Below, piece after piece: positions 1 to 64,000 of a stretch of 64,000 bases of DNA. A program made the translations under genes and the position numbers. The stretch comes from Eubacterium limosum. GTDB lineage: Bacteria > Bacillota > Clostridia > Eubacteriales > Eubacteriaceae. Numbering within the stretch: the stretch's first letter is position 1; the number at the start of each line of letters is the position of its first letter. Under the pieces are notes generated by a model. It saw only the letters and a program-made list of their open reading frames with translations, made no database searches and was not told the DNA's origin. The DNA is taken from assembly GCF_000807675.2 (NCBI RefSeq), contig NZ_CP019962.1:4313157-4377156 (forward strand). Reading direction: 5' to 3'.

Positions 1-52
1 GTTCAGAATCAATAATGACTCCATCCATATCAAAAATGACTGCCTCGATCAT
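1..52 (-). CDS. HAD-superfamily hydrolase, N-terminal fragment
   Basis: Only the first 17 codons lie in the window; the gene runs off the left edge. On the minus strand an ATG at 52 opens the peptide MIEAVIFDMDGVIIDSE, the classic HAD motif I (DxDG with the catalytic Asp nucleophile) of the beta-phosphoglucomutase/phosphatase subfamily. A GAGGAG ribosome-binding site lies just upstream. The substrate cannot be told from this fragment. The TetR gene to its right is on the same strand, 87 bp upstream. Confidence 0.8.
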   Translation of the reverse strand, partial: MIEAVIFDMDGVIIDSE

Positions 53-139
53 TTCATCTCCTCAAAAAAATATTTCCTATATAAATACTGCAAACCGCTT
101 CCGCAAGCTCATATCACTCCAAAGCATCTAACGCCGAGG

Positions 140-796
140 TTAGATCAGAAAGCGAATTTCTGACAGTTGTCCGCTTTCAGAAAAACGAAAGGCCTGCTCA
201 ATAGTATTATCCAGCGTTTCTTTGTCAATGGCTAAAATACGAAACGTGTTGCGTACCAGATACTCCACAACCTTGTGTGCATCAAAAGGCAACTCTCTGT
301 CGTAATAATCCATATATATTTCCTTTTGCGCGCCATAATTCGTAATGGCATATGCGTCCAGATCATCTTTCTCATATGATTTATTGAAAAAATCAAGACA
401 TGATCGATTGAATGTCTTAATTAAATACAAACGCTCTTTACGGCTGGCATCTTTTTCCAATATTTCATAATAAAACCGAGCATTTTTTGAGTCTTTAAGG
501 ATATCATCAAAAAAACAAATCAGCGTAAAACAGTATTTTGTAAACAGTGTTGCCTCCTGTCCCAAAGTCTCACTGATAGAGTTGTAAAGCCCCATGAAAT
601 ATGTATTGTAAATCTCACCTACTAAATCTGTCTTTTTTTTGAAATAATAGGTCATCGTACCAAGCTTTACACCTGCTTCTTCTGCAATATCCTGGATTCC
701 TGTATTGGTATAACCGCGTTCATAAAACAGCTTTTTTGCAGTATTCATTATATTTTCTCGGGTCTTTTTCCCTTTAGTTGTTAATTTTTCGGCCAT
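140..796 (-). CDS. TetR/AcrR family transcriptional regulator
   Basis: A 218-residue protein with a typical TetR N-terminal DNA-binding domain (about residues 10-58: helix, then GIQDIAEEAGVKLGTMTYYF, the turn and recognition helix) followed by an all-helical ligand/dimerisation domain that I cannot assign to a substrate. It is transcribed leftward from an AT-rich intergenic region towards the HAD gene. An imperfect palindrome 29 bp upstream of the start could be its own operator. The target is unknown; the HAD gene downstream on the same strand is the nearest candidate. The family assignment is firm, the role is not. Confidence 0.85.
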   Translation of the reverse strand: MAEKLTTKGKKTRENIMNTAKKLFYERGYTNTGIQDIAEEAGVKLGTMTYYFKKKTDLVGEIYNTYFMGLYNSISETLGQEATLFTKYCFTLICFFDDILKDSKNARFYYEILEKDASRKERLYLIKTFNRSCLDFFNKSYEKDDLDAYAITNYGAQKEIYMDYYDRELPFDAHKVVEYLVRNTFRILAIDKETLDNTIEQAFRFSESGQLSEIRFLI

Positions 797-824
797 ACTT
801 CACCCTGCTTTCTTTAAGTACTAA

Positions 825-843
825 TGGAGAATTTTATTTTCCA
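825..843. promoter_or_regulatory. possible TetR autoregulatory palindrome
   Basis: TGGAGAA-tttta-TTTTCCA, seven-base arms with one mismatch, 29 bp upstream of the TetR start codon. This is the position expected for an autoregulatory operator but there is no second copy in the window to support it. Confidence 0.25.
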
Positions 844-1088
844 ATACAGTAATTGTACCATTTGATTCTCATGATAACAACCAATATTCTCAGTAAAAAT
901 ATCGTCTTTTTCGCTGTTTTTTTATATTTTCTTTTTCAATAATCGTTTTATTTATATTTTGATATATAATTCAATCACTACCATCTAAGCCTTGGTATTG
1001 CAAAAGAAAATTACATAAACAAAGTTACATCAATAACGAAAGAGTTTCATTTTGTAATAAAATAAAAATAATTTTTTATATTTTATAC
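844..1088. other. AT-rich intergenic stretch
   Basis: No convincing gene. Very AT-rich DNA between the divergent TetR gene and the ncRNA promoter. It must contain the TetR promoter, but I could not single out a good -35/-10 pair. Confidence 0.5.
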
Positions 1089-1117
1089 TTGACAGTTCTT
1101 TTTCTTTGTTGTATACT
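1089..1117 (+). promoter_or_regulatory. strong sigma-A promoter of the candidate ncRNA
   Basis: TTGACA (1089-1094), a 17-bp spacer and TATACT (1112-1117), close to the consensus. The expected transcription start is near 1124. The operator-like inverted repeat at 1126-1145 begins right after it, so a bound repressor would block initiation. Confidence 0.8.
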
Positions 1118-1125
1118 TAAGTCAT

Positions 1126-1145
1126 AAGTTAGTTATGCTTAACTT
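1126..1145. promoter_or_regulatory. operator-like inverted repeat, copy 1
   Basis: AAGTTAG-ttatgc-TTAACTT: outer six-base arms AAGTTA/TAACTT are perfect, with a G/T mismatch at the inner edge. The same GTTAG-N6-CTAAC layout occurs at 3257-3272 and 43638-43653. Here it sits nine bases past the -10 box, an arrangement repeated at the DUF3793 promoter. The regulator is unknown. Confidence 0.6.
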
Positions 1146-1477
1146 AAGCAGCTAAACTGAACAACAACACACTCTCTGATTAATGCAGCCAATCAGATGA
1201 AGATTATCGAAGCACAGCGATAATCACTCACCGTAACATGTGAGAAGTATTCCTATTAAGACAAATCCTTTTAACAATCAACTTCGTTCAAATACCAATG
1301 AATTGTTTAATCCACTTTCAAAAGCTGCTGAAACTAACTTATTAATTTCTTCAAAAGTGTTTCGGGAAATGATACTCCTTCTTTTGGAGCCTGCCAAGGG
1401 CAGGCAGGCTCCTTTCCCAACACATCCAATTAACCTCTCTTGAATTGATGAATGCTATCATTCATTGTTCATTAAAC

Positions 1478-1508
1478 AGCCTGCAGGCTTTACTGACAGG
1501 CTTTTTTT
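1478..1508 (+). terminator. intrinsic terminator of the candidate ncRNA
   Basis: AGCCTG (1478-1483) pairs with CAGGCT (1497-1502), 13-nt loop, then seven T. On the other strand it lies just past the stop of the ATC-hydrolase-like gene and could also end that transcript. Confidence 0.7.
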
Positions 1509-1510
1509 AT

Positions 1511-2125
1511 TTAGACTTTATAAAAGCTCAGCTCGCAATAATCATCTCCCTGCCCTTTATAATAAGGACGACTAAATCCAACTTTATCTTCCATACCTTC
1601 AAAAGCAGTTTTTTCAAATTCACAAAATAAAGGAGCTAAAATGACGCAATCATTTGCTTTTAAAACATCAAAAAATAGACAGGCTTTAATATCAAAGCAC
1701 AACTTGCTGCGTGTATTTTCAATCAATTCAATATCCCATTCTTTTTCAGAAAAATAATCGCTATAACCTTCCGCTACCTTTTTTCGATAGTTCGCAAAAA
1801 AGAACGGCGTTGACGACAGCCTCTCCAGCTCTCTAGACATTAAAACAGCATACCCTTTCATAAGCGCTTTTAATATTTCCTCGGTTTGCTGCCATGAAAT
1901 TTTTATCTTAAGCAATGCCTGATATAACGCTATTGTGCGCAGCACAATCTCCCGCATCTGCGGCAGCTCGCCCTTTGTCTCTTCAGACGATTCTTTTGTC
2001 AGCAAAGCATCGTAGCTAAGCTCAAAAGACCTGTAGGCTTTACCTCCTCTTTCAGTTCCGAGCATTTCCAAAAGCAATAATCTGCATTTTTCAAGTAATT
2101 CCTGTTTATTGATTGCCGCTCTCAT
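1511..2125 (-). CDS. L-2-amino-thiazoline-4-carboxylate hydrolase-like protein
   Basis: A 204-residue soluble protein that looks like the ATC-hydrolase family (PF14196 type). The supporting part is the C-terminal segment around residues 178-202 (GFSRPYYKGQGDDYCELSFYK), which fits the family pattern of an Arg followed by G-x-D-x-C-D/E-F/L-x-F/Y, with the preceding helical half rich in Leu and Glu. Many such proteins next to regulators or flavodoxins are uncharacterised, so the hydrolase activity is not assured here. It is the third gene of the leftward group DUF3793, flavodoxin, ATC-like, but a hairpin terminator separates it from the flavodoxin, so it may be read through only in part. Confidence 0.6.
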   Translation of the reverse strand: MRAAINKQELLEKCRLLLLEMLGTERGGKAYRSFELSYDALLTKESSEETKGELPQMREIVLRTIALYQALLKIKISWQQTEEILKALMKGYAVLMSRELERLSSTPFFFANYRKKVAEGYSDYFSEKEWDIELIENTRSKLCFDIKACLFFDVLKANDCVILAPLFCEFEKTAFEGMEDKVGFSRPYYKGQGDDYCELSFYKV

Positions 2126-2151
2126 ATTTTGTCCTTTCTAAGATGAATAAC

Positions 2152-2175
2152 AAAAAGGCCGGATCTCTGCCGGCC
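2152..2175 (-). terminator. terminator after the flavodoxin gene
   Basis: On the minus strand GGCCGG-cagagat-CCGGCC followed by TTTTTG. It lies between the flavodoxin stop and the ATC-hydrolase-like start, so it ends or attenuates the DUF3793-flavodoxin transcript. Confidence 0.75.
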
Positions 2176-2182
2176 TGTAAAA

Positions 2183-2611
2183 CTAAAACTGCGCAAATCC
2201 TTTTCCAAAGTCAACGCACTCTTCCTCACCATCACTATCTGGTGTTTCCTGAATAATCAGCCCTTCGTCATAAAGCACTGCCCCAGCTTCACGAACACGA
2301 TCCTCCCAGTCTCTCATCCATTCACCGTCGCCCCAGCCGTAAGAGCCAAACAAAGCCACTTTTTTATCTTTTAAGTTGGCTTCAATATCCGTAAAGAACG
2401 GATCAAAATCGCCTTCTTCAAGCACTTCTGCCCCCATCGACGGACATCCGAAAACAATATGATCATAATCCGCGATTTTGTCTTTGCTAAAATCCGTTAC
2501 AAAAAAAGTCTCTGAACTTTTCCCACCTTTTTCAATACCGTCCGCAATACGATTGGCCATTAATTCTGTATTTCCTGTGCCGCTCCAATAAATAACTGCA
2601 ATTTTATCCAT
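2183..2611 (-). CDS. flavodoxin
   Basis: A 142-residue short-chain flavodoxin, a small cytoplasmic FMN electron carrier. The phosphate-binding loop SGTGNTE is at residues 10-16. The acidic, aromatic segment FGSYGWGDGEWMRDW (about 88-102) forms the second FMN-binding loop with the Tyr/Trp that stack on the isoalloxazine ring. Flavodoxins commonly replace ferredoxin under iron limitation, which fits the neighbourhood (DUF3793 upstream in the same operon, FeoA genes across the divergent promoter). The operon carries an operator-like repeat at its start site. Confidence 0.93.
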   Translation of the reverse strand: MDKIAVIYWSGTGNTELMANRIADGIEKGGKSSETFFVTDFSKDKIADYDHIVFGCPSMGAEVLEEGDFDPFFTDIEANLKDKKVALFGSYGWGDGEWMRDWEDRVREAGAVLYDEGLIIQETPDSDGEEECVDFGKGFAQF

Positions 2612-2635
2612 TTTTATTCTCCTTTAATGATTTTA

Positions 2636-3199
2636 TCAACCAGCTTGCATTAATTGTCTGATTGAGGCTCCCCGATTAATATAGCTGCAAACTACATCTC
2701 GGCATTTTGTATATTTTTCAAATAATTTCAATTTATTTTCAACGTCCGAATATACCTTCCAACAACCACACACCTGGCAGTTTTTTCCCTTATTGAGGAT
2801 AAACCCTTCAACATCTTCTATGGGATATCCCAGAAAAACACCAATTTCGTGTGGAAAATCTCCTGTTGCACTTACATTTTTTTTAAGGTTATCCAGCAGT
2901 TCATTAAAAGTCATATTTTCTTGATAACCATATTTTTCTAAAAAGTTTATTACTTTTGGTTCTTTAAGACTCTCTGTAAGCTTCTTTTTTTGATAAACCA
3001 GAACCAATACGCGACGTTCTGTTTCCCATAACGGTTCAAGGTATAAACCTTTATGATTCAAAAAGGCATTATACTCAGATAACAAATCTGAAATATCTGC
3101 AAACTGCTTCTTTGCGCAGCAGATGAGATTCGCTTCTTTTATTCCCATCAGGGTTGGGGCACAATGAAAACCCAGTAATTTATCAAAATCATTCAGCAT
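2636..3199 (-). CDS. DUF3793 family protein
   Basis: A 187-residue protein of the DUF3793 family, whose members typically sit beside flavodoxin and Feo genes in anaerobic Firmicutes. Recognisable signs are an N-terminal HCAPTLMGIKEANL segment, the central FPHEIGVFLGYPIEDVEGF motif and the Cys-rich end CQVCGCWKVYSD followed by a Cys about 20 residues later. The Cys and His residues suggest metal or cofactor binding, but no biochemical role is known to me. It is the first gene of the leftward operon with the flavodoxin; its promoter and operator lie at 3254-3312. Confidence 0.85.
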   Translation of the reverse strand: MLNDFDKLLGFHCAPTLMGIKEANLICCAKKQFADISDLLSEYNAFLNHKGLYLEPLWETERRVLVLVYQKKKLTESLKEPKVINFLEKYGYQENMTFNELLDNLKKNVSATGDFPHEIGVFLGYPIEDVEGFILNKGKNCQVCGCWKVYSDVENKLKLFEKYTKCRDVVCSYINRGASIRQLMQAG

Positions 3200-3253
3200 C
3201 TGTCTTATTTCCCCTTTTATATGTTCAATGATTCCAGCGTTAACTTTGGAATT

Positions 3254-3276
3254 ATTGTTAGTGCTAGCTAACTAAC
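3254..3276. promoter_or_regulatory. operator-like inverted repeat, copy 2
   Basis: GTTAG (3257-3261), six bases, CTAAC (3268-3272), extended to TAAC on the right. Read on the minus strand it begins about eight bases after the -10 box of the DUF3793 promoter, the same geometry as copy 1 at 1126-1145. Confidence 0.6.
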
Positions 3277-3283
3277 TGAAAAC

Positions 3284-3312
3284 ATCTTAGCACGCGTTTT
3301 TTATTCTGTCAA
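3284..3312 (-). promoter_or_regulatory. sigma-A promoter of the DUF3793-flavodoxin operon
   Basis: On the minus strand TTGACA (3312-3307), 17-bp spacer, TAAGAT (3289-3284). The start site near 3277 falls at the edge of the operator-like repeat. Confidence 0.75.
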
Positions 3313-3399
3313 TACCTTTTCATTAAATAGGAATGATTATAAATTAGTTAATATTACGCTATTTTTTCTCTCGAAATTGAATCAATCGCTAAATTCTTC

Positions 3400-3428
3400 T
3401 TGACAATATTATCACAAAAGGTTAAACT
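3400..3428 (+). promoter_or_regulatory. sigma-A promoter of the FeoA-led operon
   Basis: TTGACA (3400-3405), 17-bp spacer, TAAACT (3423-3428). The roughly 55-nt leader that follows holds a weak hairpin (AGATGC/GCATCT, 3443-3448/3466-3471) and two CTAAC half-sites but no full GTTAG-N6-CTAAC repeat. Confidence 0.7.
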
Positions 3429-3491
3429 TTAAACAAGATATCAGATGCGGCTAACATTTTTATGAGCATCTAACTGAATTAGGAGGTATGA

Positions 3492-3710
3492 ATGATGCCG
3501 TTAAGTATGGCCCGTATGGGAGAACCAGTAAGAATAATGAAAATTAATGGTAAAGATGAAACAAAACGTTTTTTAAATAGTTTGGGATTTGTTATTGGTG
3601 ATAATGTCACTGTCGTTTCTCAACTAGGCGGCAACATGATCATCAATGTTAAAGATACACGAGTTGCAATTGATAAATCAATGGCAAATCGAATAATGAT
3701 CAACGAATAA
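3492..3710 (+). CDS. FeoA family protein
   Basis: A 72-residue SH3-like FeoA protein: MPLSMARMGEPVRIMKINGKDETKRFLNSLGF shows the family pattern of an N-terminal strand, the G-x-x-x-x-R/K-F-L-x-x-L-G-F turn, then VTVVSQLGGNMIINVKDTRVAIDKSMANRIMI. FeoA normally assists the ferrous-iron permease FeoB, yet no feoB is nearby. An AGGAGG site precedes two possible ATG codons, 3492 and 3495; the second has the better spacing. A second FeoA follows after 6 bp. Confidence 0.9.
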   Translation: MMPLSMARMGEPVRIMKINGKDETKRFLNSLGFVIGDNVTVVSQLGGNMIINVKDTRVAIDKSMANRIMINE

Positions 3711-3716
3711 GGAGAT

Positions 3717-3944
3717 ATGAATATGAAAACTTTAAAAGCCACTCCATGTGGTCAAACAGTAAAAGTTGTAAAAATTGAAAACAAAGGGCCAATCAAACGT
3801 CGTATTATGGATATGGGAATTACCAAAGGTGTCGATATATTTGTCCGAAAGGTTGCTCCTTTAGGCGACCCGATAGAAGTAACAGTACGAGGTTATGAGC
3901 TATCACTTAGAAAAGCTGACGCCGAAAGTATTATTGTAGAGTAA
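3717..3944 (+). CDS. FeoA family protein, second copy
   Basis: A 75-residue FeoA-domain protein in tandem with the first. The family signature is GPIKRRIMDMGITKGVDIFVRKVAPLGDPIEVTVRGYELSLRKADA, with the typical R-x-x-M-G-I turn and the GDP-[IL]-x-V-x-[VL]-RGYELSLR-K-x-[ED]A end. This copy matches canonical FeoA more closely than the upstream one. It is preceded by AAGGAGA. About 90 bp separate it from the next gene, but no terminator is visible, so all genes to 10456 probably form one transcript. Confidence 0.93.
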   Translation: MNMKTLKATPCGQTVKVVKIENKGPIKRRIMDMGITKGVDIFVRKVAPLGDPIEVTVRGYELSLRKADAESIIVE

Positions 3945-4032
3945 TTTTATTTTATGTTTTTGTTAGTTTTTTCTAATCATGTATAGATAGTAAAACAAAT
4001 ATCGAGTGGACTAATTTATAAGGAGTATAATT

Positions 4033-4275
4033 ATGAAGAATGTTTTAGAAAATGATAAGTTGACTTTTTTTATTGGCGGTATTGCGGCGGCCACTCTTGG
4101 TGTAAAAGCTTTAAAGAGTAAATGCGCCCATAAATTCTTTGTAAGTGCTTTAGCCTCTGGTATGAAATTGCAGGATGATGCTAAAGTGATGTATGAAAAT
4201 ATCAAGGAAGATGCTGTTGATCTCTGTTATGAAGCAAAACTCGAGTCAAAAAAAGCTGAATCTGCTGGAGAATAA
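4033..4275 (+). CDS. DUF6110 family small protein
   Basis: An 80-residue protein with one hydrophobic segment near the N terminus (about residues 12-25, FFIGGIAAATLGVKAL), then a basic patch, a second amphipathic helix FFVSALASGMKLQDDAKVMYENIKEDA and an acidic/Lys-rich tail. This layout is the DUF6110 pattern, found directly upstream of heavy-metal P-type ATPases in Clostridia. The AAGGAG site and 14-bp gap to the ATPase fit co-translation. It may be an ATPase accessory or regulatory subunit; that is inference from gene order. Confidence 0.7.
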   Translation: MKNVLENDKLTFFIGGIAAATLGVKALKSKCAHKFFVSALASGMKLQDDAKVMYENIKEDAVDLCYEAKLESKKAESAGE

Positions 4276-4289
4276 GGAGTAGTCAGACT

Positions 4290-6380
4290 ATGAAATACAC
4301 CATCGTTCACGATATGCCTGGACGCATTCGTCTGCGTTGCGGGCGTAATGCTTTTTCTCTTGATGAAGGCTACAGTATAACTTCTGTTTTGATGGCACAA
4401 ACCATAGTTACCGACGCAAAGGCTTCCAGTATCAACGGAAGCCTTTTAATTTTTTATATCGATGACTCCCGTTCTTTACTTTTAGACTTCATTGATACTT
4501 TAGTGCCTGCAGAACTTCCCGTCATACCGCCAGCCGAGAGAGACACCACTTCTGAAGTTGACGCAGGCTTTCAATATGCGCTTGCGTTTAGAATTGTCCG
4601 CCGATTACTTTTCCGGGGGCTTCTTCCCTCTCCTGTCCGTCATGTAATCACTTTATTCCGCGCTGTCCCCTATGTTGTGCGCGGAATAAAGAGCTTGCTT
4701 AATTTCCGTATTAATGTCGATGTTTTAGATGCATCCTCCATTGGCGTTTCTTTAGCACAGGGAGATTATGGAACCGCAAGCTCCATTATGTTTCTCCTGT
4801 CGCTTTCAGATTTACTGGAAGACTACACAAGAAAAAAAACAAAGCTTGCCCTGGCAGGAAGCTTGTCTGTCAATGTTGACACCGTATGGAAACAGGATAG
4901 TTATGGCAACTTTATAAGCACACCCATCAGCCAGCTTGAAGAGGATGATACTATTATTGTCCGTACCAGCGGCACAATCCCAGTAGATGGTACTATCTGT
5001 GAGGGTGAAGCCTACATTAACGAAGCCTGTATGACGGGCGAATCTCAGTCCGTTTTAAAAAAAGCGGAGGATTCAGTCTATGCAGGAACCGTCGTTGAAG
5101 ACGGCAGCATTGTTATAAAGGTACGTGCTATTGGAAACGGGACTCGTATGAACAAAATCATCGAGCTTATTGACCAATCTGAAAACCTGAAAGCAGATGT
5201 ACAGAGCCATGCCGAAAATTTAGCGGACTCCATTGTTCCCTTTAGCTTTCTGGCATCTGGTCTGGCGTTTTTACTCACCAGAAACGCGACAAAAGCGGCC
5301 TCTGTCCTGCTGGTTGACTACTCCTGCGCCATCAAACTTGCAACACCGATCTCCGTCATCTCAGCTATGCGTGAAGCTGCAAACCATAAAATCGTGGTAA
5401 AGGGTGGGAAATTTCTCGAATCTTATGCTCTGGCAGATACCATTGTTTTTGATAAAACCGGAACGCTCACCGTTGCCTCTCCAAGTGTCAATGAGGTTAT
5501 TTCGTTTCCACCGTATAATAGGACAGAGGTTCTGAAAACCTCGGCCTGTCTTGAAGAGCATTTCCCTCACAGTGTTGCTCACGCCATTGTTCACAAAGCA
5601 GAACAGGAAAATCTAAAGCATCGTGAAGAACATGCCGAAGTAGAATATGTCGTTGCACATGGGATTCGTTCAAAGCTTCACGGCAAAAAGGCGCTTATTG
5701 GCAGCTACCATTTCATTGTAGAGGATGAAGGGATTCCCGTAACGCCAGAACAAAAATCCATCATCGAAGAAAAAGGTCATGGCAAATCGGCGATTTTCTT
5801 AGCTTTGGGTGACGCATTGGCCGGAATGATCTGTATTGATGACCCTCTCCGTCCAGAAGCTGCTGAAACCATACAAGCACTCCGCGAATCTGGCATAAAG
5901 AAAATTATCATGCTCACTGGCGACAGTGATGAAGCCGCGAGAGACGTCTCAGCCCAGCTTGGCATTACGGAATACCAGGCGCAAATTTTACCAGAAGACA
6001 AGGCATCAGTCATCGAGCGTCTGAAGGAAGATGGCCACCAGGTTATCATGGTGGGTGACGGCATTAATGATTCACCGGCTTTAGCCGCTGCAAATGTCTC
6101 TGTTTCCATGAAAGATTCCTCTGATATTGCCCGTGAGGTTGCTGATATTACGTTGCTCAGCACAGACCTCAGAGCGCTTGTTACTTTGCGGCACCTCAGC
6201 CTGTCTTTAATGGAACGCATCCAAAAAAATTTCCATGTCATCATTGGATTTAACAGCCTGCTGCTGGCAGGCGGGCTCATTGGATTTATTCCTCCTGCTA
6301 CCTCTGCCTTTTTACACAATTTTTCTACAATGTTTATCAGCGCGGCCAGTATGCGGCCCTGCTTAAAACCACCTGTATGA
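4290..6380 (+). CDS. heavy-metal translocating P1B-type ATPase
   Basis: A 696-residue membrane ATPase. The N terminus has an HMA2-like metal-binding fold remnant (HDMPGRIRLRCGRNAF). The actuator TGES is near residue 249 (MTGESQSV), the phosphorylated Asp in DKTGT is D388, and the hinge GDGINDSPA begins near 589. The transmembrane metal site, usually CPC or SPC, reads Ser345-Cys346-Ala347 (YSCAIKLATP), so the transported ion cannot be guessed from the classical classes. The VDVLDASSIGVSLAQGDY-type segment puts it in the CtpC/ZosA-like group. Its operon with FeoA proteins and CydDC-like exporters suggests iron, manganese or heme-linked metal homeostasis, probably efflux. It is 14 bp after DUF6110. 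Confidence 0.88.
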   Translation: MKYTIVHDMPGRIRLRCGRNAFSLDEGYSITSVLMAQTIVTDAKASSINGSLLIFYIDDSRSLLLDFIDTLVPAELPVIPPAERDTTSEVDAGFQYALAFRIVRRLLFRGLLPSPVRHVITLFRAVPYVVRGIKSLLNFRINVDVLDASSIGVSLAQGDYGTASSIMFLLSLSDLLEDYTRKKTKLALAGSLSVNVDTVWKQDSYGNFISTPISQLEEDDTIIVRTSGTIPVDGTICEGEAYINEACMTGESQSVLKKAEDSVYAGTVVEDGSIVIKVRAIGNGTRMNKIIELIDQSENLKADVQSHAENLADSIVPFSFLASGLAFLLTRNATKAASVLLVDYSCAIKLATPISVISAMREAANHKIVVKGGKFLESYALADTIVFDKTGTLTVASPSVNEVISFPPYNRTEVLKTSACLEEHFPHSVAHAIVHKAEQENLKHREEHAEVEYVVAHGIRSKLHGKKALIGSYHFIVEDEGIPVTPEQKSIIEEKGHGKSAIFLALGDALAGMICIDDPLRPEAAETIQALRESGIKKIIMLTGDSDEAARDVSAQLGITEYQAQILPEDKASVIERLKEDGHQVIMVGDGINDSPALAAANVSVSMKDSSDIAREVADITLLSTDLRALVTLRHLSLSLMERIQKNFHVIIGFNSLLLAGGLIGFIPPATSAFLHNFSTMFISAASMRPCLKPPV

Positions 6381-6402
6381 TCGATTATCTGAAAGGAGTT
6401 TT

Positions 6403-6777
6403 ATGAAAACACTTTATCTTATTATTGGTTTTTTATTCTTCGGGCTTGGAGCCATCGGTGTTATCTTGCCGGTGCTCCCAACCACCCCTTTCCTTCTTGT
6501 CGCAAGCTATTGCTTCGCGCGGGGCAGCAAGCGGTTTAATGACTGGTTTTTGAGTACCAAAATTTATCAAAAACATCTGGACAGCTTCGTTAAGGAACGA
6601 GCCATGACACTGAAAACTAAGATTTCGCTTCTGTCCTTTGCATCCGCTATGCTGATCCTGGCCTTCTGTCTGGTCGATGTCATTTATGCGCGTATCCTCA
6701 TCATTGCGGTAATGATTTTTAAATACTACTACTTCATCTGTAGGATTAAAACCATTCAGGAGGTACAGAATGATTGA
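6403..6777 (+). CDS. YbaN family (DUF454) inner-membrane protein
   Basis: A 124-residue protein with about three membrane helices. The start LIIGFLFFGLGAIGVILPVLPTTPFLLVASYCFARGSKRFNDWFL is the DUF454/YbaN hallmark (G-x-x-G-x-x-LPVLPTTPFLL-x-A-x-[CY]FA-R-x-S). It lies 22 bp after the ATPase behind a GAAAGGAG site and overlaps the next ABC gene by 8 bp. YbaN has no firmly known function; genes of this family often accompany heme or metal exporters, which fits here. Confidence 0.88.
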   Translation: MKTLYLIIGFLFFGLGAIGVILPVLPTTPFLLVASYCFARGSKRFNDWFLSTKIYQKHLDSFVKERAMTLKTKISLLSFASAMLILAFCLVDVIYARILIIAVMIFKYYYFICRIKTIQEVQND

Positions 6778-8554
6778 CAAACGCCTGACACATATGATGG
6801 GTAAGGCTAACCGCTATATTTTTTTAAATGTGTTCTTTAACTGGATCTGTCTTTTAGCAAACATGGCGATTGTTTTCACCATCGCCTGGCTTTTGCAGAA
6901 TATTTTAACAGACGGTATTGAAAGCATTAAAATATCCGGCTATCTGGTAATCATCTGTGTGTCTTTGATTGTACGGTCTGCCGCTACTCTTATGGCTTCA
7001 AAAATGTCTTACGCAGCTTCCTCCGGTGTAAAAAAAACATTGCGTGAAAAAATATATGAAAAACTTCTTCGCCTGGGCATAAGCTACAATGAAAAAATTT
7101 CTACAGCCGAAGTAGTTCAGGTTTCTGTGGAGGGTGTTGAACAACTGGATATTTATTTTGGCAAATATCTTCCGCAGCTTTTTTATAGTCTTCTCGCACC
7201 GTTAACCCTGTTTGCAGTTCTCTCGTTTGTTAATTTAAAAACCGCACTGATCCTTTTGATCTGTGTGCCGCTTATCCCTGTTTCAATTGTAGCTGTACAA
7301 AAAATCGCCAAAAGGCTTCTATCAAAATATTGGAGTACCTATACAGAACTAGGAGACAGCTTCCTTGAAAATCTTCAGGGGTTGACGACCCTTAAAATTT
7401 ATGAGGCGGATCATTATAAAAATGAAGAAATGAATGCTCAGTCCGAAAAATTCCGAAAAATAACCATGAAGGTCCTCACCATGCAATTAAACTCTGTAAC
7501 TGTCATGGATATTATCGCCTACGGGGGCGCTGCCGTTGGGATTATTCTGGCGGTCACAGAATTTATGAAAGGAAATATTTCCTTTGGCGGTACCTTTGCA
7601 CTGATTATGCTTTCAGCGGAATTCTTTATCCCATTGCGTCTGCTGGGCTCTTTTTTTCACATCGCAATGAATGGAATGGCCGCATCGGATAAAATTTTTC
7701 GTCTGCTTGACCTTGATGAGCCTGTCCACGCCGCGGGTAATATTGATCCAGAGGACGCGGATATTCATTTAAATCACATTGAGTTTTCTTATGATGTCGA
7801 GCGCCCTGTTCTGGAAGACGTCTCCCTAAGCATTCCAAAGGGAAAATTTGTATCCATCGTCGGAGAATCTGGCAGTGGAAAAAGTACCATCGCTTCGCTT
7901 ATTATGGGTGCCCATCGCAGTTACCGCGGCGATATCAGTATTGGAAAGCAAAATTTAAAATCCCTGTCTGAAGCCAGCATTATGGAAAATATCACCCTCG
8001 TAAGTCACAACAGTATGATTTTCAAGGGAACTGTTCGTGACAATCTTTTAATGGCCCAGCCAAATGCCAGTGACGAAGCGCTGTACTCTGTACTCAAACG
8101 GGTTTGTCTCTATGATTTTCTTATAGAACAGCAAGGGCTTGATACACAGATACTGGAGAATGGTTCAAACCTTTCCGGAGGCCAGTGCCAGCGTCTTTCC
8201 CTCGCACGGGCACTTCTTCACGACTCTGAAATCTACATTTTCGATGAAGCAACTTCTAACATAGATGTGGAGAGCGAAGAACAGATCATGGACGTCATCG
8301 AGGATCTGTCACATACCAAAACGGTTGTGCTGATCTCCCATCGACTGGCCAATGTGCGTTCCACCGATCAAATTTATGTTTTGTATAAAGGGCGTATCAT
8401 CGAATTCGGAACGCATACAGAGCTTTTGGAAAACAGCAGCTACTATGCAGATCTGTATTTTACCCAGACATCTCTTGAAAATTATGGAAAGGAGACTCCT
8501 GTCTATGCGCAGAAATCCCATCTCAATCATGATGCGGCTTATCGGGCTGGTTAA
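6770..8554 (+). CDS. CydDC-like ABC exporter, first half-transporter
   Basis: A 594-residue half-transporter: six-helix exporter membrane domain (about 1-310) and a nucleotide-binding domain. Walker A is GESGSGKST (from about residue 365), the signature is NLSGGQCQR, and Walker B ends in IYIFDEATSNID with the catalytic Glu present; the switch His is in LISHRLANVR. The two-gene arrangement and sequence style resemble CydD/CydC, which export thiols or heme needed for cytochrome assembly. Substrate here is unproven. It overlaps YbaN by 8 bp and its partner by 50 bp, so the two subunits are tightly coupled. Confidence 0.85.
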   Translation: MIDKRLTHMMGKANRYIFLNVFFNWICLLANMAIVFTIAWLLQNILTDGIESIKISGYLVIICVSLIVRSAATLMASKMSYAASSGVKKTLREKIYEKLLRLGISYNEKISTAEVVQVSVEGVEQLDIYFGKYLPQLFYSLLAPLTLFAVLSFVNLKTALILLICVPLIPVSIVAVQKIAKRLLSKYWSTYTELGDSFLENLQGLTTLKIYEADHYKNEEMNAQSEKFRKITMKVLTMQLNSVTVMDIIAYGGAAVGIILAVTEFMKGNISFGGTFALIMLSAEFFIPLRLLGSFFHIAMNGMAASDKIFRLLDLDEPVHAAGNIDPEDADIHLNHIEFSYDVERPVLEDVSLSIPKGKFVSIVGESGSGKSTIASLIMGAHRSYRGDISIGKQNLKSLSEASIMENITLVSHNSMIFKGTVRDNLLMAQPNASDEALYSVLKRVCLYDFLIEQQGLDTQILENGSNLSGGQCQRLSLARALLHDSEIYIFDEATSNIDVESEEQIMDVIEDLSHTKTVVLISHRLANVRSTDQIYVLYKGRIIEFGTHTELLENSSYYADLYFTQTSLENYGKETPVYAQKSHLNHDAAYRAG

Positions 8555-10157
8555 GCCGCTGATCCACATCATGCTGCTCACGATCCTTATGGGTGTTGCG
8601 GGCTATCTATGTGCAATTTTTATTACCATCCTGGGCAGCTATGGTATTCTTTCCATTCTGGATATCCAGAAAATAGATTTAAAGCTGCTTTTTATGGTCA
8701 TCCTTATCCTGGGGCTTTTGCGCGGCGTGCTTCATTATATTGAACAGGCCAGCGGCCACTATATCGCGTTTAAGCTTCTTGCTATTATCCGTGACAAAGT
8801 TTTTAAAGCCCTTCGCAAGCTTGCTCCTGCAAAACTGGAAGGCAGGGATAAAGGCAATCTGATTGCTGTCATTACTGGCGATATCGAGCTTCTGGAAGTA
8901 TTTTATGCGCACACCATCGCCCCCATTGCCATCGCTATTATCACCTCTTTAATCATGGTAATCTTCATTGGGCAGTTTCATCTGCTGCTCGGCCTTATTG
9001 CCGCCGTCGCCTATCTTTGTGTAGGGCTTCTCATTCCCGTAGCCGCCTCACGGCTGGGGGCAGATAAAGGAAGAAGCTATCGGAGACTTTTTGGCGAGCT
9101 CAACACCTATTTTCTGGACAGCCTGCGCGGTTTAAAGGAATGTATCCAATACCATTGCGGCCCCTCAAGGCTAAAAGAGATCACACGCCAGTCCGATGCT
9201 CTTGATATTCATCAAAAAGCCTTGAAAAATCAGGAAGGTTTATCGGCTGCTGTTACAAATACAGTTATCCTGTTTTTTGATCTCGCGATGCTTTTTTCCT
9301 CTATTATACTAATGCGTCAGGGGATTGTCGGCTTTGAAGGTATTTTAATTCCAACCGTTGCCTTATTCAGCTCCTTTGGTCCAACCGCAGCGCTCAGCAG
9401 CCTTTCAAACAATTTGCTTCAAACCTTTGCCGCCGGAGAGCGTGTGCTGGATATTCTAGACGAAAGTCCAGTTGTTAGTGAAGTGGAGAAGGGTGTGGAC
9501 ATTACCTTTGACAGAGCCTCATGTAAAAACCTCTCTTTCGCCTATGACGACGAAATAATCCTCGACAATATTACCATGGAACTCCCCGCCTCAAAGGTTA
9601 TTGGCATTCATGGAAAAAGTGGGTCTGGAAAGTCTACTTTTCTTAAACTGCTCATGCGCTTTTGGGACCGCCAGTCCGGCAGCCTTGAGCTTTCCAGTTA
9701 TGATATCCGCTCTGTTAATACCCGCAGTCTCCGTGAAAATGAAAGCTATGTCACTCAAAGCACCTACCTTTTTAATGATACTATCGGAGCAAATATCCGT
9801 GTTGCCCGTTTAAACGCCAGTGACGAAGAGGTGGCCGAAGCCGCAAAAAAAGCCGCTATCCATGATTTTATCACTCGGCTTCCTAAAGGGTACGATACTC
9901 CCGTAGGCGAACTTGGCGAATCCCTGTCGGGCGGCGAACGACAACGTATTGGGCTGGCCAGGGCCTTTTTACACCAGGCACCCTTTATTCTTCTCGATGA
10001 GCCTACCAGTAATCTGGACAGCCTGAATGAAGGGATTATTTTGAAATCCATCCGGGAGCATGCAGCTAACCATACCGTTGTGTTGGTTTCTCACCGGCGT
10101 TCCACCATGGGTATCACCGACCTGGATTATTCCATAGAAAACGGGAGGCTCTCCTAA
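8505..10157 (+). CDS. CydDC-like ABC exporter, second half-transporter
   Basis: I start this 550-residue subunit at the ATG at 8505 (MRRNPISIMMRLIGL), which has GGAG at good spacing; the same frame stays open back to 8352, but that part lies inside the upstream gene. Six membrane helices precede a complete NBD: Walker A GKSGSGKST (about residue 370), signature SLSGGERQR, Walker B FILLDEPTSNLD and switch His in LVSHRRSTMG. The DEPTSNLDSLNEG ending is typical of the CydC-like partner in Firmicute operons of this kind. It ends by a 1-bp overlap with the next gene. Confidence 0.85.
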   Translation: MRRNPISIMMRLIGLVKPLIHIMLLTILMGVAGYLCAIFITILGSYGILSILDIQKIDLKLLFMVILILGLLRGVLHYIEQASGHYIAFKLLAIIRDKVFKALRKLAPAKLEGRDKGNLIAVITGDIELLEVFYAHTIAPIAIAIITSLIMVIFIGQFHLLLGLIAAVAYLCVGLLIPVAASRLGADKGRSYRRLFGELNTYFLDSLRGLKECIQYHCGPSRLKEITRQSDALDIHQKALKNQEGLSAAVTNTVILFFDLAMLFSSIILMRQGIVGFEGILIPTVALFSSFGPTAALSSLSNNLLQTFAAGERVLDILDESPVVSEVEKGVDITFDRASCKNLSFAYDDEIILDNITMELPASKVIGIHGKSGSGKSTFLKLLMRFWDRQSGSLELSSYDIRSVNTRSLRENESYVTQSTYLFNDTIGANIRVARLNASDEEVAEAAKKAAIHDFITRLPKGYDTPVGELGESLSGGERQRIGLARAFLHQAPFILLDEPTSNLDSLNEGIILKSIREHAANHTVVLVSHRRSTMGITDLDYSIENGRLS

Positions 10158-10456
10158 TGGCATGTGTAAAATCTGAACAGCATATTATTGAAAAAATGAT
10201 CCGCCTCTACTGCTTAAAAAAGCACCGCCAAAAAAACCTGTGTCCCGATTGCCAGGCACTTCTGGATTATGCTCTGGGCCGCCTGGAGCGATGTCCTTTT
10301 CAGGATTCAAAATCATTCTGCAGCCATTGTCCGGTCCACTGCTACAAACCGGAAATGCGAAAACGCGTGCAGGAGGTAATGCGTTTTTCAGGCCCCCGGA
10401 TGCTTTTTCATCATCCTGTTTTGGTGGTTAAGCATATGATTGAAAGCAATCGCTGA
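10157..10456 (+). CDS. nitrous oxide-stimulated promoter (YgbA) family protein
   Basis: A 99-residue Cys-rich cytoplasmic protein. The pattern C-x2-C (NLCPDC), L-x-Y-A-x-x-R-L-x-x-CPF (YALGRLERCPF), then C-x2-C-P-x-H-C-Y (CSHCPVHCYKPEMR) and a C-terminal PRMLFHHPVL-type segment is that of the YgbA_NO family, whose E. coli member is induced by nitric oxide. The Cys set suggests an iron-sulfur or zinc site. Its start overlaps the stop of the ABC gene. Being the last gene of the metal operon, it hints at nitrosative or metal stress as the operon signal. Confidence 0.88.
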   Translation: MACVKSEQHIIEKMIRLYCLKKHRQKNLCPDCQALLDYALGRLERCPFQDSKSFCSHCPVHCYKPEMRKRVQEVMRFSGPRMLFHHPVLVVKHMIESNR

Positions 10457-10464
10457 TGACAAAC

Positions 10465-10500
10465 GGCCTTCTTTGAGGTAAAATAACCTCAAAGGAGGCC
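10465..10500 (+). promoter_or_regulatory. hairpin that sequesters the ribosome-binding site of the next gene
   Basis: Two 15-base arms (10465-10479 and 10486-10500) pair with a single mismatch across a six-base loop. The Shine-Dalgarno AAAGGAGG (10491-10498) of the gene at 10504 lies wholly in the 3' arm. The preceding stop codon ends only nine bases before the stem, so a terminating ribosome could open it. No T-run follows, so it is not a standard terminator. Confidence 0.75.
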
Positions 10501-10503
10501 GAC

Positions 10504-11037
10504 ATGAAATATTTTTACTTGCTCGTTAATGATCAAAATATTAAAAACTGGACCCTCGTCAATCAAGTTTCGATAAGAAAAAATGGGAAAACACATTGCT
10601 ATTTCCCGGATATTCTCTATCGTCATCCCTTTGACGAGGGGTCTTTATATCTCTCTGTCGATGATGCTCTGAGCACTGATGTTACCGCTGCGCTGGAAAC
10701 AGCTTTTAGAAAGCTTCCGCCCCATCGTATTGTTCTGCTGAGGATTAATGACAACCCTGAATGGCAAAAAACCTTTTCCCGCTGGAAGGCTATGTTTGAA
10801 AAAGATGAGGAGCCCTTTTTTACCCCAGAGGAATCTCTGCTGATGGAAAAAACAAAGTCCGCGCTTCGCCTGACTCAGACACAAAAAATTACTTTTACAA
10901 AAGCATGCGTTTCGAAAAAGCTCAGAGATTCAGCCTGCCTTTCTAATACTCTTCTCCCTTATACTGAGCTTAAAATTACCATCAAAAAAGAAAGGAGCTT
11001 CGCTTTTAATGCATTACTTAAAAACCTCTGGTGCTAA
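10504..11037 (+). CDS. uncharacterised protein linked to an SPL-like radical SAM enzyme
   Basis: I do not recognise this 177-residue soluble protein. It has a beta-rich N-terminal half (KYFYLLVNDQNIKNWTLVNQVSIRKNGKTHCYF), a central RIVLLRINDNPEW segment and a helical, Lys-rich C-terminal part with two Cys. No membrane segment or signal peptide is visible. It overlaps the start of the SPL-like gene by 29 bp, so the two are translationally coupled and may act together, for instance as a substrate-recognition partner. Its own translation start is buried in a hairpin. Confidence 0.7.
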   Translation: MKYFYLLVNDQNIKNWTLVNQVSIRKNGKTHCYFPDILYRHPFDEGSLYLSVDDALSTDVTAALETAFRKLPPHRIVLLRINDNPEWQKTFSRWKAMFEKDEEPFFTPEESLLMEKTKSALRLTQTQKITFTKACVSKKLRDSACLSNTLLPYTELKITIKKERSFAFNALLKNLWC

Positions 11038-12022
11038 GCCCTTTTCACACATTTACATTGAGAAGGGGGCAGCCCATCATCCAAACACACAGGCTATTTT
11101 ACAAAAAATCAATTACGACAGTCTTATTTATATTGATGACTACTCACAAATTTTCAACCGGCACCATCAGGATTTCATTGCACAGAAGCGTTCCCCAAAT
11201 CTTATTTTAGCCCGAAAAAAGCAGGATTTTTATTATGATGGTTCTCCCTACTGTGAAAACTTTGGACATGCACGCTTTTACTATACTGGTATTATCATGA
11301 ACTGCCTTTATGATTGCAGCTATTGTTACTTAAAAAGCATCTACCCCTCCGGGCACATAGTTATTTTTGTCAATAATGAGGATTTCATCACCTCTGTAGA
11401 ACAGGATTTATTATCCAGCTGTGAGCCCCTTTATCTGGCCATTTCCTATGACAGTGATTTGATGGCGCTTGATCCGCTTACCCACTTTCTGGGCCCATGG
11501 CTCGCATTAGCTAAAAGACATGCTAACCTGACGATCGAGGTGAAAACAAAAGCCGGGCGTTTTCCCATCTCAGACCCGCCTCAAAATGTCATTTTTGCCT
11601 GGTCGCTGCTCCCCGATCCGGTAATCCATCTTTACGAACGTCATACCCCTTCCCTTGCAACGCGGATGGCGGCAGTATCTCAGGCGCTTAGAGCCCATGC
11701 GACAGTTCGATTCTCCATTGAGCCCGTAATGCCTATCAACAACAGTGCGAGGATATACCGCGACTTTATCGACAGCCTGGGAAAACAGTTTGATTTAAAC
11801 CAGCTGCTGGATATTAACATCGGCGGTTTTCGAATCAGCGGTAAGCAGTTTAAGACCTTTTATAAAAAAGATCCGACCTGTCCGGTTTTTGCCTGGTCTT
11901 TAACCGAAAGCACCTGCGACGTCAGCTATGCAGATAGCAATGCTCTGATCAGGCAAATAGAGCGGGATTTGAAAAGCTTTGTAAAACCTGAAAAAATCAT
12001 TGTATACCAAACCGCCCCTTGA
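11009..12022 (+). CDS. SPL family radical SAM protein
   Basis: A 337-residue member of the spore photoproduct lyase family, the radical-SAM enzymes that reverse the thymine dimer of UV-irradiated spores. The cluster motif CLYDCSYC gives Cys99, Cys103 and Cys106. The segment SDLMALDPLTHFL aligns with the conserved SD-x-x-x-[IL]-[DE]-x-LTH stretch of SPL; at the place where B. subtilis SPL has its H-donating Cys141, this protein has Tyr. The end (residues about 280-335) holds the KTFYKKD and KIIVYQT motifs. Function as a true photoproduct lyase is therefore uncertain, more so if the host does not sporulate. It overlaps the upstream unknown gene. Confidence 0.8.
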   Translation: MHYLKTSGAKPFSHIYIEKGAAHHPNTQAILQKINYDSLIYIDDYSQIFNRHHQDFIAQKRSPNLILARKKQDFYYDGSPYCENFGHARFYYTGIIMNCLYDCSYCYLKSIYPSGHIVIFVNNEDFITSVEQDLLSSCEPLYLAISYDSDLMALDPLTHFLGPWLALAKRHANLTIEVKTKAGRFPISDPPQNVIFAWSLLPDPVIHLYERHTPSLATRMAAVSQALRAHATVRFSIEPVMPINNSARIYRDFIDSLGKQFDLNQLLDINIGGFRISGKQFKTFYKKDPTCPVFAWSLTESTCDVSYADSNALIRQIERDLKSFVKPEKIIVYQTAP

Positions 12023-12045
12023 CAAAGAGAAATATAAACTATAAT
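12019..12045 (+). promoter_or_regulatory. probable promoter of the parvulin gene
   Basis: TTGACA (12019-12024), overlapping the SPL-like stop codon, and TATAAT (12040-12045) with a short 15-bp spacer. Confidence 0.5.
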
Positions 12046-12084
12046 ATTTAATTTAATGACTATTAATAGAAGGAGATTTTCTAA

Positions 12085-12846
12085 ATGGAAAAACAAGTCG
12101 TAGCAGTGGTCGAAGGTAAAGAAATTTACAATACCGACCTGGAAGCTTTAATACAACAATTACCTCAGGAGCAGCAGGGCCAGTTCCGTACAAAGGAAGG
12201 GCGCAGAAAATTACTCGAGGAGCTTGTTGCTCAGGAACTTTTCTATCTGGAAGGGAAGAAAGATCACGAGGACGAATCTGAAGAGTATCTCGCTCTGGTT
12301 GAGGATGCAAAAGAAAAGCTGCTGAAATCGCATATGATTGCCAAATTCATGAAAAATGTAGAAGTCAGCGATGAAGAGGTTAAAAAGTTTTATGATGAAA
12401 ACCCCAAACAGTTCATCGCACCGGACAGCATCCGCGCCAGCCATATTTTACTGCCATCTGAACAGCAGGCCATTGATATTATTAAGGAAATCAAGGATGG
12501 AGGCAAAACCTTTGAAGAAGCCGCAAAAGCTTACTCTGTCTGCCCGTCAAGAGAACAGGGCGGCGATTTGAGTTATTTCTCAAAAGGAAAGATGGTACCA
12601 CAATTTGAAAATGCCGCCTTTGCTATGAAGGTTGGCGAAATGAGCGATGAACCTGTAAAAACAGACTTTGGCTGGCACATCATTAAGGTGACCGACAGCA
12701 AAACCTCTGAAACTATTCCTTACGATGTAGTAAAGGAGAGCGCCCGCCAGTATCTTCTTGGGCAAAAACAAAACCGCGCTTTCCTTGATCGTGTCGATGA
12801 ACTAAAAAAAGAATATGATGTCGATGTAAAAATCGGCTTATTCTAA
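12085..12846 (+). CDS. cytoplasmic parvulin-type peptidyl-prolyl isomerase
   Basis: A 253-residue protein with a SurA/PrsA-like N-terminal helical chaperone part (1-110) and a PpiC rotamase domain (about 115-210): ASHILL, the GGKTFEEAAKAYSVCPSREQGGDLSYFSKGKMVPQFENAAFAMKVGEMSDEPVKTDFGWHIIKV stretch is textbook parvulin. No signal peptide or lipobox is present, so unlike PrsA it should act in the cytoplasm, catalysing proline cis/trans isomerisation during folding. It has its own promoter and terminator, a single-gene unit, with AAGGAGA before the ATG. Confidence 0.93.
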   Translation: MEKQVVAVVEGKEIYNTDLEALIQQLPQEQQGQFRTKEGRRKLLEELVAQELFYLEGKKDHEDESEEYLALVEDAKEKLLKSHMIAKFMKNVEVSDEEVKKFYDENPKQFIAPDSIRASHILLPSEQQAIDIIKEIKDGGKTFEEAAKAYSVCPSREQGGDLSYFSKGKMVPQFENAAFAMKVGEMSDEPVKTDFGWHIIKVTDSKTSETIPYDVVKESARQYLLGQKQNRAFLDRVDELKKEYDVDVKIGLF

Positions 12847-12850
12847 TTTA

Positions 12851-12885
12851 AAGGCCTGGCTTTCTGCTCAGGCCTTTTCTTTTTC
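12851..12885 (+). terminator. terminator of the parvulin gene
   Basis: AAGGCCTG (12851-12858) pairs with CAGGCCTT (12869-12876), 10-nt loop, followed by TTCTTTTTC. It may serve the converging MATE gene as well. Confidence 0.85.
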
Positions 12886-12893
12886 AATCTTTT

Positions 12894-14216
12894 TTACTGT
12901 TCAATGGAAATTCTTTTTATCAAGAGTACACCTATTCCAAGCGAGATAAACTCTGTTAAGGGTACTGCCATCCAGATGCCTGTCACACCCCATAAAAGCG
13001 GCAGCACAGTGACTAAAAACAAATTGAAAACACAGCCTCTAAACAGACACAGGCCTAAAGAAATCCTCGGCCGTACAACTGCCTGAAAATAATTGATAAT
13101 GAACATGTTGGTTCCTGTAACAAAAAAACCAATAAAATAAATGCGTATGGCCGTTGCAGACAGCGCCAGTACTTCCGGTGAGGGGTTTAAAAAAATATAG
13201 GTAAACAGATCCGGCATCAAAAGCCCAAGAAGCGCCGGCAAAGCACAAACGGCTAGAGCTGTCCTCACCCCCAGAGCCCGCACTTCGTAGATACGGTCAA
13301 ACTTTCCAGCGCCATAATTGGTTGACAAAATTGGCTGAGCTGCCTGGCTGACACCATTACTTAAAGCGGTGACCACAAAGGCCGTATTTGTAATAACACC
13401 ATAAGCACTGACGCCAATCTCTCCCACATAGCGTAAAAGCTGATGGTTAAACGCGAAAATAACAATACCAGCTGAAATTTCAATCAGAAAGCTGGTAAAG
13501 CCATTGGCAAAAACAGCTTTGAAAAAAGATAATCTCAGCCCTCCAAAACAAAACCGCAGCCCGTTTTGCCTGGAAAAGAAATGCGAAATCAGGATACAAT
13601 CTGTTAATACAGATCCCATAACGCTGGCCAGTGCAGCGCCGGACATTCCCATCTGAAAGGGAAAAACCAGCAGTATATCAAAGATAATATTAAACACACC
13701 GCCCGCGATAACAGCCGCCATTGCACGCCTGGGCGCACCATCATTTCGGACAAAGGCCTGTAAAAACGATGAAAAGCTAAAGATCAGCGCGCCACCGGCA
13801 ATATAAGGAGCATACCCCATGATGTACGGCATGGTAACAGAGGTCCCGCCCAAGAAAAGCATGATTTCTTCTCCAAAAGCAAAGAAAACCGTTATATAAA
13901 TAAGCCCAGCCAGCAGATTAAGGATAAAGGCAGTGGTAAAGTACTGCTGTCCCCTTTTTTCTTCTCCCCGCCCCCTGCTGATGGACATCAGCACAGAGCC
14001 GCCTACACCAAACAGCAATCCAGTCCCAAAAACAAGGTTAAAGACAGGCAGAACAATATTTAAGGCAGCCATCGCTTCTGTGCCAATGCCTTTTCCAATA
14101 ATGATTGTATCTGCCAAAATATAAATAGAGGTTACCATCGTCCCACTGATCGCTGGAAGCAGATAGTGAAAGAATAGTTTTGGAACAGACTGTTTAACCA
14201 GTTGGTTTTTATCCAT
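12894..14216 (-). CDS. MATE family efflux transporter
   Basis: A 440-residue protein with about 12 membrane helices in two homologous six-helix halves. The family signs are the N-terminal FFHYLLPAISGTMVTSIYILADTIIIGKGIG, the LNIVLPVF stretch and the second-half repeat (TNTAFVVTALSNGVSQAAQPILSTNYGAG). It sits in the DinF/NorM-like branch common in Clostridia and would export drugs or metabolites by cation antiport. Substrate unknown. It converges on the parvulin gene and is followed upstream by the terminator of the GGDEF-EAL gene, so it is a separate unit. Confidence 0.92.
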   Translation of the reverse strand: MDKNQLVKQSVPKLFFHYLLPAISGTMVTSIYILADTIIIGKGIGTEAMAALNIVLPVFNLVFGTGLLFGVGGSVLMSISRGRGEEKRGQQYFTTAFILNLLAGLIYITVFFAFGEEIMLFLGGTSVTMPYIMGYAPYIAGGALIFSFSSFLQAFVRNDGAPRRAMAAVIAGGVFNIIFDILLVFPFQMGMSGAALASVMGSVLTDCILISHFFSRQNGLRFCFGGLRLSFFKAVFANGFTSFLIEISAGIVIFAFNHQLLRYVGEIGVSAYGVITNTAFVVTALSNGVSQAAQPILSTNYGAGKFDRIYEVRALGVRTALAVCALPALLGLLMPDLFTYIFLNPSPEVLALSATAIRIYFIGFFVTGTNMFIINYFQAVVRPRISLGLCLFRGCVFNLFLVTVLPLLWGVTGIWMAVPLTEFISLGIGVLLIKRISIEQ

Positions 14217-14332
14217 TTTATCCTCCCTTTGGGGCCATGTACCATAAATCAGCAGACCCGTTAGTTTTTATTAATCCTTCACGATTATAACATAAGCCTT
14301 TACGTTACGGAAAAATAATTTACTTTAACTGC

Positions 14333-14374
14333 AAAAAAGACCGCCAGTGCGGAAAGGCACCGGCGGTCTTTTTT
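14333..14374 (-). terminator. terminator after the GGDEF-EAL gene
   Basis: A long stem GACCGCC-GTGC / GGCAC-GGCGGTC flanked by A6 and T6 runs, so it can work in both directions. It lies downstream of the GGDEF-EAL stop and upstream of the MATE gene. Confidence 0.88.
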
Positions 14375-14464
14375 GTTGTCCGAGATTATCAAAGATAAGG
14401 GTTTGGTATGATATTGCATTACTTATATACCCCGATCAGCGGTATTCAAACATTTTATTCATCT

Positions 14465-16258
14465 CTAAAAAACATGGTATTTATCCCAAAACACACTAAC
14501 CGGCAGAGGTCTTGAAAAATAGTAGCCTTGTCCAATCTCACAACCGATTTTCTTTAAAAACTGAAGATGCTCCTCTGTCTCCACGCCCTCACAGACCACC
14601 TGAATTCCCAACAATCCTGCCATCTCGACGATATTTTTTATAATAATCTGCGCTCTTTTTACACTCGTTCCTTCCAGCAAAAACTCTTTATCCAGCTTTA
14701 AAACATCAATGGGCAGAGACATTAGTAAGTTCAAAGACGAATAGCCTGCTCCAAAATCATCCATAACGATTAAATAGCCATTTTTCTGGAGTGTCTCCAT
14801 TGTTTTAACGACCCTTTCAGAATTTGTCCCAAAGGCGCTTTCTGTTACCTCCGCTTCAATATAACAGGGTGGAATATTGTAGGATTCAACGATCCGCTGA
14901 AACTGGCGCACAAAATCCATCTGACGTACAGTAACTCTTGAAAAGTTTACTGAAATCGGAAGCGCTATTTTTTCTGGATCATCTAACGTCTGACGCAGAA
15001 GAATACAAACTTTTTCCAGCATATAAAAATCAAGCTTTGTTATAAAACCATTACTCTCGAAAAGCGAAATAAACGCATCTGGCGGCAAAAACCCCTGCTC
15101 CTTTGATATCCACCTTACCAGCGCCTCCGCGCCGATGACACTGCCGCTGGAAATATCCACCTTAGGCTGCAGATAAACCTTGAACTCTTCCATTTCCAGA
15201 GCCTTGTCCATGGCTTTTGTCAATTTTGTCTCTCGTGTGAGCTGTTCAAGCAGCGTAATGTCATACCATACAGTGGTAGCACTTTTTCCGTTTTTAGCGG
15301 TCTTATGAGCAAAGGTTGCTTTATCAATCATTGCCTCAACTGATCCTTCTCCCTCCTCTACCTTATAGATACCAAAGGAGTAAGAAAGCTTTTCCAAAAA
15401 TTTCATTTTTTCATAAATCAGCCGATTAAGATAATCACGAACTTCTTCGTCAATATTTTCCCGCTTTCTGGCCAGAATCATAAAATTATTGGCTGAAACT
15501 CGTGCACACAGCTCATCACCCGCAAACATTACAGACAGACCAACTCCAATAATTTTAAGAATACTGTCTCCCATCTGATATCCATAGAGATCATTGATGT
15601 ATTTAAAATCGTCAATATCCATATTGATAATAAGATAATCAAAACGATCACGGTGGTTTAGAATCGTTTCTGTCCCCTGAATAAAGGCCAGATAATTGGG
15701 AATTCCCGTCAAAGCATCATGGTAGTAAACCTGTTTGAAATCCTTGTATCTCTTGCGTTCTCTGAAAATAACCCAGGTACTTGACGCCAGAATGTACACG
15801 ACCAAAATCATAAAGGTCTGATAGAGTTTTTTATCTGAATACTGCTCAGCCAAAGAAACAGCCTGGTCAGAGAGCTTAAAGTGCTGTTCGCTAAGGAGGT
15901 AAAGACTGGCCTCATCAGCCCCATTTCGAACCGCTTCAATTTCAAGCTTAATATCCTTCCATACTTCCTGAATTTCAAGAAGCTTATTTTGATAATCGCT
16001 GTCCCAGCATTCATTCAACTGGTAATCACCCTTTCCGGTCTGTAAATCATAGAGAATACCGTCCAGTCGGTTGATTAACGGATCATTTGGGTCACCACTG
16101 ATTTCATTTTTAACCAGCTTCTGCGTTGCGCCTCTTACAATCCCGGTATAATTAATGATTCTTGAATCACCAGCATTTTGAAACAGAAAAAAGAGCAAAA
16201 TCACAGCACCCAAAAGCCAGATTACTGTATACAGGACAACATTTTTTCGATCTTCCAT
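14465..16258 (-). CDS. membrane-bound c-di-GMP phosphodiesterase with degenerate GGDEF and EAL domain
   Basis: A 597-residue protein: membrane helix at about 8-28, an extracytoplasmic sensor of PilJ/type IV chemoreceptor style (GIVRGATQKLVKNEISG), a second helix near 147-166, a GGDEF domain (about 170-335) and an EAL domain (about 345-595). The GGDEF active site is replaced by SANNF (ARVSANNFMIL), so cyclase activity is unlikely. The EAL domain keeps EAL (GAEALVRW), DDFGAGYSSL, the EGVET loop and GQGYYFSRP, so c-di-GMP hydrolysis is expected, perhaps with GTP control by the dead GGDEF. It has its own promoter and terminator. Confidence 0.92.
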   Translation of the reverse strand: MEDRKNVVLYTVIWLLGAVILLFFLFQNAGDSRIINYTGIVRGATQKLVKNEISGDPNDPLINRLDGILYDLQTGKGDYQLNECWDSDYQNKLLEIQEVWKDIKLEIEAVRNGADEASLYLLSEQHFKLSDQAVSLAEQYSDKKLYQTFMILVVYILASSTWVIFRERKRYKDFKQVYYHDALTGIPNYLAFIQGTETILNHRDRFDYLIINMDIDDFKYINDLYGYQMGDSILKIIGVGLSVMFAGDELCARVSANNFMILARKRENIDEEVRDYLNRLIYEKMKFLEKLSYSFGIYKVEEGEGSVEAMIDKATFAHKTAKNGKSATTVWYDITLLEQLTRETKLTKAMDKALEMEEFKVYLQPKVDISSGSVIGAEALVRWISKEQGFLPPDAFISLFESNGFITKLDFYMLEKVCILLRQTLDDPEKIALPISVNFSRVTVRQMDFVRQFQRIVESYNIPPCYIEAEVTESAFGTNSERVVKTMETLQKNGYLIVMDDFGAGYSSLNLLMSLPIDVLKLDKEFLLEGTSVKRAQIIIKNIVEMAGLLGIQVVCEGVETEEHLQFLKKIGCEIGQGYYFSRPLPVSVFWDKYHVF

Positions 16259-16566
16259 TTATTTCCGTCTCTTTCACTTCAGTTCCAACCTTTTATATCA
16301 AGGTATCTAAAGCCTTAAATTTTATTATCATAGATTTGATGGATTGATCGGTTGTCGCGAGTTTTCAATTTAAACGTTTTGTGTAAATATAAATTATTCT
16401 TATTGTATCACCATTCCACTTTGTATGCAATCCATTTCCTATGGCTGTGAATATTATAAAGAGCGGTTCAATTCTTTTCCTTAAAATTTTATTTTTCATC
16501 TGGAAGATCATACAAGACACCAGCCGGTACTTCTGCTAAAATAAAGCCAGAAAGAGAGGTATTTAC
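16259..16566. other. divergent intergenic region between the GGDEF-EAL and AraC genes
   Basis: 308 bp with no gene. It holds the leftward promoter at 16402-16430, a roughly 137-nt leader of the GGDEF-EAL mRNA in which I see no known riboswitch core, and the poorly defined promoter of the AraC gene. Confidence 0.6.
16402..16430 (-). promoter_or_regulatory. sigma-A promoter of the GGDEF-EAL gene
   Basis: On the minus strand TTGCAT (16430-16425), 17-bp spacer, TACAAT (16407-16402). Confidence 0.65.
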
Positions 16567-17427
16567 ATGACATTTGAACAAGAACAAAGGCATGTTTATT
16601 ATGATACAGAACTAAAAATCGAAGCATACCATCTGACCGGAATTGTGCAGCCGTTTCCCAACCATTTTCATGATTATTACGTCATCGGTTTTGTGGAAGG
16701 CGGGCGGCGGCATCTGTGGTGCAAAGACCAGGAGTATGACCTGAGCGCCGGGGATCTGGTGCTCTTTAATCCAAGAGACAGCCACCGTTGCTCTCCAAGA
16801 AACGGAGAAATTCTGGACTACCGAGCGGTCAATATTCCATCTGATATTATGCAGCGCGCCGCTCGTGAAGTTACTGGTCAGCCTTACACGCCATTTTTTA
16901 CCCAGAACGTCGTCTATCAAAGTGATATTACATCGGCTTTGAATGATCTCTATACAGGTATCGTTGAACTTTCATCACGGTTTGAAAAGGAAGAAGCTTT
17001 CTTTCTGCTTCTGGAACAGATTTTTCGTGAATACAGCTCCCCCTTTGAACAGAGCAATACTGCTGAGCCAGATAATAAAATCAAAGCTGTCTGCACCTAT
17101 ATGGAAGATCATTTTTCAGACAACATCTCTCTGGACGATTTAACGGCTCTTGCCGGGCTCAGCAAGTCTTATTTTTTACTGCTGTTCACAAAACAGGTCG
17201 GTGTCTCTCCATACCGTTATCTCCAGTCAATTCGTATTGAGCGGGCTAAAAAACTGCTGGAACAGGGCATACCAGCCATCGATACTGCTGCCATGACAGG
17301 CTTTTCGGACCAGAGCCACTTTTCCCGTTTTTTTAAGGATTTTATTGGACTGACGCCCAGACAGTACCAGAAAATCTTTCAAATAGACAAGCATTCAAAT
17401 AAGGAGGCTCCCCCAAATGAACACTAA
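16567..17427 (+). CDS. AraC family transcriptional regulator
   Basis: A 286-residue regulator: cupin-type AraC ligand-binding domain (about 10-150; PFPNHFHDYYVIGFVEGGRRHLWCKDQEYDLSAGDLVLFNPRDSHRC) and a C-terminal double helix-turn-helix (about 180-280; ISLDDLTALAGLSKSYFLLLFTKQVGVSPYRYLQSIRIERAKKLL, then IDTAAMTGFSDQSHFSRFFKDFIGLTPRQYQ). It overlaps the EamA transporter gene by 11 bp, so it most likely controls uptake or export by that transporter. The ligand is unknown; this N-domain type is common in regulators paired with LysE or EamA amino-acid/metabolite exporters. Confidence 0.92.
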   Translation: MTFEQEQRHVYYDTELKIEAYHLTGIVQPFPNHFHDYYVIGFVEGGRRHLWCKDQEYDLSAGDLVLFNPRDSHRCSPRNGEILDYRAVNIPSDIMQRAAREVTGQPYTPFFTQNVVYQSDITSALNDLYTGIVELSSRFEKEEAFFLLLEQIFREYSSPFEQSNTAEPDNKIKAVCTYMEDHFSDNISLDDLTALAGLSKSYFLLLFTKQVGVSPYRYLQSIRIERAKKLLEQGIPAIDTAAMTGFSDQSHFSRFFKDFIGLTPRQYQKIFQIDKHSNKEAPPNEH

Positions 17428-18346
17428 AAGCGCATCCATTGGCCATATCGCTGCCTTTTTTACCATTATCATCTGGGGAACTACTTTTATTGCCACAAAA
17501 GTGCTTCTGCGGCTGCTCACCCCCGTTGAGATTCTGTTTTACCGCTTTTTTCTCGGTTATCTCGTTTTATGGCTGGTCGCTCCCAAAAACCTTAAGCTGG
17601 ATAACTGCAAGCAGGAGCTTTATTTTATAGCCGCTGGTCTTCTCGGCGTTACGCTCTACTTTCTTTTGGAAAACTTTGCCCTCACTTTTACTCTGGCGGC
17701 AAATGTCGGAGTGATCATTGCCATTGCTCCCTTTTTCACTGCATTGTTTGATTATTTTTTCCTTCATGGAGAGCGGCCCGGTCCACGGTTTTTCATCGGA
17801 TTTGTCGTGGCGATCACGGGCATTTGCCTCATCAGCTTCCGCGGTGACAATACAGTACAGCTCAACCCTGCAGGTGATCTGCTTGCCATCGCCGCCGCTG
17901 TCGTCTGGGCCGGTTACTCAACCTTCACCAAAAAAATCAGCACTTTTGGCTACGGAACCATCCTGACTACCCGAAGAATCTTCTTTTATGGCCTGCTTTT
18001 TATGATCCCGGCCCTGTTTATTTTTGGTTTTCATCTGGATCTTTCCGTTTTTACTGAGTTTAAAAATCTGGCAAACATTTTATTTCTGGGCTTTGGCGCA
18101 TCGGCACTCTGCTTCGTCACCTGGAATCTGGCTGTCAAGCTGCTGGGTCCAGTCAAAACCAGTGTGTATATCTACATGGTCCCGGTTATTACGGTTGTTA
18201 CCTCTGTCATTATTCTGCATGAGCACGTTACTCTTCCGGCCGTTTTGGGCATTGGACTGACCATCGCCGGCCTGTTCCTTTCAGAAAGCCGACTTGATTT
18301 CAAACGTCAGAAAACAATAAATAAAAAGGAGGAGCTGCGCGACTAA
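17417..18346 (+). CDS. EamA/DMT family transporter
   Basis: A 309-residue, ten-helix protein made of two EamA repeats (about 10-145 and 157-295), for example FTIIIWGTTFIATKVLLRLLTPVEILFYRFFLGYLVLWL and the second-repeat WAGYSTFTKKI and VPVITVVTSVIILHEHVTLPAVLGIGLTIAGLFLS. Such drug/metabolite transporters export amino acids or related compounds. Its start overlaps the AraC gene and has GGAGG just upstream; the stop codon lies in the loop of the terminator. Confidence 0.92.
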   Translation: MNTKSASIGHIAAFFTIIIWGTTFIATKVLLRLLTPVEILFYRFFLGYLVLWLVAPKNLKLDNCKQELYFIAAGLLGVTLYFLLENFALTFTLAANVGVIIAIAPFFTALFDYFFLHGERPGPRFFIGFVVAITGICLISFRGDNTVQLNPAGDLLAIAAAVVWAGYSTFTKKISTFGYGTILTTRRIFFYGLLFMIPALFIFGFHLDLSVFTEFKNLANILFLGFGASALCFVTWNLAVKLLGPVKTSVYIYMVPVITVVTSVIILHEHVTLPAVLGIGLTIAGLFLSESRLDFKRQKTINKKEELRD

Positions 18347-18367
18347 GCACACAGCTCCTCCTTTTTT
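18325..18367 (+). terminator. bidirectional terminator between EamA and sirtuin genes
   Basis: AAAGGAGGAGCTG (18325-18337) pairs with CAGCTCCTCCTTT (18352-18364), 13 bp, with T-runs on both strands. It contains the EamA stop codon in its loop and lies six bases from the converging sirtuin stop. Confidence 0.85.
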
Positions 18368-18372
18368 CTATA

Positions 18373-19101
18373 TTAACACTCAACCTTGATCTGTTCCATA
18401 ACCCTGCCAATGGCATCGTGGATCGCCAGATCAGCCTCTGATTCTCTGGCAGTGACATCCTTATTAATAACTACCAGATTCTTTCCTCTAAAATAGTCGA
18501 TAAAGCTGGCCGCCGGATAAACAACCAGGGATGTTCCGCCGATAATCAACGTGTCTGCTTCGCTGATTGCCTGCACTGCCTTTTGGATGGTATCCGAATC
18601 AAGCGCCTCTTCATACAGTACTACGTCTGGCTTAATCATTCCTCCGCAGGCGTCGCATTTTGGTACTCCCTCAGTATTTTTGACATAGGCGGCATCAAAA
18701 AACTTTCCGCATTTCTGACAATAGTTGCGGTGAATGCTGCCGTGCAGTTCATAAACAGTCCTGCTGCCCGCAGCCTGGTGCAGGCCATCGATATTTTGTG
18801 TCACCACGGCTTTAAGCCTGCCGCATTTTTCAAGCTCTGCCAGCTTCATATGGGCAGCGTTTGGCTTAGCATCCAGAAACATCATTTTGTTTTTGTAAAA
18901 ATCATAAAAGGCTTCTGTATGGTTGGCGAAAAAGCTGTGGCTCACCACCTGTTCAGGCGGATAACGGTACTCCTGCATATAAAGGCCATTACTGCTGCGA
19001 AAATCGGGAATCCCGCTTTCTGTTGAGACACCTGCGCCACCAAAAAAAACAATGCTTTTACCCTCATCAATAATTTTCTGCAATTGATCAATCTGTTCCA
19101 T
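18373..19101 (-). CDS. NAD-dependent protein deacylase, Sir2 family
   Basis: A 242-residue sirtuin. The NAD-binding GGAGVSTESGIPDFRS begins near residue 20, TQNIDGLHQAAGS near 100, the catalytic His is in ELHGSIH, and four zinc Cys are in CQKCG and CDACGG. The end GGTSLVVYPAASFI and LVVINKD match the Rossmann fold. It removes acyl groups from lysines using NAD. No mitochondrial-type Tyr/Arg desuccinylase pair stands out, so it is likely a general deacetylase of the bacterial CobB/Sir2 type. It is a single-gene unit. Confidence 0.95.
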   Translation of the reverse strand: MEQIDQLQKIIDEGKSIVFFGGAGVSTESGIPDFRSSNGLYMQEYRYPPEQVVSHSFFANHTEAFYDFYKNKMMFLDAKPNAAHMKLAELEKCGRLKAVVTQNIDGLHQAAGSRTVYELHGSIHRNYCQKCGKFFDAAYVKNTEGVPKCDACGGMIKPDVVLYEEALDSDTIQKAVQAISEADTLIIGGTSLVVYPAASFIDYFRGKNLVVINKDVTARESEADLAIHDAIGRVMEQIKVEC

Positions 19102-19267
19102 GGCTAAAACCTCTTTTTTATTTTTAGTATATCACACTTTATGATAAAAAAATCAAACATTTCTGCTAAAGCAATGATAAAATCAGCCTCCGCCACTGTA
19201 TAAGCGCCTTGAGATATGGTATAATAACCACATTTTTAAAATACAACTTTTGTCAGGAGACTGCTTT

Positions 19268-19945
19268 ATGAAAAAACAAACCATTGGCTTTGCCGCTCTG
19301 GCAATGCTGCAAAAAATATTGAGTCTGGCCTGTTTTTTAATTGCAGCCGGCACGCTGGGCTGTATACGTGGCTGGATTTATTTTATTTTATATCTGATTG
19401 TCATGGCCGCCACGCTGGCTGTCTTATTACACCGTAACCCAAACGCTCTGTCATTTCCAGAAAAAAATGCAGAAAAGGCTGTCGGGATTGATATCACCCT
19501 TCGCAATTTTTGCAGTCCTTTGGCTTTTTATGGCATATATATTGTCGCTGGGCTGGAAACCCGATTTCACTGGTCTTCGCTCTCTCAGCCAGTTGTGGCT
19601 GCCGGACTCGTCCTCAGCGCCATCGCCAACCTGCTGATGTCCTGGGCGCTGCTTTCAAACAAATATTATGAGACGGATACGCCCATGCTGAAGGATGCTC
19701 AGCCTGTCGTCTGTACCGGTGGTCCTTACCATTTTGTAAGACATCCCGGCTATCTTTTCATGAGCTTCTGGGCCATCACTGTCGCGATGATTTTTGGCTG
19801 GGCCACAGGTATTGTGTCTGCTGTCATTGTCCTTCTGCTGATCCTGAGAACCTATTATGAGGATAAGTCGCTGCTGGCCTCTTTCCCCGGCTATGTAAGC
19901 TATGCCCAACAGGTAAAATACCGATTAATTCCGTTTGTCTGGTAA
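19268..19945 (+). CDS. isoprenylcysteine methyltransferase-like (ICMT family) membrane protein
   Basis: I choose the ATG at 19268 (MKKQTIGFAALAM), eight bases after AGGAG; the frame is open from a TTG at 19250. The 225-residue protein has five or six membrane helices. The cofactor-binding end carries GGPYHFVRHPGYLFM, the RHPGY hallmark of the ICMT/PEMT family, and EDKSLLASFPGYVSYAQQVKYRLIP with the conserved E-x-x-L and Y-x-x-Y residues. Bacterial members methylate small molecules or lipids with S-adenosylmethionine, but most are uncharacterised. It is flanked by its own terminator. Confidence 0.85.
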   Translation: MKKQTIGFAALAMLQKILSLACFLIAAGTLGCIRGWIYFILYLIVMAATLAVLLHRNPNALSFPEKNAEKAVGIDITLRNFCSPLAFYGIYIVAGLETRFHWSSLSQPVVAAGLVLSAIANLLMSWALLSNKYYETDTPMLKDAQPVVCTGGPYHFVRHPGYLFMSFWAITVAMIFGWATGIVSAVIVLLLILRTYYEDKSLLASFPGYVSYAQQVKYRLIPFVW

Positions 19946-19953
19946 ACATAAAA

Positions 19954-20006
19954 CCTGTATGCAGACCAGTTATTTTGTTATCTCGACGGTCTGCACACAG
20001 TTTTTT
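19954..20006 (+). terminator. terminator of the ICMT-like gene
   Basis: CTGT-TGCAGACC (19954-19966) pairs with GGTCTGCA-ACAG (19987-19999), 20-nt loop, followed by a seven-T run. Confidence 0.75.
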
Positions 20007-20016
20007 TAGCATACTT

Positions 20017-20571
20017 TTACAAAATCCACGTCGCTAAGCCTTCTTTGCGGGGCGCCGCCTCAACCTCTTCAGCCTTATATCCAAAAACTGCTGCGGTTGA
20101 CGGTTTGTATCCTCCGGGAATTTTCAGATCTTTTTTGAGCTGTTCTCCCTCCCGCGAAAAAAAGGACAGCAGGATAAAATAAATCCAGCAGCTGCTGATG
20201 TCCATTGATTCTGCGGCCAGAAGCATGTTTTCCATGGCGGTAGAGCAATCGTAGTCCAGACCAACATTTTCTTCTGAACTTGAAACGACAATGAGTGTCG
20301 GCGCGCCATAGAGGCAGGCAAATTCCGGATCATTTCCTAAATCTGCCAGATGGCCGCCAAGCTGTTTAGCGGTTTCTTTTGCAAGACTCTCCATCCGGTT
20401 AAGCATCTTTTTATTTTGGATGACCGTAAAATTCCATCTCTGATCTCCTGCATTAGGCGCATACATGCCTGCTTCCAGAATGGTTTCAAGCTCTTCCCTG
20501 GCAACCTGATCTGTTCGGTAACTTCGGATGCTCCTTCGCTTTAGAATCGTCTGCAGTGTTTCGTTTTTCAT
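20017..20571 (-). CDS. nitroreductase family protein
   Basis: A 184-residue FMN-dependent nitroreductase-fold protein. The start LQTILKRRSIRSYRTDQVAREELETILEAGMYAPNAGDQRWNFTVIQNKKML has the family R-R-S-[IV]-R-x-[YF] and AP-[ST/N]-[AG] motifs that bind the FMN phosphate; the middle LDYDCSTAMENMLLAAESMDISSCWI is the dimer-interface helix. A further C-terminal FGYKAEE segment is typical. Reduces nitro- or quinone-type compounds with NAD(P)H; the natural substrate is unknown. It is 31 bp downstream of the histidine kinase gene on the same strand and may be co-transcribed with it. Confidence 0.92.
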   Translation of the reverse strand: MKNETLQTILKRRSIRSYRTDQVAREELETILEAGMYAPNAGDQRWNFTVIQNKKMLNRMESLAKETAKQLGGHLADLGNDPEFACLYGAPTLIVVSSSEENVGLDYDCSTAMENMLLAAESMDISSCWIYFILLSFFSREGEQLKKDLKIPGGYKPSTAAVFGYKAEEVEAAPRKEGLATWIL

Positions 20572-20602
20572 TATTATTCCCTTTCTCCACTAAAATAACT
20601 GG

Positions 20603-21919
20603 CTACAGCGTGATGTCGCTTCTATCCTCATAAAGCGGCAGAATGAGCCGCATTGAGAATAAACCGTTTTCCGCTTTATATTTTAACAAACCGCCATACC
20701 GTCTGGCAAAGGCCGAAATGCTCTGTGTTCCAAAGCCATGATCCTCTGCCTGTGTTTCCGGATAACCCGTTTCTGCATTAAACAATATCTTGCCTGTATA
20801 GGTATTGGTAATCTCAAGAAACAGCTGTGATCCTACCGGAGAACATACAACACCGATTTTCCGCTCATCAGAGCTGTCCATTTGATGGCAGGCGTTAATG
20901 GCGTTTTCAATGCCGTTGGCGAAAACCAGGGATATCTCCTCACCGCTGATGGGGAGCTCTTCCGGAAGATCAACTTTTATGCTCACCTCAACACCTGCAT
21001 TTTCAGCCATCTGCCCATAAACAGACAGTACGGCGTTCAACACTTCATCCTCACAGTAATAAACCGCCGGGCGGCTGATTTTCTCAATGGTACTATTCAT
21101 AGAAGCCAGGAGGGCCAGCGCCTCATCGTCACGCCCTGTCTTGATACATACAGTCAACGCACTGGTAAGATGCCTGAGATCATGCTGAAAAATTCTGAGA
21201 TTCTCCTCGCTCTCAGCAATGCCCTGCATGTGTTTTTTGAGGGATGTCACCTGAAGCTGCATGGAGGAAAGCTCCCTCGTGCTCTGAAAATAGCTGTTTT
21301 GCTGCTTAAGGATCGTATAGATGGTTCCATTATATAAAACAATAGCGACACAGAGACCACTGGCCGCCGGAATGTTTTCGGGCCGTTCATTTAACGGCGC
21401 AGGATAGGAAGCGACATTTAAAAACGAAAGCAGCAGGCAAATAGGGATCAACGACAGGCGTATCCAACCTGTTTGCAGCTGTTCGAGTGTCTCAAGAAGC
21501 GGATTCCGGATAAATTTTATGATTACCAGTATTATCACCAGAAAAATCAATACCTGATTTAAAAGCTGACCGATACCATTTGGCATATACGGTGCTAAGA
21601 TACCGCAGAACAGATCCTGGATCGCCACAAAGGTACACGACATAAGAAAGGAGAAAAAGGTCCTCGCATCATTATAACGGGACAGGATAATATTAAAACC
21701 AACAGCAATAACAATATGCAGCAGACGAAACTCCAGATCATTCAGAGTATATGGCAGCCTGAGCTCCATTAAAATATCAAGAATAATGACTCCGAGTATT
21801 CCCGCTCCGGTAATCAGAAAGGTTTTGGTTTTTGAAAAACGCCAGTTTGATAAAAGCAGGAAGTAGACAATGCCAAAGGGTGCGGTAATAATAATTTTCC
21901 ATAAACTGAGTGCATCCAT
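20603..21919 (-). CDS. AgrC/CitA-type sensor histidine kinase with GHKL ATPase domain
   Basis: A 438-residue orphan kinase. Six or seven membrane helices (1-200) form an AgrC-like sensor, then a coiled-coil linker leads to the phospho-acceptor region FQHDLRHLTSAL (the H-D-x-R-H type of the HPK10 family) and a GHKL domain: N-box ENAINACHQ and the G-box DHGFGTQSISAFARRYGG. No response-regulator gene is adjacent; the partner would typically be a LytTR-type regulator elsewhere. The nitroreductase gene follows closely. The signal is unknown, possibly a peptide. Confidence 0.88.
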   Translation of the reverse strand: MDALSLWKIIITAPFGIVYFLLLSNWRFSKTKTFLITGAGILGVIILDILMELRLPYTLNDLEFRLLHIVIAVGFNIILSRYNDARTFFSFLMSCTFVAIQDLFCGILAPYMPNGIGQLLNQVLIFLVIILVIIKFIRNPLLETLEQLQTGWIRLSLIPICLLLSFLNVASYPAPLNERPENIPAASGLCVAIVLYNGTIYTILKQQNSYFQSTRELSSMQLQVTSLKKHMQGIAESEENLRIFQHDLRHLTSALTVCIKTGRDDEALALLASMNSTIEKISRPAVYYCEDEVLNAVLSVYGQMAENAGVEVSIKVDLPEELPISGEEISLVFANGIENAINACHQMDSSDERKIGVVCSPVGSQLFLEITNTYTGKILFNAETGYPETQAEDHGFGTQSISAFARRYGGLLKYKAENGLFSMRLILPLYEDRSDITL

Positions 21920-22061
21920 GTCTGTTTCCTCCCCTTACTTTTGATTCTATTATAACGAAAAAGAGTCCAAGATGCAAAGTGAATCCGTCACTGCATTCAA
22001 CCAGCATTTAAAATGGTCATACCATTTATCCTTTAGAAGGCAGCGCATTGTCTTCCCACGT

Positions 22062-22090
22062 CAAAAAAACGGTGACTTCCTGAGCACCGT
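22062..22090 (-). terminator. terminator of gpmA
   Basis: ACGGTG/CACCGT stem with a 10-nt loop flanked by A7 and T5, so on the minus strand it ends the phosphoglycerate mutase transcript in a T-run. Confidence 0.75.
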
Positions 22091-22104
22091 TTTTCTCTGT
22101 TTTT

Positions 22105-22848
22105 TTATTTTGCTTTTCCCTGCTCAGCCACTTTTTTCATTCGTGTTTCAATGATGGATTGGTCTCCCAGATAATAGTGGTCTGTCATATTAAAGTCATC
22201 GTCAAATTCATAGACCTGAGGAATACCGGTTGGAATGTTGACGCCCATGATCTCATCCTCTGACAGGTTTTCAAAGTATTTGACCAGTGCCCGGATCGAG
22301 TTGCCATGGGCTACCAGAAGAACACGTTTTCCCTCCAGCATATCCTTTTTGATCACATTTTCATAATAAGGGATGACACGGGCGATGGTATCCTTCAGGC
22401 TTTCTGCCAGAGGCAGCTCGCTTTTTTCCACATTTCGATACTGTTCCTGCAGCTGCGGATTTCTGGGGTCATCCGGTTCAAGGGCCGGGGGACGGACATC
22501 GAAGGAGCGGCGCCAGATTTTGACCTGTTCCTCTCCGTATTTCTCTGCTGTCTCCGCCTTATTCAGGCCCTGCAAGGCACCATAATGGCGTTCGTTAAGC
22601 TTCCAGTTCTTTACAACCGGCAGCCAGGCACGGTCCATGGTATCCAGAACCACATTTAAGGTATCCACTGCTCTTTTTAAAAAAGAGGTGTAGCAGATAT
22701 CAAAATCATAGCCCTTCCCCTTTAACATGTTACCAGCGTCTGCAGCTTCTTTGATACCTTTATTCGATAAAATTACATCCGTCCATCCTGTAAACAGGTT
22801 CAGGCGGTTCCATTCACTTTCACCATGTCTTAAAAGTACAAGCTTCAT
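22105..22848 (-). CDS. gpmA: 2,3-bisphosphoglycerate-dependent phosphoglycerate mutase
   Basis: I start at 22848 ([14 protein letters not shown]), the usual N terminus of GpmA, with AGGAG eight bases upstream; the frame is open to 22914 but that part is not conserved. The 247-residue enzyme interconverts 3- and 2-phosphoglycerate in glycolysis/gluconeogenesis. It has the RHGESEWN phospho-His motif (His in position 9), [25 protein letters not shown] and the second catalytic His in [13 protein letters not shown]. It is a stand-alone gene with its own terminator. Confidence 0.96.
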
Positions 22849-22994
22849 CTTTATCATCTCCTGTTCTTTTAAATAATTATACCCAAAAGTCTCTGAAAAT
22901 TGCATATTTTTCAAAAATGATTCCTTTTTATACTCATTATTTTCACAGCAGAGATTTATTCCTATCTTTATCTAAATTTTATTTTAGAATCAAG

Positions 22995-23023
22995 TTGAAG
23001 TCCCTGGTATTATCAACTATAAT
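22995..23023 (+). promoter_or_regulatory. sigma-A promoter of the DHH phosphoesterase gene
   Basis: TTGAAG (22995-23000), 17-bp spacer, TATAAT (23018-23023). Confidence 0.75.
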
Positions 23024-23087
23024 TGACATACAAGCAATAAAACATCAATTTTGATAATTATAATATCTGAGAGGGAGAGCTAATATT

Positions 23088-23999
23088 ATGAGATTAATTA
23101 CCCGTTCTGATTTCGACGGCCTTGTCTGTGGCGCACTGCTCAAGGAAGCCGGAATCATTGATCATTGGAAATTTGCCCATCCTAAAGACTTACAGGATGG
23201 CCTGGTTGAGATCAACGAAGATGACTGTCTGGCAAACGTCCCCTTTGTGGAGGGTTGCGGCCTCTGGTTTGACCATCATTCCAGTGAGTTTGAGCGCAAC
23301 CAGCTTGAAGGCAAATACAAAGGTGAAAGCCGTATTACACCATCCTGTGCGAGAATTATTTATGAATACTATGGCGGTGAGGAACGTTTTTCACACTTCA
23401 ATGAAATGCTGGCTGCAGTCGACAAGGTAGACTCCGGCAATTTGACCATTGATGAAATTCAAAACCCTGAAGGTTGGATACTGATTGGTTTTTTAATGGA
23501 CCCGAGAACCGGGCTTGGACGCTGGCGTAATTTTACCATCTCCAACTACCAGCTGATGGAAAAGCTCATTGATGCCTGCCGCACCATGTCCACTGATGAG
23601 ATTCTAAACCTCTCGGATGTCCAGGAGCGTATCGAAATTTATTTTGAGCAGACAGCCAGGTTCAAGGAAATGGTAAGCAAATATACCCGTACCGATGGTG
23701 ATGTTATCATTTCTGACCTGCGTGGCGTAGACCCTATTTATACAGGGAACCGATTTCTTATTTACAGCATGTACCCTGAACAGAACATCTCAGCCTGGAT
23801 TGTCAGTGGCAAAGGCGGACTGGGCTGTTCAGTCGCTGTTGGCTATTCTGTTTTAAACCGGACCTCCGATATCGATGTTGGCAGTTTAATGCTGAAATAC
23901 GGCGGTGGCGGTCACAAAGCGGTCGGTACCTGTCAGTTTAAAGACGAGGAAATCAAAGACAAGCTGCCTAAACTGCTGAATGAGCTTGTGAACCCTTAA
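23088..23999 (+). CDS. DHH superfamily phosphoesterase
   Basis: A 303-residue cytoplasmic enzyme of the DHH/DHHA1 class (oligoribonuclease NrnA, exopolyphosphatase and relatives). The N-terminal RSDFDGLVCGALL supplies the metal-binding Asp pair, WFDHHSSE is the DHH motif, and the C-terminal GGGGHKAVGTCQF is the DHHA1 glycine motif. Length and start MRLITRSDFDG resemble a Clostridial subgroup usually annotated as exopolyphosphatase-like. The exact substrate (pApA, nanoRNA, polyphosphate) cannot be told by eye. It has a clear promoter and terminator and is monocistronic. Confidence 0.88.
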   Translation: MRLITRSDFDGLVCGALLKEAGIIDHWKFAHPKDLQDGLVEINEDDCLANVPFVEGCGLWFDHHSSEFERNQLEGKYKGESRITPSCARIIYEYYGGEERFSHFNEMLAAVDKVDSGNLTIDEIQNPEGWILIGFLMDPRTGLGRWRNFTISNYQLMEKLIDACRTMSTDEILNLSDVQERIEIYFEQTARFKEMVSKYTRTDGDVIISDLRGVDPIYTGNRFLIYSMYPEQNISAWIVSGKGGLGCSVAVGYSVLNRTSDIDVGSLMLKYGGGGHKAVGTCQFKDEEIKDKLPKLLNELVNP

Positions 24000-24020
24000 T
24001 CGAAATTTACCTTTCTATAA

Positions 24021-24060
24021 CCCCCGCTTCTGTCACAGGACCGGGGGCTTTTATTTTTTC
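24021..24060 (+). terminator. terminator of the DHH phosphoesterase gene
   Basis: CCCCCG (24021-24026) pairs with CGGGGG (24042-24047), then CTTTTATTTTTT. Confidence 0.85.
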
Positions 24061-24063
24061 TTC

Positions 24064-24092
24064 TTTAAAACGTTATCAAACCATGCTATAAT
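24064..24092 (+). promoter_or_regulatory. extended -10 promoter of the riboswitch-controlled ABC operon
   Basis: TGCTATAAT (TATAAT at 24087-24092, with the extended TG) and a weak -35 TTTAAA (24064-24069), 17 bp apart. Confidence 0.6.
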
Positions 24093-24107
24093 GGATTTAT
24101 TGAACAA

Positions 24108-24205
24108 ACTCTGATGGCCTTAACCTAAATACAGGCTTCCAAAATCACCTGTCCATGGTTTTGCCACGATAGGGTAATGCTGGAAACGGCTTTACCTTCC
24201 GTATT
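24108..24205 (+). ncRNA. Moco-family (molybdenum/tungsten cofactor) riboswitch candidate
   Basis: The leader of the substrate-binding-protein gene resembles the E. coli moaA Moco RNA as I remember it: a 5' CTCTG start, a CCT-[TA]AAC-[CT]AAATAC-like strand, a stem ACAGG/CCTGT (24131-24135/24148-24152), then TTGCCAC, a long stem GGTAA-T-GCTG closed by a GAAA tetraloop with CGGC-T-TTACC (24173-24195), and TTCCGTATTTGAAAAGG at the 3' end, which mirrors TCCCGTATCTGGAAAGG of E. coli. The 3' edge runs into the AAAAGGAG ribosome-binding site (24208-24214), which suggests control of translation. The shorter central arm could mean a tungsten-cofactor (Tuco) variant. The operon content (metal-anion importer, XdhC) agrees. 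The resemblance was judged by eye and needs a covariance-model search. Confidence 0.6.
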
Positions 24206-24221
24206 TGAAAAGGAGTAAAAA

Positions 24222-25262
24222 ATGAAAAAAAAACTGCTATGTATGATTCTGGCCCTTACTTTGATTTTAAGTGTGACTGCCTGCAGCCCTAAGCAGGACG
24301 CCTCATCCGACAAAACCTTCGGCGAAATCAAGGTCACAGACGCCATTGGACGCGAGGTTACTCTTACCGCACCGGCGACCAAGGTGGTGGGAACACATAA
24401 TCCATCCCTAAATACCGCAGTTGTCATTGGCGGCGGCGGAAAGTACATTGCCGGCTTTGGCAACAAGGACATGGCCCGTGGCCTGTATGAGGAAGTAATC
24501 GACGGATACAATGACCTTCCCCAAATTGGTAAGGGCAAAGACATCAATATGGAAACCGTTATGGAATTAGGCGCAGACCTCGCTATTCTGCCTGAGCGTT
24601 TTGCCAGTCAGGCTGACCAGTTTGCCGAAGTTAATGTTCCTGCAGTGGTTGCCCTCCCCAATGATGAAAGTTTTGACACAGTCACGAACTCTTTAAAAAT
24701 TGTGGGAAAGGCTCTGGGTGAAGACAAACGGGCTGAAGAGATCACTTCCTTTATCGATGATAAAATCAACAACATCAGCAAAAAGGTAGGTGCTGCTTCA
24801 GAAAAGCCATCCATTTTGTTTTTAGGCGGCACCAGCTCTCTCACTGTTGCGCCTGACGCCATGATTCAAACTTATATTATCGAAAAGGCTGGCGGCACCA
24901 ATGCGGTCAGCGGTCTGGACAAAAAAGGTGAATTTGCCGATGTGAGCATTGAACAGATTGTAGGCTGGAATCCCGACATCATCTGGGTACCCTCCTACGC
25001 CAAATATAAGGTGGACGATATCTTGAATGACCCAGCCTGGACCAGTATCAAAGCGGTTCAGAACAAAGCCGTTTATGTTTTTCCATCCTCCCTGGAGCCG
25101 TGGGACTACCCCACTGCCTCCTCTGTACTGGGTGTCTGCTGGGCAGCCAATAATCTCCACGGAGATCTTTACAACTCAGATGATTTTATGAAGGATGTCG
25201 ATGCCTTCTATCAGATGGTCTATGGCAAAACCTTTACCAAGGAACAGCTTGGGCTTCAATAA
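24222..25262 (+). CDS. ABC transporter substrate-binding lipoprotein, probable molybdate/tungstate type
   Basis: A 346-residue lipoprotein: signal peptide ending in the lipobox SVTAC (Cys near residue 21), then a class III (FecB/BtuF-like) two-lobed binding protein with a single connecting helix. Recognisable stretches are the start ITDAIGREVTLTAPATKVVG-like segment, DINMETVMELGADLAIL, and the end PWDYPTASSVLGVCWAANNLHGDLY. This fold serves siderophores, B12 and, in the MolBCA branch, molybdate and tungstate. The Moco-type leader and downstream XdhC point to the oxyanion; that substrate is an inference. It is the first gene of the operon 24222-27916. Confidence 0.82.
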   Translation: MKKKLLCMILALTLILSVTACSPKQDASSDKTFGEIKVTDAIGREVTLTAPATKVVGTHNPSLNTAVVIGGGGKYIAGFGNKDMARGLYEEVIDGYNDLPQIGKGKDINMETVMELGADLAILPERFASQADQFAEVNVPAVVALPNDESFDTVTNSLKIVGKALGEDKRAEEITSFIDDKINNISKKVGAASEKPSILFLGGTSSLTVAPDAMIQTYIIEKAGGTNAVSGLDKKGEFADVSIEQIVGWNPDIIWVPSYAKYKVDDILNDPAWTSIKAVQNKAVYVFPSSLEPWDYPTASSVLGVCWAANNLHGDLYNSDDFMKDVDAFYQMVYGKTFTKEQLGLQ

Positions 25263-25277
25263 GCATTGAGGTCTTCC

Positions 25278-25320
25278 GGGCTGGCGGGCTTTACGATTGC
25301 CTGCCGGCCCTTTCATTTTA
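25278..25320 (+). terminator. intercistronic attenuator hairpin
   Basis: A 12-bp stem (25278-25289/25299-25310, two G-U pairs) with a 9-nt loop, then TTTCATTTTA. It would let much of the transcript end after the binding-protein gene, which is normally needed in excess over the permease. Confidence 0.65.
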
Positions 25321-25326
25321 TCTGCT

Positions 25327-26334
25327 ATGAAGAACACAAAACATCGACATCTCATTATTATACTGACGGTTATATTGCTCACGCTCATTGTTATTGCCTG
25401 CTGTGTGGGGCGCTATACAGTTAATCCCAAGGATATGCTCCATGCCATCCAGACTAAAATGACAGGCGTGCCGGGGAATCTGGCTATGGAAAACGTCTTT
25501 TTTGTCATTCGGCTGCCCCGTGTCATTGCCGCGGTCAGCATCGGCGCAGTGCTTTCACTCTGCGGTGCGGTTTATCAGGGCATTTTCAAAAACCCGCTGG
25601 TATCACCGGATTTGCTCGGCGTTTCCAAGGGTGCCTGTGTCGGCGCGGCACTGGCGATTCTTCTGGGCGGCGGCATGCTTGCGCGCCAGCTGTCTGCCTT
25701 TGCCTTTGGCATCATCGCCATGCTCATGACCATGACCTTTCCAAAGCTTCTGCGCAACCAGAGCAACCTTGTCCTGGTGCTTGCCGGTATCATCACCAGC
25801 GGCTTTATGGATTCAATCCTCGGACTTATGAAATTCACCTCTGAAAATGATACGGACCTCACCGCCATTGTTTTCTGGCAGATGGGCAGTCTGTCTTCCA
25901 TAAAAGTTCATGAAATTCTCTCTGTGCTGCCTGTCTTTGCTGTTGGTGCACTTATCCTGCTGAGCCTCTCCTTTCGGATTAATATCCTTTCCTTTGGCGA
26001 CATTGAAGCCCAGAGCCTTGGGGTTAATGTCAAGAAAATCCGATGGGTCATCATCCTGATCGCCAGCCTGCTGACAGCTAGCGCTGTCTGTATCAGCGGA
26101 ACCATCGCCTGGATTGGGCTGATCATGCCCCATCTTGCAAGAATGCTGGCCGGTTCTGACCATATTAAATCTTTACCGGTAACCATGCTGATGGGCGGCA
26201 TTTTTCTTCTTCTCATTGATACCATTGCGCGGACCGCCACCTCTCTGGAAATTCCGCTTTCGGTTTTGACAGGACTCATCGGAGCCCCCTTCTTTGCCTG
26301 GCTTTTATACCGGCAGAAAGCAAAGGTGAGCTGA
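25327..26334 (+). CDS. FecCD-family ABC transporter permease
   Basis: I start at the ATG at 25327 (MKNTKHRHL); a TTG at 25297 in frame lies inside the attenuator loop. No ribosome-binding site is visible before 25327, which is unusual and suggests low translation. The 335-residue protein has about ten membrane helices and the family marks RLPRVIAAVSIGAVLSLCGAVYQGIFKNPLVSPDLLGVSKGAC and the coupling-helix region ISGTIAWIGLIMPHLARMLAGSDH. It forms the channel of the importer. The ATPase gene starts within its stop codon (TGATG). Confidence 0.9.
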   Translation: MKNTKHRHLIIILTVILLTLIVIACCVGRYTVNPKDMLHAIQTKMTGVPGNLAMENVFFVIRLPRVIAAVSIGAVLSLCGAVYQGIFKNPLVSPDLLGVSKGACVGAALAILLGGGMLARQLSAFAFGIIAMLMTMTFPKLLRNQSNLVLVLAGIITSGFMDSILGLMKFTSENDTDLTAIVFWQMGSLSSIKVHEILSVLPVFAVGALILLSLSFRINILSFGDIEAQSLGVNVKKIRWVIILIASLLTASAVCISGTIAWIGLIMPHLARMLAGSDHIKSLPVTMLMGGIFLLLIDTIARTATSLEIPLSVLTGLIGAPFFAWLLYRQKAKVS

Positions 26335-27110
26335 TGAAGATACAGATTGAAAACCTGTCTTTTTCTTACGATGAATCCGCTCCTCTGCTAAAAAACATTG
26401 GCTTTACCCTTAGCTCTGGCCGTGTAATTTCCATCCTCGGGCCAAACGGAGCAGGGAAAACGACGCTGCTCAACTGTATTGCCGGTCTGTTTAAGCCCGC
26501 AGAGGGCAGCATCCTCATTGATGGAAGAGACATGGACTCGCTCACCCACCGGAAGATTGCCAAAATAATCGGTTATGTGCCACAGATCATTGTCCCCACC
26601 TTTTCCTATTCTGTTCTGGATTATGTGGTGACAGGCTGCGCGCCTCACATCGGTACCTTTGAACGGCCAAAGCAGATTCATTTTGACGCTGCTATGGCCG
26701 CGCTTGAAAAAATGGGTATTACAGCACTCAAAGATAAGCCCTACAACGAGATCAGCGGCGGTGAACGGCAGCAGGTCAGCATTGCACGGGCCCTTGCTCA
26801 AAAGCCATCCTTCATCCTGATGGATGAGCCCACCTCCCATCTGGACTACGGCAATCAGATTCAGGTTCTTAAAACGATCCGCTCAATGGCTTCTCAGGGC
26901 TACGGCATTGCTCTGACCACACACAATCCAGACCATGCGCTGCTCCTGGGCGATCAGCTGGCTGTTCTGGAACGTGATGGTACCTTTACCTTTGGCGACT
27001 GCAAAGAGGTATTAACCGAGCCATTTCTCAACCATCTTTACGGTATAGACCTCCGGCTTGAGGAAATCACTTCCGTTGGCCGCCGGGTCTGCTTTGCACC
27101 AAAACTATAA
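26334..27110 (+). CDS. ABC transporter ATP-binding protein (FecE/BtuD type)
   Basis: A 258-residue ATPase partner of the FecCD permease. Walker A GPNGAGKTT (about residues 37-45), Q-loop VPQ, signature ISGGERQQV, Walker B FILMDEPTSHLD and switch His in LTTHNPDHAL are all intact. The length and the SYDESAPLLKNIGFTLSSG start are typical of the FecE/FepC group. One-base overlap with the permease gene shows coupled translation. Confidence 0.93.
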   Translation: MKIQIENLSFSYDESAPLLKNIGFTLSSGRVISILGPNGAGKTTLLNCIAGLFKPAEGSILIDGRDMDSLTHRKIAKIIGYVPQIIVPTFSYSVLDYVVTGCAPHIGTFERPKQIHFDAAMAALEKMGITALKDKPYNEISGGERQQVSIARALAQKPSFILMDEPTSHLDYGNQIQVLKTIRSMASQGYGIALTTHNPDHALLLGDQLAVLERDGTFTFGDCKEVLTEPFLNHLYGIDLRLEEITSVGRRVCFAPKL

Positions 27111-27124
27111 AATGGAGGTTTACC

Positions 27125-27916
27125 ATGAATCCAAAAAAATTACTGGAAGAACAGCTTAAGCTGGAGGAAGCCGGGCGACCTTACGCGGTTGTCACGATTA
27201 TCCGGGCTGATGGCGCCGTCCCCAGAAAAAGCGGTAAAATGTTGGTAACTGCGGATGGCAACAGCATCGGCACCATTGGTGGTGGCAGTTCAGAGCTGCT
27301 GGCCATACAGGATGCCCAGGCATGTATCCGCTATGGAGAAAACGCCATTAAGGATTATACCCTGAACAACGAAAGCGGCATGGTCTGCGGAGGTGACTTC
27401 TCGGTGTTTATTGAGGTTGAAAACCCAAGACCGCGTCTGATTCTCTGCGGCGCTGGCCACGTTGGGACTGCCCTTATGAAAGCAGCCCGACTGGCTGGCT
27501 TTGATATCACACTGGTTGATACCCGCGGGGAGGACCAGATCGGAGATGCCATCTTGCTGTCAGATACCTACGTACCCGTTGAGGACTTCTATAAAGGGAT
27601 GATGGCTCTGACGATTCCCGCCGGGGCTTTTATTGTCATTACCACCTATGGTCACCGTTTTGACAAAGAAGCGCTTGCGGCAGCTCTTACTAAAAAAGCC
27701 GCCTATCTTGGGATGATTGGCAGCCGTAAAAAAATCGCAGCGGTTTATGAAAAGCTTCGTTCTGAGAGCTTTACCAATGAACAGCTGGAAGCCGTCTATG
27801 CGCCCATCGGCATGGATATTGGTGGTGAAACGCCTGAGGAGATCGCCATCTCTATTATCGCTGAAATGCTGGCAGTCAAATATAAACGAAGTGGCGTACA
27901 TTTAAAGGATCTCTAA
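27125..27916 (+). CDS. XdhC/CoxI family protein (molybdenum-cofactor chaperone type)
   Basis: A 263-residue protein with the XdhC_CoxI N-terminal domain (VVTIIRADGAVPRKSGKMLV, GTIGGGSSELLAIQDA; residues about 18-75) and a C-terminal Rossmann domain (LILCGAGHVGTALMKAARLAGFDITLVDTR, TYGHRFDKEAL, YLGMIGSRKK). XdhC proteins bind and sulfurate molybdenum cofactor and deliver it to hydroxylases such as xanthine dehydrogenase. In this operon it links the importer to cofactor insertion. No molybdoenzyme gene lies in the window. GGAGG precedes the ATG 15 bp after the ATPase gene. Confidence 0.9.
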   Translation: MNPKKLLEEQLKLEEAGRPYAVVTIIRADGAVPRKSGKMLVTADGNSIGTIGGGSSELLAIQDAQACIRYGENAIKDYTLNNESGMVCGGDFSVFIEVENPRPRLILCGAGHVGTALMKAARLAGFDITLVDTRGEDQIGDAILLSDTYVPVEDFYKGMMALTIPAGAFIVITTYGHRFDKEALAAALTKKAAYLGMIGSRKKIAAVYEKLRSESFTNEQLEAVYAPIGMDIGGETPEEIAISIIAEMLAVKYKRSGVHLKDL

Positions 27917-27939
27917 ATCTATATCGTTGAAAAATTTTT

Positions 27940-27970
27940 ACCGGAGTCTGGTCTCCGGTTTTTTATTTTT
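27940..27970 (+). terminator. terminator of the Mo/W-type ABC operon
   Basis: ACCGGAG/CTCCGGT stem (27940-27946/27953-27959) with a six-base loop and a long T-rich tail. Confidence 0.85.
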
Positions 27971-28008
27971 TGTCCATTGGCCTTTGAGTTGTTTTTGTGA
28001 AAGTTCGA

Positions 28009-28023
28009 TTCATTTCAGACTCA
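28009..28023. promoter_or_regulatory. candidate enhancer site for the sigma-54 activator, left promoter
   Basis: TTCATTTCAGACTCA, about 105 bp upstream of the -24 element. The reverse complement of 32459-32473 (TTCAAATCTGACTCA) matches it at 12 of 15 positions. The distance and the shared motif fit an upstream activating site. Confidence 0.5.
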
Positions 28024-28127
28024 CTTTTGAGTATTTTTTGTAATTTATTCTTTTTTATTTTCTAATTCTTTTTTAAAACCCCTTTATTACCCTGTATTTT
28101 CGTAATTTTATATTTTATCTTGTTTTA

Positions 28128-28143
28128 TGGCACACATCTTGCA
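28128..28143 (+). promoter_or_regulatory. sigma-54 (-24/-12) promoter of the MFS-MttB operon
   Basis: TGGCACACATCTTGCA matches the sigma-54 consensus TGGCAC-N5-TTGC[AT] with the invariant GG and GC at the right spacing. It lies 54 bp before the MFS start codon. Confidence 0.85.
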
Positions 28144-28196
28144 TTACATATTGGCATCAGAGATCTGAATCATTTTTTTAGAAAGGAAAAGAAACA

Positions 28197-29453
28197 ATGG
28201 ACCTTAAGAAAAAACGTTATATTCTCATGTTCTTTATGGGAATGCTTTACTCCTCCCAAAACGTCATGCCCTGGTTTTCAACCTACTACTACAAAGCCAT
28301 GCAGGGGGCCCTCGGCTATACCGACGGTCAGCTTGGGATGCTGATCACGGTTTTTGGTATTATTGCCGTTTTTATGTACATCATCGCTGGTATTTTATCT
28401 GACCGTTTTCCGCTCAAACCATTGCTGCTCATCTCAAGCTTTGGAACCGGCGCCCTGATTCTGCTGATGGCCACCCTTCCCAGCTATCCAATCATGCTGG
28501 CTATCCAGATGGGCTTTGCTGTCACGGTTGTCTGTACCTTCTACGGCGCTTTTGTAAAATTCACCCACACCATTGGTGAAGAACATGAGCAGGGGAAAAT
28601 GTATGGTTTCATGTTTGCCTTTAACGGGCTTCTTGGAATGACCCTCGGCTTCATTGCCTCAGGTATTTATGCAGGCCTCTCGGGATCAGGCGATGTCGAA
28701 GCCTTCCGCTATATGCTTTACCTGTATGCCTTCTTTAACATCCTGCCTGGTATTGTTCTTCTGTTCTTCTACAACGAAAAACGGGATACTTACCTGACCG
28801 AGGAGGACCAGGATGAAAAGTTCCAGTTAAAATATCTTGGTGACGTCGTAAAAATGCCAGAGGTCTGGTTAATCGCCTTAATGGGCTGCTGCTCCTACAC
28901 TTTTAAATGCAGCGCTTCCTATTTCACACCCTACCTGACCGACGCCTTTGCCATTCCGGTTGTTATGATGAACTTTATTGCCATTTTCAGATCTTATGGT
29001 GTGCGCATTATCATGAACCCCATCTCAGGTATTTTCATTGATAAAATGAAATCTGCCACCAAGGTCATGACCGTGGATTTCATCCTCGGTATCATCGTTA
29101 TTGGTATTACACTGCTGCTGCCCGGCGATCCTTCCTTTGCCATCATTGCGGTTATTCTTCTGCTCATGGTTGCAGCGATCTATAATCTGTCTGTTCCCTG
29201 CTGGTATACGCCTATCACAGAGGCCAAAATTCCAAACAAATACTACGGCACCATCGTCGGTATTGTCTCAGCCGTTGCCTTTTCACCCGATGCTTTTTTC
29301 TATCTGATTGGCGGCAATATGCTGGATAAATACGGCGAAGCAGGCTATACTTATATCTTTATGCTCGTTCTCGGTATTGTCGTCGTCGGCCTTTTGATCA
29401 GCATTATCTTAAGACGGATGATTCAAAAAAAGAACATGCAGCAGGCCCTTTAG
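28197..29453 (+). CDS. MFS transporter (MFS-1)
   Basis: A 418-residue, 12-helix major-facilitator permease (two six-helix bundles, cytoplasmic loop near residues 190-215). The loop-2 motif is AGILSDRFPLKPLL, close to G-x-x-x-D-R-x-x-R-[KR]. It belongs to an anaerobe group related to OFA/nitrate-type MFS proteins often placed beside MttB genes. The MttB gene follows after 37 bp, so it probably imports the quaternary amine that MttB demethylates; this is inference from context. AAAGGAAAAG precedes the ATG. Transcription is from the sigma-54 promoter at 28128. Confidence 0.88.
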   Translation: MDLKKKRYILMFFMGMLYSSQNVMPWFSTYYYKAMQGALGYTDGQLGMLITVFGIIAVFMYIIAGILSDRFPLKPLLLISSFGTGALILLMATLPSYPIMLAIQMGFAVTVVCTFYGAFVKFTHTIGEEHEQGKMYGFMFAFNGLLGMTLGFIASGIYAGLSGSGDVEAFRYMLYLYAFFNILPGIVLLFFYNEKRDTYLTEEDQDEKFQLKYLGDVVKMPEVWLIALMGCCSYTFKCSASYFTPYLTDAFAIPVVMMNFIAIFRSYGVRIIMNPISGIFIDKMKSATKVMTVDFILGIIVIGITLLLPGDPSFAIIAVILLLMVAAIYNLSVPCWYTPITEAKIPNKYYGTIVGIVSAVAFSPDAFFYLIGGNMLDKYGEAGYTYIFMLVLGIVVVGLLISIILRRMIQKKNMQQAL

Positions 29454-29490
29454 TTTTTAATTAAAATTACAATAAAAGTGAGGTAGAAAA

Positions 29491-30942
29491 ATGTTACGCA
29501 AAAACGCTTATGATCTGTTTCTGAGTTTGGATGATGTCGAAAAAATCCATGAGAGCACTCTACGTGTCTTAAAGGAAGTCGGTGTAGAATTCAAACACGA
29601 AGAAGTGCTGGATGTCTTTAAAAAACACGGCGCCCGTGTCGAAAACTCCATTGTCTATCTCGATGAGAATATGATTAACAACGCGCTGCAAACCGTGCCC
29701 AAGAGCTTTGAACTCCATGGACGTGCTGGTTTCTCCACCATTTCTGTCGATGGGGCCCCGGTCATCACCACTGCTGGCGGACCACCGCAGCTGGTGCATG
29801 AGGATGACTCGATTCGTGACTCTACCCTTGAAGATGTCATTAAATTTTACAAGCTCATCGAATCCAGCGATGTCATTGATGTTACCCGTATCGTATCCTC
29901 GGATACCTCGGACCTTGACCGCAGTTCTGAAAATCTTTTTAACCCGCAGCAGGCGCTGCTGTTAAAATACAATACCAAGCCTGTTTACGGCACCATTGTC
30001 AACAGCAACCATACCCGCGGTAAGAGCATCCGCCAGGGTACCCGCGATTCTATTCAGCTCATAAAAAAATTCTATGATGTGTGGGACAAAAATATTATTC
30101 TGACCGACCACTGCTGTATTTCTCCCCTTTCTGTCGGCAGTGAGGTTCTGGAAAACATGCTGGCGATGCTGGATGAGGATCAGATTGTCCAGTTCACGGT
30201 CTGCTCCATGACCAATCTGACCTCCCCGCCAAGCATTATGGGGACCGTTGTGCAGGATAACGCAACGCTGCTGGCCGCCATGGTTTTCACACAGCTTATA
30301 AAGCCTGGAACACCGACCATTTACCGTACTTTAAGCTCCCCGACAGATATGCGTGAGGTCAAGCTGGCAATCGGCAGCCCTGAAAATACCCTCCTTGGCT
30401 TTGCTGGTATCGCCATGGCCCGCTACTACGGTGTGCCGGTAGGCTCTGGGGGCGGTCTTTCCGACTCTCTTACCGTTGACTACCAGGCAGGCGCAGAAAC
30501 CATGATGACCCTTCTGCCAACCTATCTGGGCAATGCAGACTTTGTTTCTCACTCTGTCGGCACCCTCGGCTCTTTTAACCTCGGCAGCTTTGAAAAGCTG
30601 GTGCTGGATGAAGAGGCTGTCTCCATGCTGAAGCGCCTCTACGAAGGCATTGCCATTTCGGACAAAAAGGACGGCGTCGACCTGATGCTTAAAGTCGGCC
30701 CACGCGGAAACTACCTCAAAGGCAGAACGCCAAAGGATTACCGTGAAGAGCACTACCTGCCAAAATACTTTAATAAGCAGGGCGATAAGCTGGCGGATCG
30801 CGAAAAATTCGGTACAGCCCTGGATCGCGCGAAAAAAGATGTACAGCGCCGCGTAGACGAATACGAGCTTCCTGAAACGACAAAGAAACAAAAGGAAATA
30901 CTGAACGAATACCTCCCTGATCCTTATAAATACGAGCTTTAA
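29491..30942 (+). CDS. MttB-superfamily corrinoid-dependent methyltransferase without pyrrolysine (MttB-1)
   Basis: A 483-residue TIM-barrel methyltransferase of the trimethylamine methyltransferase superfamily with an uninterrupted frame, so no in-frame amber codon for pyrrolysine. Family features are the start LDDVEKIHESTLRVLKEVGVEFKHEEVLDVFKKHGARVE, the HGRAGFSTISVDG segment, ADFVSHSVGTLGSFNLGSFEKLVLDEE and the C-terminal LPDPYKYEL. Characterised members demethylate glycine betaine (MtgB), proline betaine, carnitine or gamma-butyrobetaine and pass the methyl group to a corrinoid protein. The substrate here is unknown; this copy is clearly diverged from the pair at 48.6 and 52.7 kb. It is under the sigma-54 promoter with MFS-1. 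Confidence 0.93.
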   Translation: MLRKNAYDLFLSLDDVEKIHESTLRVLKEVGVEFKHEEVLDVFKKHGARVENSIVYLDENMINNALQTVPKSFELHGRAGFSTISVDGAPVITTAGGPPQLVHEDDSIRDSTLEDVIKFYKLIESSDVIDVTRIVSSDTSDLDRSSENLFNPQQALLLKYNTKPVYGTIVNSNHTRGKSIRQGTRDSIQLIKKFYDVWDKNIILTDHCCISPLSVGSEVLENMLAMLDEDQIVQFTVCSMTNLTSPPSIMGTVVQDNATLLAAMVFTQLIKPGTPTIYRTLSSPTDMREVKLAIGSPENTLLGFAGIAMARYYGVPVGSGGGLSDSLTVDYQAGAETMMTLLPTYLGNADFVSHSVGTLGSFNLGSFEKLVLDEEAVSMLKRLYEGIAISDKKDGVDLMLKVGPRGNYLKGRTPKDYREEHYLPKYFNKQGDKLADREKFGTALDRAKKDVQRRVDEYELPETTKKQKEILNEYLPDPYKYEL

Positions 30943-30945
30943 GTA

Positions 30946-30979
30946 AAAAGGAGATGCACCCCCGAGTGCATCTCCTTTT
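30946..30979 (+). terminator. bidirectional terminator between MttB-1 and the sigma-54 activator
   Basis: AAAAGGAGATGCAC (30946-30959) pairs perfectly with GTGCATCTCCTTTT (30966-30979), 14 bp, six-base loop. It separates the two converging genes. Confidence 0.85.
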
Positions 30980-30980
30980 C

Positions 30981-32378
30981 CTATTCTTCCTTCTCATTAT
31001 ATACATACTTGCGTATGAGACGGTAAGCCTTGGACTGGCTGATGTTTAAGGCCTCTGCCATTTTTCGGCTGCTCTTATAAAAAAGATAGCTGTTTTCCAC
31101 CAGTCTGCGCTCTGCCTCCTCCATCACTGATTCGTAGTCGGAGGTTACAGCCCTCTTCGAGCCGGACTCTTCCTCTGAGGTGAAACGCTGAAAATCATAA
31201 TCCTCGATGACCTTGCCATCGGACAGGATCACAAGCCTTTCCATCAGGTTTCGCAGCTGGCGGATATTGCCTGGCCAGTGGTACCCGCACAGAAGCGGTG
31301 GCACTTTTTTAGAAAAATACTTGTCGGTTTTATACTTTTCATTAAACACATTCAGAAAATAGTTTGCCAGAGAGATGATGTCCTCTGGCCGCTCCCGCAG
31401 AGGCGGCAGGGTGGTCTTAATGCTGTTCAAACGCCAGTAGAGATCTTCTCTGAATTTATTGTCCTGAACCAGCTGATACAAATCCTTATTGGTAGCAGTG
31501 ATGATTCGGATATCCACGTGCTCTGGGGTGGTGCTCCCCACAGGAATAAAGCGTTTATTTTCAATAACATCCAGTATCTTGACCTGCATGGGCAGGGAGA
31601 GCTCTCCAATCTCATCCAGAAAAAGGGTTCCGCCGTTGGCAATCTTGATCAGACCTTCCTTCCCCTTATTGCTGGCGCCGGTAAAGGCATGTGGCACATA
31701 ACCGAACAGCTCAGATTCCAGCAGGGTTTCCGGAATTGCCGAGCAGTTAATCGAGATAAAGGGCTTGTCTCTGCGCAGACTGTTGGTATGAACATATTTC
31801 GATAAAAAACTTTTGCCTGTCCCGGATTCGCCCAAAATAAGAACGTTGATATCCGTTTTGGACACCTTCTGTAAAATGGAAAGACAGCGCTTAATCGCTT
31901 TGCTTGAGCCAATGATCTCCCCAGAGTCCTCTTCCTCCGACACGATGGTTTTAACCTCATTTTTAATGCTGAAATCATAGCTGTTAATAGGGTCCTGAGT
32001 CGTTGAAACGATCATCTCCACATTTCCCTCTTCATCGAGAATCGGGACAGAGATGGTGACCACGTTTTGCTCCATAGCGTAATACTTGTTCTCCGCGATA
32101 ATGACCTTCTTCGACTTTTTTACCCGACCCGACAGGGATATTTTCCACCGCTCAGGCCTCAGCTCACTTTGGAGGTTCATGTTCTTCATCTGTTCCGGCG
32201 TCAAGCCATAGTGGCGCATACACGCCGGATTGGTGTAGACATACTGGTCATCAGCATCCGTCACAAAAACCTCTGTATACGCATTTTCTAAAATTTTGAG
32301 CAGCGTTTCCTTTGTCAGGCTGTCTAAATATGTCTGATATTCTTCACTGTAACCTAATTCTGCCATTACTCTCCTCAT
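30981..32378 (-). CDS. sigma-54 dependent enhancer-binding regulator, PAS-AAA-HTH
   Basis: A 465-residue activator: N-terminal PAS sensor (about 20-140; TEVFVTDADDQYVYTNPACMRHYGL), AAA+ domain (about 150-385) and a Fis-type HTH end (about 425-465; MAEALNISQSKAYRLIRKY). Walker A is GESGTGKS, Walker B GGTLFLDEIGEL. The loop that contacts sigma-54, normally GAFTGA, reads HAFTGA. It converges on MttB-1 and is divergent from the ABC operon. Both flanking operons have -24/-12 promoters, so it very likely activates both, sensing their substrate with PAS. Without a receiver domain it should act as a one-component sensor. Confidence 0.94.
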   Translation of the reverse strand: MRRVMAELGYSEEYQTYLDSLTKETLLKILENAYTEVFVTDADDQYVYTNPACMRHYGLTPEQMKNMNLQSELRPERWKISLSGRVKKSKKVIIAENKYYAMEQNVVTISVPILDEEGNVEMIVSTTQDPINSYDFSIKNEVKTIVSEEEDSGEIIGSSKAIKRCLSILQKVSKTDINVLILGESGTGKSFLSKYVHTNSLRRDKPFISINCSAIPETLLESELFGYVPHAFTGASNKGKEGLIKIANGGTLFLDEIGELSLPMQVKILDVIENKRFIPVGSTTPEHVDIRIITATNKDLYQLVQDNKFREDLYWRLNSIKTTLPPLRERPEDIISLANYFLNVFNEKYKTDKYFSKKVPPLLCGYHWPGNIRQLRNLMERLVILSDGKVIEDYDFQRFTSEEESGSKRAVTSDYESVMEEAERRLVENSYLFYKSSRKMAEALNISQSKAYRLIRKYVYNEKEE

Positions 32379-32458
32379 TCCACTTTTTTTGTAATTTATC
32401 CATTATTACAACTAATCTAAAAATTACAATCGTTTTCCCTGCCTATTATAACCGATTT

Positions 32459-32493
32459 TGAGTCAGATTTGAACTGCTATTTTCAGATTTGAA
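32459..32493. promoter_or_regulatory. candidate enhancer sites for the sigma-54 activator, right promoter
   Basis: TCAGATTTGAA occurs twice, at 32463-32473 and 32483-32493, 20 bp apart (two helical turns) and about 130-160 bp before the -24 element at 32622. The first copy, extended by TGAG on its left, is the inverted counterpart of the site at 28009-28023. A palindrome TTGTAAT/ATTACAA lies closer to the regulator start and could act in its own control. Confidence 0.55.
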
Positions 32494-32621
32494 ACAAATT
32501 TTTTTGAGTGAATTTTATTTTTTAAGAGATTTCATCCTTTCAAACAATATAAACAGCCTTATTTTTCTATTTTTCGTAAATTTAAAAATAATACAGCGTT
32601 TTTGTTGATTATTTTGACTTA

Positions 32622-32637
32622 TGGCATTAATATTGCA
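32622..32637 (+). promoter_or_regulatory. sigma-54 (-24/-12) promoter of the ABC importer operon
   Basis: TGGCATTAATATTGCA, same spacing as the promoter at 28128 and only one change (C to T) in the -24 box. It lies 30 bp before the start codon of the binding-protein gene. Confidence 0.82.
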
Positions 32638-32667
32638 TATATAAATAGTAAAAAGGAGGTTCCTCAC

Positions 32668-33657
32668 ATGAAACAAAAATTATCGGCCATTATTATTTTT
32701 CTCAGCATTACTGTTCTTCTGTTTAATCTCTGCAGCTGTGCCAAGCGGGACAGCCAGCGTGTCGTCATCTATTCCTGTCTTGAGTCCTTCAGAAACCAGG
32801 ACATGATCGAACAGCTGCAAAAGGACCTCCCTCATATTTCCGTCAATGTCCAGAGCCTCTCCACTGGCAAGATTGCCTCCAAGCTCAAGGCTGAAGGCAC
32901 AAAATCGGAGGGCGATATCATCATTGGGCTGGACACAGCCTATTCTGAAAGCCTTAAGGATTATCTGGAGCCACTTAATGGCTATGATGACAGTCTGTAT
33001 CTGGATGAATTTAAAATACCAGGCCGGGAATACGCCATCTGGGAGCGTTACGGCGGCTGTATTGCCATCAATGAGGCGCTTCTGGCTGAGAAAGGCCTGC
33101 TTGAGCCCACCTGCTACGAGGATCTGCTCAAGCCCGAGTATAAAAACCTGATCGTTATGCCTGACCCCAAATCCACAGGAACCGGCTACCTTTTTCTTGA
33201 AAACATGGTAAACTTTATGGGCGAGGACGAGGCCTTCGACTATCTCGATAAGCTGGTCGAAAACATTATTTTCTTCACAGCCTCCGGCTCCGGGCCAGTC
33301 AACCTCCTGATCCAAGGGGAAGCGGCCATCGGGTTGGGCCTTACCTTTACCGTTGTCCAGGAAATCAACAACGGTATGCCCTTTAAAATCATCTATTTTG
33401 ATGAGGGCTCCCCTTACAACACCTCATCCTTTGCCATGCTGAAGGACAGGGATAACACCGAGGATGTAGCGGCAGTATTCAGCTATCTGTACAACCACTT
33501 TATTTACAGAGATAAGGCGCTTTTTTCTCCTGAGCCTGTCTTTAAAAACCAAACCATTACCATCCCTAACTACCCGCAAAACATTGTCTATGGCGACATG
33601 AAGGACATCAATGACATAAAACACAAAGAAAATCTGCTAAAACGCTGGAGGTACTGA
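32668..33657 (+). CDS. ABC transporter extracellular solute-binding lipoprotein (Fbp/ThiB/AEP type)
   Basis: I start at 32668 (MKQKLSAIIIFL), eight bases after AAAGGAGG; the frame is open to 32602 but that part contains the promoter. The 329-residue protein has a signal peptide with lipobox LCSC and a class II two-lobe fold (SBP_bac_1/6): VVIYSCLESFRNQDMIEQL, DIIIGLDTAYSE, PDPKSTGTGYLFL, GSGPVNLLIQGEAAIGLGLTF. Relatives bind Fe(III), thiamine, 2-aminoethylphosphonate or spermidine. Because a shared activator also controls an MttB operon, a methylated amine or its precursor is a reasonable guess. First gene of the three-gene importer. Confidence 0.85.
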   Translation: MKQKLSAIIIFLSITVLLFNLCSCAKRDSQRVVIYSCLESFRNQDMIEQLQKDLPHISVNVQSLSTGKIASKLKAEGTKSEGDIIIGLDTAYSESLKDYLEPLNGYDDSLYLDEFKIPGREYAIWERYGGCIAINEALLAEKGLLEPTCYEDLLKPEYKNLIVMPDPKSTGTGYLFLENMVNFMGEDEAFDYLDKLVENIIFFTASGSGPVNLLIQGEAAIGLGLTFTVVQEINNGMPFKIIYFDEGSPYNTSSFAMLKDRDNTEDVAAVFSYLYNHFIYRDKALFSPEPVFKNQTITIPNYPQNIVYGDMKDINDIKHKENLLKRWRY

Positions 33658-33658
33658 C

Positions 33659-34423
33659 ATGAACCAAACGGTTAAACTTACCATTAAAAATATACACAAG
33701 TCCTATAACGGCAAAACGATTCTGGATGATATCAGCTTTGAGGTCTACTCTGGTGAGTTTCTATCCATCCTGGGGCCATCTGGCTGCGGTAAAACAACGC
33801 TACTCCGGATTTTGATCGGCATTACTGATCAGGATGGGGGCAGGATTACAAAGGATGGCGTGGATATCTCACACTTAAGTGCTGACAAACGGGGCATGGG
33901 CATTGTCTTTCAGAATTATGCCCTCTTCCCAAATATGACGGTTCTGGAAAATGTGGCCTATCCCCTTAAAATCAACAAATTCCCGAAAAAAGAAGCTCTT
34001 GAACGCGCCCGCGCTGCTATTGACAGCATTGGTCTGTCCGACCATCTGGACAAAAGGCCCAGCAAGCTTTCCGGCGGCCAGCAGCAGCGTGTAGCCATCG
34101 CACGCACCCTTGCGCTGAACCCGGATATTATTTTGTTTGACGAGCCAATGTCCGCTCTCGACGCCTCTACCCGGCTGACGCTGCGCTTTGAGCTGGAGCG
34201 TATCCAGCGGGAGTTTGGCGTGACGATGATCTACATCACCCATGACCAGGAGGAGGCTTTCTCCATGTCGAACCGCATTATGGTCATGAGCAATGGCGCC
34301 ATCGAGCAGCTGGATACGCCTTTCAACATTTATCATCACCCCGCCAATGCCTATATTGAAGAATTTGTTGTCTTTCACCTGATGGAAAAGCTGGCAGCGT
34401 TCCGCCGTTTCACAGGAAAATAA
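33659..34423 (+). CDS. ABC transporter ATP-binding protein (PotA/FbpC-like, short)
   Basis: A 254-residue ATPase with Walker A GPSGCGKTT, Q-loop FQNYALFPNMTV, signature LSGGQQQRVAIARTL, Walker B IILFDEPMSALD and switch His in YITHDQEEAF. It resembles PotA/FbpC but ends about 100 residues earlier and lacks the usual C-terminal TOBE regulatory domain. It starts directly after the binding-protein stop and is followed by the permease after 13 bp. Confidence 0.92.
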   Translation: MNQTVKLTIKNIHKSYNGKTILDDISFEVYSGEFLSILGPSGCGKTTLLRILIGITDQDGGRITKDGVDISHLSADKRGMGIVFQNYALFPNMTVLENVAYPLKINKFPKKEALERARAAIDSIGLSDHLDKRPSKLSGGQQQRVAIARTLALNPDIILFDEPMSALDASTRLTLRFELERIQREFGVTMIYITHDQEEAFSMSNRIMVMSNGAIEQLDTPFNIYHHPANAYIEEFVVFHLMEKLAAFRRFTGK

Positions 34424-34436
34424 AGGAGGCGCTACC

Positions 34437-36017
34437 ATGAAATGGATAAAATCTAAATCGCTGAGGCTTTTATTCGTCGTGTTCTTTTTTGTTACCCTGA
34501 TTCTTCCCCTGTTCAATATGTTTGCCACCATCACCACAGAAAGCATTCAAAACCTGCTGTTTACACCGGTTTTCGGGGAGGTTATTCTGCGGTCTGTTCT
34601 GGTGACTGCTACCGCGACGCTTATTGCAATCCTGCTGGCGCTGGCGCTTTCCTGGTGCGTGGCGAAAACAGCCATGCCTTTTAAAAACATTTTGATCCCA
34701 GCACTGACCCTGCCGATGCTCATTCCTTCCATCTCGCACGGTATGGGGCTGGTCATCCTCTTTGGCGCAAAGGGGATCGTTACAAACCTGCTGCATACCA
34801 ACTTCAACCTTTATGGCTTCTCAGGCATTGTCATTGGCTCTGTTCTCTATACCTTCCCCATCGCTTTTTTAATGCTTATGGATGTCTTTAAATATGAAGA
34901 TGACGCCTTGTACGAAGCAGCACAGGTCATGGGTGTTTCAAAGCTTCGACAGTTTACAGACCTCACCCTTGTTTATCTGAAAAAACCGTTAATCTCGGCC
35001 TTTTTTGCTGTGTTTACCATGATTTTTACCGACTATGGCGTCCCTCTGGCAGTCGGCGGCAAGTATCGTGTGCTTTCAACCTATATGTACCGCGAGGTCC
35101 TGGGCCTGCTCAATTTCTCTAACGGTGCTGTTGTTGGGATTATCCTGCTTCTGCCGGCCATTCTGGCTTTTATCATCGACTTTTTCAGCCAGGACAGCCA
35201 AAGCGGTAGCAACAGTGTCAGGCTTAAAATCAAGGCTTCTCCGGTGCGCGACCGCTGCGCTGCCGGCTTCTGTATCCTGACTGCGGTTTTGTTTAACCTG
35301 CCGATCATCGCTTTTGTTGTTTTATCTGTTGTTAAAAAATATCCGGTTGACCTGTCCCTTTCCTTTGACAGCATTTTGCAAACGCTTCAGCTCGGCGCTG
35401 GCGAATACTTTTTTAATGCCATTGTCATGTCTCTCCTGACAGCGCTTGTCGGGACTGCCATCGCCTTTACTGTGGCTTATTTTACCTCCAGAGGGAAACA
35501 GACCTTTACCTCAAGATGCCTGCATCTTATCTCACTGGTAACCGTTGCGGTGCCTGGTATTGTCCTCGGCCTTGGATATGTTACGCTTTTCAGCGGCAGT
35601 ATCCTTTACGGGACGCTCATGATCCTCGTCCTTGTCAACACCATCCATTTCTTTTCATCGCCCTATCTCATGGCGCACAACGCTCTACTCAAGCTGAATC
35701 CGAACTTTGAGGATATCGCCATGACACTGAACATTCCAAAGCACCGCATGATCCGGGATGTGCTGCTGCCCTCCACCTTCGGTACGCTGCTTGAGATGTT
35801 CACTTATTATTTTATCAATGGTATGATCACCATCTCTGCCATTTCGTTCCTGAGCACGGTTGACAATATGCCTCTGGCATTGATGATCCCTGTCTTTGAG
35901 GGACAGCGGCTCTTTGAATGCGCTGCTTTTGTCTCTTTGATCATTCTTGTGAGCAACCTTATTCTGAAAGCGCTCACCAGCTTTGTCTCCTCAAAATGGC
36001 AAAAGCATCTGAACTGA
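34437..36017 (+). CDS. two-domain ABC transporter permease (FbpB/PhnU-like)
   Basis: A 526-residue permease with about 12 membrane helices in two fused BPD_transp_1 halves. Each half has an EAA-type coupling motif: EAAQVMGVSKLRQF near residue 161 and DIAMTLNIPKHRM near 424. The fusion of both subunits in one chain is as in FbpB, ThiP and putative aminoethylphosphonate permeases. With the binding protein and ATPase it completes an importer. AAAGGAGG precedes the start. A hairpin terminator follows. Confidence 0.9.
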   Translation: MKWIKSKSLRLLFVVFFFVTLILPLFNMFATITTESIQNLLFTPVFGEVILRSVLVTATATLIAILLALALSWCVAKTAMPFKNILIPALTLPMLIPSISHGMGLVILFGAKGIVTNLLHTNFNLYGFSGIVIGSVLYTFPIAFLMLMDVFKYEDDALYEAAQVMGVSKLRQFTDLTLVYLKKPLISAFFAVFTMIFTDYGVPLAVGGKYRVLSTYMYREVLGLLNFSNGAVVGIILLLPAILAFIIDFFSQDSQSGSNSVRLKIKASPVRDRCAAGFCILTAVLFNLPIIAFVVLSVVKKYPVDLSLSFDSILQTLQLGAGEYFFNAIVMSLLTALVGTAIAFTVAYFTSRGKQTFTSRCLHLISLVTVAVPGIVLGLGYVTLFSGSILYGTLMILVLVNTIHFFSSPYLMAHNALLKLNPNFEDIAMTLNIPKHRMIRDVLLPSTFGTLLEMFTYYFINGMITISAISFLSTVDNMPLALMIPVFEGQRLFECAAFVSLIILVSNLILKALTSFVSSKWQKHLN

Positions 36018-36030
36018 ATACAAAATAAAA

Positions 36031-36066
36031 ACCCCTTCATGTCCATTACTCCATGAAAGGGTCTTT
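36031..36066 (+). terminator. terminator of the sigma-54 controlled ABC operon
   Basis: ACCC-TTCATG pairs with CATGAA-GGGT (one bulge on each side), 10-nt loop, followed by CTTTAT. Confidence 0.6.
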
Positions 36067-36228
36067 ATAAAAAGGAAAAGAAATGAAAAAGTTTTTGTTT
36101 TAATCTCATACAGCCCGTTAGAGATTAGTAAGTTAATTTCTTAACTTGACTATAGTATAAACCGGCAATGTGATGGTTATGTGAAGTGCCGTCTGCCCTT
36201 AAGCCAGCTTTAAGACTGCGGCTTTTAT

Positions 36229-37977
36229 TCAGGCAATCCTCCAGCCCTCAGCCGCTTCTCGAATATCGACAAACTGCCTGTAGATTCCCTTTTCCAGAAT
36301 AAGCTGTGCATGGGTTCCGCGCTGGGCGATCCGTCCGTTATCTACAACCAGTATCTGGTCGGCATGCTCGATGGTTGCCAGTCGGTGGGCAATGACGATG
36401 ATGGTCTTTCCATTTGTCAAAGAGGAAATTGCCTCCTGTATAAAGTGCTCGTTTTCCGGGTCAACACTGGCAGTGGCTTCATCCAGTATTATGATCGGCG
36501 CATCCTTCAGGATAGCCCGGGCAATGGATATTCTCTGCTTTTCGCCGCCGGACAGTGAGGAACCGCCCTCGCCCACCAGTGTGTTGTAACCATCGGGCAG
36601 GGCTGTGATAAACGCATGGCACTGTGCCTCCTTTGCGGCTCTTATGACTTCCTTCATATCCGCATCGGGATTGCCAAAACGGATATTATTTAAAATGGTG
36701 TCGTGAAAAAGGTAAACGTTCTGGAATACCATACTGATATTTGAGAGCAGACTGTCGCAGGTCAACTCCCGGATATCCATGTTCCCGATGGTAATGGCGC
36801 CGCTGTTTACATCGTAAAAGCGGGCCAGCAGGCTGCAAATTGTGGTTTTACCGCTGCCAGAGGGGCCTACAATAGCTGTGGTTGTTTTTTCGGGAATATC
36901 AAAGCTGACATTTTCCAGAACCGTCCATCTGTTATAACCAAAGCTCACATCATTAAAGGTGATATTAAAGTTATCCGGCTTTTTATCCTTTCCGTTTTCA
37001 TCAATAAATTTTGCCTTTTCAATTTTGTCCAGCTTTTCAAACGTCGATTCAATCAGCTCCATGGTATGGGCCGCATTGTTGATCTGCTCGACATGCGTAA
37101 AAATCATAAAGGAGAAAACCGCAAACATTAAAAAGACCGGCACAGCCATGGCGCCCTCCGCGGTAAAAACAGCTGCCGCTGCCGCTACTGCCACCGACGC
37201 AAGCTTCAAACAAAACTGATGAAGACAGTTGCAGGGAATGTAGTCCAGCTCGATCTTCACATTGATGCGCCGGTGTTCCCTGCAGGCCCGCTTCATCCCC
37301 TCGACAGAAACGCCTTCCTGTCCATAGGCCTTTACGACTGCCAGGCCCCTTATGTATTCCAGCGTTGCTGCTATGAGATCATTCTGGGCCTCCTGATGTA
37401 CGGCTGCATTTATCCGGCTTCTGCGGCTCAGTATTCTCAGAAAGAAGGCCGAACCTAAAACGCCGGCAACTGCAATCAGGGCGATCTGCCAAGAATAAAA
37501 AGCCAGGCAGAGAATAATGGCCAGTGCGCTGATATAGCCGCCGACCACCACATCGGTCATCTTCATGGCGTACATCTCCAAAACAGACAGGTCCGTGGTT
37601 ACTGCCCCGGCAAGCTCCCCTGTATTATTACGGTCAAAAAAGCCAAGGGAAACTCTTTTCAGAATATCACCGATCCGGATGCGCTCCTCGGCGGTTTTTT
37701 CATAGGCGATGCTCTCCTGAAAGGTCGCCTTGAGATATGAAAACAGAAAGCGCCCAAGGATCATCCCAACCATAAAGATAAGAAACCAAAGGGCCCAGAC
37801 AGGTGTCAGAACAATTTCTCCACGCTGATCCTCCAGCATAAGCTCCAGCCCGTAGGCAGCGCCGATAACAGGCATTGCTGTAAAAATACTCTGTAAAAAG
37901 GACCAGAGGAACCCCCAGTATAAGCGGTTTTTACGTCCGCCAGTCCATTTTATAATGTGTCTGATGGTTTTAAGCAT
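36229..37977 (-). CDS. ABC half-transporter, IrtAB/YbtPQ-like, second subunit
   Basis: A 582-residue exporter-fold half-transporter: six membrane helices (1-300) and an NBD with Walker A GPSGSGKTT, signature SLSGGEKQR, Walker B IIILDEATASVD and switch His in IAHRLATIE. The DEATASVDPENE/DEATAFTDPENE pair of this and the upstream subunit is like siderophore-type transporters YbtP/YbtQ and IrtA/IrtB, which import metallophores despite an exporter fold. It overlaps its partner by 8 bp and is the last gene of the leftward ECF operon that starts at 43617. Confidence 0.88.
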   Translation of the reverse strand: MLKTIRHIIKWTGGRKNRLYWGFLWSFLQSIFTAMPVIGAAYGLELMLEDQRGEIVLTPVWALWFLIFMVGMILGRFLFSYLKATFQESIAYEKTAEERIRIGDILKRVSLGFFDRNNTGELAGAVTTDLSVLEMYAMKMTDVVVGGYISALAIILCLAFYSWQIALIAVAGVLGSAFFLRILSRRSRINAAVHQEAQNDLIAATLEYIRGLAVVKAYGQEGVSVEGMKRACREHRRINVKIELDYIPCNCLHQFCLKLASVAVAAAAAVFTAEGAMAVPVFLMFAVFSFMIFTHVEQINNAAHTMELIESTFEKLDKIEKAKFIDENGKDKKPDNFNITFNDVSFGYNRWTVLENVSFDIPEKTTTAIVGPSGSGKTTICSLLARFYDVNSGAITIGNMDIRELTCDSLLSNISMVFQNVYLFHDTILNNIRFGNPDADMKEVIRAAKEAQCHAFITALPDGYNTLVGEGGSSLSGGEKQRISIARAILKDAPIIILDEATASVDPENEHFIQEAISSLTNGKTIIVIAHRLATIEHADQILVVDNGRIAQRGTHAQLILEKGIYRQFVDIREAAEGWRIA

Positions 37978-39745
37978 CGGTCAATTCTCCTTTCATCTCT
38001 TTTCCCGCTGCCCAACATCTGGCACCGACATGGGCCTGCCACATATCCCGGTACAGTGTACAGCATTCCAGGAGCTCCTGCTGTGTGCCCTCAGCTGTAA
38101 TCTGCCCCTTTTCCAAAACGACAATTCTGTCAGCATTCTGGATGGTTGACAGCCGGTGCGCAATGACCAGCAAGGTTTTTCCCTCCGTCAGCGCTGCGAT
38201 GGAACGCTGCAGCTGTGCCTCGTTTTCTGGATCTGTAAAGGCTGTGGCCTCGTCAAGGATAACCACCGGGGCATTCTTCAGAATCGCCCGGGCAATGGCG
38301 ATGCGCTGGCGTTCGCCACCGGAAAGCTTTCCGCCGGCTTCTCCCGCGGTTGTATCCCAGCCCTTTTCCAGACGGCTGATAAAGTGCTCGCACTGGGCCG
38401 CCCTAGCCGCCTCAAAAACTTCCTCGTCGGTAGCTGACGGTTTACCAAGCCGGATATTTTCAAGCAATGAACAGTTAAACAGAAAATTATCCTGGGTGAC
38501 AAAGCTCACTGTATCCGCAAGCTGAGACAGTGGGATTTTTCTTATATCAACACCTCCGATGGAAATACTTCCATCCCTCACATCCCAGAACCGGGCAATC
38601 AGCCGGGCAACTGTCGATTTCCCGCCGCCTGAAGGACCGACCAGCGCAGTAAAGCTGCCCTGCGGCAGATGCAGACTGATATTTCTGAGCACATCGCCGT
38701 CCCTGTCATTGTAGGCAAAGCTCACGTCCTCCAGCACGACCGTGTAGTGCTCCAGACAGACGTTCTCCTTTTCCTCCGGGAGCTCTGGAAGCTCCATCAG
38801 CTGATTGACATCGTTAATGGCATACTGGATGGATTTAAAATCATTAACCGCTGTGGTGAACCAGCTCACCGGACCCACAATACTCATGGAGAGAATCATG
38901 CACAGGGTCAGCTCCGCAGGTGTGAGCGCACCGTAAATATACAGAAGCATTCCCACCGGCAGGATACCAAGCAGGGTACTGGGCAGAATGGCGTTTCCCA
39001 GATTCATCACCCCCCAGGTCGAGCGGAACCAGTCAAGGGTAAAGTCCTTGAAATCTCCCACTGCCCTGGTAAATTTCTCATATGAGCTCGAGGACTGGTT
39101 AAAGGCCTTGATGACCTGTATCCCCTCGACATACTCCACGATCACACTGTTGACATGGCGGCTGGATTCCATGAATCTGGCGTACTGGCTGTTATAGTTG
39201 CGCATCATAATGGCATAAACCAGTGCTCCGGGCGGAATACAGGCCAGCGATGCCAAGGCAATGCGCCAGTCAATGCTGATCATATAAATAAATACACAGA
39301 CCGGCAGCAGCAGATTTGAAATTCCCTCTGGAATCAGGTGGCCCAGCGGAAGCTCAATGGTTTCTACCCTGTCGACAAAAATACTTTTAAGATCGCCAGC
39401 CGTTTTGGACAAAACTGTTCCGAGGGGCGCACGCATCAGCTTATCGGTCAGCGCCAGACGGATACTCTCTAAAATCTGATATGCCGACATATGGGAAAAG
39501 GTTGTTGAAATGCCGTAAAACACCAGCTTTACGATGTACCCTGTCACACACACCGCCGCCCAGGCCAGAATGCTCTGTACTTCGGGCGTCCCCTTAAAAA
39601 ACAGCAGGATTATCTGATAGACGCCGAGATAAGGCACCAGCCCACCCAGCACACTGACCACAGCGCATATCACAGACAAAAGCATCTTTGTCCTGCACTC
39701 AGCTGCAAACGAGAAGATGCTCTGAAAGGTTCCTTTTTTCTTCAT
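37970..39745 (-). CDS. ABC half-transporter, IrtAB/YbtPQ-like, first subunit
   Basis: A 591-residue partner of the preceding entry. Six membrane helices and an NBD with Walker A GPSGGGKST, signature KLSGGERQR, Walker B VVILDEATAFTD and switch His in IAHRLSTIQ, all canonical, so both ATP sites should be active. The DEATAFTDPENEAQ end is typical of siderophore-related ABC proteins. It lies 64 bp after the AraC gene with AGGAGG before its start and no strong terminator in between. Confidence 0.88.
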   Translation of the reverse strand: MKKKGTFQSIFSFAAECRTKMLLSVICAVVSVLGGLVPYLGVYQIILLFFKGTPEVQSILAWAAVCVTGYIVKLVFYGISTTFSHMSAYQILESIRLALTDKLMRAPLGTVLSKTAGDLKSIFVDRVETIELPLGHLIPEGISNLLLPVCVFIYMISIDWRIALASLACIPPGALVYAIMMRNYNSQYARFMESSRHVNSVIVEYVEGIQVIKAFNQSSSSYEKFTRAVGDFKDFTLDWFRSTWGVMNLGNAILPSTLLGILPVGMLLYIYGALTPAELTLCMILSMSIVGPVSWFTTAVNDFKSIQYAINDVNQLMELPELPEEKENVCLEHYTVVLEDVSFAYNDRDGDVLRNISLHLPQGSFTALVGPSGGGKSTVARLIARFWDVRDGSISIGGVDIRKIPLSQLADTVSFVTQDNFLFNCSLLENIRLGKPSATDEEVFEAARAAQCEHFISRLEKGWDTTAGEAGGKLSGGERQRIAIARAILKNAPVVILDEATAFTDPENEAQLQRSIAALTEGKTLLVIAHRLSTIQNADRIVVLEKGQITAEGTQQELLECCTLYRDMWQAHVGARCWAAGKEMKGELTDA

Positions 39746-39809
39746 GCTTTCGCCTCCTAAAAATAATAACGGACAGTCCTTTTTTAAGAACCATCCGTAT
39801 TATACTCAA

Positions 39810-40805
39810 TCATTGCGCTTCCTGTCTGCTCCGTTCCTGCCAATGCTGATCCATTCGGACGACGGATTTACGATACTCTGCCGGACACATGCCCATAACG
39901 GATTGAAAAGCTGCTGCAAATTTACTCGGGTTTTCATAGCCTACCCGGTTGGCAATGGAAACGACATTTTCATTGGTTTTCTGGAGCATAAGCGCAGCGG
40001 CGTTCATCCGGTATTCCTTCATATAGGCATAAATAGAGGTTCCATAAACACCTTTGAAACAAAGCTTCATAGAGGTGAGCGGAAACTCAAAGCGTTCAGA
40101 GAGCTCTTTTAACGTGTAATGCCGCTCCAAATTGTCGGTCAAAAGCCGGACGATGGCTTTGACTTTTTCGACCTGTGTTTTGTGAAAATAAGGGCGCTCG
40201 GCACTCTTCTGGGCAACCTCCAGCGCATCCAAAAACAAAAGGAGTTCAAGCACCTTGATCTTAAAATAGCTCATCCTCAAATGCTCAGGGACAGTGTAAA
40301 GCTCTGAAAAGATGTGCTCCACCCCTGCGCCTGCCCGCATGACAAAGGGGTGCTCATCCCCGCAGAATTTCTCTCGGATTTTTGCGAGGTCAACAGGAAA
40401 CCCCTCCAGGACATGCGGCAGAACCTTCATGGCTTTTTCCATATAAAAACCAACAGTGATGCCATGATAGTGCTTTAAGGGAAAGCTGAAATCACAGACG
40501 TGATGCTTTCGGTTATTCATCTGCAGATCTCCGGCTTCCAGGTATATGAATTTATTTTTTACGATCGCCCACTCAATCCGTCCCTCCCGGCAGTGGTCGA
40601 TACAGAACAAGTCTACATCAGGCTTGAACTCTGAAAAGCATTTTTCCATATGAAAATCATTATAAAGGAGATAAACCCCCGGGAATACATCGTAGGCAGT
40701 CATCACCCCTTCGCCGCTGTCCTCATTTACCTGGTAAACCGTACAGCTTTCATCTTTACAGATCAGCGAAACGTTTGGGCCCATTGCTTCCCGGTCAAAA
40801 TGCAT
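39810..40805 (-). CDS. AraC family regulator, PchR/YbtA-like position
   Basis: A 331-residue regulator started at 40805 (MHFDREAMG), nine bases after AAGGAGG; the frame stays open to 40832. The N-terminal part (about 1-220) is a sensor with the GRIEWAIVKNKFIYLEAGDLQMNNRK stretch typical of the Firmicute PchR-like group; the C-terminal AraC double HTH (about 235-325) reads YTLKELSERFEFPLTSMKLCFKGVYGTSIYAYMKEYRMNAAALML and VVSIANRVGYENPSKFAAAFQSVMGMCPAEYRK. It overlaps the end of the ECF ATPase gene by 11 bp. As PchR and YbtA sense siderophores, this protein may sense the substrate of the surrounding transporters. Confidence 0.9.
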   Translation of the reverse strand: MHFDREAMGPNVSLICKDESCTVYQVNEDSGEGVMTAYDVFPGVYLLYNDFHMEKCFSEFKPDVDLFCIDHCREGRIEWAIVKNKFIYLEAGDLQMNNRKHHVCDFSFPLKHYHGITVGFYMEKAMKVLPHVLEGFPVDLAKIREKFCGDEHPFVMRAGAGVEHIFSELYTVPEHLRMSYFKIKVLELLLFLDALEVAQKSAERPYFHKTQVEKVKAIVRLLTDNLERHYTLKELSERFEFPLTSMKLCFKGVYGTSIYAYMKEYRMNAAALMLQKTNENVVSIANRVGYENPSKFAAAFQSVMGMCPAEYRKSVVRMDQHWQERSRQEAQ

Positions 40806-42294
40806 GGTGTCTGCCTCCTTCCCCGTCCTCACTGTTTTTTAAAAAGAAAGAAAGCATCCTGTCCCTCCCTGCTGCGCTAAGGGGGTAATTTCCCACCAGC
40901 CTGCCTTGGTCGATATGAAGGATATGCGTACAGCAGGACAGGATAAACTCAGGGTCATGGGTGACAACAAAGACTGTTTTGCCCTGCTCTGAAAGGCCGC
41001 GTATATCGCTGGATACCTCACGCATGTGCCGAAGATCCAGCCCGCTGGTCGGTTCATCAAAAACAATAATCTCCCGCTGTGAGGCGATGGCTGAGGCCAC
41101 CGCGACACGCTGCTTCTGTCCGCCCGACAACGCCATGGGGTGTTTTTCCTTATAGACCAGCAGGTCGAGGGACTCCAGGATGGAAGCTGCCCGTTCCGGT
41201 GCCTCCTGCTTCATAGAGAGCAGCACCTCGTCCAGCACGCTCTCAGTAAAAAGCTGGTGGTTGACATCCTGCATAACCATATAGCAGGCCGACAGCCGTT
41301 TTTTAGATTTAAGCGCTGTACCTTTATAGCGTACAATCCCTTTATCTTTTTTCTGCAGGCCGCAAAGGCTCCGCGCAAAGGTGGACTTACCCGCGCCGTT
41401 ATGGCCGATGATACCGATAACACCACGCTCTGGCACATCGGCCTGTCCGATGGACAGCGCCGGCGGACAATGGGGATAGGCAAACTGAAACCGCTCAAGC
41501 CGCATGGTCTTCTCGTCGCTGAGTCCGGCCACCTTTATTTCTGAAAGACCAGACATAGAAAGTGCCCTCAGACCCATCTCCTCCAGTCTGCTGTTCGGCA
41601 GCCTGTAAAATTCCCGACCTGTGTAGGTCTTGTCAATCCGGCCTTTTTTCATACAGACCACCCTGTCCGCCAGGCCCTCCAGATAATACAATCGGTGCTC
41701 TGCCACCACAATGGTCTTTCCCTGCGCTTTCCACCGGCGGATGACTCTTCTCAACTCCTTTATGGCAGCGGTATCCAAATTGGATGAAGGCTCATCCAAA
41801 ACCATGACCTCCGGGTACAGCGCCGCCACAGACCCGCAGGCAATCTTCTGCTTTTCGCCGCCTGAAAGCTTAAAAATATTCCTGCCACAAAGCGAATTAA
41901 GCCCAAAGGCTTCGGTGGTGTTTTTCAGCCGTCTGTATATCTCATCCTCTGGCAGGCCCAGATTTTCACAGCCAAAGACCAGCTCGCTGGTGGTATCCAC
42001 ATTAAAAAACTGCGACCGGGGATTTTGGAACACAGATCCGACCATTTTTGCTGTTTCGTACAAAGGAGCACTCCTTACATCCAGGCCGTTAACCACGACA
42101 CTGCCGGACAGAACACCCTCGTAGTAATGCGGGATTAAGCCGTTGATCAGCCGGGTCACTGTTGTTTTGCCGCATCCCGATTCACCACACAATAAAATGA
42201 TTTCACCATCGGCGATGGTAAGGTTGAGACTGTCCAAATCAACCTCTTTTTTGTCCCGCCCGTAAGAAAAACATACGTCTTCAAATATAATCAT
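40795..42294 (-). CDS. fused double-ATPase of an ECF transporter (EcfA-EcfA')
   Basis: I start at 42294 (MIIFEDVCFSYG) behind GAGGTGAG. The 499-residue protein holds two ABC ATPase domains. First: Walker A GESGCGKTT, signature LSGGEKQKI, Walker B VMVLDEPSSNLD. Second: GHNGAGKST, LSGGQKQRV, IIVFDEPTSGLD. Fusion of the two ECF ATPases in one chain is common for this subfamily. It powers the T and S components encoded just upstream and overlaps the AraC start downstream. Confidence 0.92.
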   Translation of the reverse strand: MIIFEDVCFSYGRDKKEVDLDSLNLTIADGEIILLCGESGCGKTTVTRLINGLIPHYYEGVLSGSVVVNGLDVRSAPLYETAKMVGSVFQNPRSQFFNVDTTSELVFGCENLGLPEDEIYRRLKNTTEAFGLNSLCGRNIFKLSGGEKQKIACGSVAALYPEVMVLDEPSSNLDTAAIKELRRVIRRWKAQGKTIVVAEHRLYYLEGLADRVVCMKKGRIDKTYTGREFYRLPNSRLEEMGLRALSMSGLSEIKVAGLSDEKTMRLERFQFAYPHCPPALSIGQADVPERGVIGIIGHNGAGKSTFARSLCGLQKKDKGIVRYKGTALKSKKRLSACYMVMQDVNHQLFTESVLDEVLLSMKQEAPERAASILESLDLLVYKEKHPMALSGGQKQRVAVASAIASQREIIVFDEPTSGLDLRHMREVSSDIRGLSEQGKTVFVVTHDPEFILSCCTHILHIDQGRLVGNYPLSAAGRDRMLSFFLKNSEDGEGGRHHAF

Positions 42295-42301
42295 ACTCAC
42301 C

Positions 42302-43036
42302 TCACAGAAGCGCAAATTTATTCAAAACAAATGCCGCCAGACTGCCAACGCACAGAACAATGGCCAGAATATCGGCCAGCCGGAAACCAATCCGGCAAAT
42401 ATTTGTCCGCGGCACAGGTGCGCCTAGTCCCCTTGTCAGAGCGGCTGCCGAAAGCTCCTCTCCGATCTTCACACAAGACATCATAAGAGGCACCAGACGG
42501 TATTCAAGCATGGCGCCTGCCTTGCCGCCGCCAAAGCGGATACCCCGCATCCGCATAGCGTCTCCGATGGCTCCGTACTCTTCCCGGACTGTTGGGAAAA
42601 AGCGAAATATAACCGACATTGGGATGGATAATTTCGGGGTAACGCGCATCCGGGCCATAGCTGCCATAAAGGCGCTGACCGTGGTGGTATTTACCAGGAA
42701 ATACCCCATCATGATCCCGGGCATAAACCGGGCAAACAGGCCGCAGGTCGCAACGATGATAAAATTCAAAAAACCTGTGGTGACAGGCACCAAAAACAGT
42801 TCGCCACAGAAGGCCGCCGTGTAAGTTGCTAAATACACAAAAGCCGCCCCCCGCTTTTTTGAGGCCAGCAGCAGCATAAAGGGAACCAGTGTGAGGGCCG
42901 GCTTGACAAAATTCATGACACCACCATTCCCCCCACCGATAACAACCGTGGAAACAGTGATAACCAGAAGCATTTTTGTCCTTGGATCAAGCGACAGACC
43001 GCCAGACACATCCGCGTTGGTACGCGCCTTTGCCAT
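42302..43036 (-). CDS. ECF transporter T component (CbiQ/EcfT family)
   Basis: A 244-residue membrane protein with about five helices and the EcfT coupling motifs: MRMRGIRFGG near residue 175 (the first A-R-x-x-R/G-type motif) and SAAALTRGLGAP near 212 (second). The N-terminal LSLDPRTKMLLVITVSTVV is the usual start of the family. It joins the S component to the ATPases. It overlaps the S gene by one base. Confidence 0.88.
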   Translation of the reverse strand: MAKARTNADVSGGLSLDPRTKMLLVITVSTVVIGGGNGGVMNFVKPALTLVPFMLLLASKKRGAAFVYLATYTAAFCGELFLVPVTTGFLNFIIVATCGLFARFMPGIMMGYFLVNTTTVSAFMAAMARMRVTPKLSIPMSVIFRFFPTVREEYGAIGDAMRMRGIRFGGGKAGAMLEYRLVPLMMSCVKIGEELSAAALTRGLGAPVPRTNICRIGFRLADILAIVLCVGSLAAFVLNKFALL

Positions 43037-43617
43037 CAGACAATCCCTGCTTTCATAAAGTGCTTTTTAAGCACTGACTTGCCCAACAGAGCCCCTAAAA
43101 CACCGGAGATAAAGCAGGCGGCCAGAAGCGGCAGAAGACTCCAGTCGGGAATGTAGGCCATGAGCGTGTTGGCATACTCCTGTCCATATCCAGAAACCAG
43201 CATATCAAAATAGCTTCCCCGGTTGACTACAATGGGAATGTAATTGCCGATAAGCCACATGGAAAATACACCGTAGCTTAAAACACCCTTTCTGGAACTG
43301 GTGTAATCACCGGATTTTAGTACCAGTTCTGCCAGCAGACCGCTAACCGGCGCGGTAATCAACGCCCACACACCCATGCCCATCAGACACATGATAATAC
43401 CGATGATGGCAGCCATGATAAGCACCATCCCAAACTTTCTAACCCTTGTCAAAAACAGCATGAAGGGTATCCCGCCCACAAAGGGAACGATCACGGAGAG
43501 CAACGGTATAAAAATAGGAATATAGCCAATCATAGCTACACCCATACAGATAACCAAAAGAATGGCGGTGAAAATGCCCACATTAATCAGGTCCTTTGCC
43601 TGAAGCTTATTATTCAT
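43036..43617 (-). CDS. MptD/Trep_Strep family ECF substrate-binding S component
   Basis: A 193-residue membrane protein with about six helices. The start KLQAKDLINVGIFTAILLVICMGVAMIGYIPIFIPLLSVIVPFVGGIPFMLFLTRVRKFG and the middle SGLLAELVLKSGDYTSSRKGVLSYGVFSMW are the Trep_Strep/MptD pattern. No member of this family has an established substrate that I can name with certainty; systems of this type have been proposed for heme or metal chelates. First gene of the leftward operon (S, T, AA, AraC, ABC, ABC), with an operator-like repeat directly upstream. Confidence 0.85.
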   Translation of the reverse strand: MNNKLQAKDLINVGIFTAILLVICMGVAMIGYIPIFIPLLSVIVPFVGGIPFMLFLTRVRKFGMVLIMAAIIGIIMCLMGMGVWALITAPVSGLLAELVLKSGDYTSSRKGVLSYGVFSMWLIGNYIPIVVNRGSYFDMLVSGYGQEYANTLMAYIPDWSLLPLLAACFISGVLGALLGKSVLKKHFMKAGIV

Positions 43618-43635
43618 ATAAATTTCCTCCCGTTT

Positions 43636-43655
43636 TAGTTAGTTATATCTAACTA
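43636..43655. promoter_or_regulatory. operator-like inverted repeat, copy 3
   Basis: TAGTTAG-ttatat-CTAACTA, perfect seven-base arms, 19 bp upstream of the S-component start. It is the cleanest of three GTTAG-N6-CTAAC sites. A possible -10 (TATAAC, minus strand) lies inside it. Confidence 0.65.
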
Positions 43656-43668
43656 CAATTTTTTAAAG

Positions 43669-43694
43669 AAGGACTCCATGATCTCGGAGTCCTT
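43669..43694 (-). terminator. hairpin after the heterodimeric ABC exporter operon
   Basis: AAGGACTCC/GGAGTCCTT, nine perfect pairs, eight-base loop. On the minus strand it is followed by CTTTAAAA, a weak T-tract. It separates the exporter operon from the ECF operon. Confidence 0.55.
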
Positions 43695-43831
43695 TCATAA
43701 GCATATTAAGTGTAGCATAACCCTTTGTCTCTCGTCTGCTCCATCCGGACAAAATAAATCTATTCAGACAGAAAAACCATCTAAACGGTTTATTCTCCGT
43801 CTTTTAGGAGCAATTAGGCTTTTCTCTAAAC

Positions 43832-45718
43832 TCAGGCTGCCTCCTCGGCAAAGTTTCCAGTATAGAGCTCATAATACTTCCCCTCCTCGGCGATGAGCTC
43901 ATCGTGGGTACCTCGCTCAATAATGTGGCCGTTTTCCAGTACCATGATACAGTCTGCATTGCGGACAGTTGAGAGGCGATGAGCGATAACAAAGGTGGTT
44001 CTGCCCTTCATCAGGCGATCCATTCCCTCCTGTACCATGGCCTCAGTACGGGTGTCGATAGAACTGGTAGCCTCGTCCAGAATGAGAACCGGCGGGTCGG
44101 CAACCGCAGCTCTGGCAATGGACAGAAGCTGTCTTTGTCCCTGGCTCAGGCTGCCACCGTCGCCGGTGAGCATGGTCTGGTAGCCATCCGGAAGCCGGCT
44201 GATAAAGCCGTCGGCATTGGCCAGTTTCGCAGCAGCGACGCAGTCCTCATCGGTGGCATCCAGCCGTCCAAAGCGGATATTGTCCATGACTGTGCCTGTA
44301 AAAAGATGGGTATCCTGCAGAACAATGCCCAGTGAGCGCCGCAGATCGGCCTTTTTAATCTTGTTGATGTTAATACCGTCATAGCGTATTTTCCCGTCCT
44401 GTATGTCGTAGAAGCGGTTGATCAGATTGGTGATGGTCGTCTTTCCTGCGCCGGTACTGCCCACAAAGGCAATCTTCTGCCCCGGTTTGGCAAAAAGCCT
44501 TATGTCATGCAATACCATATGGATATCGTCGTAGCCAAAATCGACGCCATTGAAGGTAACCTCTCCTTCCAGCCGTTTGTAGGTAACAGTGCCTTCTGCT
44601 CTGTGCGGGTGTTTCCACGCCCAGAGGCCTGTACGCTCTGTGCTCTCGCAAAGGGAGCCGTCTGGCTGTTCAACCGCATTAACCAGCTCGACATAGCCGT
44701 CATCAGACTCTGGCTTTTCCTCCAGAAGGTTGAAGATACGGTCAGCCCCTGCCAGAGCCATGACAATGCTGTTAAGCTGCTGGCTGACCTGGGTGATGGG
44801 CTGGGTAAAGCTTTTGTTCAGCGTGAGGAAGGACACCAGTGTTCCCAGAGTCAGGCTTACACTGCCGCTCAAGGCCAGCACCGCGCCCACAATGGCACAC
44901 AGCACATAGCTGATATTGCCCAGATTCGCGTTGACAGGCATGAGAATATTGGCGAACTTATTGGCGCTGTTGGCGCTCTCACGGAGATGGTCATTGCGTT
45001 CCCTGAAGCCTTCCAGACTTTTTTCCTCATGGCAGAAAACCTTGACGACCTTCTGACCGCTCATCATCTCCTCAATATAGCCGTTCACATTGCCCAGATC
45101 CCTCTGCTGCGCCGCAAAATAAGCGCCTGATTTTCCGCCGAGCTTTGAGGTTGCGGCCAGCATAACCACCGTCATGGCCAGCGTCACCATTGTCAGGGGG
45201 ATGTCCAGAAACAGCATACTCACAAAGGTGGTAACAATGCTGACAATCGACTGGATAATCTGCGGCAGGCTCTGGCTGATGAGCTGGCGGAGGGTATCGA
45301 CATCGTTGGTGTAAACCGACATGATATCGCCGTGAGCATGGGTATCAAAATATTTGATGGGCAGCGACTCCATATGGGTAAAAAGCTTGATTCTGAGCTT
45401 TTTAAGGGTCCCCTGGCTCACATTAACCATGATGCGGTTATAGGCAAATGCCAGCCCCACACCAATGAGGTACATGCAAGCCAGACGAACGAGCGCTGTG
45501 GCCAGCGGTCCGAAATCAGGATTGGCGGCTCCGGTCAGGGGGATAATATAATCATCAATCAGGGTCTGCATAAACAGGGTTCCTTTGACTGTGATCAGAG
45601 TCGAGCCAAAAATACATAAAAGCACCACCACTGTGGTTGCTTTGTAATTTTTGACAATCATTGCCAGAATACGGCCAAGAGCCTTTATGCTCAGACCATC
45701 TTTTTTAATTTTGTTCAT
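43832..45718 (-). CDS. heterodimeric ABC multidrug exporter, subunit with canonical Walker B
   Basis: A 628-residue half-transporter of the LmrCD/BmrCD type. Six membrane helices, a roughly 50-residue insert before the NBD (around residues 335-385) as in LmrD/YheH, then Walker A GSTGAGKTT, an unusual signature SLSQGQRQL, Walker B VLILDEATSSID with catalytic Glu and switch His in IAHRLSTVR. The altered signature pairs with the altered Walker B of the partner to give one degenerate ATP site. It overlaps its partner by one base. Confidence 0.92.
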   Translation of the reverse strand: MNKIKKDGLSIKALGRILAMIVKNYKATTVVVLLCIFGSTLITVKGTLFMQTLIDDYIIPLTGAANPDFGPLATALVRLACMYLIGVGLAFAYNRIMVNVSQGTLKKLRIKLFTHMESLPIKYFDTHAHGDIMSVYTNDVDTLRQLISQSLPQIIQSIVSIVTTFVSMLFLDIPLTMVTLAMTVVMLAATSKLGGKSGAYFAAQQRDLGNVNGYIEEMMSGQKVVKVFCHEEKSLEGFRERNDHLRESANSANKFANILMPVNANLGNISYVLCAIVGAVLALSGSVSLTLGTLVSFLTLNKSFTQPITQVSQQLNSIVMALAGADRIFNLLEEKPESDDGYVELVNAVEQPDGSLCESTERTGLWAWKHPHRAEGTVTYKRLEGEVTFNGVDFGYDDIHMVLHDIRLFAKPGQKIAFVGSTGAGKTTITNLINRFYDIQDGKIRYDGININKIKKADLRRSLGIVLQDTHLFTGTVMDNIRFGRLDATDEDCVAAAKLANADGFISRLPDGYQTMLTGDGGSLSQGQRQLLSIARAAVADPPVLILDEATSSIDTRTEAMVQEGMDRLMKGRTTFVIAHRLSTVRNADCIMVLENGHIIERGTHDELIAEEGKYYELYTGNFAEEAA

Positions 45719-47481
45719 TAGCTCACCGCCTCCATTTCCATACTGCCCTCATCAAAATCTCCGCCGCCGTTTACCTGGGAGGCGTAAATTTCCTGATAGA
45801 TGGCATTTGTTTTCATCAGATTATCCGGCGTGTCAAAAGCGTTGACACGTCCCTCGTCCATCACCAGAACCCGGTCAGCGTCTTCGACACTGGAGATACG
45901 CTGGGCGATAATCAGCTTGGTCGTTCCTGGAATCTCGCTGATAAAGGCGCTTCGTATCCGGGCATCTGTAGCGGTATCCACCGCACTGGTAGAGTCGTCC
46001 AGGATGAGCACCTTTGGCTTTTTCAGGAGCGCCCGCGCAATGCAGATACGCTGCTTCTGTCCTCCGGAAACATTGGTACCGCCCTGGTCAATAACCGTGT
46101 CGTATTTGTCGGGCAGCTGCTCGATAAAAGTATCGGCACAGGCCAGCTTACAGGCATGTTTACATTCCTCCAGCGTCGCCTGTTCATTGCCCCAGCGCAG
46201 ATTATCCAAAATCGACCCTGAAAACAACACGTTTTTCTGAAGCACCACAGCCACCTGGTTTCTGAGGGCATCCAACTCATAATCCCGGACATCTCTGCCC
46301 CCTACCAGCACTTTGCCGTCAGTCACATCATAAAGTCGGCTGATGAGATTAACCAGACTCGACTTGCCGCTGCCTGTGCCTCCGATAATGCCAATTGTCT
46401 CACCGGCGCGGATGTGAAGGTTAATGTCTGAAAGGGTTTCCTTACCACTACCCTTTTTATAGGAAAAATGGACCTGTTCAAAATCAATACTGCCGCTTTC
46501 CACAGCTGTCAGTGGACGCGACGGGTCCTTAATATCGGCCTGTTCCTCCAGCACCTCGGCAATACGACGGCAGCTGGCCAGGCTCATTGTCACCATCACA
46601 AAGATCATGGACAGCATCATCAGGGACATCATGATATTCATGATATAGCTGAACATAGCGGTCAGCTCGCCGGTTGTCAGACTGCCGACAACGATCATCT
46701 GAGCGCCAAGCCAGGAAATCCCAAGGATGCAGCCATAAATAACAAACATCATTACTGGGTTGTTAAAGGCAAGGATGCCCTCCGCTTTAACAAAAAGCCG
46801 ATACAGGTTAGTGGCTGCCCTGGTAAAGCGTGTATTTTCATAGTCCTCCCGGACATAGGCCTTGACCACCCGTATGGCAGATACATTTTCCTGGACGCTC
46901 TCGTTTAAGGTGTCGTATTTTTTAAAAACCTGGTCAAAAATTTTAATGGTCTTTAAAATAATCAATGCCAGAGCCAGGCCGAGAACCACAATAGCTGCCA
47001 CAAAGACCAGGCTCAGCCGGGTATTAATGAAAAAGCACATGACCATGGCGCTGATGAGCATCAGCGGCGCGCGGGTACACATGCGCAGGATCATTTGATA
47101 GGCGTTCTGCACATTGGTAACGTCTGTTGTAAGCCGCGTGACCAGCCCGGCCGTGCTGTACTTGTCGATGTTTGAGAAGGAGAAGCGCTGGATATTTTCA
47201 TACATCCCCTCCCTCAGATTGCAGGCCAGGCCTGAGGACGCGCTGGCCGCGTACTTGCCCGCCAGAATACCAAAGATCAGGCTTGCCATGGCCATGATCA
47301 CCATGATCCCTCCGTAAAAATAAACCTGCTGTATGTTTCCAGCCTCAATGCCCCGGTCGATGATAAGTGATGTGACCCAGGGGATCAAAACCTCCATCAC
47401 CACCTCCAGGGCTGTAAATAAGGGCGTCAGCAGCGAAGCCTTTTTATACTGCTTCACCTGCCCTAAAAGTGTTTTTACCAT
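45718..47481 (-). CDS. heterodimeric ABC multidrug exporter, subunit with degenerate catalytic residue
   Basis: A 587-residue half-transporter. The NBD has Walker A GGTGSGKSS, canonical signature NVSGGQKQR, but Walker B ends VLILDDSTSAVD, Asp in place of the catalytic Glu, and the switch residue is Gln (IAQRISSVE) instead of His. This is the usual asymmetry of the LmrC/BmrC/TM287 subunits. With the partner gene it should form a drug or lipid exporter. It is the first gene of the pair, divergent from a LysR gene. Confidence 0.92.
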   Translation of the reverse strand: MVKTLLGQVKQYKKASLLTPLFTALEVVMEVLIPWVTSLIIDRGIEAGNIQQVYFYGGIMVIMAMASLIFGILAGKYAASASSGLACNLREGMYENIQRFSFSNIDKYSTAGLVTRLTTDVTNVQNAYQMILRMCTRAPLMLISAMVMCFFINTRLSLVFVAAIVVLGLALALIILKTIKIFDQVFKKYDTLNESVQENVSAIRVVKAYVREDYENTRFTRAATNLYRLFVKAEGILAFNNPVMMFVIYGCILGISWLGAQMIVVGSLTTGELTAMFSYIMNIMMSLMMLSMIFVMVTMSLASCRRIAEVLEEQADIKDPSRPLTAVESGSIDFEQVHFSYKKGSGKETLSDINLHIRAGETIGIIGGTGSGKSSLVNLISRLYDVTDGKVLVGGRDVRDYELDALRNQVAVVLQKNVLFSGSILDNLRWGNEQATLEECKHACKLACADTFIEQLPDKYDTVIDQGGTNVSGGQKQRICIARALLKKPKVLILDDSTSAVDTATDARIRSAFISEIPGTTKLIIAQRISSVEDADRVLVMDEGRVNAFDTPDNLMKTNAIYQEIYASQVNGGGDFDEGSMEMEAVS

Positions 47482-47636
47482 TTTTATCTTCCTTTCAAGG
47501 TTTGTTGTTTTTGGTTGTTATATATAATATTAAACTACAAATTTTGTTGAAAGTGAATTCAAAAAATGTTATCATTAATTAAGAGTATCAATTAATAAAC
47601 AAAGAAAAATTTTATTGATAAATCAAGGAGGCCCTT

Positions 47637-48521
47637 ATGAACAGTACACAGCTCGAATGCTTTATGCAGGTCGCAGAGAACCTGAACTTCGCCCGGGCAG
47701 CGGAAGCTCTGCACATCACTCAGCCCTCAGTCACCCACCAGATCCATACCCTCGAGACAGAGCTAAATGTAAAGCTCTTTCATCGCACTACGCGCTCCGT
47801 ATCCCTGACACAGGCCGGACTGAGTTTTTTTACCGACGCCAAAAACATCCTGTCCCTCATGAAAATCTCAAAAATGCGGCTTCACGATGACAACGCGGAC
47901 AAGCTCTCCTTTTTCGCCATGGGATTCCACAGCAAAATGGAGCTCTCCTTTCTTCCCGATATTATTAAGGAAATGAAGCGACAGGTTCCGCTGCTGCACC
48001 CCATTATCAAAATGGTCCCTTTCCACGCCCTTGCCAATCTCCTGACCGATGAAACCATTGACGTCATGTTTGAATTTAAAAACGAAAAGACAGATAAGCT
48101 CCGTCTCAACTATGTCGAGCTGACCAAAGCATCCATCGCCTGTGTCCTGCAAAAAGACCACCCCCTTGCCAGGCAGCCGTCTGTTACCCCGGCTGATCTT
48201 AAAGATCTTAGCATTGTGCTCTGCCAGCCGCCAGTGCCGGTATTTTCGGATATTTCGGCCTTTCAGCAAAAGGAGGCATCCAATTTCTCACCGGCCAATT
48301 CCTACTTTTCTGAAAATATTGACGAGGCCTGCACCCTCGTAAAGGCCGGGTTGGGCTTCTCCCTTCTGCCCGACCTGCTGCCAAGCCGTGACCCTGAGCT
48401 TGCCTACATTCCATACGGCCCGTCCAGCGAGGTTTCCTATGGCGTGTATTATAAGGGAAAGAAAAAAGACCCGCTGCTCAAGCTTTTTATTGAGCTCACA
48501 AAGGACAGGTTTTCCCAATAA
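47637..48521 (+). CDS. LysR family transcriptional regulator
   Basis: A 294-residue LysR protein: winged HTH (residues 1-60; MNSTQLECFMQVAENLNFARAAEALHITQPSVTHQIHTLETELNVKLFHRTTRSVSLTQAG) and a periplasmic-binding-like effector domain (about 90-290). AAGGAGG lies seven bases before the ATG. It is divergent from the ABC exporter genes and probably controls them. The 155-bp spacer has AT-rich repeats (TATCATTAATTAA and TATCAATTAATAA near 47568 and 47586) that could be its binding sites. The effector is unknown. Confidence 0.92.
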   Translation: MNSTQLECFMQVAENLNFARAAEALHITQPSVTHQIHTLETELNVKLFHRTTRSVSLTQAGLSFFTDAKNILSLMKISKMRLHDDNADKLSFFAMGFHSKMELSFLPDIIKEMKRQVPLLHPIIKMVPFHALANLLTDETIDVMFEFKNEKTDKLRLNYVELTKASIACVLQKDHPLARQPSVTPADLKDLSIVLCQPPVPVFSDISAFQQKEASNFSPANSYFSENIDEACTLVKAGLGFSLLPDLLPSRDPELAYIPYGPSSEVSYGVYYKGKKKDPLLKLFIELTKDRFSQ

Positions 48522-48526
48522 CAGCT

Positions 48527-48557
48527 AAAAAAAGCGCCGGGACCATCGTCACGGCGC
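48527..48557 (-). terminator. terminator of the MttB-MFS-MFS-MttB operon
   Basis: On the minus strand GCGCCG-N12-CGGCGC followed by seven T. It lies 20 bp past the MttB-3 stop codon and may also serve the LysR gene. Confidence 0.85.
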
Positions 48558-48576
48558 AAAACTGCTTTGCTTATTT

Positions 48577-49983
48577 CTAACGGTATTTTTCGGGCAGCAG
48601 GTTTTCCAGAATACTTCTCTGCTCCTTGTTAAAGTCGGGTTTGACATACTCTTCCAGGCGTTTCTTCCAAACCTCTGTCGCCAGCGATTCTGCCGACGGA
48701 CAGCCGGCTTGTATCCAGCTGTTATGGTTATCCCGAATCGAAAGCTTCGGCATGATAAAATCAGTACGGTAGGACTTTTGTGTCCGCTCAAAATGCTGGC
48801 CGGAGGGGCCAGTCTTTTTGATGGAGTCAAACATCACAGTCTTTTCATTAACCTCGTAGCCCTGCTTCAGATGCTCCAGTGATTCAATCTTTTCTTCGTC
48901 TAAAATATATTTTTCATAGCCGATGGAATTAAAGGAGTCCAGCGTACCGCAGGCGTGCACAAGGCAGTCTGTATCCAGCGCATAGGCCGAAAACAGGTTC
49001 ATAAAGGTCTCTGCACCTGCCTGGTAGTCCATGAGCTTGGAGTCTGTATTGCCCGCGCCAGTGTGTAAAGGCACATTATAATAACGCGCCATCCGCGCCG
49101 ATGTCGCCGCGCTCCAAAGGCTCTCAATGCCCCCGTAGGCCGCCCCGGAGGACAAACGCATGTCGGCAGAATCAAATTTCCCGCAATAGACTACCGGTGT
49201 CCCTGGCCGCACAATCTGTGACAGCACAATGGATGCCAGGATCATGGCGTTACCTAAAATGAAGGTACCCGCCATCGACTGCGGCGCAGTGATACCAAGT
49301 GTCTGCCCGCTGCAGATAATCAACGCCTGCCCGCTGCGCGAGTAGGTGATCAGAGCCTCTGCCATCGAGGTTGAGAGACGCATCGGCCCCATTGTATCGA
49401 TTAAACCGGCAGCAATGATCTTATCACTCAGGTGCTCTACACCATAAAAACGGCGCATCATTTCAAGGCTTTCTTCTGCCACCTCCTTGCCCTCAACCAG
49501 CCCCATCATCGGTTTGGTGCAGTATTCAAGAGCCACGCCAAGGCGGTATCTTTCTCTGATATCTGGCGGAATGTAGGATACGTCAATGACATTAGGGTTT
49601 GACACATCCATTATTTTACTGGTTTCATGGAGCTTGTGAAAATTCACCAGATGCTCATGGCTTGCCTTTTCATATTTGCCTTCCTTTAAGACATAAATGG
49701 GCCCGTAAGCTGGAACATTTTTTGTTTTTCCATCACCCACAGTGATCTTATCACCGTCACGTCCATACCAGTCAAAGGTACGCGGTACTGACGCGAGGGC
49801 TTCGTCGACCATTTTTTTGTCGATATAGACAATATCATTCTCGACCTTTGCGCCATAATTCTTGAAAATTTCAATGGCCTCCTCGCAGTGAAAAACCACA
49901 CCGACCTCTGATAAAATTTTCAGGCTCTCCTCGTGAATCCTTTCAATTTCCTGGTCTGTTCCTATCGAATAGTTTAGCTTCAT
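48577..49983 (-). CDS. MttB-superfamily corrinoid-dependent methyltransferase without pyrrolysine (MttB-3)
   Basis: A 468-residue close paralogue of the protein at 52712-54118; both begin MKLNYSIGTD and share long identical runs, for example KLMDYQAGAE and SIGYEK. No internal stop codon, hence no pyrrolysine. The TIM-barrel family moves a methyl group from a quaternary amine to a corrinoid protein. GAGGAG precedes the start. It is the last gene of the leftward run MttB-2, MFS-2, MFS-3, MttB-3. Substrate unknown; related acetogen enzymes use proline betaine, carnitine or gamma-butyrobetaine. Confidence 0.93.
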   Translation of the reverse strand: MKLNYSIGTDQEIERIHEESLKILSEVGVVFHCEEAIEIFKNYGAKVENDIVYIDKKMVDEALASVPRTFDWYGRDGDKITVGDGKTKNVPAYGPIYVLKEGKYEKASHEHLVNFHKLHETSKIMDVSNPNVIDVSYIPPDIRERYRLGVALEYCTKPMMGLVEGKEVAEESLEMMRRFYGVEHLSDKIIAAGLIDTMGPMRLSTSMAEALITYSRSGQALIICSGQTLGITAPQSMAGTFILGNAMILASIVLSQIVRPGTPVVYCGKFDSADMRLSSGAAYGGIESLWSAATSARMARYYNVPLHTGAGNTDSKLMDYQAGAETFMNLFSAYALDTDCLVHACGTLDSFNSIGYEKYILDEEKIESLEHLKQGYEVNEKTVMFDSIKKTGPSGQHFERTQKSYRTDFIMPKLSIRDNHNSWIQAGCPSAESLATEVWKKRLEEYVKPDFNKEQRSILENLLPEKYR

Positions 49984-50006
49984 TCTCTTGTCTCCTCGTT
50001 GTTATA

Positions 50007-51281
50007 TTAATTCTTCTTTCTCTTTTTCTGTTCTTCCTCTGCCAACAGCCGTATGCGTTCTCTGTTACGCTTCATAAATACTATCAGCGCAGCAACCGCC
50101 ATAATGCCAAATCCCACCTGCATCAGCATTACATACCGGTAAGCCATGTCTGAAGGATAAGTGTCTAACAGCTTGCCGATCACCGGCGGTAAAAAAGCAT
50201 CGGACGCATAAGCGACTGTGGAGATAAGACCAATGGCAGTTCCCGAAAACTTCATCGGAATATCCGCTTCGTTCATCGGCGCGTAGAGCTGTCCCCTTAC
50301 CGCGCCCGTTAATATAATCTCAATTATAAATACAATAATAAACAGATACAGGCTTGCGCCGCCATTTGGTATATAACCGATCGCCAGTGCACAGATAATC
50401 AGCAGAATAACCAGCCACAGCATTGATTTGCTGGCGCCCATCCGGTCGCCAAAGAATCCAGAGGCCAGAGCTCCAACCGGCTTAAAATAAGCAGTCAGCA
50501 TGCCGATAAAGGCCATTGATGACACAGAAGCCCCAAAGTTCAGATTGGCTATGGAGCTGCCGTAGGACCCGATGGTGCTTCCGATGGTATAGCCTCCAAG
50601 AGCGATAATGGCAATGAGCCAGATATCGACATTTTTCAGGCACTGCAGGATGATTTTCCAGGGCTTCTCATTATTAATAATCTCGTCGTTCTCCAGATCA
50701 TCTGTAAAGACAAACCAGGACGCTGCAGCCAGAAATATGAGGATACCGCCATATAAAAATATGACAAAGCGCAGTCCCATGGACAGCGATACAAAGTGTG
50801 TGAACATCCAAGCCGCAAAGGTTCCGACTAGCACCTCGAAAAACGAAGCCCCTGCCTCACGTCCCCCATACGCTTTGCTTTCACTGCCTACATTTCTTCC
50901 AAACTGTCTTGTCGCTTTAATTAAAGCGGCCCAAAAGGTGAGTGTTGTAGTGATCCCCAACAACGCATAGATCACAATTGCAACATTGTAGGGTGGAAAG
51001 GTGCCGAACCAAAGGTTCAGCAGGCCTGTTCCCAGAAAAGAAATTGTCAGAAGTTTTCGCGGTGAAAATTTATCAGCCACAATGCCACCCAGAAAGTATG
51101 TCAGAGTCGCTACCCATGCATAACAGCTGAATAAAACACCGAACTGCTCATTCGTCATCGTGAAAGCTTCTAGAAAAGCATTGTAATAGCTGCTCCGCAT
51201 GTAAACCACATAATAGATCGCGTTTCCGCCAGAGCACAATACTATAAACTGCAAAACACTTCTGATCCTCTGCCTTTTCAT
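50007..51281 (-). CDS. MFS transporter (MFS-3)
   Basis: A 424-residue, 12-helix permease with the loop-2 motif GGIVADKFSPRKLL and a basic C-terminal tail (EEEQKKRKKN). It is a close paralogue of MFS-2 at 51330-52634: both share GGNAI-x-YV, AFLEAFTMTNEQFGVLFSCYAWVA and SDAFLPPVIG segments. It is 23 bp upstream of MttB-3 and probably imports its substrate. It is unlike MFS-1 at 28.2 kb beyond general fold. Confidence 0.88.
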   Translation of the reverse strand: MKRQRIRSVLQFIVLCSGGNAIYYVVYMRSSYYNAFLEAFTMTNEQFGVLFSCYAWVATLTYFLGGIVADKFSPRKLLTISFLGTGLLNLWFGTFPPYNVAIVIYALLGITTTLTFWAALIKATRQFGRNVGSESKAYGGREAGASFFEVLVGTFAAWMFTHFVSLSMGLRFVIFLYGGILIFLAAASWFVFTDDLENDEIINNEKPWKIILQCLKNVDIWLIAIIALGGYTIGSTIGSYGSSIANLNFGASVSSMAFIGMLTAYFKPVGALASGFFGDRMGASKSMLWLVILLIICALAIGYIPNGGASLYLFIIVFIIEIILTGAVRGQLYAPMNEADIPMKFSGTAIGLISTVAYASDAFLPPVIGKLLDTYPSDMAYRYVMLMQVGFGIMAVAALIVFMKRNRERIRLLAEEEQKKRKKN

Positions 51282-51329
51282 GATTAACTCCCTTTAAGTG
51301 TAATCCATTGGTTTTTCTAATGCATGGAT

Positions 51330-52634
51330 TCAGGCCTGGGCGCTTTTTTGTTTGGCCTCTTTGCGAAGGATCTTGGCTTCTTTTTCCTCAACTAAAATCT
51401 CTTTAATATTGTTTTTATTGCGGTATCTGAAGATCAGACACAATACAACAGACAACAGGCCAAACCCTGCCAGAATCAGCATGGTGTAGCGATAAGCGGT
51501 AACGGAGTCATAAGTGTCCAGAAAACGGCCGATCACTGGTGGCAGGAAAGCGTCTGATGCGTAAATAATGGTGGCCATAAAGCCAAAAGCTGTTCCGGAT
51601 AAAGACATGGGAACCCGCGCTTCCTTGATGGTCGCGTATTTCTGGCTTCTGAAAGCGCCAGTACACACAATTTCAACTGCGAAAAGGACTAAGAACAGCC
51701 ATATATATTCCGGGCCTGTCGGCAGGAAAGCGAAAACAATGGCAAAGCCTGTCAGAACAATGCTCAGGATTAACAGAACTGCACTCGGTCCAAATTTATC
51801 GCCAAACCAGCCGGCTCCCAATCCGCCAAAGGGTTTAAAATAAGCAGTCATAACACCAACATACCCCATAACAGCGACCGTGGCACCATAGTTTGAGCCG
51901 ACAATGTCACCGCAATATGAGCCCAGAGTGCTCCCGATGGCATAGGCTCCGGCCCCCATCAGGGCACAGATCCAGATATCCACATTTTTCAAACATTGAA
52001 GCAAAAGTTTAAAGGGTTTTTCCTCACTGATCGCCGCCTCGTCACCGGTACCGTTGTCAAAAACAAACAGGGAGATAATCGCCAGAAGAATGAGAATGCC
52101 ACCGTACATAAAGATGACAAAGCGAAGTCCTGCCGACATAACAGCAAATTTCGTAAACAGAAAAACTGCCAGTGTCCCAAAGATGACTTCAAAAATCGCT
52201 TTACCGGCTTCCAGCCCGCCAAAGGCCTTACTCTCACTGCCTACACTCTGTCCAAACTGTCTTGTCGCCTTCAACAGTGCGGCCCAGAAGGTCAAAGTTG
52301 TGGTCACGCCCATCAGCGCATAAATTAACAGCGCCGTCTCGTATTTCGGAAAGGTGCCAAACCAGATATTGAGCAAGCCGGTTCCCGCAAAGGATATGAC
52401 CATCAGCACCTTTGTGGATACCTTATCGGCCACAATCCCTCCCAGAAAATAGGTTGCGACCGCGACCCAGGCATAGCAGCTGAACAAAACGCCAAACTGC
52501 TCATTTGTCATTGTGAAGGCTTCCAGAAAGGCTTCATAGAAGCTGCTTCGCATGAAAATAACATAAAAGATTGCATTTCCCCCTGCACAGAGTACAATAA
52601 ACTGAAGGATGCTTTTCAACTTAGAATTTTTCAT
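51330..52634 (-). CDS. MFS transporter (MFS-2)
   Basis: A 434-residue, 12-helix permease, paralogous to MFS-3, with loop-2 motif GGIVADKVSTKVLM and a charged C-terminal tail. It lies downstream of MttB-2, from which it is separated by a strong hairpin at 52667-52704. Together the two MttB and two MFS genes look like a duplicated transporter-enzyme module. Confidence 0.88.
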   Translation of the reverse strand: MKNSKLKSILQFIVLCAGGNAIFYVIFMRSSFYEAFLEAFTMTNEQFGVLFSCYAWVAVATYFLGGIVADKVSTKVLMVISFAGTGLLNIWFGTFPKYETALLIYALMGVTTTLTFWAALLKATRQFGQSVGSESKAFGGLEAGKAIFEVIFGTLAVFLFTKFAVMSAGLRFVIFMYGGILILLAIISLFVFDNGTGDEAAISEEKPFKLLLQCLKNVDIWICALMGAGAYAIGSTLGSYCGDIVGSNYGATVAVMGYVGVMTAYFKPFGGLGAGWFGDKFGPSAVLLILSIVLTGFAIVFAFLPTGPEYIWLFLVLFAVEIVCTGAFRSQKYATIKEARVPMSLSGTAFGFMATIIYASDAFLPPVIGRFLDTYDSVTAYRYTMLILAGFGLLSVVLCLIFRYRNKNNIKEILVEEKEAKILRKEAKQKSAQA

Positions 52635-52666
52635 TTTTTACTCCTTTTTAATTTAACAAACCGGTG

Positions 52667-52704
52667 CTTATCAGGCGGCCAGGGTCATCCGGCCGCCCGG
52701 TAAG
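52667..52704 (-). other. strong intercistronic hairpin between MttB-2 and MFS-2
   Basis: A 14-bp stem (52667-52680/52691-52704) with one A-C mismatch and one G-U pair, 10-nt loop. No T-run follows on the minus strand, so it is more likely an mRNA-stability or processing element than a terminator. Confidence 0.65.
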
Positions 52705-52711
52705 TCCAGTA

Positions 52712-54118
52712 TTAACGGTATTCTTCAGGGATGAGCGTATCAAGAATTTTTGCCTGCTCCCTGGACAACTCAGGCATTGTGTATTCCTCCAGCCGCCGCT
52801 GCCATTCCTTTGTCGCCAGAGACTCAGCAGAGGTGCAGCCTGCCTGCATCCAGCTGTTGTGGTTGTCACGGATCGAAAGCTTCGGCATGATAAAATCTCT
52901 CCGGTAAGACTTCTGGGTTCTTTCAAAATGCTGTCCCGTCGGCCCTGTCTTTAAGATCGAATCGAACATAATCGTCGAGTCATCAATCGCATACCCCTTC
53001 ATCAGATGTTTCAAGGATTCTATTTTTTCTTCGTCCAGAATAAACTTCTCATAGCCGATGGAGTTCATGGAATCCAGCAATCCGCAGGCATGTACCTGGC
53101 ATTCAACCTTCAGCAGATAAGCCGTCAGAAGATTCATAAATGACTCGGCCCCTGCCTGGTAATCCATAAGCTTAGAATCCGTATTGCTCGTGCCGCTGTG
53201 CAGCGGCACACCGTAAAAGTCAGCCATTCTTCTGGAGGTGGCGCAGGCCAGCATGGCCTCTATTCCCCCATAGGCCGCCGCCGAACGCAGCCGCATATCC
53301 GACGAGTCAAACTTCCCGCAATAGACAACCGGCGTGCCCGGCTGAGCTAGCTGCGCTAAAACCATAGCTGCCAGAATCATCGCATTGCCCAAAGTATAGA
53401 CACCGGCCATGGACTGCGGCGTGGTAACGCCAAAGGTCTGGCCCGCGCAGATAATTACCGCCTGCCCCAGCTCGGCGTATGTGATCAGGGCCTCAGACAT
53501 TGCTGTGGACATCTGCATCGGTCCCATTGTGTCAATAAGCCCGGTTGCGATGATCTGTCTTTTGACATCTTCCAGACCATAAAAACGGCACATTGTCTCA
53601 AGGCTCTCTGTCGCGACAGCTTTGCCTTCCACCAGCCCCATCAGAGGCTTCTGGCAGTATTTCAGGGCAATGCCCAAGCGGTACTTTTCCCTTGCCTCTC
53701 CATGAACATAGGACACATCGATGACATTCGGGTTTGAGATGTCAATGACTTTACTGGTCTCATGCAGCTTGTGAAAATTGACCAGATGTTTATGGTTTGA
53801 CAGCTCATACTTCCCGTTCTGGCAGACATACATCGGTCCATAGGACGGCGCATTATGCGTAACCTTGTTGCCGATGGTAATCTTGTTCCCCAGCCGGTCG
53901 TACCAGTCATAGGTCTTTGGCAAAGTGGACAGCGCCTTCTCAACAAGCTTTTCATCCATATAGACGATTCCGTTCTCAACCCTGGCCCCGTGTTTCCTAA
54001 AAATATCAAAGGCCGTTTCACAACGAAAGGACACGCCCACCTCTGACAAGATCTTCAGGCTTGTCTCGTGAATACGCTGTACCTCTTCGTCTGTTCCAAT
54101 TGAATAATTTAATTTCAT
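52712..54118 (-). CDS. MttB-superfamily corrinoid-dependent methyltransferase without pyrrolysine (MttB-2)
   Basis: A 468-residue protein, first gene of the leftward MttB-MFS-MFS-MttB run. Features: KLNYSIGTDEEVQRIHETSLKILSEVGVSF start, the KTYDWYDRLGNKITIG segment, MGLVEGKAVATESLE, the KLMDYQAGAESFMNLL barrel strand and a C-terminal LIPEEYR. No internal stop, so a non-Pyl member. It transfers a methyl group to a corrinoid protein, most likely the one encoded at 55727-56371. Its promoter region carries two copies of a 17-bp element and a consensus promoter. Confidence 0.93.
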   Translation of the reverse strand: MKLNYSIGTDEEVQRIHETSLKILSEVGVSFRCETAFDIFRKHGARVENGIVYMDEKLVEKALSTLPKTYDWYDRLGNKITIGNKVTHNAPSYGPMYVCQNGKYELSNHKHLVNFHKLHETSKVIDISNPNVIDVSYVHGEAREKYRLGIALKYCQKPLMGLVEGKAVATESLETMCRFYGLEDVKRQIIATGLIDTMGPMQMSTAMSEALITYAELGQAVIICAGQTFGVTTPQSMAGVYTLGNAMILAAMVLAQLAQPGTPVVYCGKFDSSDMRLRSAAAYGGIEAMLACATSRRMADFYGVPLHSGTSNTDSKLMDYQAGAESFMNLLTAYLLKVECQVHACGLLDSMNSIGYEKFILDEEKIESLKHLMKGYAIDDSTIMFDSILKTGPTGQHFERTQKSYRRDFIMPKLSIRDNHNSWMQAGCTSAESLATKEWQRRLEEYTMPELSREQAKILDTLIPEEYR

Positions 54119-54176
54119 GATTCTCCCCTAAATTTTAATCATCAATCAATTTAATTTGCCAAGATATTATAAATAT

Positions 54177-54266
54177 CATGTTATACTCAATTGCTATAAA
54201 AAAATAATCCTCTTAGGAAACCATCTCCTTTTCATTTAAATATATATAACATGTTATACTCAATTG
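54177..54266. promoter_or_regulatory. twin 17-bp repeats with AT-rich palindromes, probable GntR operators
   Basis: CATGTTATACTCAATTG occurs twice (54177-54193 and 54250-54266). The second copy sits in a perfect palindrome ATAACATGTTAT (54246-54257); the first in an imperfect one. On the minus strand the element reads CAATTGAGTATAACATG and each copy also offers a TTGAGT -35-like hexamer. A related sequence lies at 56402-56420. Confidence 0.6.
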
Positions 54267-54294
54267 AATTACACTAACAGTAATTTCTGAGATA

Positions 54295-54323
54295 AGATTA
54301 ACACCTTTTGTATGCGTTGTCAA
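54295..54323 (-). promoter_or_regulatory. sigma-A promoter of the MttB-2 operon
   Basis: On the minus strand TTGACA (54323-54318), 17-bp spacer, TAATCT (54300-54295). The repeats at 54177-54266 lie downstream of it, where a bound GntR protein could block elongation or secondary promoters. Confidence 0.65.
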
Positions 54324-54339
54324 GAAAATTTACAATTTT

Positions 54340-55041
54340 TTACGAAATCCGGAAATCAATATCGTCACAGCTGGCAAAACTCACAGAGATACCCGCAAAC
54401 CGGTTCTGCTTCGTGTAATACTCGATGAGAATGCGGAACATACTATCCTCCTCCTCCAGATAGAGCTTATCCTTTACCGTCTCACAGTGGTTGTCGACGG
54501 ACAGATAAAATTTTTTATTGATGTCATAATTGTTAATAACGCCAATGCCGTCACTGATCCAGCGCTCCTCATTGAAGGAATGGATATTGAGCCGTGGATT
54601 GTGCAGGATGAAAATCAGCTCATACATAACAGGCAGCTGTCCAAAGCAGTGCATGCGGGCGATCTTAATACACTTGGCGCGACGGTTTGGCCGCACCTTG
54701 GTGTACTGCTTCATCTCCTCGAGATCGACCGAATCGACCGAGAGGACTTTTACCTCCGTTGGCTCATGCTTCATGGAGGTTTTCTGGTTATAGCGCAGGG
54801 CATATACCTCATTCTTGATTTCATTTACAAAATTACCGACTCTTGGCTTAGAGTGGACATAGCCGTTTTGCCGCAGCAGCTCAATGCTCTTACGGACTGT
54901 TATATTGCTTACGTTATAGAGCTCACACAGCTCACTGAAGGAGGGCAGCTTTTCCCCGGGCCGAAACGTTTTATCCAGAATCTTATCCTTCAAATCCTCG
55001 TAGACAACCTGATAGGTTGTAAACAGTTGTTCATTGCTCAT
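54340..55041 (-). CDS. GntR family regulator, HutC-like (GntR-2)
   Basis: A 233-residue regulator: winged HTH (about 10-75; YEDLKDKILDKTFRPGEKLPSFSELCELYNVSNITVRKSIELLRQNGYVHSKPRVGNFV) and a UTRA/HutC-type effector domain. Its start overlaps the stop of GntR-1 by 4 bp (ATGA-type coupling). Two consecutive HutC-type GntR genes between a corrinoid-protein gene and a methyltransferase operon suggest that they sense the quaternary amine or another methylated substrate. Confidence 0.9.
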   Translation of the reverse strand: MSNEQLFTTYQVVYEDLKDKILDKTFRPGEKLPSFSELCELYNVSNITVRKSIELLRQNGYVHSKPRVGNFVNEIKNEVYALRYNQKTSMKHEPTEVKVLSVDSVDLEEMKQYTKVRPNRRAKCIKIARMHCFGQLPVMYELIFILHNPRLNIHSFNEERWISDGIGVINNYDINKKFYLSVDNHCETVKDKLYLEEEDSMFRILIEYYTKQNRFAGISVSFASCDDIDFRIS

Positions 55042-55763
55042 ACGCTAAAAACTCCTTTGATACAGCTTTCATCCGCATTCAGATACAGTCGGTCGAGGCC
55101 GGTGGGGGTTCCCCGGTCATCATAAATTTTGCGTTCCACCAAAAGTACCGAGTCTGTATTTTTACTGTCAATGCCCATTTTTTCCTTCAGCCATGCCTCA
55201 GGGATAATACCGTTAACGATAATCTCCTCCCTGAAATCTGTCTGAGAGCCCTTGATCATATCCTTCAGACCCGTGTAGGTCAAATCCTTCTCATCAATGG
55301 GCAGACCTCTGAAATAAGGGATAAAGCGCCTGTCATACCCAATGATTACCTCGTTCTTAAAAATATGCCAGTCCATGAAGACAATCTTGCTCTCCCTTGA
55401 AACCTTAAGCTCGTAAACCAGGTCAATATCGGGCTTGATCATTTTAGCCTTGATCAGCTCCACCCGGTCATACCCGCCGTTGAGAATGCTGTTAATGTCC
55501 ATATCAATCCGGTACAGATCAGTGGACACACCCTTGACAAAGGAGCCCTTTCCCGCCTTCGTATAGATATAGCCCTCATTCTCCAGCAGATTAAGCGTGT
55601 TTCTGACGGTCAGTCGGCTCGCACCATACTTCTCACCCAGCTTTTTTTCTGATGGGAGCATTTCATTCTGGGCATAGATCCCACCCAGTATTTTTAAGCG
55701 GATATCGTCAGCAATCTGCTGATATTTTACCGATTGGCTCTTTCTTCCATCCATCGTTGACAC
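55038..55763 (-). CDS. GntR family regulator, HutC-like (GntR-1)
   Basis: A 241-residue paralogue-like regulator: HTH (about 13-80; YQQIADDIRLKILGGIYAQNEMLPSEKKLGEKYGASRLTVRNTLNLLENEGYIYTKAGKGSFV) and a UTRA effector domain ending DRLYLNADESCIKG. Its start lies inside the 3' end of the corrinoid-protein gene (37-bp overlap), so the two are translated together. It differs clearly from GntR-2 in sequence, so the pair may form a heterodimer or sense two ligands. Confidence 0.9.
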   Translation of the reverse strand: MSTMDGRKSQSVKYQQIADDIRLKILGGIYAQNEMLPSEKKLGEKYGASRLTVRNTLNLLENEGYIYTKAGKGSFVKGVSTDLYRIDMDINSILNGGYDRVELIKAKMIKPDIDLVYELKVSRESKIVFMDWHIFKNEVIIGYDRRFIPYFRGLPIDEKDLTYTGLKDMIKGSQTDFREEIIVNGIIPEAWLKEKMGIDSKNTDSVLLVERKIYDDRGTPTGLDRLYLNADESCIKGVFSV

Positions 55764-56371
55764 AGCTTTACACCATCCAAAATATTATTTGCGTAACCAT
55801 CTGCCCCGCAGCATCGGACAATCTCATCATCAATGAAGCTGCCCCCGAGAATAATCTTCAAATTCTGTCTCAGCCCCTCGCCTGTAATAACGTCGATGGT
55901 CCGCTTAATGTAGTCCACAGCGCTGGTCAAGACTACGCTGATTCCCAAAATATCCGGCTGATACTTGATGATATTTTTTATAAAAATATCAGAGGAGACA
56001 TCTACACCCAGGTCAATGACCTTGAAGCCTGAGATAATCGCGCCGCTTTTGAAAATCGACTTGCCGATGTCATGAATATCCGACTCTATGGTCCCCAAGA
56101 GAATCAGGCCAGAGCTGTTGGTCTGCTCGATCTGATCATAAAGATGCATCTCTTTGGAGTTAATGATCTGCTCATAGAGAATGCCCGACATCATCAGGTC
56201 TGAGAGCGTCGCCTCCCCTGTCTCAAAGCCTTTCCCGATTTCGCCGAGCGCAAAATTGACTGCCTCGATAATTTCATAGGGCTTTATGCCGCTTCGCAGC
56301 GCCCGTTTGGTCAATTTATTGACAAGCTCCTCGTCAAGCTCTACAAAAGCAGTAATTAATTGTTCAATCAT
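55727..56371 (-). CDS. corrinoid (B12-binding) methyltransfer protein
   Basis: I start at 56371 (MIEQLITAFVELDEE) behind GAGG; the frame extends to 56470 but that part is not family-like. The 214-residue protein has the helical cap domain (1-85) and the Rossmann B12-binding domain with DIHDIG (Asp98, His100 as the lower axial cobalt ligand, Gly103), then ISVVLTSA and the GG of IILGGSF. It is the methyl carrier between MttB-type and tetrahydrofolate methyltransferases, in the MtbC/MttC/MtqC family. It heads the operon with two GntR genes. An operator-like palindrome lies just upstream. Confidence 0.93.
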   Translation of the reverse strand: MIEQLITAFVELDEELVNKLTKRALRSGIKPYEIIEAVNFALGEIGKGFETGEATLSDLMMSGILYEQIINSKEMHLYDQIEQTNSSGLILLGTIESDIHDIGKSIFKSGAIISGFKVIDLGVDVSSDIFIKNIIKYQPDILGISVVLTSAVDYIKRTIDVITGEGLRQNLKIILGGSFIDDEIVRCCGADGYANNILDGVKLCQRWMEERANR

Positions 56372-56401
56372 TTCCGCCTCACTGGTATTGTAATCTTTTT
56401 T

Positions 56402-56420
56402 AGTATAACATAGCATACTC
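56402..56420. promoter_or_regulatory. probable GntR operator upstream of the corrinoid-protein gene
   Basis: AGTAT-AACATAGC-ATACT with a further C on the right. AGTATAACAT is shared with the repeats at 54177-54193 and 54250-54266 (there on the minus strand). It is 31 bp before the corrinoid-protein start. Confidence 0.55.
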
Positions 56421-56453
56421 ATAAAAAACAACCGCGGCAGGCTAAATTGATGA

Positions 56454-56486
56454 CAAAAAAGAACCAGCATATTCAGGGCTGGTTCT
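56454..56486 (-). terminator. terminator of the cbi operon
   Basis: On the minus strand AGAACCAGC-N9-GCTGGTTCT followed by TTTTTG, just after the cbiO stop. Confidence 0.85.
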
Positions 56487-56517
56487 TCTATAAATTTGAG
56501 GCTCTGTCTGCTGCCTG

Positions 56518-57351
56518 CTAGGCACCCAGCAGGTGTTTAAACGCTGTCACATCCTTCGGATAGGCCTGGTCGTCCGGGAGCATCCCCTTTGCCACCATGG
56601 CATTGTAAACCTCCAGCATCATGGGCTTTTTCAGATTCGCCCGTCTTAGGATCTCCGCATCGTTAAAAATTTCAACTGGTGGGGCGTCGGCGATGATCTG
56701 TCCGTCGCAAAAAACAAGGGCACGCTCTGCCCAGCGGTAGGCAAAATCGACGTCGTGAGTGGAGATCAGCATGGTTTTTTCCTGAGCAGCCAGCTTCTCA
56801 AGCACCTCCTCCAGCATTTCCGCATTCAGCGGGTCCAGGGCCGCAGTGGGCTCATCAAAAACAATGACCTCGGAGTGCATGGCAATGATGTCGGCAATGG
56901 TGATCCGCTTTTTTTCTCCACCGCTCAGATAATGGGGAGGCCGGTCCTTAAAATCCGTAATGTTCATATATTCCAGAGCTTCGTCGACCCGGCGGACAAC
57001 CTCTTCTCTGGGAAGCTTGAGATTCATAGGGCCAAAGGAGACCTCCCCCATGACTGTGGAGGCAATGATCTGGTTGTCCGCGTCCTGAAAAACAATCCCG
57101 ATAGACTTCCGCAGCGTATTCAGATCCTTTTTATCCCGGGTTAGCTTCTGACCTTTAAAATAAATTTCGCCGCTGTCCGGTGTGAGCACGCCGTTAAGGT
57201 TCAAGAAAAAGGTCGACTTTCCAGCCCCGTTAGAGCCGATAACCGCAATACGCTCTCCCTTCCCGATGGTAACATCAATGCCGCGAAGCGCCGGCTTGTC
57301 GCTGGTGTATGCGTACTTGAGATTTTTTATTTCAATGATTGTTTCTTTCAT
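56518..57351 (-). CDS. cbiO: cobalt ECF transporter ATPase
   Basis: Started at 57351 (MKETIIEIKNLKYAY), eight bases after AGGAG. The 277-residue ATPase has Walker A GSNGAGKST, Q-loop FQDADNQI, signature LSGGEKKRI, Walker B VIVFDEPTAALD and switch His in STHDVDFAYRW. FQDADNQI and the C-terminal PVEIFNDAEILRRANLKKP extension are typical of CbiO/EcfA. It drives cobalt import with CbiQ, CbiN and CbiM, the genes upstream in the same leftward operon. Confidence 0.93.
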   Translation of the reverse strand: MKETIIEIKNLKYAYTSDKPALRGIDVTIGKGERIAVIGSNGAGKSTFFLNLNGVLTPDSGEIYFKGQKLTRDKKDLNTLRKSIGIVFQDADNQIIASTVMGEVSFGPMNLKLPREEVVRRVDEALEYMNITDFKDRPPHYLSGGEKKRITIADIIAMHSEVIVFDEPTAALDPLNAEMLEEVLEKLAAQEKTMLISTHDVDFAYRWAERALVFCDGQIIADAPPVEIFNDAEILRRANLKKPMMLEVYNAMVAKGMLPDDQAYPKDVTAFKHLLGA

Positions 57352-57362
57352 GTTGCCTTCTC

Positions 57363-58250
57363 CTAGAATTTTAAAATCCAAACAGCCACCAGCAGCAGGA
57401 CCACCAGCGCCGCAGCCATTACCTGTTCCCTGTGAAGGGGCTTCTCAGCCTCTAAAAACAGCAGATCGCCATCGTAGCACCTTGCCTCCATGGCGTCATA
57501 GTACTGGCTGGCACGCTTCATTGAAACCACAAAGAGATTGCTCATGGAGTGGCCGAAGGAATAAACCGCTGTCTTAAAATCGCAGTAGCCCAGCCGAGAC
57601 TCCGCCGAGTTTTTCATTTTGGCCTGAGTGTCCATCAGAATAAAAATATACCGGTAGATCATGTTCATCAGCTCAATAACAAGCTTGGGAACGTGCACGC
57701 GGCGCAAAACCCCGAAAACCTCAGTGGACGGGGTAGACAGAGACATCATATACATGGCGCTGACTGCGCCAAAGGCCTTACCCCATAAATACAGCGTCGT
57801 CATGAGGCTGTCGTGGGAAATATAGATATAAAAGAAGTGGCAGTTGAGGGACCAGAGTCCCAGAGGCTCGTTTGAAAAATTGAAGAGGATGGCTATACTC
57901 CCAAGTATGAGAAACGCCACCGGCACTCTCAGAAAGCTCAGGTAATCCCTGAAGTGCACGCCTCCCATAACCACTGTAATAAAGGCTGTGATCAAAATAA
58001 CCAGAGCCGACACATAAAGGTTATTGGCAATGACACAAATGAGCAGAAGCAGCAGGGAGAACCCTACCTTAAAGCTGGGATTCCAGCCGTTGATCTTTGA
58101 ATTGTAGGCGAGCACATCAATGGAAAAAACCGCCCCGCCGTGGGAATGGCCATGATGCCCGCCGTGTCTGTGGGCGCACTCCCGGTGGCGCAGCCAGTAT
58201 ACCAGGCCACACACACACAGAACTGCAAGTGCTACTAAAAATACCTTCAC
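57363..58250 (-). CDS. cbiQ: cobalt ECF transporter T component with N-terminal His-rich extension
   Basis: I choose the GTG at 58250 (MKVFLVALAVL), seven bases after AAGGAG; a TTG at 58256 is too near that site. The 295-residue protein carries the CbiQ body from about residue 43 (FSIDVLAYNSKINGWNPSFKVGF) with the coupling helices MEARCYDGDLL near 260. Before it lie a membrane helix and a His-rich segment (HRECAHRHGGHHGHSHGG, about residues 22-40), absent from ordinary CbiQ. The extension probably binds Co2+ or orients the protein. Confidence 0.88.
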   Translation of the reverse strand: MKVFLVALAVLCVCGLVYWLRHRECAHRHGGHHGHSHGGAVFSIDVLAYNSKINGWNPSFKVGFSLLLLLICVIANNLYVSALVILITAFITVVMGGVHFRDYLSFLRVPVAFLILGSIAILFNFSNEPLGLWSLNCHFFYIYISHDSLMTTLYLWGKAFGAVSAMYMMSLSTPSTEVFGVLRRVHVPKLVIELMNMIYRYIFILMDTQAKMKNSAESRLGYCDFKTAVYSFGHSMSNLFVVSMKRASQYYDAMEARCYDGDLLFLEAEKPLHREQVMAAALVVLLLVAVWILKF

Positions 58251-58295
58251 GAACAAGCTCCTTTACTCTAAGGAATTTTTTTACGCTTAATCATA

Positions 58296-58315
58296 AAAAG
58301 AGGGCAGGTTGCCCT
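58296..58315 (-). terminator. possible attenuator between cbiN and cbiQ
   Basis: On the minus strand AGGGCA-acc-TGCCCT followed by CTTTTTATG, a short hairpin with a T-run in the 75-bp gap. It may limit expression of cbiQO. Confidence 0.5.
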
Positions 58316-58331
58316 ACCCCCGGAAATGCGG

Positions 58332-58652
58332 TTACAGCTCTGAATCTTCTTTGCCGAGCTTTTTGCGCTCTACCAGACGGCCCATGAAAAAGGCCAGAAT
58401 GCCAACGCCGATACCGGTCTGGAGACAGAAGATCAGTGATTCAACCTCACCTGGCAGTTCACCGTTGATCAGTGTTTCGAGCACTGGTGTAAACCAAGGC
58501 TCATATTCGCCGCCCTGAATTTCTTCGATCATGGTGCTTCCTGCATCATCGGAGCCGCCGAACTCAGCGCCCTGAAGGGCAAAGAGCGGAACAACCACCA
58601 AAAGTGCGACGATTACCAGCAGAACAATGACTAATTTTTTATTTTTGCTCAT
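58332..58652 (-). CDS. cbiN: cobalt transport protein CbiN
   Basis: A 106-residue protein with two membrane helices (about 6-26 and 76-94) and an extracytoplasmic loop GAEFGGSDDAGSTMIEEI..PWF, the standard CbiN layout. CbiN assists CbiM in loading Co2+. It starts one base after the cbiM stop. Confidence 0.9.
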   Translation of the reverse strand: MSKNKKLVIVLLVIVALLVVVPLFALQGAEFGGSDDAGSTMIEEIQGGEYEPWFTPVLETLINGELPGEVESLIFCLQTGIGVGILAFFMGRLVERKKLGKEDSEL

Positions 58653-58653
58653 C

Positions 58654-59406
58654 TTACGCTTCCTCCGCTGCTAAAAATCCAATTGATTTTAACTCTGGGC
58701 TCGCATAGGTTTCCAGAGCAATGACAATAATAACCGTTAAAATCCCTTCAATAATGGCCAGCGGCAGCTGTGTAGGGGCAAACACACCCAGGAACTTAAC
58801 AGCAGAAGCTGCCACGCCGCCTGTTTCTGAGGGATAGGCAAAAGCCAGCTGGATACTGGTAACACAGTAGGTAAACAAATCTCCGATGCAGGCTGCCAAA
58901 AACACCCCAATTTTGCGGTTTACCTTCATTTTCTGGCACAGCTTGTAGATCCCAAAGGATACAAAGGGGCCTGCGATGGCCATGGAGAAAGTGTTGGCGC
59001 CAAGGGTGGTGAGACCACCGTGAGCCAGAAGGATCGCCTGGAATAACAATACGATAATCCCCAGAATACTGACTGCGCTGGGTCCGAATAAAATGGCGCC
59101 CAGGCCTGTACCTGTCATATGCGAACAGCTGCCCGTAACGGATGGAATCTTTAAAGAAGAGATCACGAAGATAAATGCGCCCGCCATCGCAAGTAAGGTG
59201 ATCGCTCTTCTGTTGCCTGTCAGAGTCTTTTTAATGGAGAAAAAGCCGGCCGCCAGAAAAGGTATACATAAGACACCCCACATAATGCAGTAGCCAACCG
59301 GTAAGTAGCCTTCCATGATGTGCATCGCGTTTGCCGCGGGCACAATGCCAAAGACCAGCGCCCATGCCCCAAGCATGGTCACAACTTGTTTTTGTCTCTT
59401 TGTCAT
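58654..59406 (-). CDS. cbiM: cobalt ECF transporter S component
   Basis: A 250-residue membrane protein with a leading hydrophobic segment that ends in [19 protein letters not shown]; the Met-His of MHIMEGYLP forms the N-terminal Co2+/Ni2+ site of CbiM/NikM after processing of the preceding part. Further marks: [17 protein letters not shown] with the second His, and [10 protein letters not shown]. Co2+ rather than Ni2+ is supported by the cobalamin riboswitch directly upstream. It has GAGGAGG before the ATG. Confidence 0.94.
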
Positions 59407-59445
59407 TTTCTACCTCCTCAAACTTGTTCCCAACGTACTTTTCCA

Positions 59446-59478
59446 TAAAAAAATCGCTCATCAAAAAAGATAAGCGAT
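59446..59478 (-). terminator. riboswitch-controlled terminator before cbiM
   Basis: On the minus strand ATCGCTTATC-tttttt-GATGAGCGAT (one G-U pair) followed by seven T, just past the cobalamin aptamer. It is the likely expression platform that stops transcription when B12 is abundant. Confidence 0.8.
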
Positions 59479-59539
59479 GAAAGTACGAAATGGGTGTGCC
59501 AAAGATACACACAGCCTCGTCCTTACATTCAGTTATCTC

Positions 59540-59690
59540 TCGTAACCAAATGCAGCTTAAAATCCTATGGTCAGCAATCTGACTTGACTTTCGTCTTACA
59601 GCGGCGGGACCGTTTGGGATTTTCACCCAATTGTGCTCAAACCATCGTGAGGCCGATGGACAACCACAGGACAATAATAACAATGCCGAA
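59540..59690 (-). ncRNA. cobalamin (adenosylcobalamin) riboswitch
   Basis: On the minus strand the leader contains the conserved GGGTGAAAATCCC stretch, the B12 box CGGTCCCGCCGCTGTAA (around 59596-59612) and the following GAAAGTCAAG-like and GCTGACC segments, in the order of the family. It runs from the start site near 59693 to the terminator at 59446-59478 and controls cbiMNQO. Bounds are approximate. Confidence 0.93.
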
Positions 59691-59699
59691 TTTACATTT

Positions 59700-59728
59700 A
59701 TTATATGCTTGCAAGCCTGTTTTGTCAA
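59700..59728 (-). promoter_or_regulatory. consensus sigma-A promoter of the cbi operon
   Basis: On the minus strand TTGACA (59728-59723), 17-bp spacer, TATAAT (59705-59700), a perfect match to the consensus. Confidence 0.88.
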
Positions 59729-59826
59729 TACCTCTGTTGCATTTATTTGAAAGCCATCAGCACCTCTTATACCCGTACCCCTTATGGGTATACTTTGGCG
59801 CAACTAACTTTATTACTTATCTCTTA

Positions 59827-60537
59827 CTAAAGTTTCGTGTCTGCCTGTACCGACAAACTGATCTCAAATACAGGGGTGATCTCAAAAGTAAAACGGCCGA
59901 CAACCTGCCTTGACCTTTCGATATTTTCACGGATATAGTCCGCATCGGTGAAAAGAAAGCTGTAATAGTCAAAAAAGAACCAGTCGACAGCATCCTGGAG
60001 CTCCAGATCAATCTGCTTTTCAAGCACATCTCTGAAAACCTGAATCTCCATTCCAACCGTCAGAGATTTCAGATACTCAAAATACCTGCGTTCCTTCAGC
60101 CTTGGGTTAATACCCGCGTATGCCTCGCTTTCAAGCTCAAGGTTAAAAAAATAGTCCCGCAGATCAAGCATGCTTCTTGCGAACAGCGGCAGTTTTGAGA
60201 CCTCCGCGTAAAACCGCATGACAGAGGTATCTGTAAACAGCGCCTTAAAATACGCCCGATAGCCAATCATATCCAACAGCAGCCCCCGGGGCAGACTGCC
60301 CAGCTCAGCCGTCTGCTCATCCACACAGAAAACAACATCGTTGCAAAAGTCCTTATAAATCTGGACCGCCAGGTTCTCCTTCGCCCCAAAATAATAGTTT
60401 AAAAGGCCCTGCTTTGTTCTGGCATCGGTAATGATATCCTTGACCGTTGTCTTATCATAGCCCTTCTGGTAAAAAATCTTTTTGGCGCTCCGGTAAAGGC
60501 TCTCCTTTGTCTCGAGACCATTTTTATAGTTTGCCAT
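59827..60537 (-). CDS. TetR/AcrR family transcriptional regulator
   Basis: A 236-residue regulator: TetR HTH at about residues 8-58 (TKESLYRSAKKIFYQKGYDKTTVKDIITDARTKQGLLNYYFGAKENLAVQIY) and a helical ligand domain rich in aromatic residues. It is divergent from the UroD-family gene at 60700, and the spacer holds an inverted repeat at the promoter of that gene, so it most likely represses it in the absence of a ligand, perhaps a methylated aromatic or amine. Confidence 0.9.
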   Translation of the reverse strand: MANYKNGLETKESLYRSAKKIFYQKGYDKTTVKDIITDARTKQGLLNYYFGAKENLAVQIYKDFCNDVVFCVDEQTAELGSLPRGLLLDMIGYRAYFKALFTDTSVMRFYAEVSKLPLFARSMLDLRDYFFNLELESEAYAGINPRLKERRYFEYLKSLTVGMEIQVFRDVLEKQIDLELQDAVDWFFFDYYSFLFTDADYIRENIERSRQVVGRFTFEITPVFEISLSVQADTKL

Positions 60538-60606
60538 GGCTCCTCCACGTTTTTTATTTTATTATAGCACCCGCCGTAAAAAAAATAAAGAAATGAATTT
60601 TGAACG

Positions 60607-60635
60607 TTGACAAATTTTAGAAAAGGGTGTATATT
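60607..60635 (+). promoter_or_regulatory. sigma-A promoter of the UroD-family gene
   Basis: TTGACA (60607-60612), 17-bp spacer, TATATT (60630-60635). Confidence 0.8.
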
Positions 60636-60647
60636 GAACGTATTCAA
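60634..60647. promoter_or_regulatory. probable TetR operator
   Basis: Palindrome TTGAA-CGTA-TTCAA, overlapping the -10 box and start site. TTGAACGT also occurs at 60600-60607, touching the -35 box, so the element brackets the promoter. Confidence 0.55.
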
Positions 60648-60699
60648 AATATGTGCACATTTTGTTTAAATCTGTAAAAAATAAGGGAGAAAAAATAAA

Positions 60700-61857
60700 A
60701 TGGAAAACGCTCAGGCAAAGCTCGATAATTTTATGCGCGGCGTTCGCGGCGAAAAAATGGACTATGTTCCCATTATGATGGACTTTGAGCCCACCTATAT
60801 CTGTGAATATACAAAACGGGACTGTATTCGTTCCTTCTGGGATTACGACGGCTTCATCAAAGGCTATGATCAGGTTATGAAGGACTTCGACATCGACCTG
60901 ACCCAAAGTGTGGTCTTTATGCCGCCTCAGAAAAATGCCCTGCTGGGTTCAAAGGTTTGGATTCAAAACCGTGTCAACGGCTATATGCAGCATCCGGAGG
61001 TAACCTCACTGCTTCCAGAGGAATACCCCGAACTCATCGAAGACCCCATCCACTGCATTGCATCCCGCGTGCTGCCCAGGATGTACACCGAACTGGGGCG
61101 TGAAGCCCCCTACTGTACCATGGCTTTTGCCAAAGCGCTTCTCTATGAAAAGAATCAGGTACACCATTTCTATGATCAGATTTTTGAAAAAACCATGGCT
61201 AATGGCGCTCTGCTCTACTATGGCACCATGTTCTATGCCCCCTTCGACCTTCTGGCCGACCATCTGCGGGGCATCACCCAGATTTCCATGGACCTGCGGC
61301 GCAGAAAAGACGACGTCGAAGCCGCCTGCGACGCGCTGCTAAACGTCATGGCCCGCTATGTCGAAACCACCAGTATGGCGGATGAAAGCGGCTTCCCGCT
61401 AGCCTGCACCTGGTCACATTTGCCGCCAATGATTAACCAGAAGCAGTTTGAACGCTTTTACTGGCCTACCTTCAAAAAGCTGTGCGAAATGCTGACCGAC
61501 AAGGGCGTTACCCTTTATATAAACTTCCAGGGCGACTACCGCGACGGCCGCTTCTTCGATTTTTATCAGGAGCTGCCCAAGGATAAAATTGTCATTGCAG
61601 TGGAATACCAGGATTTTGAACAGGCGACGGCCACCCTTGGTCAGGACCACATGCTCAGCTGCTCCTATCCGCTGAACTACTTTTCAGATTACTCCACCGA
61701 GGCGTGTATTGACAAAGCCCGCGAGCTCATGGATATCGGCATGGAAAATGGCCGCTTTTACTTTGGGCTGAACAAATCCGCTCTGGATTTTCATGACGCC
61801 GACCCGGATAAGCTGAAGGCTGTATTGAATTTCGTCCGCGAGTACGGACAGTATTGA
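60700..61857 (+). CDS. uroporphyrinogen decarboxylase-family (MtaA/MtbA-like) methyltransferase-fold protein
   Basis: A 385-residue TIM-barrel protein of the UroD/cobamide-methyltransferase superfamily. Family signs are the start KLDNFMRGVRGEKMDYVPIM, the FAKALLYEK and LRGITQISMDLRRRKDDVEAACDALL stretches, and ending YFGLNKSALDFHDADPDKLKAVL. The zinc-binding H-x-C of MtaA/MtbA is replaced (LYINFQGDYRDGRFF), so if it binds zinc it does so in another way. Possible roles are demethylation of a methoxy or methylamine compound, or methyl transfer from a corrinoid protein. It is TetR-controlled and followed by two small genes in an operon. AAGGGAG precedes the ATG. Confidence 0.82.
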   Translation: MENAQAKLDNFMRGVRGEKMDYVPIMMDFEPTYICEYTKRDCIRSFWDYDGFIKGYDQVMKDFDIDLTQSVVFMPPQKNALLGSKVWIQNRVNGYMQHPEVTSLLPEEYPELIEDPIHCIASRVLPRMYTELGREAPYCTMAFAKALLYEKNQVHHFYDQIFEKTMANGALLYYGTMFYAPFDLLADHLRGITQISMDLRRRKDDVEAACDALLNVMARYVETTSMADESGFPLACTWSHLPPMINQKQFERFYWPTFKKLCEMLTDKGVTLYINFQGDYRDGRFFDFYQELPKDKIVIAVEYQDFEQATATLGQDHMLSCSYPLNYFSDYSTEACIDKARELMDIGMENGRFYFGLNKSALDFHDADPDKLKAVLNFVREYGQY

Positions 61858-61865
61858 GGTGAAAC

Positions 61866-62000
61866 ATGAAAGATCAATTAACACAGTTGGACAGAGAAAT
61901 TGTTGAGAGCTACCCCGAAGAATACCGCCCCATGATTGAAAGCAATCTTGAGGTAACAGAGACTGAGCTGGAAATGTTTATTCTCAGCCTGATCATGTAA
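61866..62000 (+). CDS. 44-residue small protein
   Basis: A short frame, MKDQLTQLDREIVESYPEEY at the start and LEMFILSLIM at the end, with GAGGTGAAAC six bases before the ATG and only eight bases after the UroD-family stop. It is acidic and helical and has a hydrophobic C terminus. I recognise no family. The ribosome-binding site and tight packing between two genes support that it is translated. Confidence 0.65.
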   Translation: MKDQLTQLDREIVESYPEEYRPMIESNLEVTETELEMFILSLIM

Positions 62001-62006
62001 GGCACC

Positions 62007-62549
62007 ATGGAAACAAAAGTTTACTGGTGGATTAACGGCACAGCACTCGGTCTTTTTGTGGCAACGGCTTTTGTAATCATCACCCATTCGCCGTTTTCCG
62101 GCCTTCTGGCCATGTTTTTCATCGGATTGGGTTTGACCTTCGCCAAAGGCGCAAAGCCCGAAAAAACGCCAAATTACCTCTTCTCGGCCCTATCCGGCAT
62201 TTTGTGGGCGCTGGTTTATTTCTGGATGGATGGAGCACTCAAAGCGCTTGGCCTGGGCCCGGACCTTTCGCTCTGGATCGGCATGTTTGTTTTTTCAGTG
62301 GTAACCGTCGTGGTGCATTTTATCCCGCTGAAAAACACCTGGTTTAATGAGCTGCCCCACGCTTATGGCGCCATCACCTCGGTATTTATCATGGGGACCA
62401 GACAGATCCCCGGCATTATCTGCGTCATGCTGTCCGGCATCCTGACCGCCGTGGTCTGCGGCGTGATCAGCACTCGGCTGACAAAGAAGATCATGGACTA
62501 TAAAAAAACCGCGCCCCGGGAAGTCGGGTCAGGCGGCGAACCGCAATAA
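62007..62549 (+). CDS. DUF1097-like membrane protein
   Basis: A 180-residue protein with five or six membrane helices. The pattern FSGLLAMFFIGLGLTFAKG and LFSALSGILWALVYFW resembles the DUF1097/YcdZ family, with a hydrophilic C-terminal tail after about residue 163. Function unknown. It starts six bases after the 44-residue gene and ends right before a strong terminator, so it belongs to the TetR-controlled operon and may be the transporter or a partner for the UroD-family enzyme. Confidence 0.6.
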   Translation: METKVYWWINGTALGLFVATAFVIITHSPFSGLLAMFFIGLGLTFAKGAKPEKTPNYLFSALSGILWALVYFWMDGALKALGLGPDLSLWIGMFVFSVVTVVVHFIPLKNTWFNELPHAYGAITSVFIMGTRQIPGIICVMLSGILTAVVCGVISTRLTKKIMDYKKTAPREVGSGGEPQ

Positions 62550-62578
62550 AAGAAGCCCCCGGTACCCGGGGGCTTCTT
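62550..62578. terminator. strong bidirectional terminator
   Basis: AAGAAGCCCCCGG/CCGGGGGCTTCTT, 13 perfect pairs, three-base loop. It ends the UroD operon and the converging gloA-like gene. Confidence 0.8.
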
Positions 62579-62592
62579 ACTGTACGCTGTAC

Positions 62593-62979
62593 TTATTTCA
62601 GGCGGATAATTTCAATTTTATACCCATCTGGGTCCTTGATGAAATAGTAGCTTTTAACGCCGTTATCCAGGCCGCTGAGGTCAGTAACGTCATAGCCCTT
62701 GGCTTTGTGTTCTTCATGGCTGGCTTCCAGGTCTTCGACCTCTACCGCCAGGTGTCCATAGCCATCGCCAATGACATAAGGCTTTTCAGGGTCGTAGTTG
62801 TAGGTGAGCTCCAGGGTGAAATCGGTCTGGCCGTCACCCAGGTATACCAGGGTAAACTTGCCTTCCGGCTTGTCCTTTCTGCGGACTTCCTTAAAGCCCA
62901 GTGCATCCTGATAGAATGCCAGTGATTTTTCAAGATCCATTACACGGATCATGGTATGTGCCATACGGTATTTTCCCAT
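62593..62979 (-). CDS. lactoylglutathione lyase-like (glyoxalase I, VOC fold) protein
   Basis: A 128-residue VOC-fold enzyme. Metal ligands at the expected spots: His8 in MAHTMIRV, Glu56 in TLELTYNYD, His76 in GYGHLAVEV and Glu122 in YKIEII. The AHTMIRVMDLEKSLAFYQDALGFKEVRRKDKPEGKFTLVYL order is that of GloA, which converts the methylglyoxal hemithioacetal. It is 15 bp downstream of recO, probably read through from it. GGAGG precedes the ATG. Confidence 0.9.
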   Translation of the reverse strand: MGKYRMAHTMIRVMDLEKSLAFYQDALGFKEVRRKDKPEGKFTLVYLGDGQTDFTLELTYNYDPEKPYVIGDGYGHLAVEVEDLEASHEEHKAKGYDVTDLSGLDNGVKSYYFIKDPDGYKIEIIRLK

Positions 62980-62993
62980 AATGTTGTTCCTCC

Positions 62994-63740
62994 TTATAAA
63001 TTTAAGTCCCGGTAGAAGTCATAGGTTTTGAGGTTTTTCGCCAGCTGGTAGGAAATATAATGGTTCATTATATCCATGATGCGCCGCACCAGCGTTTTGT
63101 CAAACGCCCGCTGCCGGATCGCCTTGATGGGGGTGACGAGGAGATAAACCATCTCCGTAAGCACCTCCGGGGTAAGCCGGTAGCTGTAGCCTTCTGTCCG
63201 ATGACAATTTTCGCATAAAACGCCGTTATTTTCAATACTGAAATGTGTTAAATGTTCGGTGCTGCCGCAGAGCGCGCAGGTGTCAAAGACCGGCCGTATG
63301 CCGTGCACCTCTGTCAGCTTGAGCTGAAGAGCTGCTACCAGTGCCTCATTGCTCTGGCTCTTATCCTCCGAAATATAAAACAGGATAAAATTTACCAGCC
63401 GCAGTACGGCCTTATTCCCCTGGTAGTAATCATAAAAGGCATCAAGCAGCTCCAAAACATAGGAAGCCAGAGACATCTTCATCAGATCATTGCGCAGCGG
63501 ATAAAAAGACTGTATAAGACTGGCCTGATTGATGTTGGCAAAATTTTTGCCGGGATAATAGACAAACTCGCTGTAGGCAAAGAGCTGGGTCGCTGCCACC
63601 AGCGGGCTGCGGTTCCGCCTTACCCCCTTGGCGATGGCCTTGATCTTTCCCTCCTCCTCAGTGAAAAGGGTGATGATCTTGTCCTGCTCCTGAAAGGGCT
63701 GCTCGCGGATCACGATGCCCTTCGTCTTTACCAGTGCCAT
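62994..63740 (-). CDS. recO: DNA repair protein RecO
   Basis: A 248-residue RecO: N-terminal OB fold (TKGIVIREQPFQEQDKIITLFTEEEGKIKAIAKGVRRNRS), helical C-terminal domain and a CxxC-CxxC zinc ribbon (CALCG and CENCH). It loads RecA onto SSB-coated DNA in the RecFOR pathway. The start lies three bases after the era stop codon, the usual era-recO order of Firmicutes. Confidence 0.95.
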   Translation of the reverse strand: MALVKTKGIVIREQPFQEQDKIITLFTEEEGKIKAIAKGVRRNRSPLVAATQLFAYSEFVYYPGKNFANINQASLIQSFYPLRNDLMKMSLASYVLELLDAFYDYYQGNKAVLRLVNFILFYISEDKSQSNEALVAALQLKLTEVHGIRPVFDTCALCGSTEHLTHFSIENNGVLCENCHRTEGYSYRLTPEVLTEMVYLLVTPIKAIRQRAFDKTLVRRIMDIMNHYISYQLAKNLKTYDFYRDLNL

Positions 63741-63743
63741 GGG

Positions 63744-64000
63744 TTACTCGGTATATCCCAGATCCTTGAGGTCATAGGTTTTCTCGCGCCAGTCTGCCCT
63801 TACCTTGACCCAGAGCTGAAGGTTAACCGGTGTTTTCAGAAAAAATTCAATATCCTTTCTGGCGTATGTTCCGATCTTTTTGAGCATGGAGCCCTGCTTT
63901 CCGATCAGAATACCCTTGTGGGTCTTGCGCTCACAGAAAATGGTGGCGTCGATGTCGATGATGTTCTTATCCTCACGCGCCTTCATTTTTGTGACCTCAA
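63744..64000 (-). CDS. era: GTPase Era, C-terminal part (runs off the window)
   Basis: The last 85 or so codons of era; the gene starts beyond the right edge. The KH domain is clear: IDATIFCERKTHKGILIGKQGSMLKKIG with the GKQG RNA-binding loop, then the Era ending LQLWVKVRADWREK and DLKDLGYTE. Era binds the 3' end of 16S rRNA in 30S assembly. The GTPase domain is not in the window. Confidence 0.95.
   Translation of the reverse strand, partial: EVTKMKAREDKNIIDIDATIFCERKTHKGILIGKQGSMLKKIGTYARKDIEFFLKTPVNLQLWVKVRADWREKTYDLKDLGYTE

Follow-up and report, generated by a model that had tools for sequence, protein, structure and literature searches.

A predicted DtxR-type iron regulon in Eubacterium limosum with operators at a non-coding RNA, a DUF3793-flavodoxin operon and an ECF-ABC cluster

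Background

Among the closest described relatives of the operators considered here are the IdeR/DtxR boxes of Actinobacteria. Two dimers occupy the IdeR 19-mer TTAGGTTAGSCTAACCTAA, and the unit for one dimer is TTAGGNNNNCCTAA (PMC8464063). A second DtxR-like repressor, EqbA, is found in Streptococcus equi, and the work on this system (PMC3672683) gives a candidate EqbA operator at eqbB that contains GTTAGATGTATCTAAC. The importer eqbHIJ, described there as ferric-siderophore-like, was required for most of the iron uptake of the Eqb cluster, while eqbKL, a pair of fused ABC proteins related to YbtPQ, was dispensable for import and is possibly an exporter. Small RNAs that spare iron include FsrA, IsrR, MrsI and RyhB, and control of MrsI by IdeR has been predicted (PMC9410917).

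The current study concerns a stretch of 64,000 nucleotides from the Eubacterium limosum chromosome, referred to as the window. Acetogens such as Eubacterium and Acetobacterium rely on iron-rich enzymes, and no account of DtxR-based iron control in acetogens was found in searches of open-licence PMC papers. An initial annotation of the window had proposed that three near-identical inverted repeats, GTTAG-N6-CTAAC, place an ncRNA, a DUF3793-flavodoxin operon and an ECF-ABC operon under a single, probably metal-responsive regulator.

Results

Three operators in the window

All three repeats were recovered by sequence scan. Operator 1 (AAGTTAGTTATGCTTAACTT, 1126-1145, plus strand) has one mismatch to GTTAG-N6-CTAAC and covers the inferred transcription start of the ncRNA, the promoter of which (1089-1117, plus strand) consists of TTGACA (1089-1094), a 17-base spacer and TATACT (1112-1117). 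Operator 2, the 22-mer TTAGTTAGCTAGCACTAACAAT (3254-3275, minus strand), contains an exact core, GTTAGTGCTAGCTAAC (3257-3272), and follows the promoter of the DUF3793 operon (3284-3312, minus strand; TTGACA, 3312-3307; TAAGAT, 3289-3284). The repeat lies 8 bases past the -10 box at the ncRNA and 7-11 bases past it at the DUF3793 operon. Operator 3, just 5' of the first gene of the ECF-ABC operon, is an extended 22-mer, GTAGTTAGATATAACTAACTAA (43635-43656, minus strand), with an exact core, GTTAGTTATATCTAAC (43638-43653), that ends 20 bases from the ATG. Operator 1 was kept in three relatives (G023, G024 and G025), and the core of operator 2 was preserved in a promoter alignment of the same genomes. 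In a divergent relative, G026, an exact operator copy, GTTAGTATATACTAAC, was placed by eye over the -10 box of the ncRNA.

The putative operon behind operator 2 encodes, on the minus strand, a DUF3793 protein (2636-3199; Pfam PF12672, E 2e-60), a flavodoxin (2183-2611; Pfam PF00258, E 3e-20) and, as its last gene, an ATC_hydrolase-family protein (1511-2125; Pfam PF14196). Two FeoA-domain genes (3492-3944, plus strand; Pfam FeoA) diverge from it and are preceded by only two degenerate half-site pairs (3440-3455 and 3459-3474, 2 mismatches each).

The repeats had originally been set apart from DtxR boxes, which have a 1-base spacer. This exclusion fails because the box comprises a pair of overlapping TTAG-N6-CTAA units that each take up a single dimer, and the one-dimer unit TTAGGNNNNCCTAA has the same spacing (PMC8464063). 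With its TTAG/CTAA half-sites and 6-base spacer, GTTAG-N6-CTAAC has the form of a site for one dimer.

Positions and neighbours of the sites

The 4.42-Mb genome contains 4 exact copies of GTTAG-N6-CTAAC, compared with 1.85 expected from a first-order Markov model. All four, two of them inside the window, lie in non-coding DNA at most 150 bp before a gene, a class of sequence to which about 6% of the window belongs. Allowing up to 2 mismatches, the window had 11 matches against 17.4 expected; allowing one, the core pattern matched the genome at 28 places and its reversed control at 73. Neither the genome nor the window counts of the core pattern exceeded background. Ten of the 28 places precede genes of the proposed regulon, one encapsulin-ferritin and one a DUF6110/P1B operon, the remainder being within ORFs (11) or in other intergenic DNA (5). 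The extended 22-mer, TTAGTTAG-N6-CTAACTAA, occurred at 11 places in the genome with up to 3 mismatches, 8 before regulon genes and 3 within ORFs. It is position and neighbouring genes, not counts, that carry the case for an operator.

Beyond the window, sites precede feoB, heme-uptake NEAT genes, a tandem regulator pair, AraC-ABC genes, ahpCF and encapsulin-ferritin genes, and at feoB the site is double, with a distance of 27 bp. The same site is present in relatives before feoAB, a Trep_Strep cluster and DUF3793-flavodoxin genes. A match to feoB was obtained in 39 of 40 family genomes, and 30 loci, including that of E. limosum, were analysed. With at most one mismatch, 44 sites were located upstream (about 43 kb) and none downstream, although the downstream control is coding DNA of unmatched composition and some of the upstream matches may fall inside neighbouring genes. 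At least one such site was present at 23 of the 30 loci and absent from 7, while a comparison set of 22 regulator-gene loci (228 kb) yielded 2 sites.

An exact core occurred in 16 of 30 family pattern loci, the own genome included: six before feoA/feoB (L071, L075, L080, L085, L086, L095), six before Trep_Strep or AraC-ABC genes (L070, L081, L087, L092-L094), two before DUF2325 (L079, L088), one before DUF3793-flavodoxin genes (L098) and one flanked by genes for a ZIP transporter and a divergent response regulator (L097). In the other 14 loci, which lack an exact core, no relatives of regulon genes were found. Operators are located before iron-uptake genes and kept across genera, as in an iron regulon, and the sites shared by feoB, heme and encapsulin-ferritin genes argue for the proposed single metal-responsive regulator, with iron as the most likely metal.

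The ECF-ABC cluster

The genes behind operator 3 (36-43.6 kb, minus strand) encode a Trep_Strep (MptD-family) ECF S component (43036-43617; Pfam PF09605, E 2.2e-60; TIGR02185 above cut-off), a CbiQ-type ECF transmembrane protein (42302-43036; Pfam CbiQ), an ECF ATPase with two ABC domains (40795-42315; Pfam ABC_tran, 2 stretches), an AraC-family regulator (39810-40832; Pfam HTH_18) and a fused permease-ATPase ABC pair (36229-39745, comprising 37970-39745 and 36229-37977; Pfam ABC_membrane, ABC_tran). Judged from the published description of the Eqb genes, this set of Trep_Strep, CbiQ, double ATPase and fused ABC pair may parallel eqbHIJ/eqbKL, and by analogy with EqbK/EqbL only, the fused pair may resemble YbtPQ/IrtAB. 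Because the same site stands before genes for the uptake, saving and storage of iron and for heme uptake, the cluster very probably serves to acquire iron; the metal-acquisition role first suggested for it gains from the occurrence of this site before feoB, NEAT/heme, AraC-ABC and encapsulin-ferritin genes. Given the one-dimer DtxR unit and the match to the candidate EqbA operator, GTTAGATGTATCTAAC, the substrate imported is probably an iron-siderophore. The operon has a -10-like TATAAC within the operator and no good -35 upstream, and its own AraC protein, which may sense the siderophore, therefore probably activates it.

A candidate iron-sparing small RNA

The structured ncRNA has a length of about 385 nt (1124-1511, plus strand, both ends inferred) and closes with an intrinsic terminator recognized from sequence and fold, an AGCCTG hairpin followed by a T-run (1478-1508, plus strand). 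Its fold z-score was -5.8, and that of the G026 homologue -6.3. Stops are present in all three forward frames, and a coding function was rejected, as the one open stretch of about 68 codons has no ATG in its first half and is lost in G026. A search of Rfam gave no family at the gathering threshold, only weak matches with E of 0.55 or more. A covariance model of the 3' module only, built from 4 sequences, 3 of them almost the same, found the RNA in the 5 genomes of the genus, with one weak match elsewhere, among 67. That weak match, in G037 (E 0.017), was judged to be chance, as was a blastn match in G029, where an AT-rich promoter region lacks the operator. Two-sided changes were seen in 2 of 21 pairs and the covariation term was unfavourable; support for the structure consequently comes from the fold z-scores and from conservation.

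A conserved, mostly unpaired loop, AATGATACTCCTTCTTTT (1368-1385, plus strand), is complementary to a ribosome-binding site, that of a four-cluster ferredoxin, with which a 20-bp duplex is predicted. The duplex is preserved in four genomes, and a change of the target in G023 and changes of the RNA in G025 still pair. With a promoter under the iron operator and a non-coding, structured transcript that exposes an anti-Shine-Dalgarno stretch, the ncRNA is a candidate iron-sparing sRNA.

There is a considerable chance, if the smaller one, that the transcript is instead a by-product or decoy that does not act in trans. Such a transcript would account for the single strong predicted target, for a relaxed genome search in which complements (13, own ncRNA locus included, versus 10 for the control) showed no clear excess, and for the detection of the RNA in one genus. 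It would not account for the retention of the loop and outer stem in G026, where the inner hairpins are altered, for an operator that is kept or re-made in relatives, or for a ferredoxin duplex that survives sequence changes across four genomes.

The regulator

The reader of the operator is most likely a short DtxR-family protein, G000:C1:3176834, in which an N-terminal winged helix (PF01325, E 5.4e-16) is joined to a metal-binding dimerisation domain (PF02742, E 3.5e-16), both above cut-off, as in the DtxR family. Orthologues with 58-99% identity are present in 34 of 40 family genomes, its own included. In nine genomes with operators at feoB (G024, G001, G002, G004, G010, G011, G016, G018, G019), the orthologue is the sole match of either DtxR query (E <= 1e-5), and it lies 0.35 kb from feoA in L222 and 1.5 kb in L221. 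No operator was seen near the E. limosum gene itself. G006 (86% complete) has perfect operators and no DtxR match, G012 and G026 have operators with distant paralogues (36-39%) as their only DtxR matches, and G039 has an orthologue with no 22-mer match, its sites being limited to cores that have 0-1 mismatch. In G026, G031 and G039, an operator adjoins the gene of a paralogue that does not belong to the main orthologue group, and two other DtxR-like proteins of E. limosum (3813080 and 2077805) could bind the same site. A 60% orthologue occurs in a Mycoplasmatota genome at a locus without an operator. The relation between the recognition helix and motif drift in genera g7 and g8 is suggestive only.

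Three other types of reader were rejected. Sites precede unrelated genes in other genera, which speaks against the TetR protein (140-796), and AraC proteins accompany just some of the target groups. The single Fur-family gene of the genome is nearest to PerR models, below their cut-off, and the Fur motif differs from GTTAG-N6-CTAAC.

The profile of the short protein matches the MntR, IdeR and DtxR structures. Its best NCBIfam model, under the curated cut-off, and its best PDB sequence matches are MntR, and relatives have a ZIP transporter as one possible target, as would be expected of a manganese (MntR-type) or mixed Mn/Fe regulon. Such a regulon is nonetheless unlikely, since the sites are found at genes for FeoB, heme uptake, flavodoxin and encapsulin-ferritin, and the protein retains a C-x-x-E-H metal motif whose Cys aligns with the Glu of MntR, a replacement that presumably marks an iron-type DtxR site.

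More improbable still is a heme-sensing readout of the operator by the tandem DtxR-like proteins of 290 and 285 aa. The pair sits amid heme-uptake genes, and the operator 28 bp before its start codon looks like autoregulation; operators nevertheless occur in genomes that lack full-length relatives, which among 40 family genomes were confined to G000 and G026. Relatives of the 290-aa protein were sought by DNA patterns in genome contigs, and those of the 279-aa G026 protein in plasmids, and none were found. The C-terminal part of the 285-aa protein has the characteristics of a NEAT fold, including the SMA motif, although the Pfam NEAT cut-off of 32.8 bits was not reached by it (E 0.098, 13.5 bits) or its G026 homologue (E 0.0016, 19.3 bits), and the same search of the 290-aa protein gave nothing. 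The heme-binding tyrosine motif of NEAT domains is YxxxY, and no clear copy was apparent by eye in the alignment. Whatever its part in reading the operator, the 285-aa regulator is a candidate intracellular heme sensor.

Finally, chance palindromes or unrelated sites of different regulators, with which counts at background would agree, can be dismissed with near certainty in view of 4 of 4 exact sites before genes, the same functions carrying sites in other genera, and 44 versus 0 sites around feoB.

Discussion

The sites, their positions, neighbours and conservation, the distribution of the regulator, and the fold and complementarity of the RNA are, with high probability, best explained if all three repeats serve as operators in a single iron regulon under the short DtxR-family repressor. 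In the scheme that we infer for DNA binding, the metal involved, gene expression and the action of the sRNA, the metal-loaded dimer of the G000:C1:3176834 group would, when iron is sufficient, bind TTAG-N6-CTAA over the -10/+1 region and block transcription. When iron is short, the repressor would dissociate, and the importers (FeoB, the heme system, the AraC-ABC genes and the ECF-ABC cluster) would be derepressed together with flavodoxin, which would substitute for ferredoxin. The ncRNA would also be made, and its loop would pair with the ribosome-binding sites of mRNAs for iron-sulfur proteins, such as the four-cluster ferredoxin, and stop their translation.

A broader proposal is tentative and has rather less than an even chance of being correct: that the iron-starvation programme of Eubacteriaceae relies on DtxR and one-dimer boxes, not on Fur, and that in Eubacterium it has two unusual branches, a DtxR-repressed sRNA that spares iron by blocking translation of the four-cluster ferredoxin and, in a part of the strains, a tandem pair of DtxR-like proteins that senses heme inside the cell through a C-terminal NEAT-type domain. 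The regulon suggests a role for the ECF-ABC cluster and a link of DUF3793 to iron, and offers a candidate iron-sparing sRNA in a clostridial lineage. The 285-aa regulator may represent a new class of heme sensor; if so, a NEAT-type fold, otherwise known as an extracellular heme carrier, would sense heme inside the cell.

Comparison with known systems

Known NEAT domains act extracellularly. The C-terminal part of the 285-aa regulator shares the fold and SMA motif with those of the Isd proteins, but follows a winged-helix part, with no signal peptide apparent by eye. The short regulator resembles MntR of Bacillus as a two-domain DtxR-family protein, the closest by PDB sequence, and differs from it in the Cys that replaces Glu and in having iron genes as targets.

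The operator shares the TTAG-N6-CTAA spacing of TTAGGNNNNCCTAA with the actinobacterial IdeR/DtxR boxes (PMC8464063). Unlike them, it shows no inner G/C of TTAGG/CCTAA in the majority of the 11 E. limosum sites listed and has the extended form TTAGTTAG-N6-CTAACTAA instead of a 19-mer double palindrome with a 1-base centre; the length of the protein, unlike that of IdeR/DtxR, leaves no room for a C-terminal SH3 domain. The ncRNA is like FsrA, IsrR, MrsI and RyhB (PMC9410917) in having a promoter under a metalloregulator operator, an exposed C/U-rich stretch against a ribosome-binding site and, as predicted, an Fe-S protein target. It differs in its size of about 385 nt, its detection in one genus and the absence of an Rfam match.

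The Eqb system (PMC3672683) likewise combines a DtxR-like repressor with a candidate operator that contains GTTAGATGTATCTAAC, the same core. Eqb is a single siderophore cluster that includes NRPS genes and lies on a mobile element; a scan of window proteins revealed no NRPS. The E. limosum sites, in contrast, belong to a chromosomal regulon that takes in feoB, heme uptake, flavodoxin, encapsulin and the ncRNA.

Putative operator sites in the Eubacterium limosum genome

All three inverted repeats reported in the initial annotation were found in place when the sequence was read. The GTTAG-N6-CTAAC core was exact at window positions 3257-3272 (DUF3793-flavodoxin operon) and 43638-43653 (ECF-ABC cluster, operator 3), and had one mismatch at 1128-1143 (ncRNA). 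The core was no more abundant than expected by chance; it is the location of the sites that is not random. There were 11 matches in the window at up to two mismatches versus 17.4 expected, 28 places in the genome at up to one mismatch versus 73 for the reversed control pattern, and four exact cores in the genome versus 1.85 expected. All four exact cores preceded genes: ahpC (473560), an ABC pair (2613508), DUF3793 (4316413) and Trep_Strep (4356794). The longer palindrome, TTAGTTAG-N6-CTAACTAA, occurred at 11 places with up to three mismatches, eight preceding genes discussed here and three within open reading frames. The 28 core places were sorted into 10 at named genes, one at encapsulin, one at DUF6110, 11 within open reading frames and five in other intergenic regions, which lay before enolase, malic enzyme and rpsM (labels assigned by eye) or, in two cases, had no clear gene start.

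A genome-wide scan, as the initial annotation had proposed, placed sites before feoB, NEAT/heme and other putative regulon genes. Two sites, 3061053 and 3061080, preceded feoB (locus L023), which is located away from the two feoA genes of the window. Site 2077383 preceded a NEAT surface protein and site 2077755 the divergent tandem regulator pair, downstream of which lie NEAT, Shp and Peripla_BP_2 genes (both L020). Others were found at an AraC gene and ABC pair (2612452 and 2613505; L022), at ahpC-ahpF (473557; L021) and, with one mismatch, at an EncFtn-like/encapsulin pair (1061284; L030) and upstream of the DUF6110/P1B-ATPase operon (window 3962-3977). The last site sits between the two feoA genes and the DUF6110/P1B-ATPase/DUF454/double ABC operon. 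The encapsulin and its EncFtn-like partner (L030:7285-8556) have their putative operator 70 bp upstream of the first start codon, which may place iron storage in the regulon. The window also contains a molybdenum cofactor riboswitch (24097-24231, plus strand) and a cobalamin riboswitch (59556-59679, minus strand), both identified with Rfam.

Conservation in related genomes

A feoB match was present in 39 of the 40 family genomes searched (numbered G), and 30 feoB loci, including that of E. limosum (G000), were fetched. At up to one mismatch, the core occurred 44 times upstream of feoB (about 43 kb) and not once downstream, the downstream side being coding DNA; 23 of the 30 loci had at least one. 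For a further comparison, the surroundings of the regulator gene in 22 loci (228 kb) held two matches at this threshold, at which paired sites 27-28 or 35-36 bp apart were seen in nine of the 30 feoB loci. The seven feoB loci without such a core were those of G036, G031, G030, G028, G027, G022 and G020; six had two-mismatch forms, while G030 had none at all.

In relatives, the core also preceded DUF3793-flavodoxin genes, AraC-ABC pairs and Trep_Strep clusters that have an AraC gene close by. Among 30 pattern loci, one per genome with E. limosum counted, 16 contained an exact core: 13 before these genes or feoAB, one at a ZIP/response regulator locus and two before DUF2325. The other 14 had neither an exact core nor a recognised regulon gene. 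The DUF2325 sites were in L079 (G010) and L088, and the protein may belong to the iron response. In L097, a ZIP-family metal transporter gene and a divergent response regulator gene flank the exact core.

The candidate regulator

E. limosum has three DtxR-family proteins (E <= 0.001) and one Fur-family protein. Orthologues of the short DtxR protein (G000:C1:3176834) were found in 34 of the 40 family genomes, its own included, with 58-99% identity, among others in Eubacterium callanderi, E. aggregans, E. barkeri and several Acetobacterium species. This orthologue was the sole match of either DtxR query in nine genomes whose feoB carries operators, and in two uncultured Eubacteriaceae (L222 and L221) its gene lay 0.35 and 1.5 kb from feoA. 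Neither G007 nor G030, the latter with its site-free feoB locus, had a DtxR match, and each had a single 22-mer match (<=3 mismatches). Putative operator sites were present in G006, which had no DtxR match, and in G012 and G026, where the matches were distant paralogues only; these three assemblies are incomplete (80-86%). In G026, G031 and G039 an operator adjoins a DtxR paralogue from outside the main orthologue group, so the paralogues may share the site. Outside the family, a 60% identical orthologue was found in one Mycoplasmatota genome (L225), with no operator within the 12-kb locus.

The comparative evidence supports well the earlier proposal that a single metal-responsive regulator, very probably of iron, controls all three window units, as a prediction from sequence. 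No prior account of DtxR iron control in E. limosum or Acetobacterium woodii was found in the open-licence PMC literature, where a search for DUF3793 returned unrelated work only.

The tandem DtxR-like regulators, at L020:9806-11513 (from G000:C1:2077805) and L172:7751-9409 (G026), lie beside NEAT/Shp/substrate-binding heme genes. Full-length relatives of the first, 290-aa protein were restricted to G000 and G026 among the 40 genomes. The second (285 aa) has a C-terminal NEAT-like domain and the first perhaps a diverged one, and the pair are candidate cytoplasmic heme sensors.

The ncRNA and its predicted targets

The ncRNA fold was more stable than that of shuffled sequences (z -5.8; -6.3 for the G026 homologue). 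Copies in G023-G025 were 94-100% identical; the G026 homologue was divergent, retained the TetR neighbour and the 3' module of outer stem and loop AATGATACTCCTTCTTTT, and had, by sequence reading, an exact operator overlapping the -10 box. The loop was mostly unpaired in the E. limosum ncRNA and less clearly so in G026. Under strict filters, a covariance model of the 3' module matched five genomes of the genus among 67 of the order; a weak match in G037 (E 0.017) was regarded as chance. The E. limosum transcriptome paper reported 93 ncRNAs, with no mention of this one in the accessible part of its main text.

The exact 14-base complement of the loop occurred at one further place in the genome (chance expectation about 0.03 for both strands, by our own arithmetic), the ribosome-binding site of a Fer4 protein of 131 aa in which four Cys clusters were recognised by eye. 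At the corresponding site it was exact in G024 and G025, had one mismatch in G023 and was absent in G026. The predicted duplex with the Fer4 leader was 20 bp (-32.2 kcal/mol; -30.0 to -33.5 in four genomes), versus a minimum of -20.8 (mean -10.3, sd 3.2) for 281 uncurated open reading frame starts of E. limosum, a comparison that is not independent since the target was picked via the complement search. A wider search (18-mer, <=3 mismatches) gave 13 places, the ncRNA itself included, versus 10 for the control. In three genomes (L191, L193 and L195), a one-mismatch complement at the start of a gene that seems to encode a transketolase N-terminal subunit makes that gene a possible second target.

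The ECF-ABC transporter cluster

The cluster encodes a Trep_Strep S component, a CbiQ-type protein, a double ATPase, AraC and a fused ABC pair. Operator 3 and site 2613505 have almost identical flanks, with TATAAC or AATAAC within the palindrome, and neither shows a good -35. This -10-like box without a good -35 suggests promoters that would be AraC-dependent and repressed by the DtxR protein. At window 43832-47481, immediately upstream of the ECF operon, are a second fused ABC pair and a divergent LysR gene; a hairpin resembling a terminator, just ahead of operator 3, parts this pair from the operon. Metal or heme acquisition had been proposed for the cluster. The presence of a separate heme locus makes heme import less likely, and putative iron-siderophore import is our best guess.

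Comparison with known DtxR systems

The initial annotation had set the box apart from DtxR sites by its spacer, an exclusion that the evidence does not support. According to the IdeR study (PMC8464063), two dimers bind the IdeR 19-mer, which consists of four CCTAA repeats, and TTAGGNNNNCCTAA is proposed for one dimer. The spacing of TTAG-N6-CTAA is identical to that of the one-dimer unit, whereas the complete 19-mer is absent from the putative operators here. The candidate operator of EqbA, the DtxR-like repressor of the Streptococcus equi equibactin cluster, contains GTTAGATGTATCTAAC, and cations are reported to raise EqbA binding to that promoter (PMC3672683). The one-dimer spacing and the content of the EqbA operator thus make the box one of a known type. 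The same paper describes eqbHIJ as an importer and eqbKL as a fused pair resembling YbtPQ; most iron accumulation there requires eqbHIJ, not eqbKL, which is possibly an exporter (PMC3672683). By description, the ECF-ABC cluster, with its putative importer and its fused ABC pair, may resemble the equibactin cluster, where eqbHIJ is given as a ferric-siderophore-like importer.
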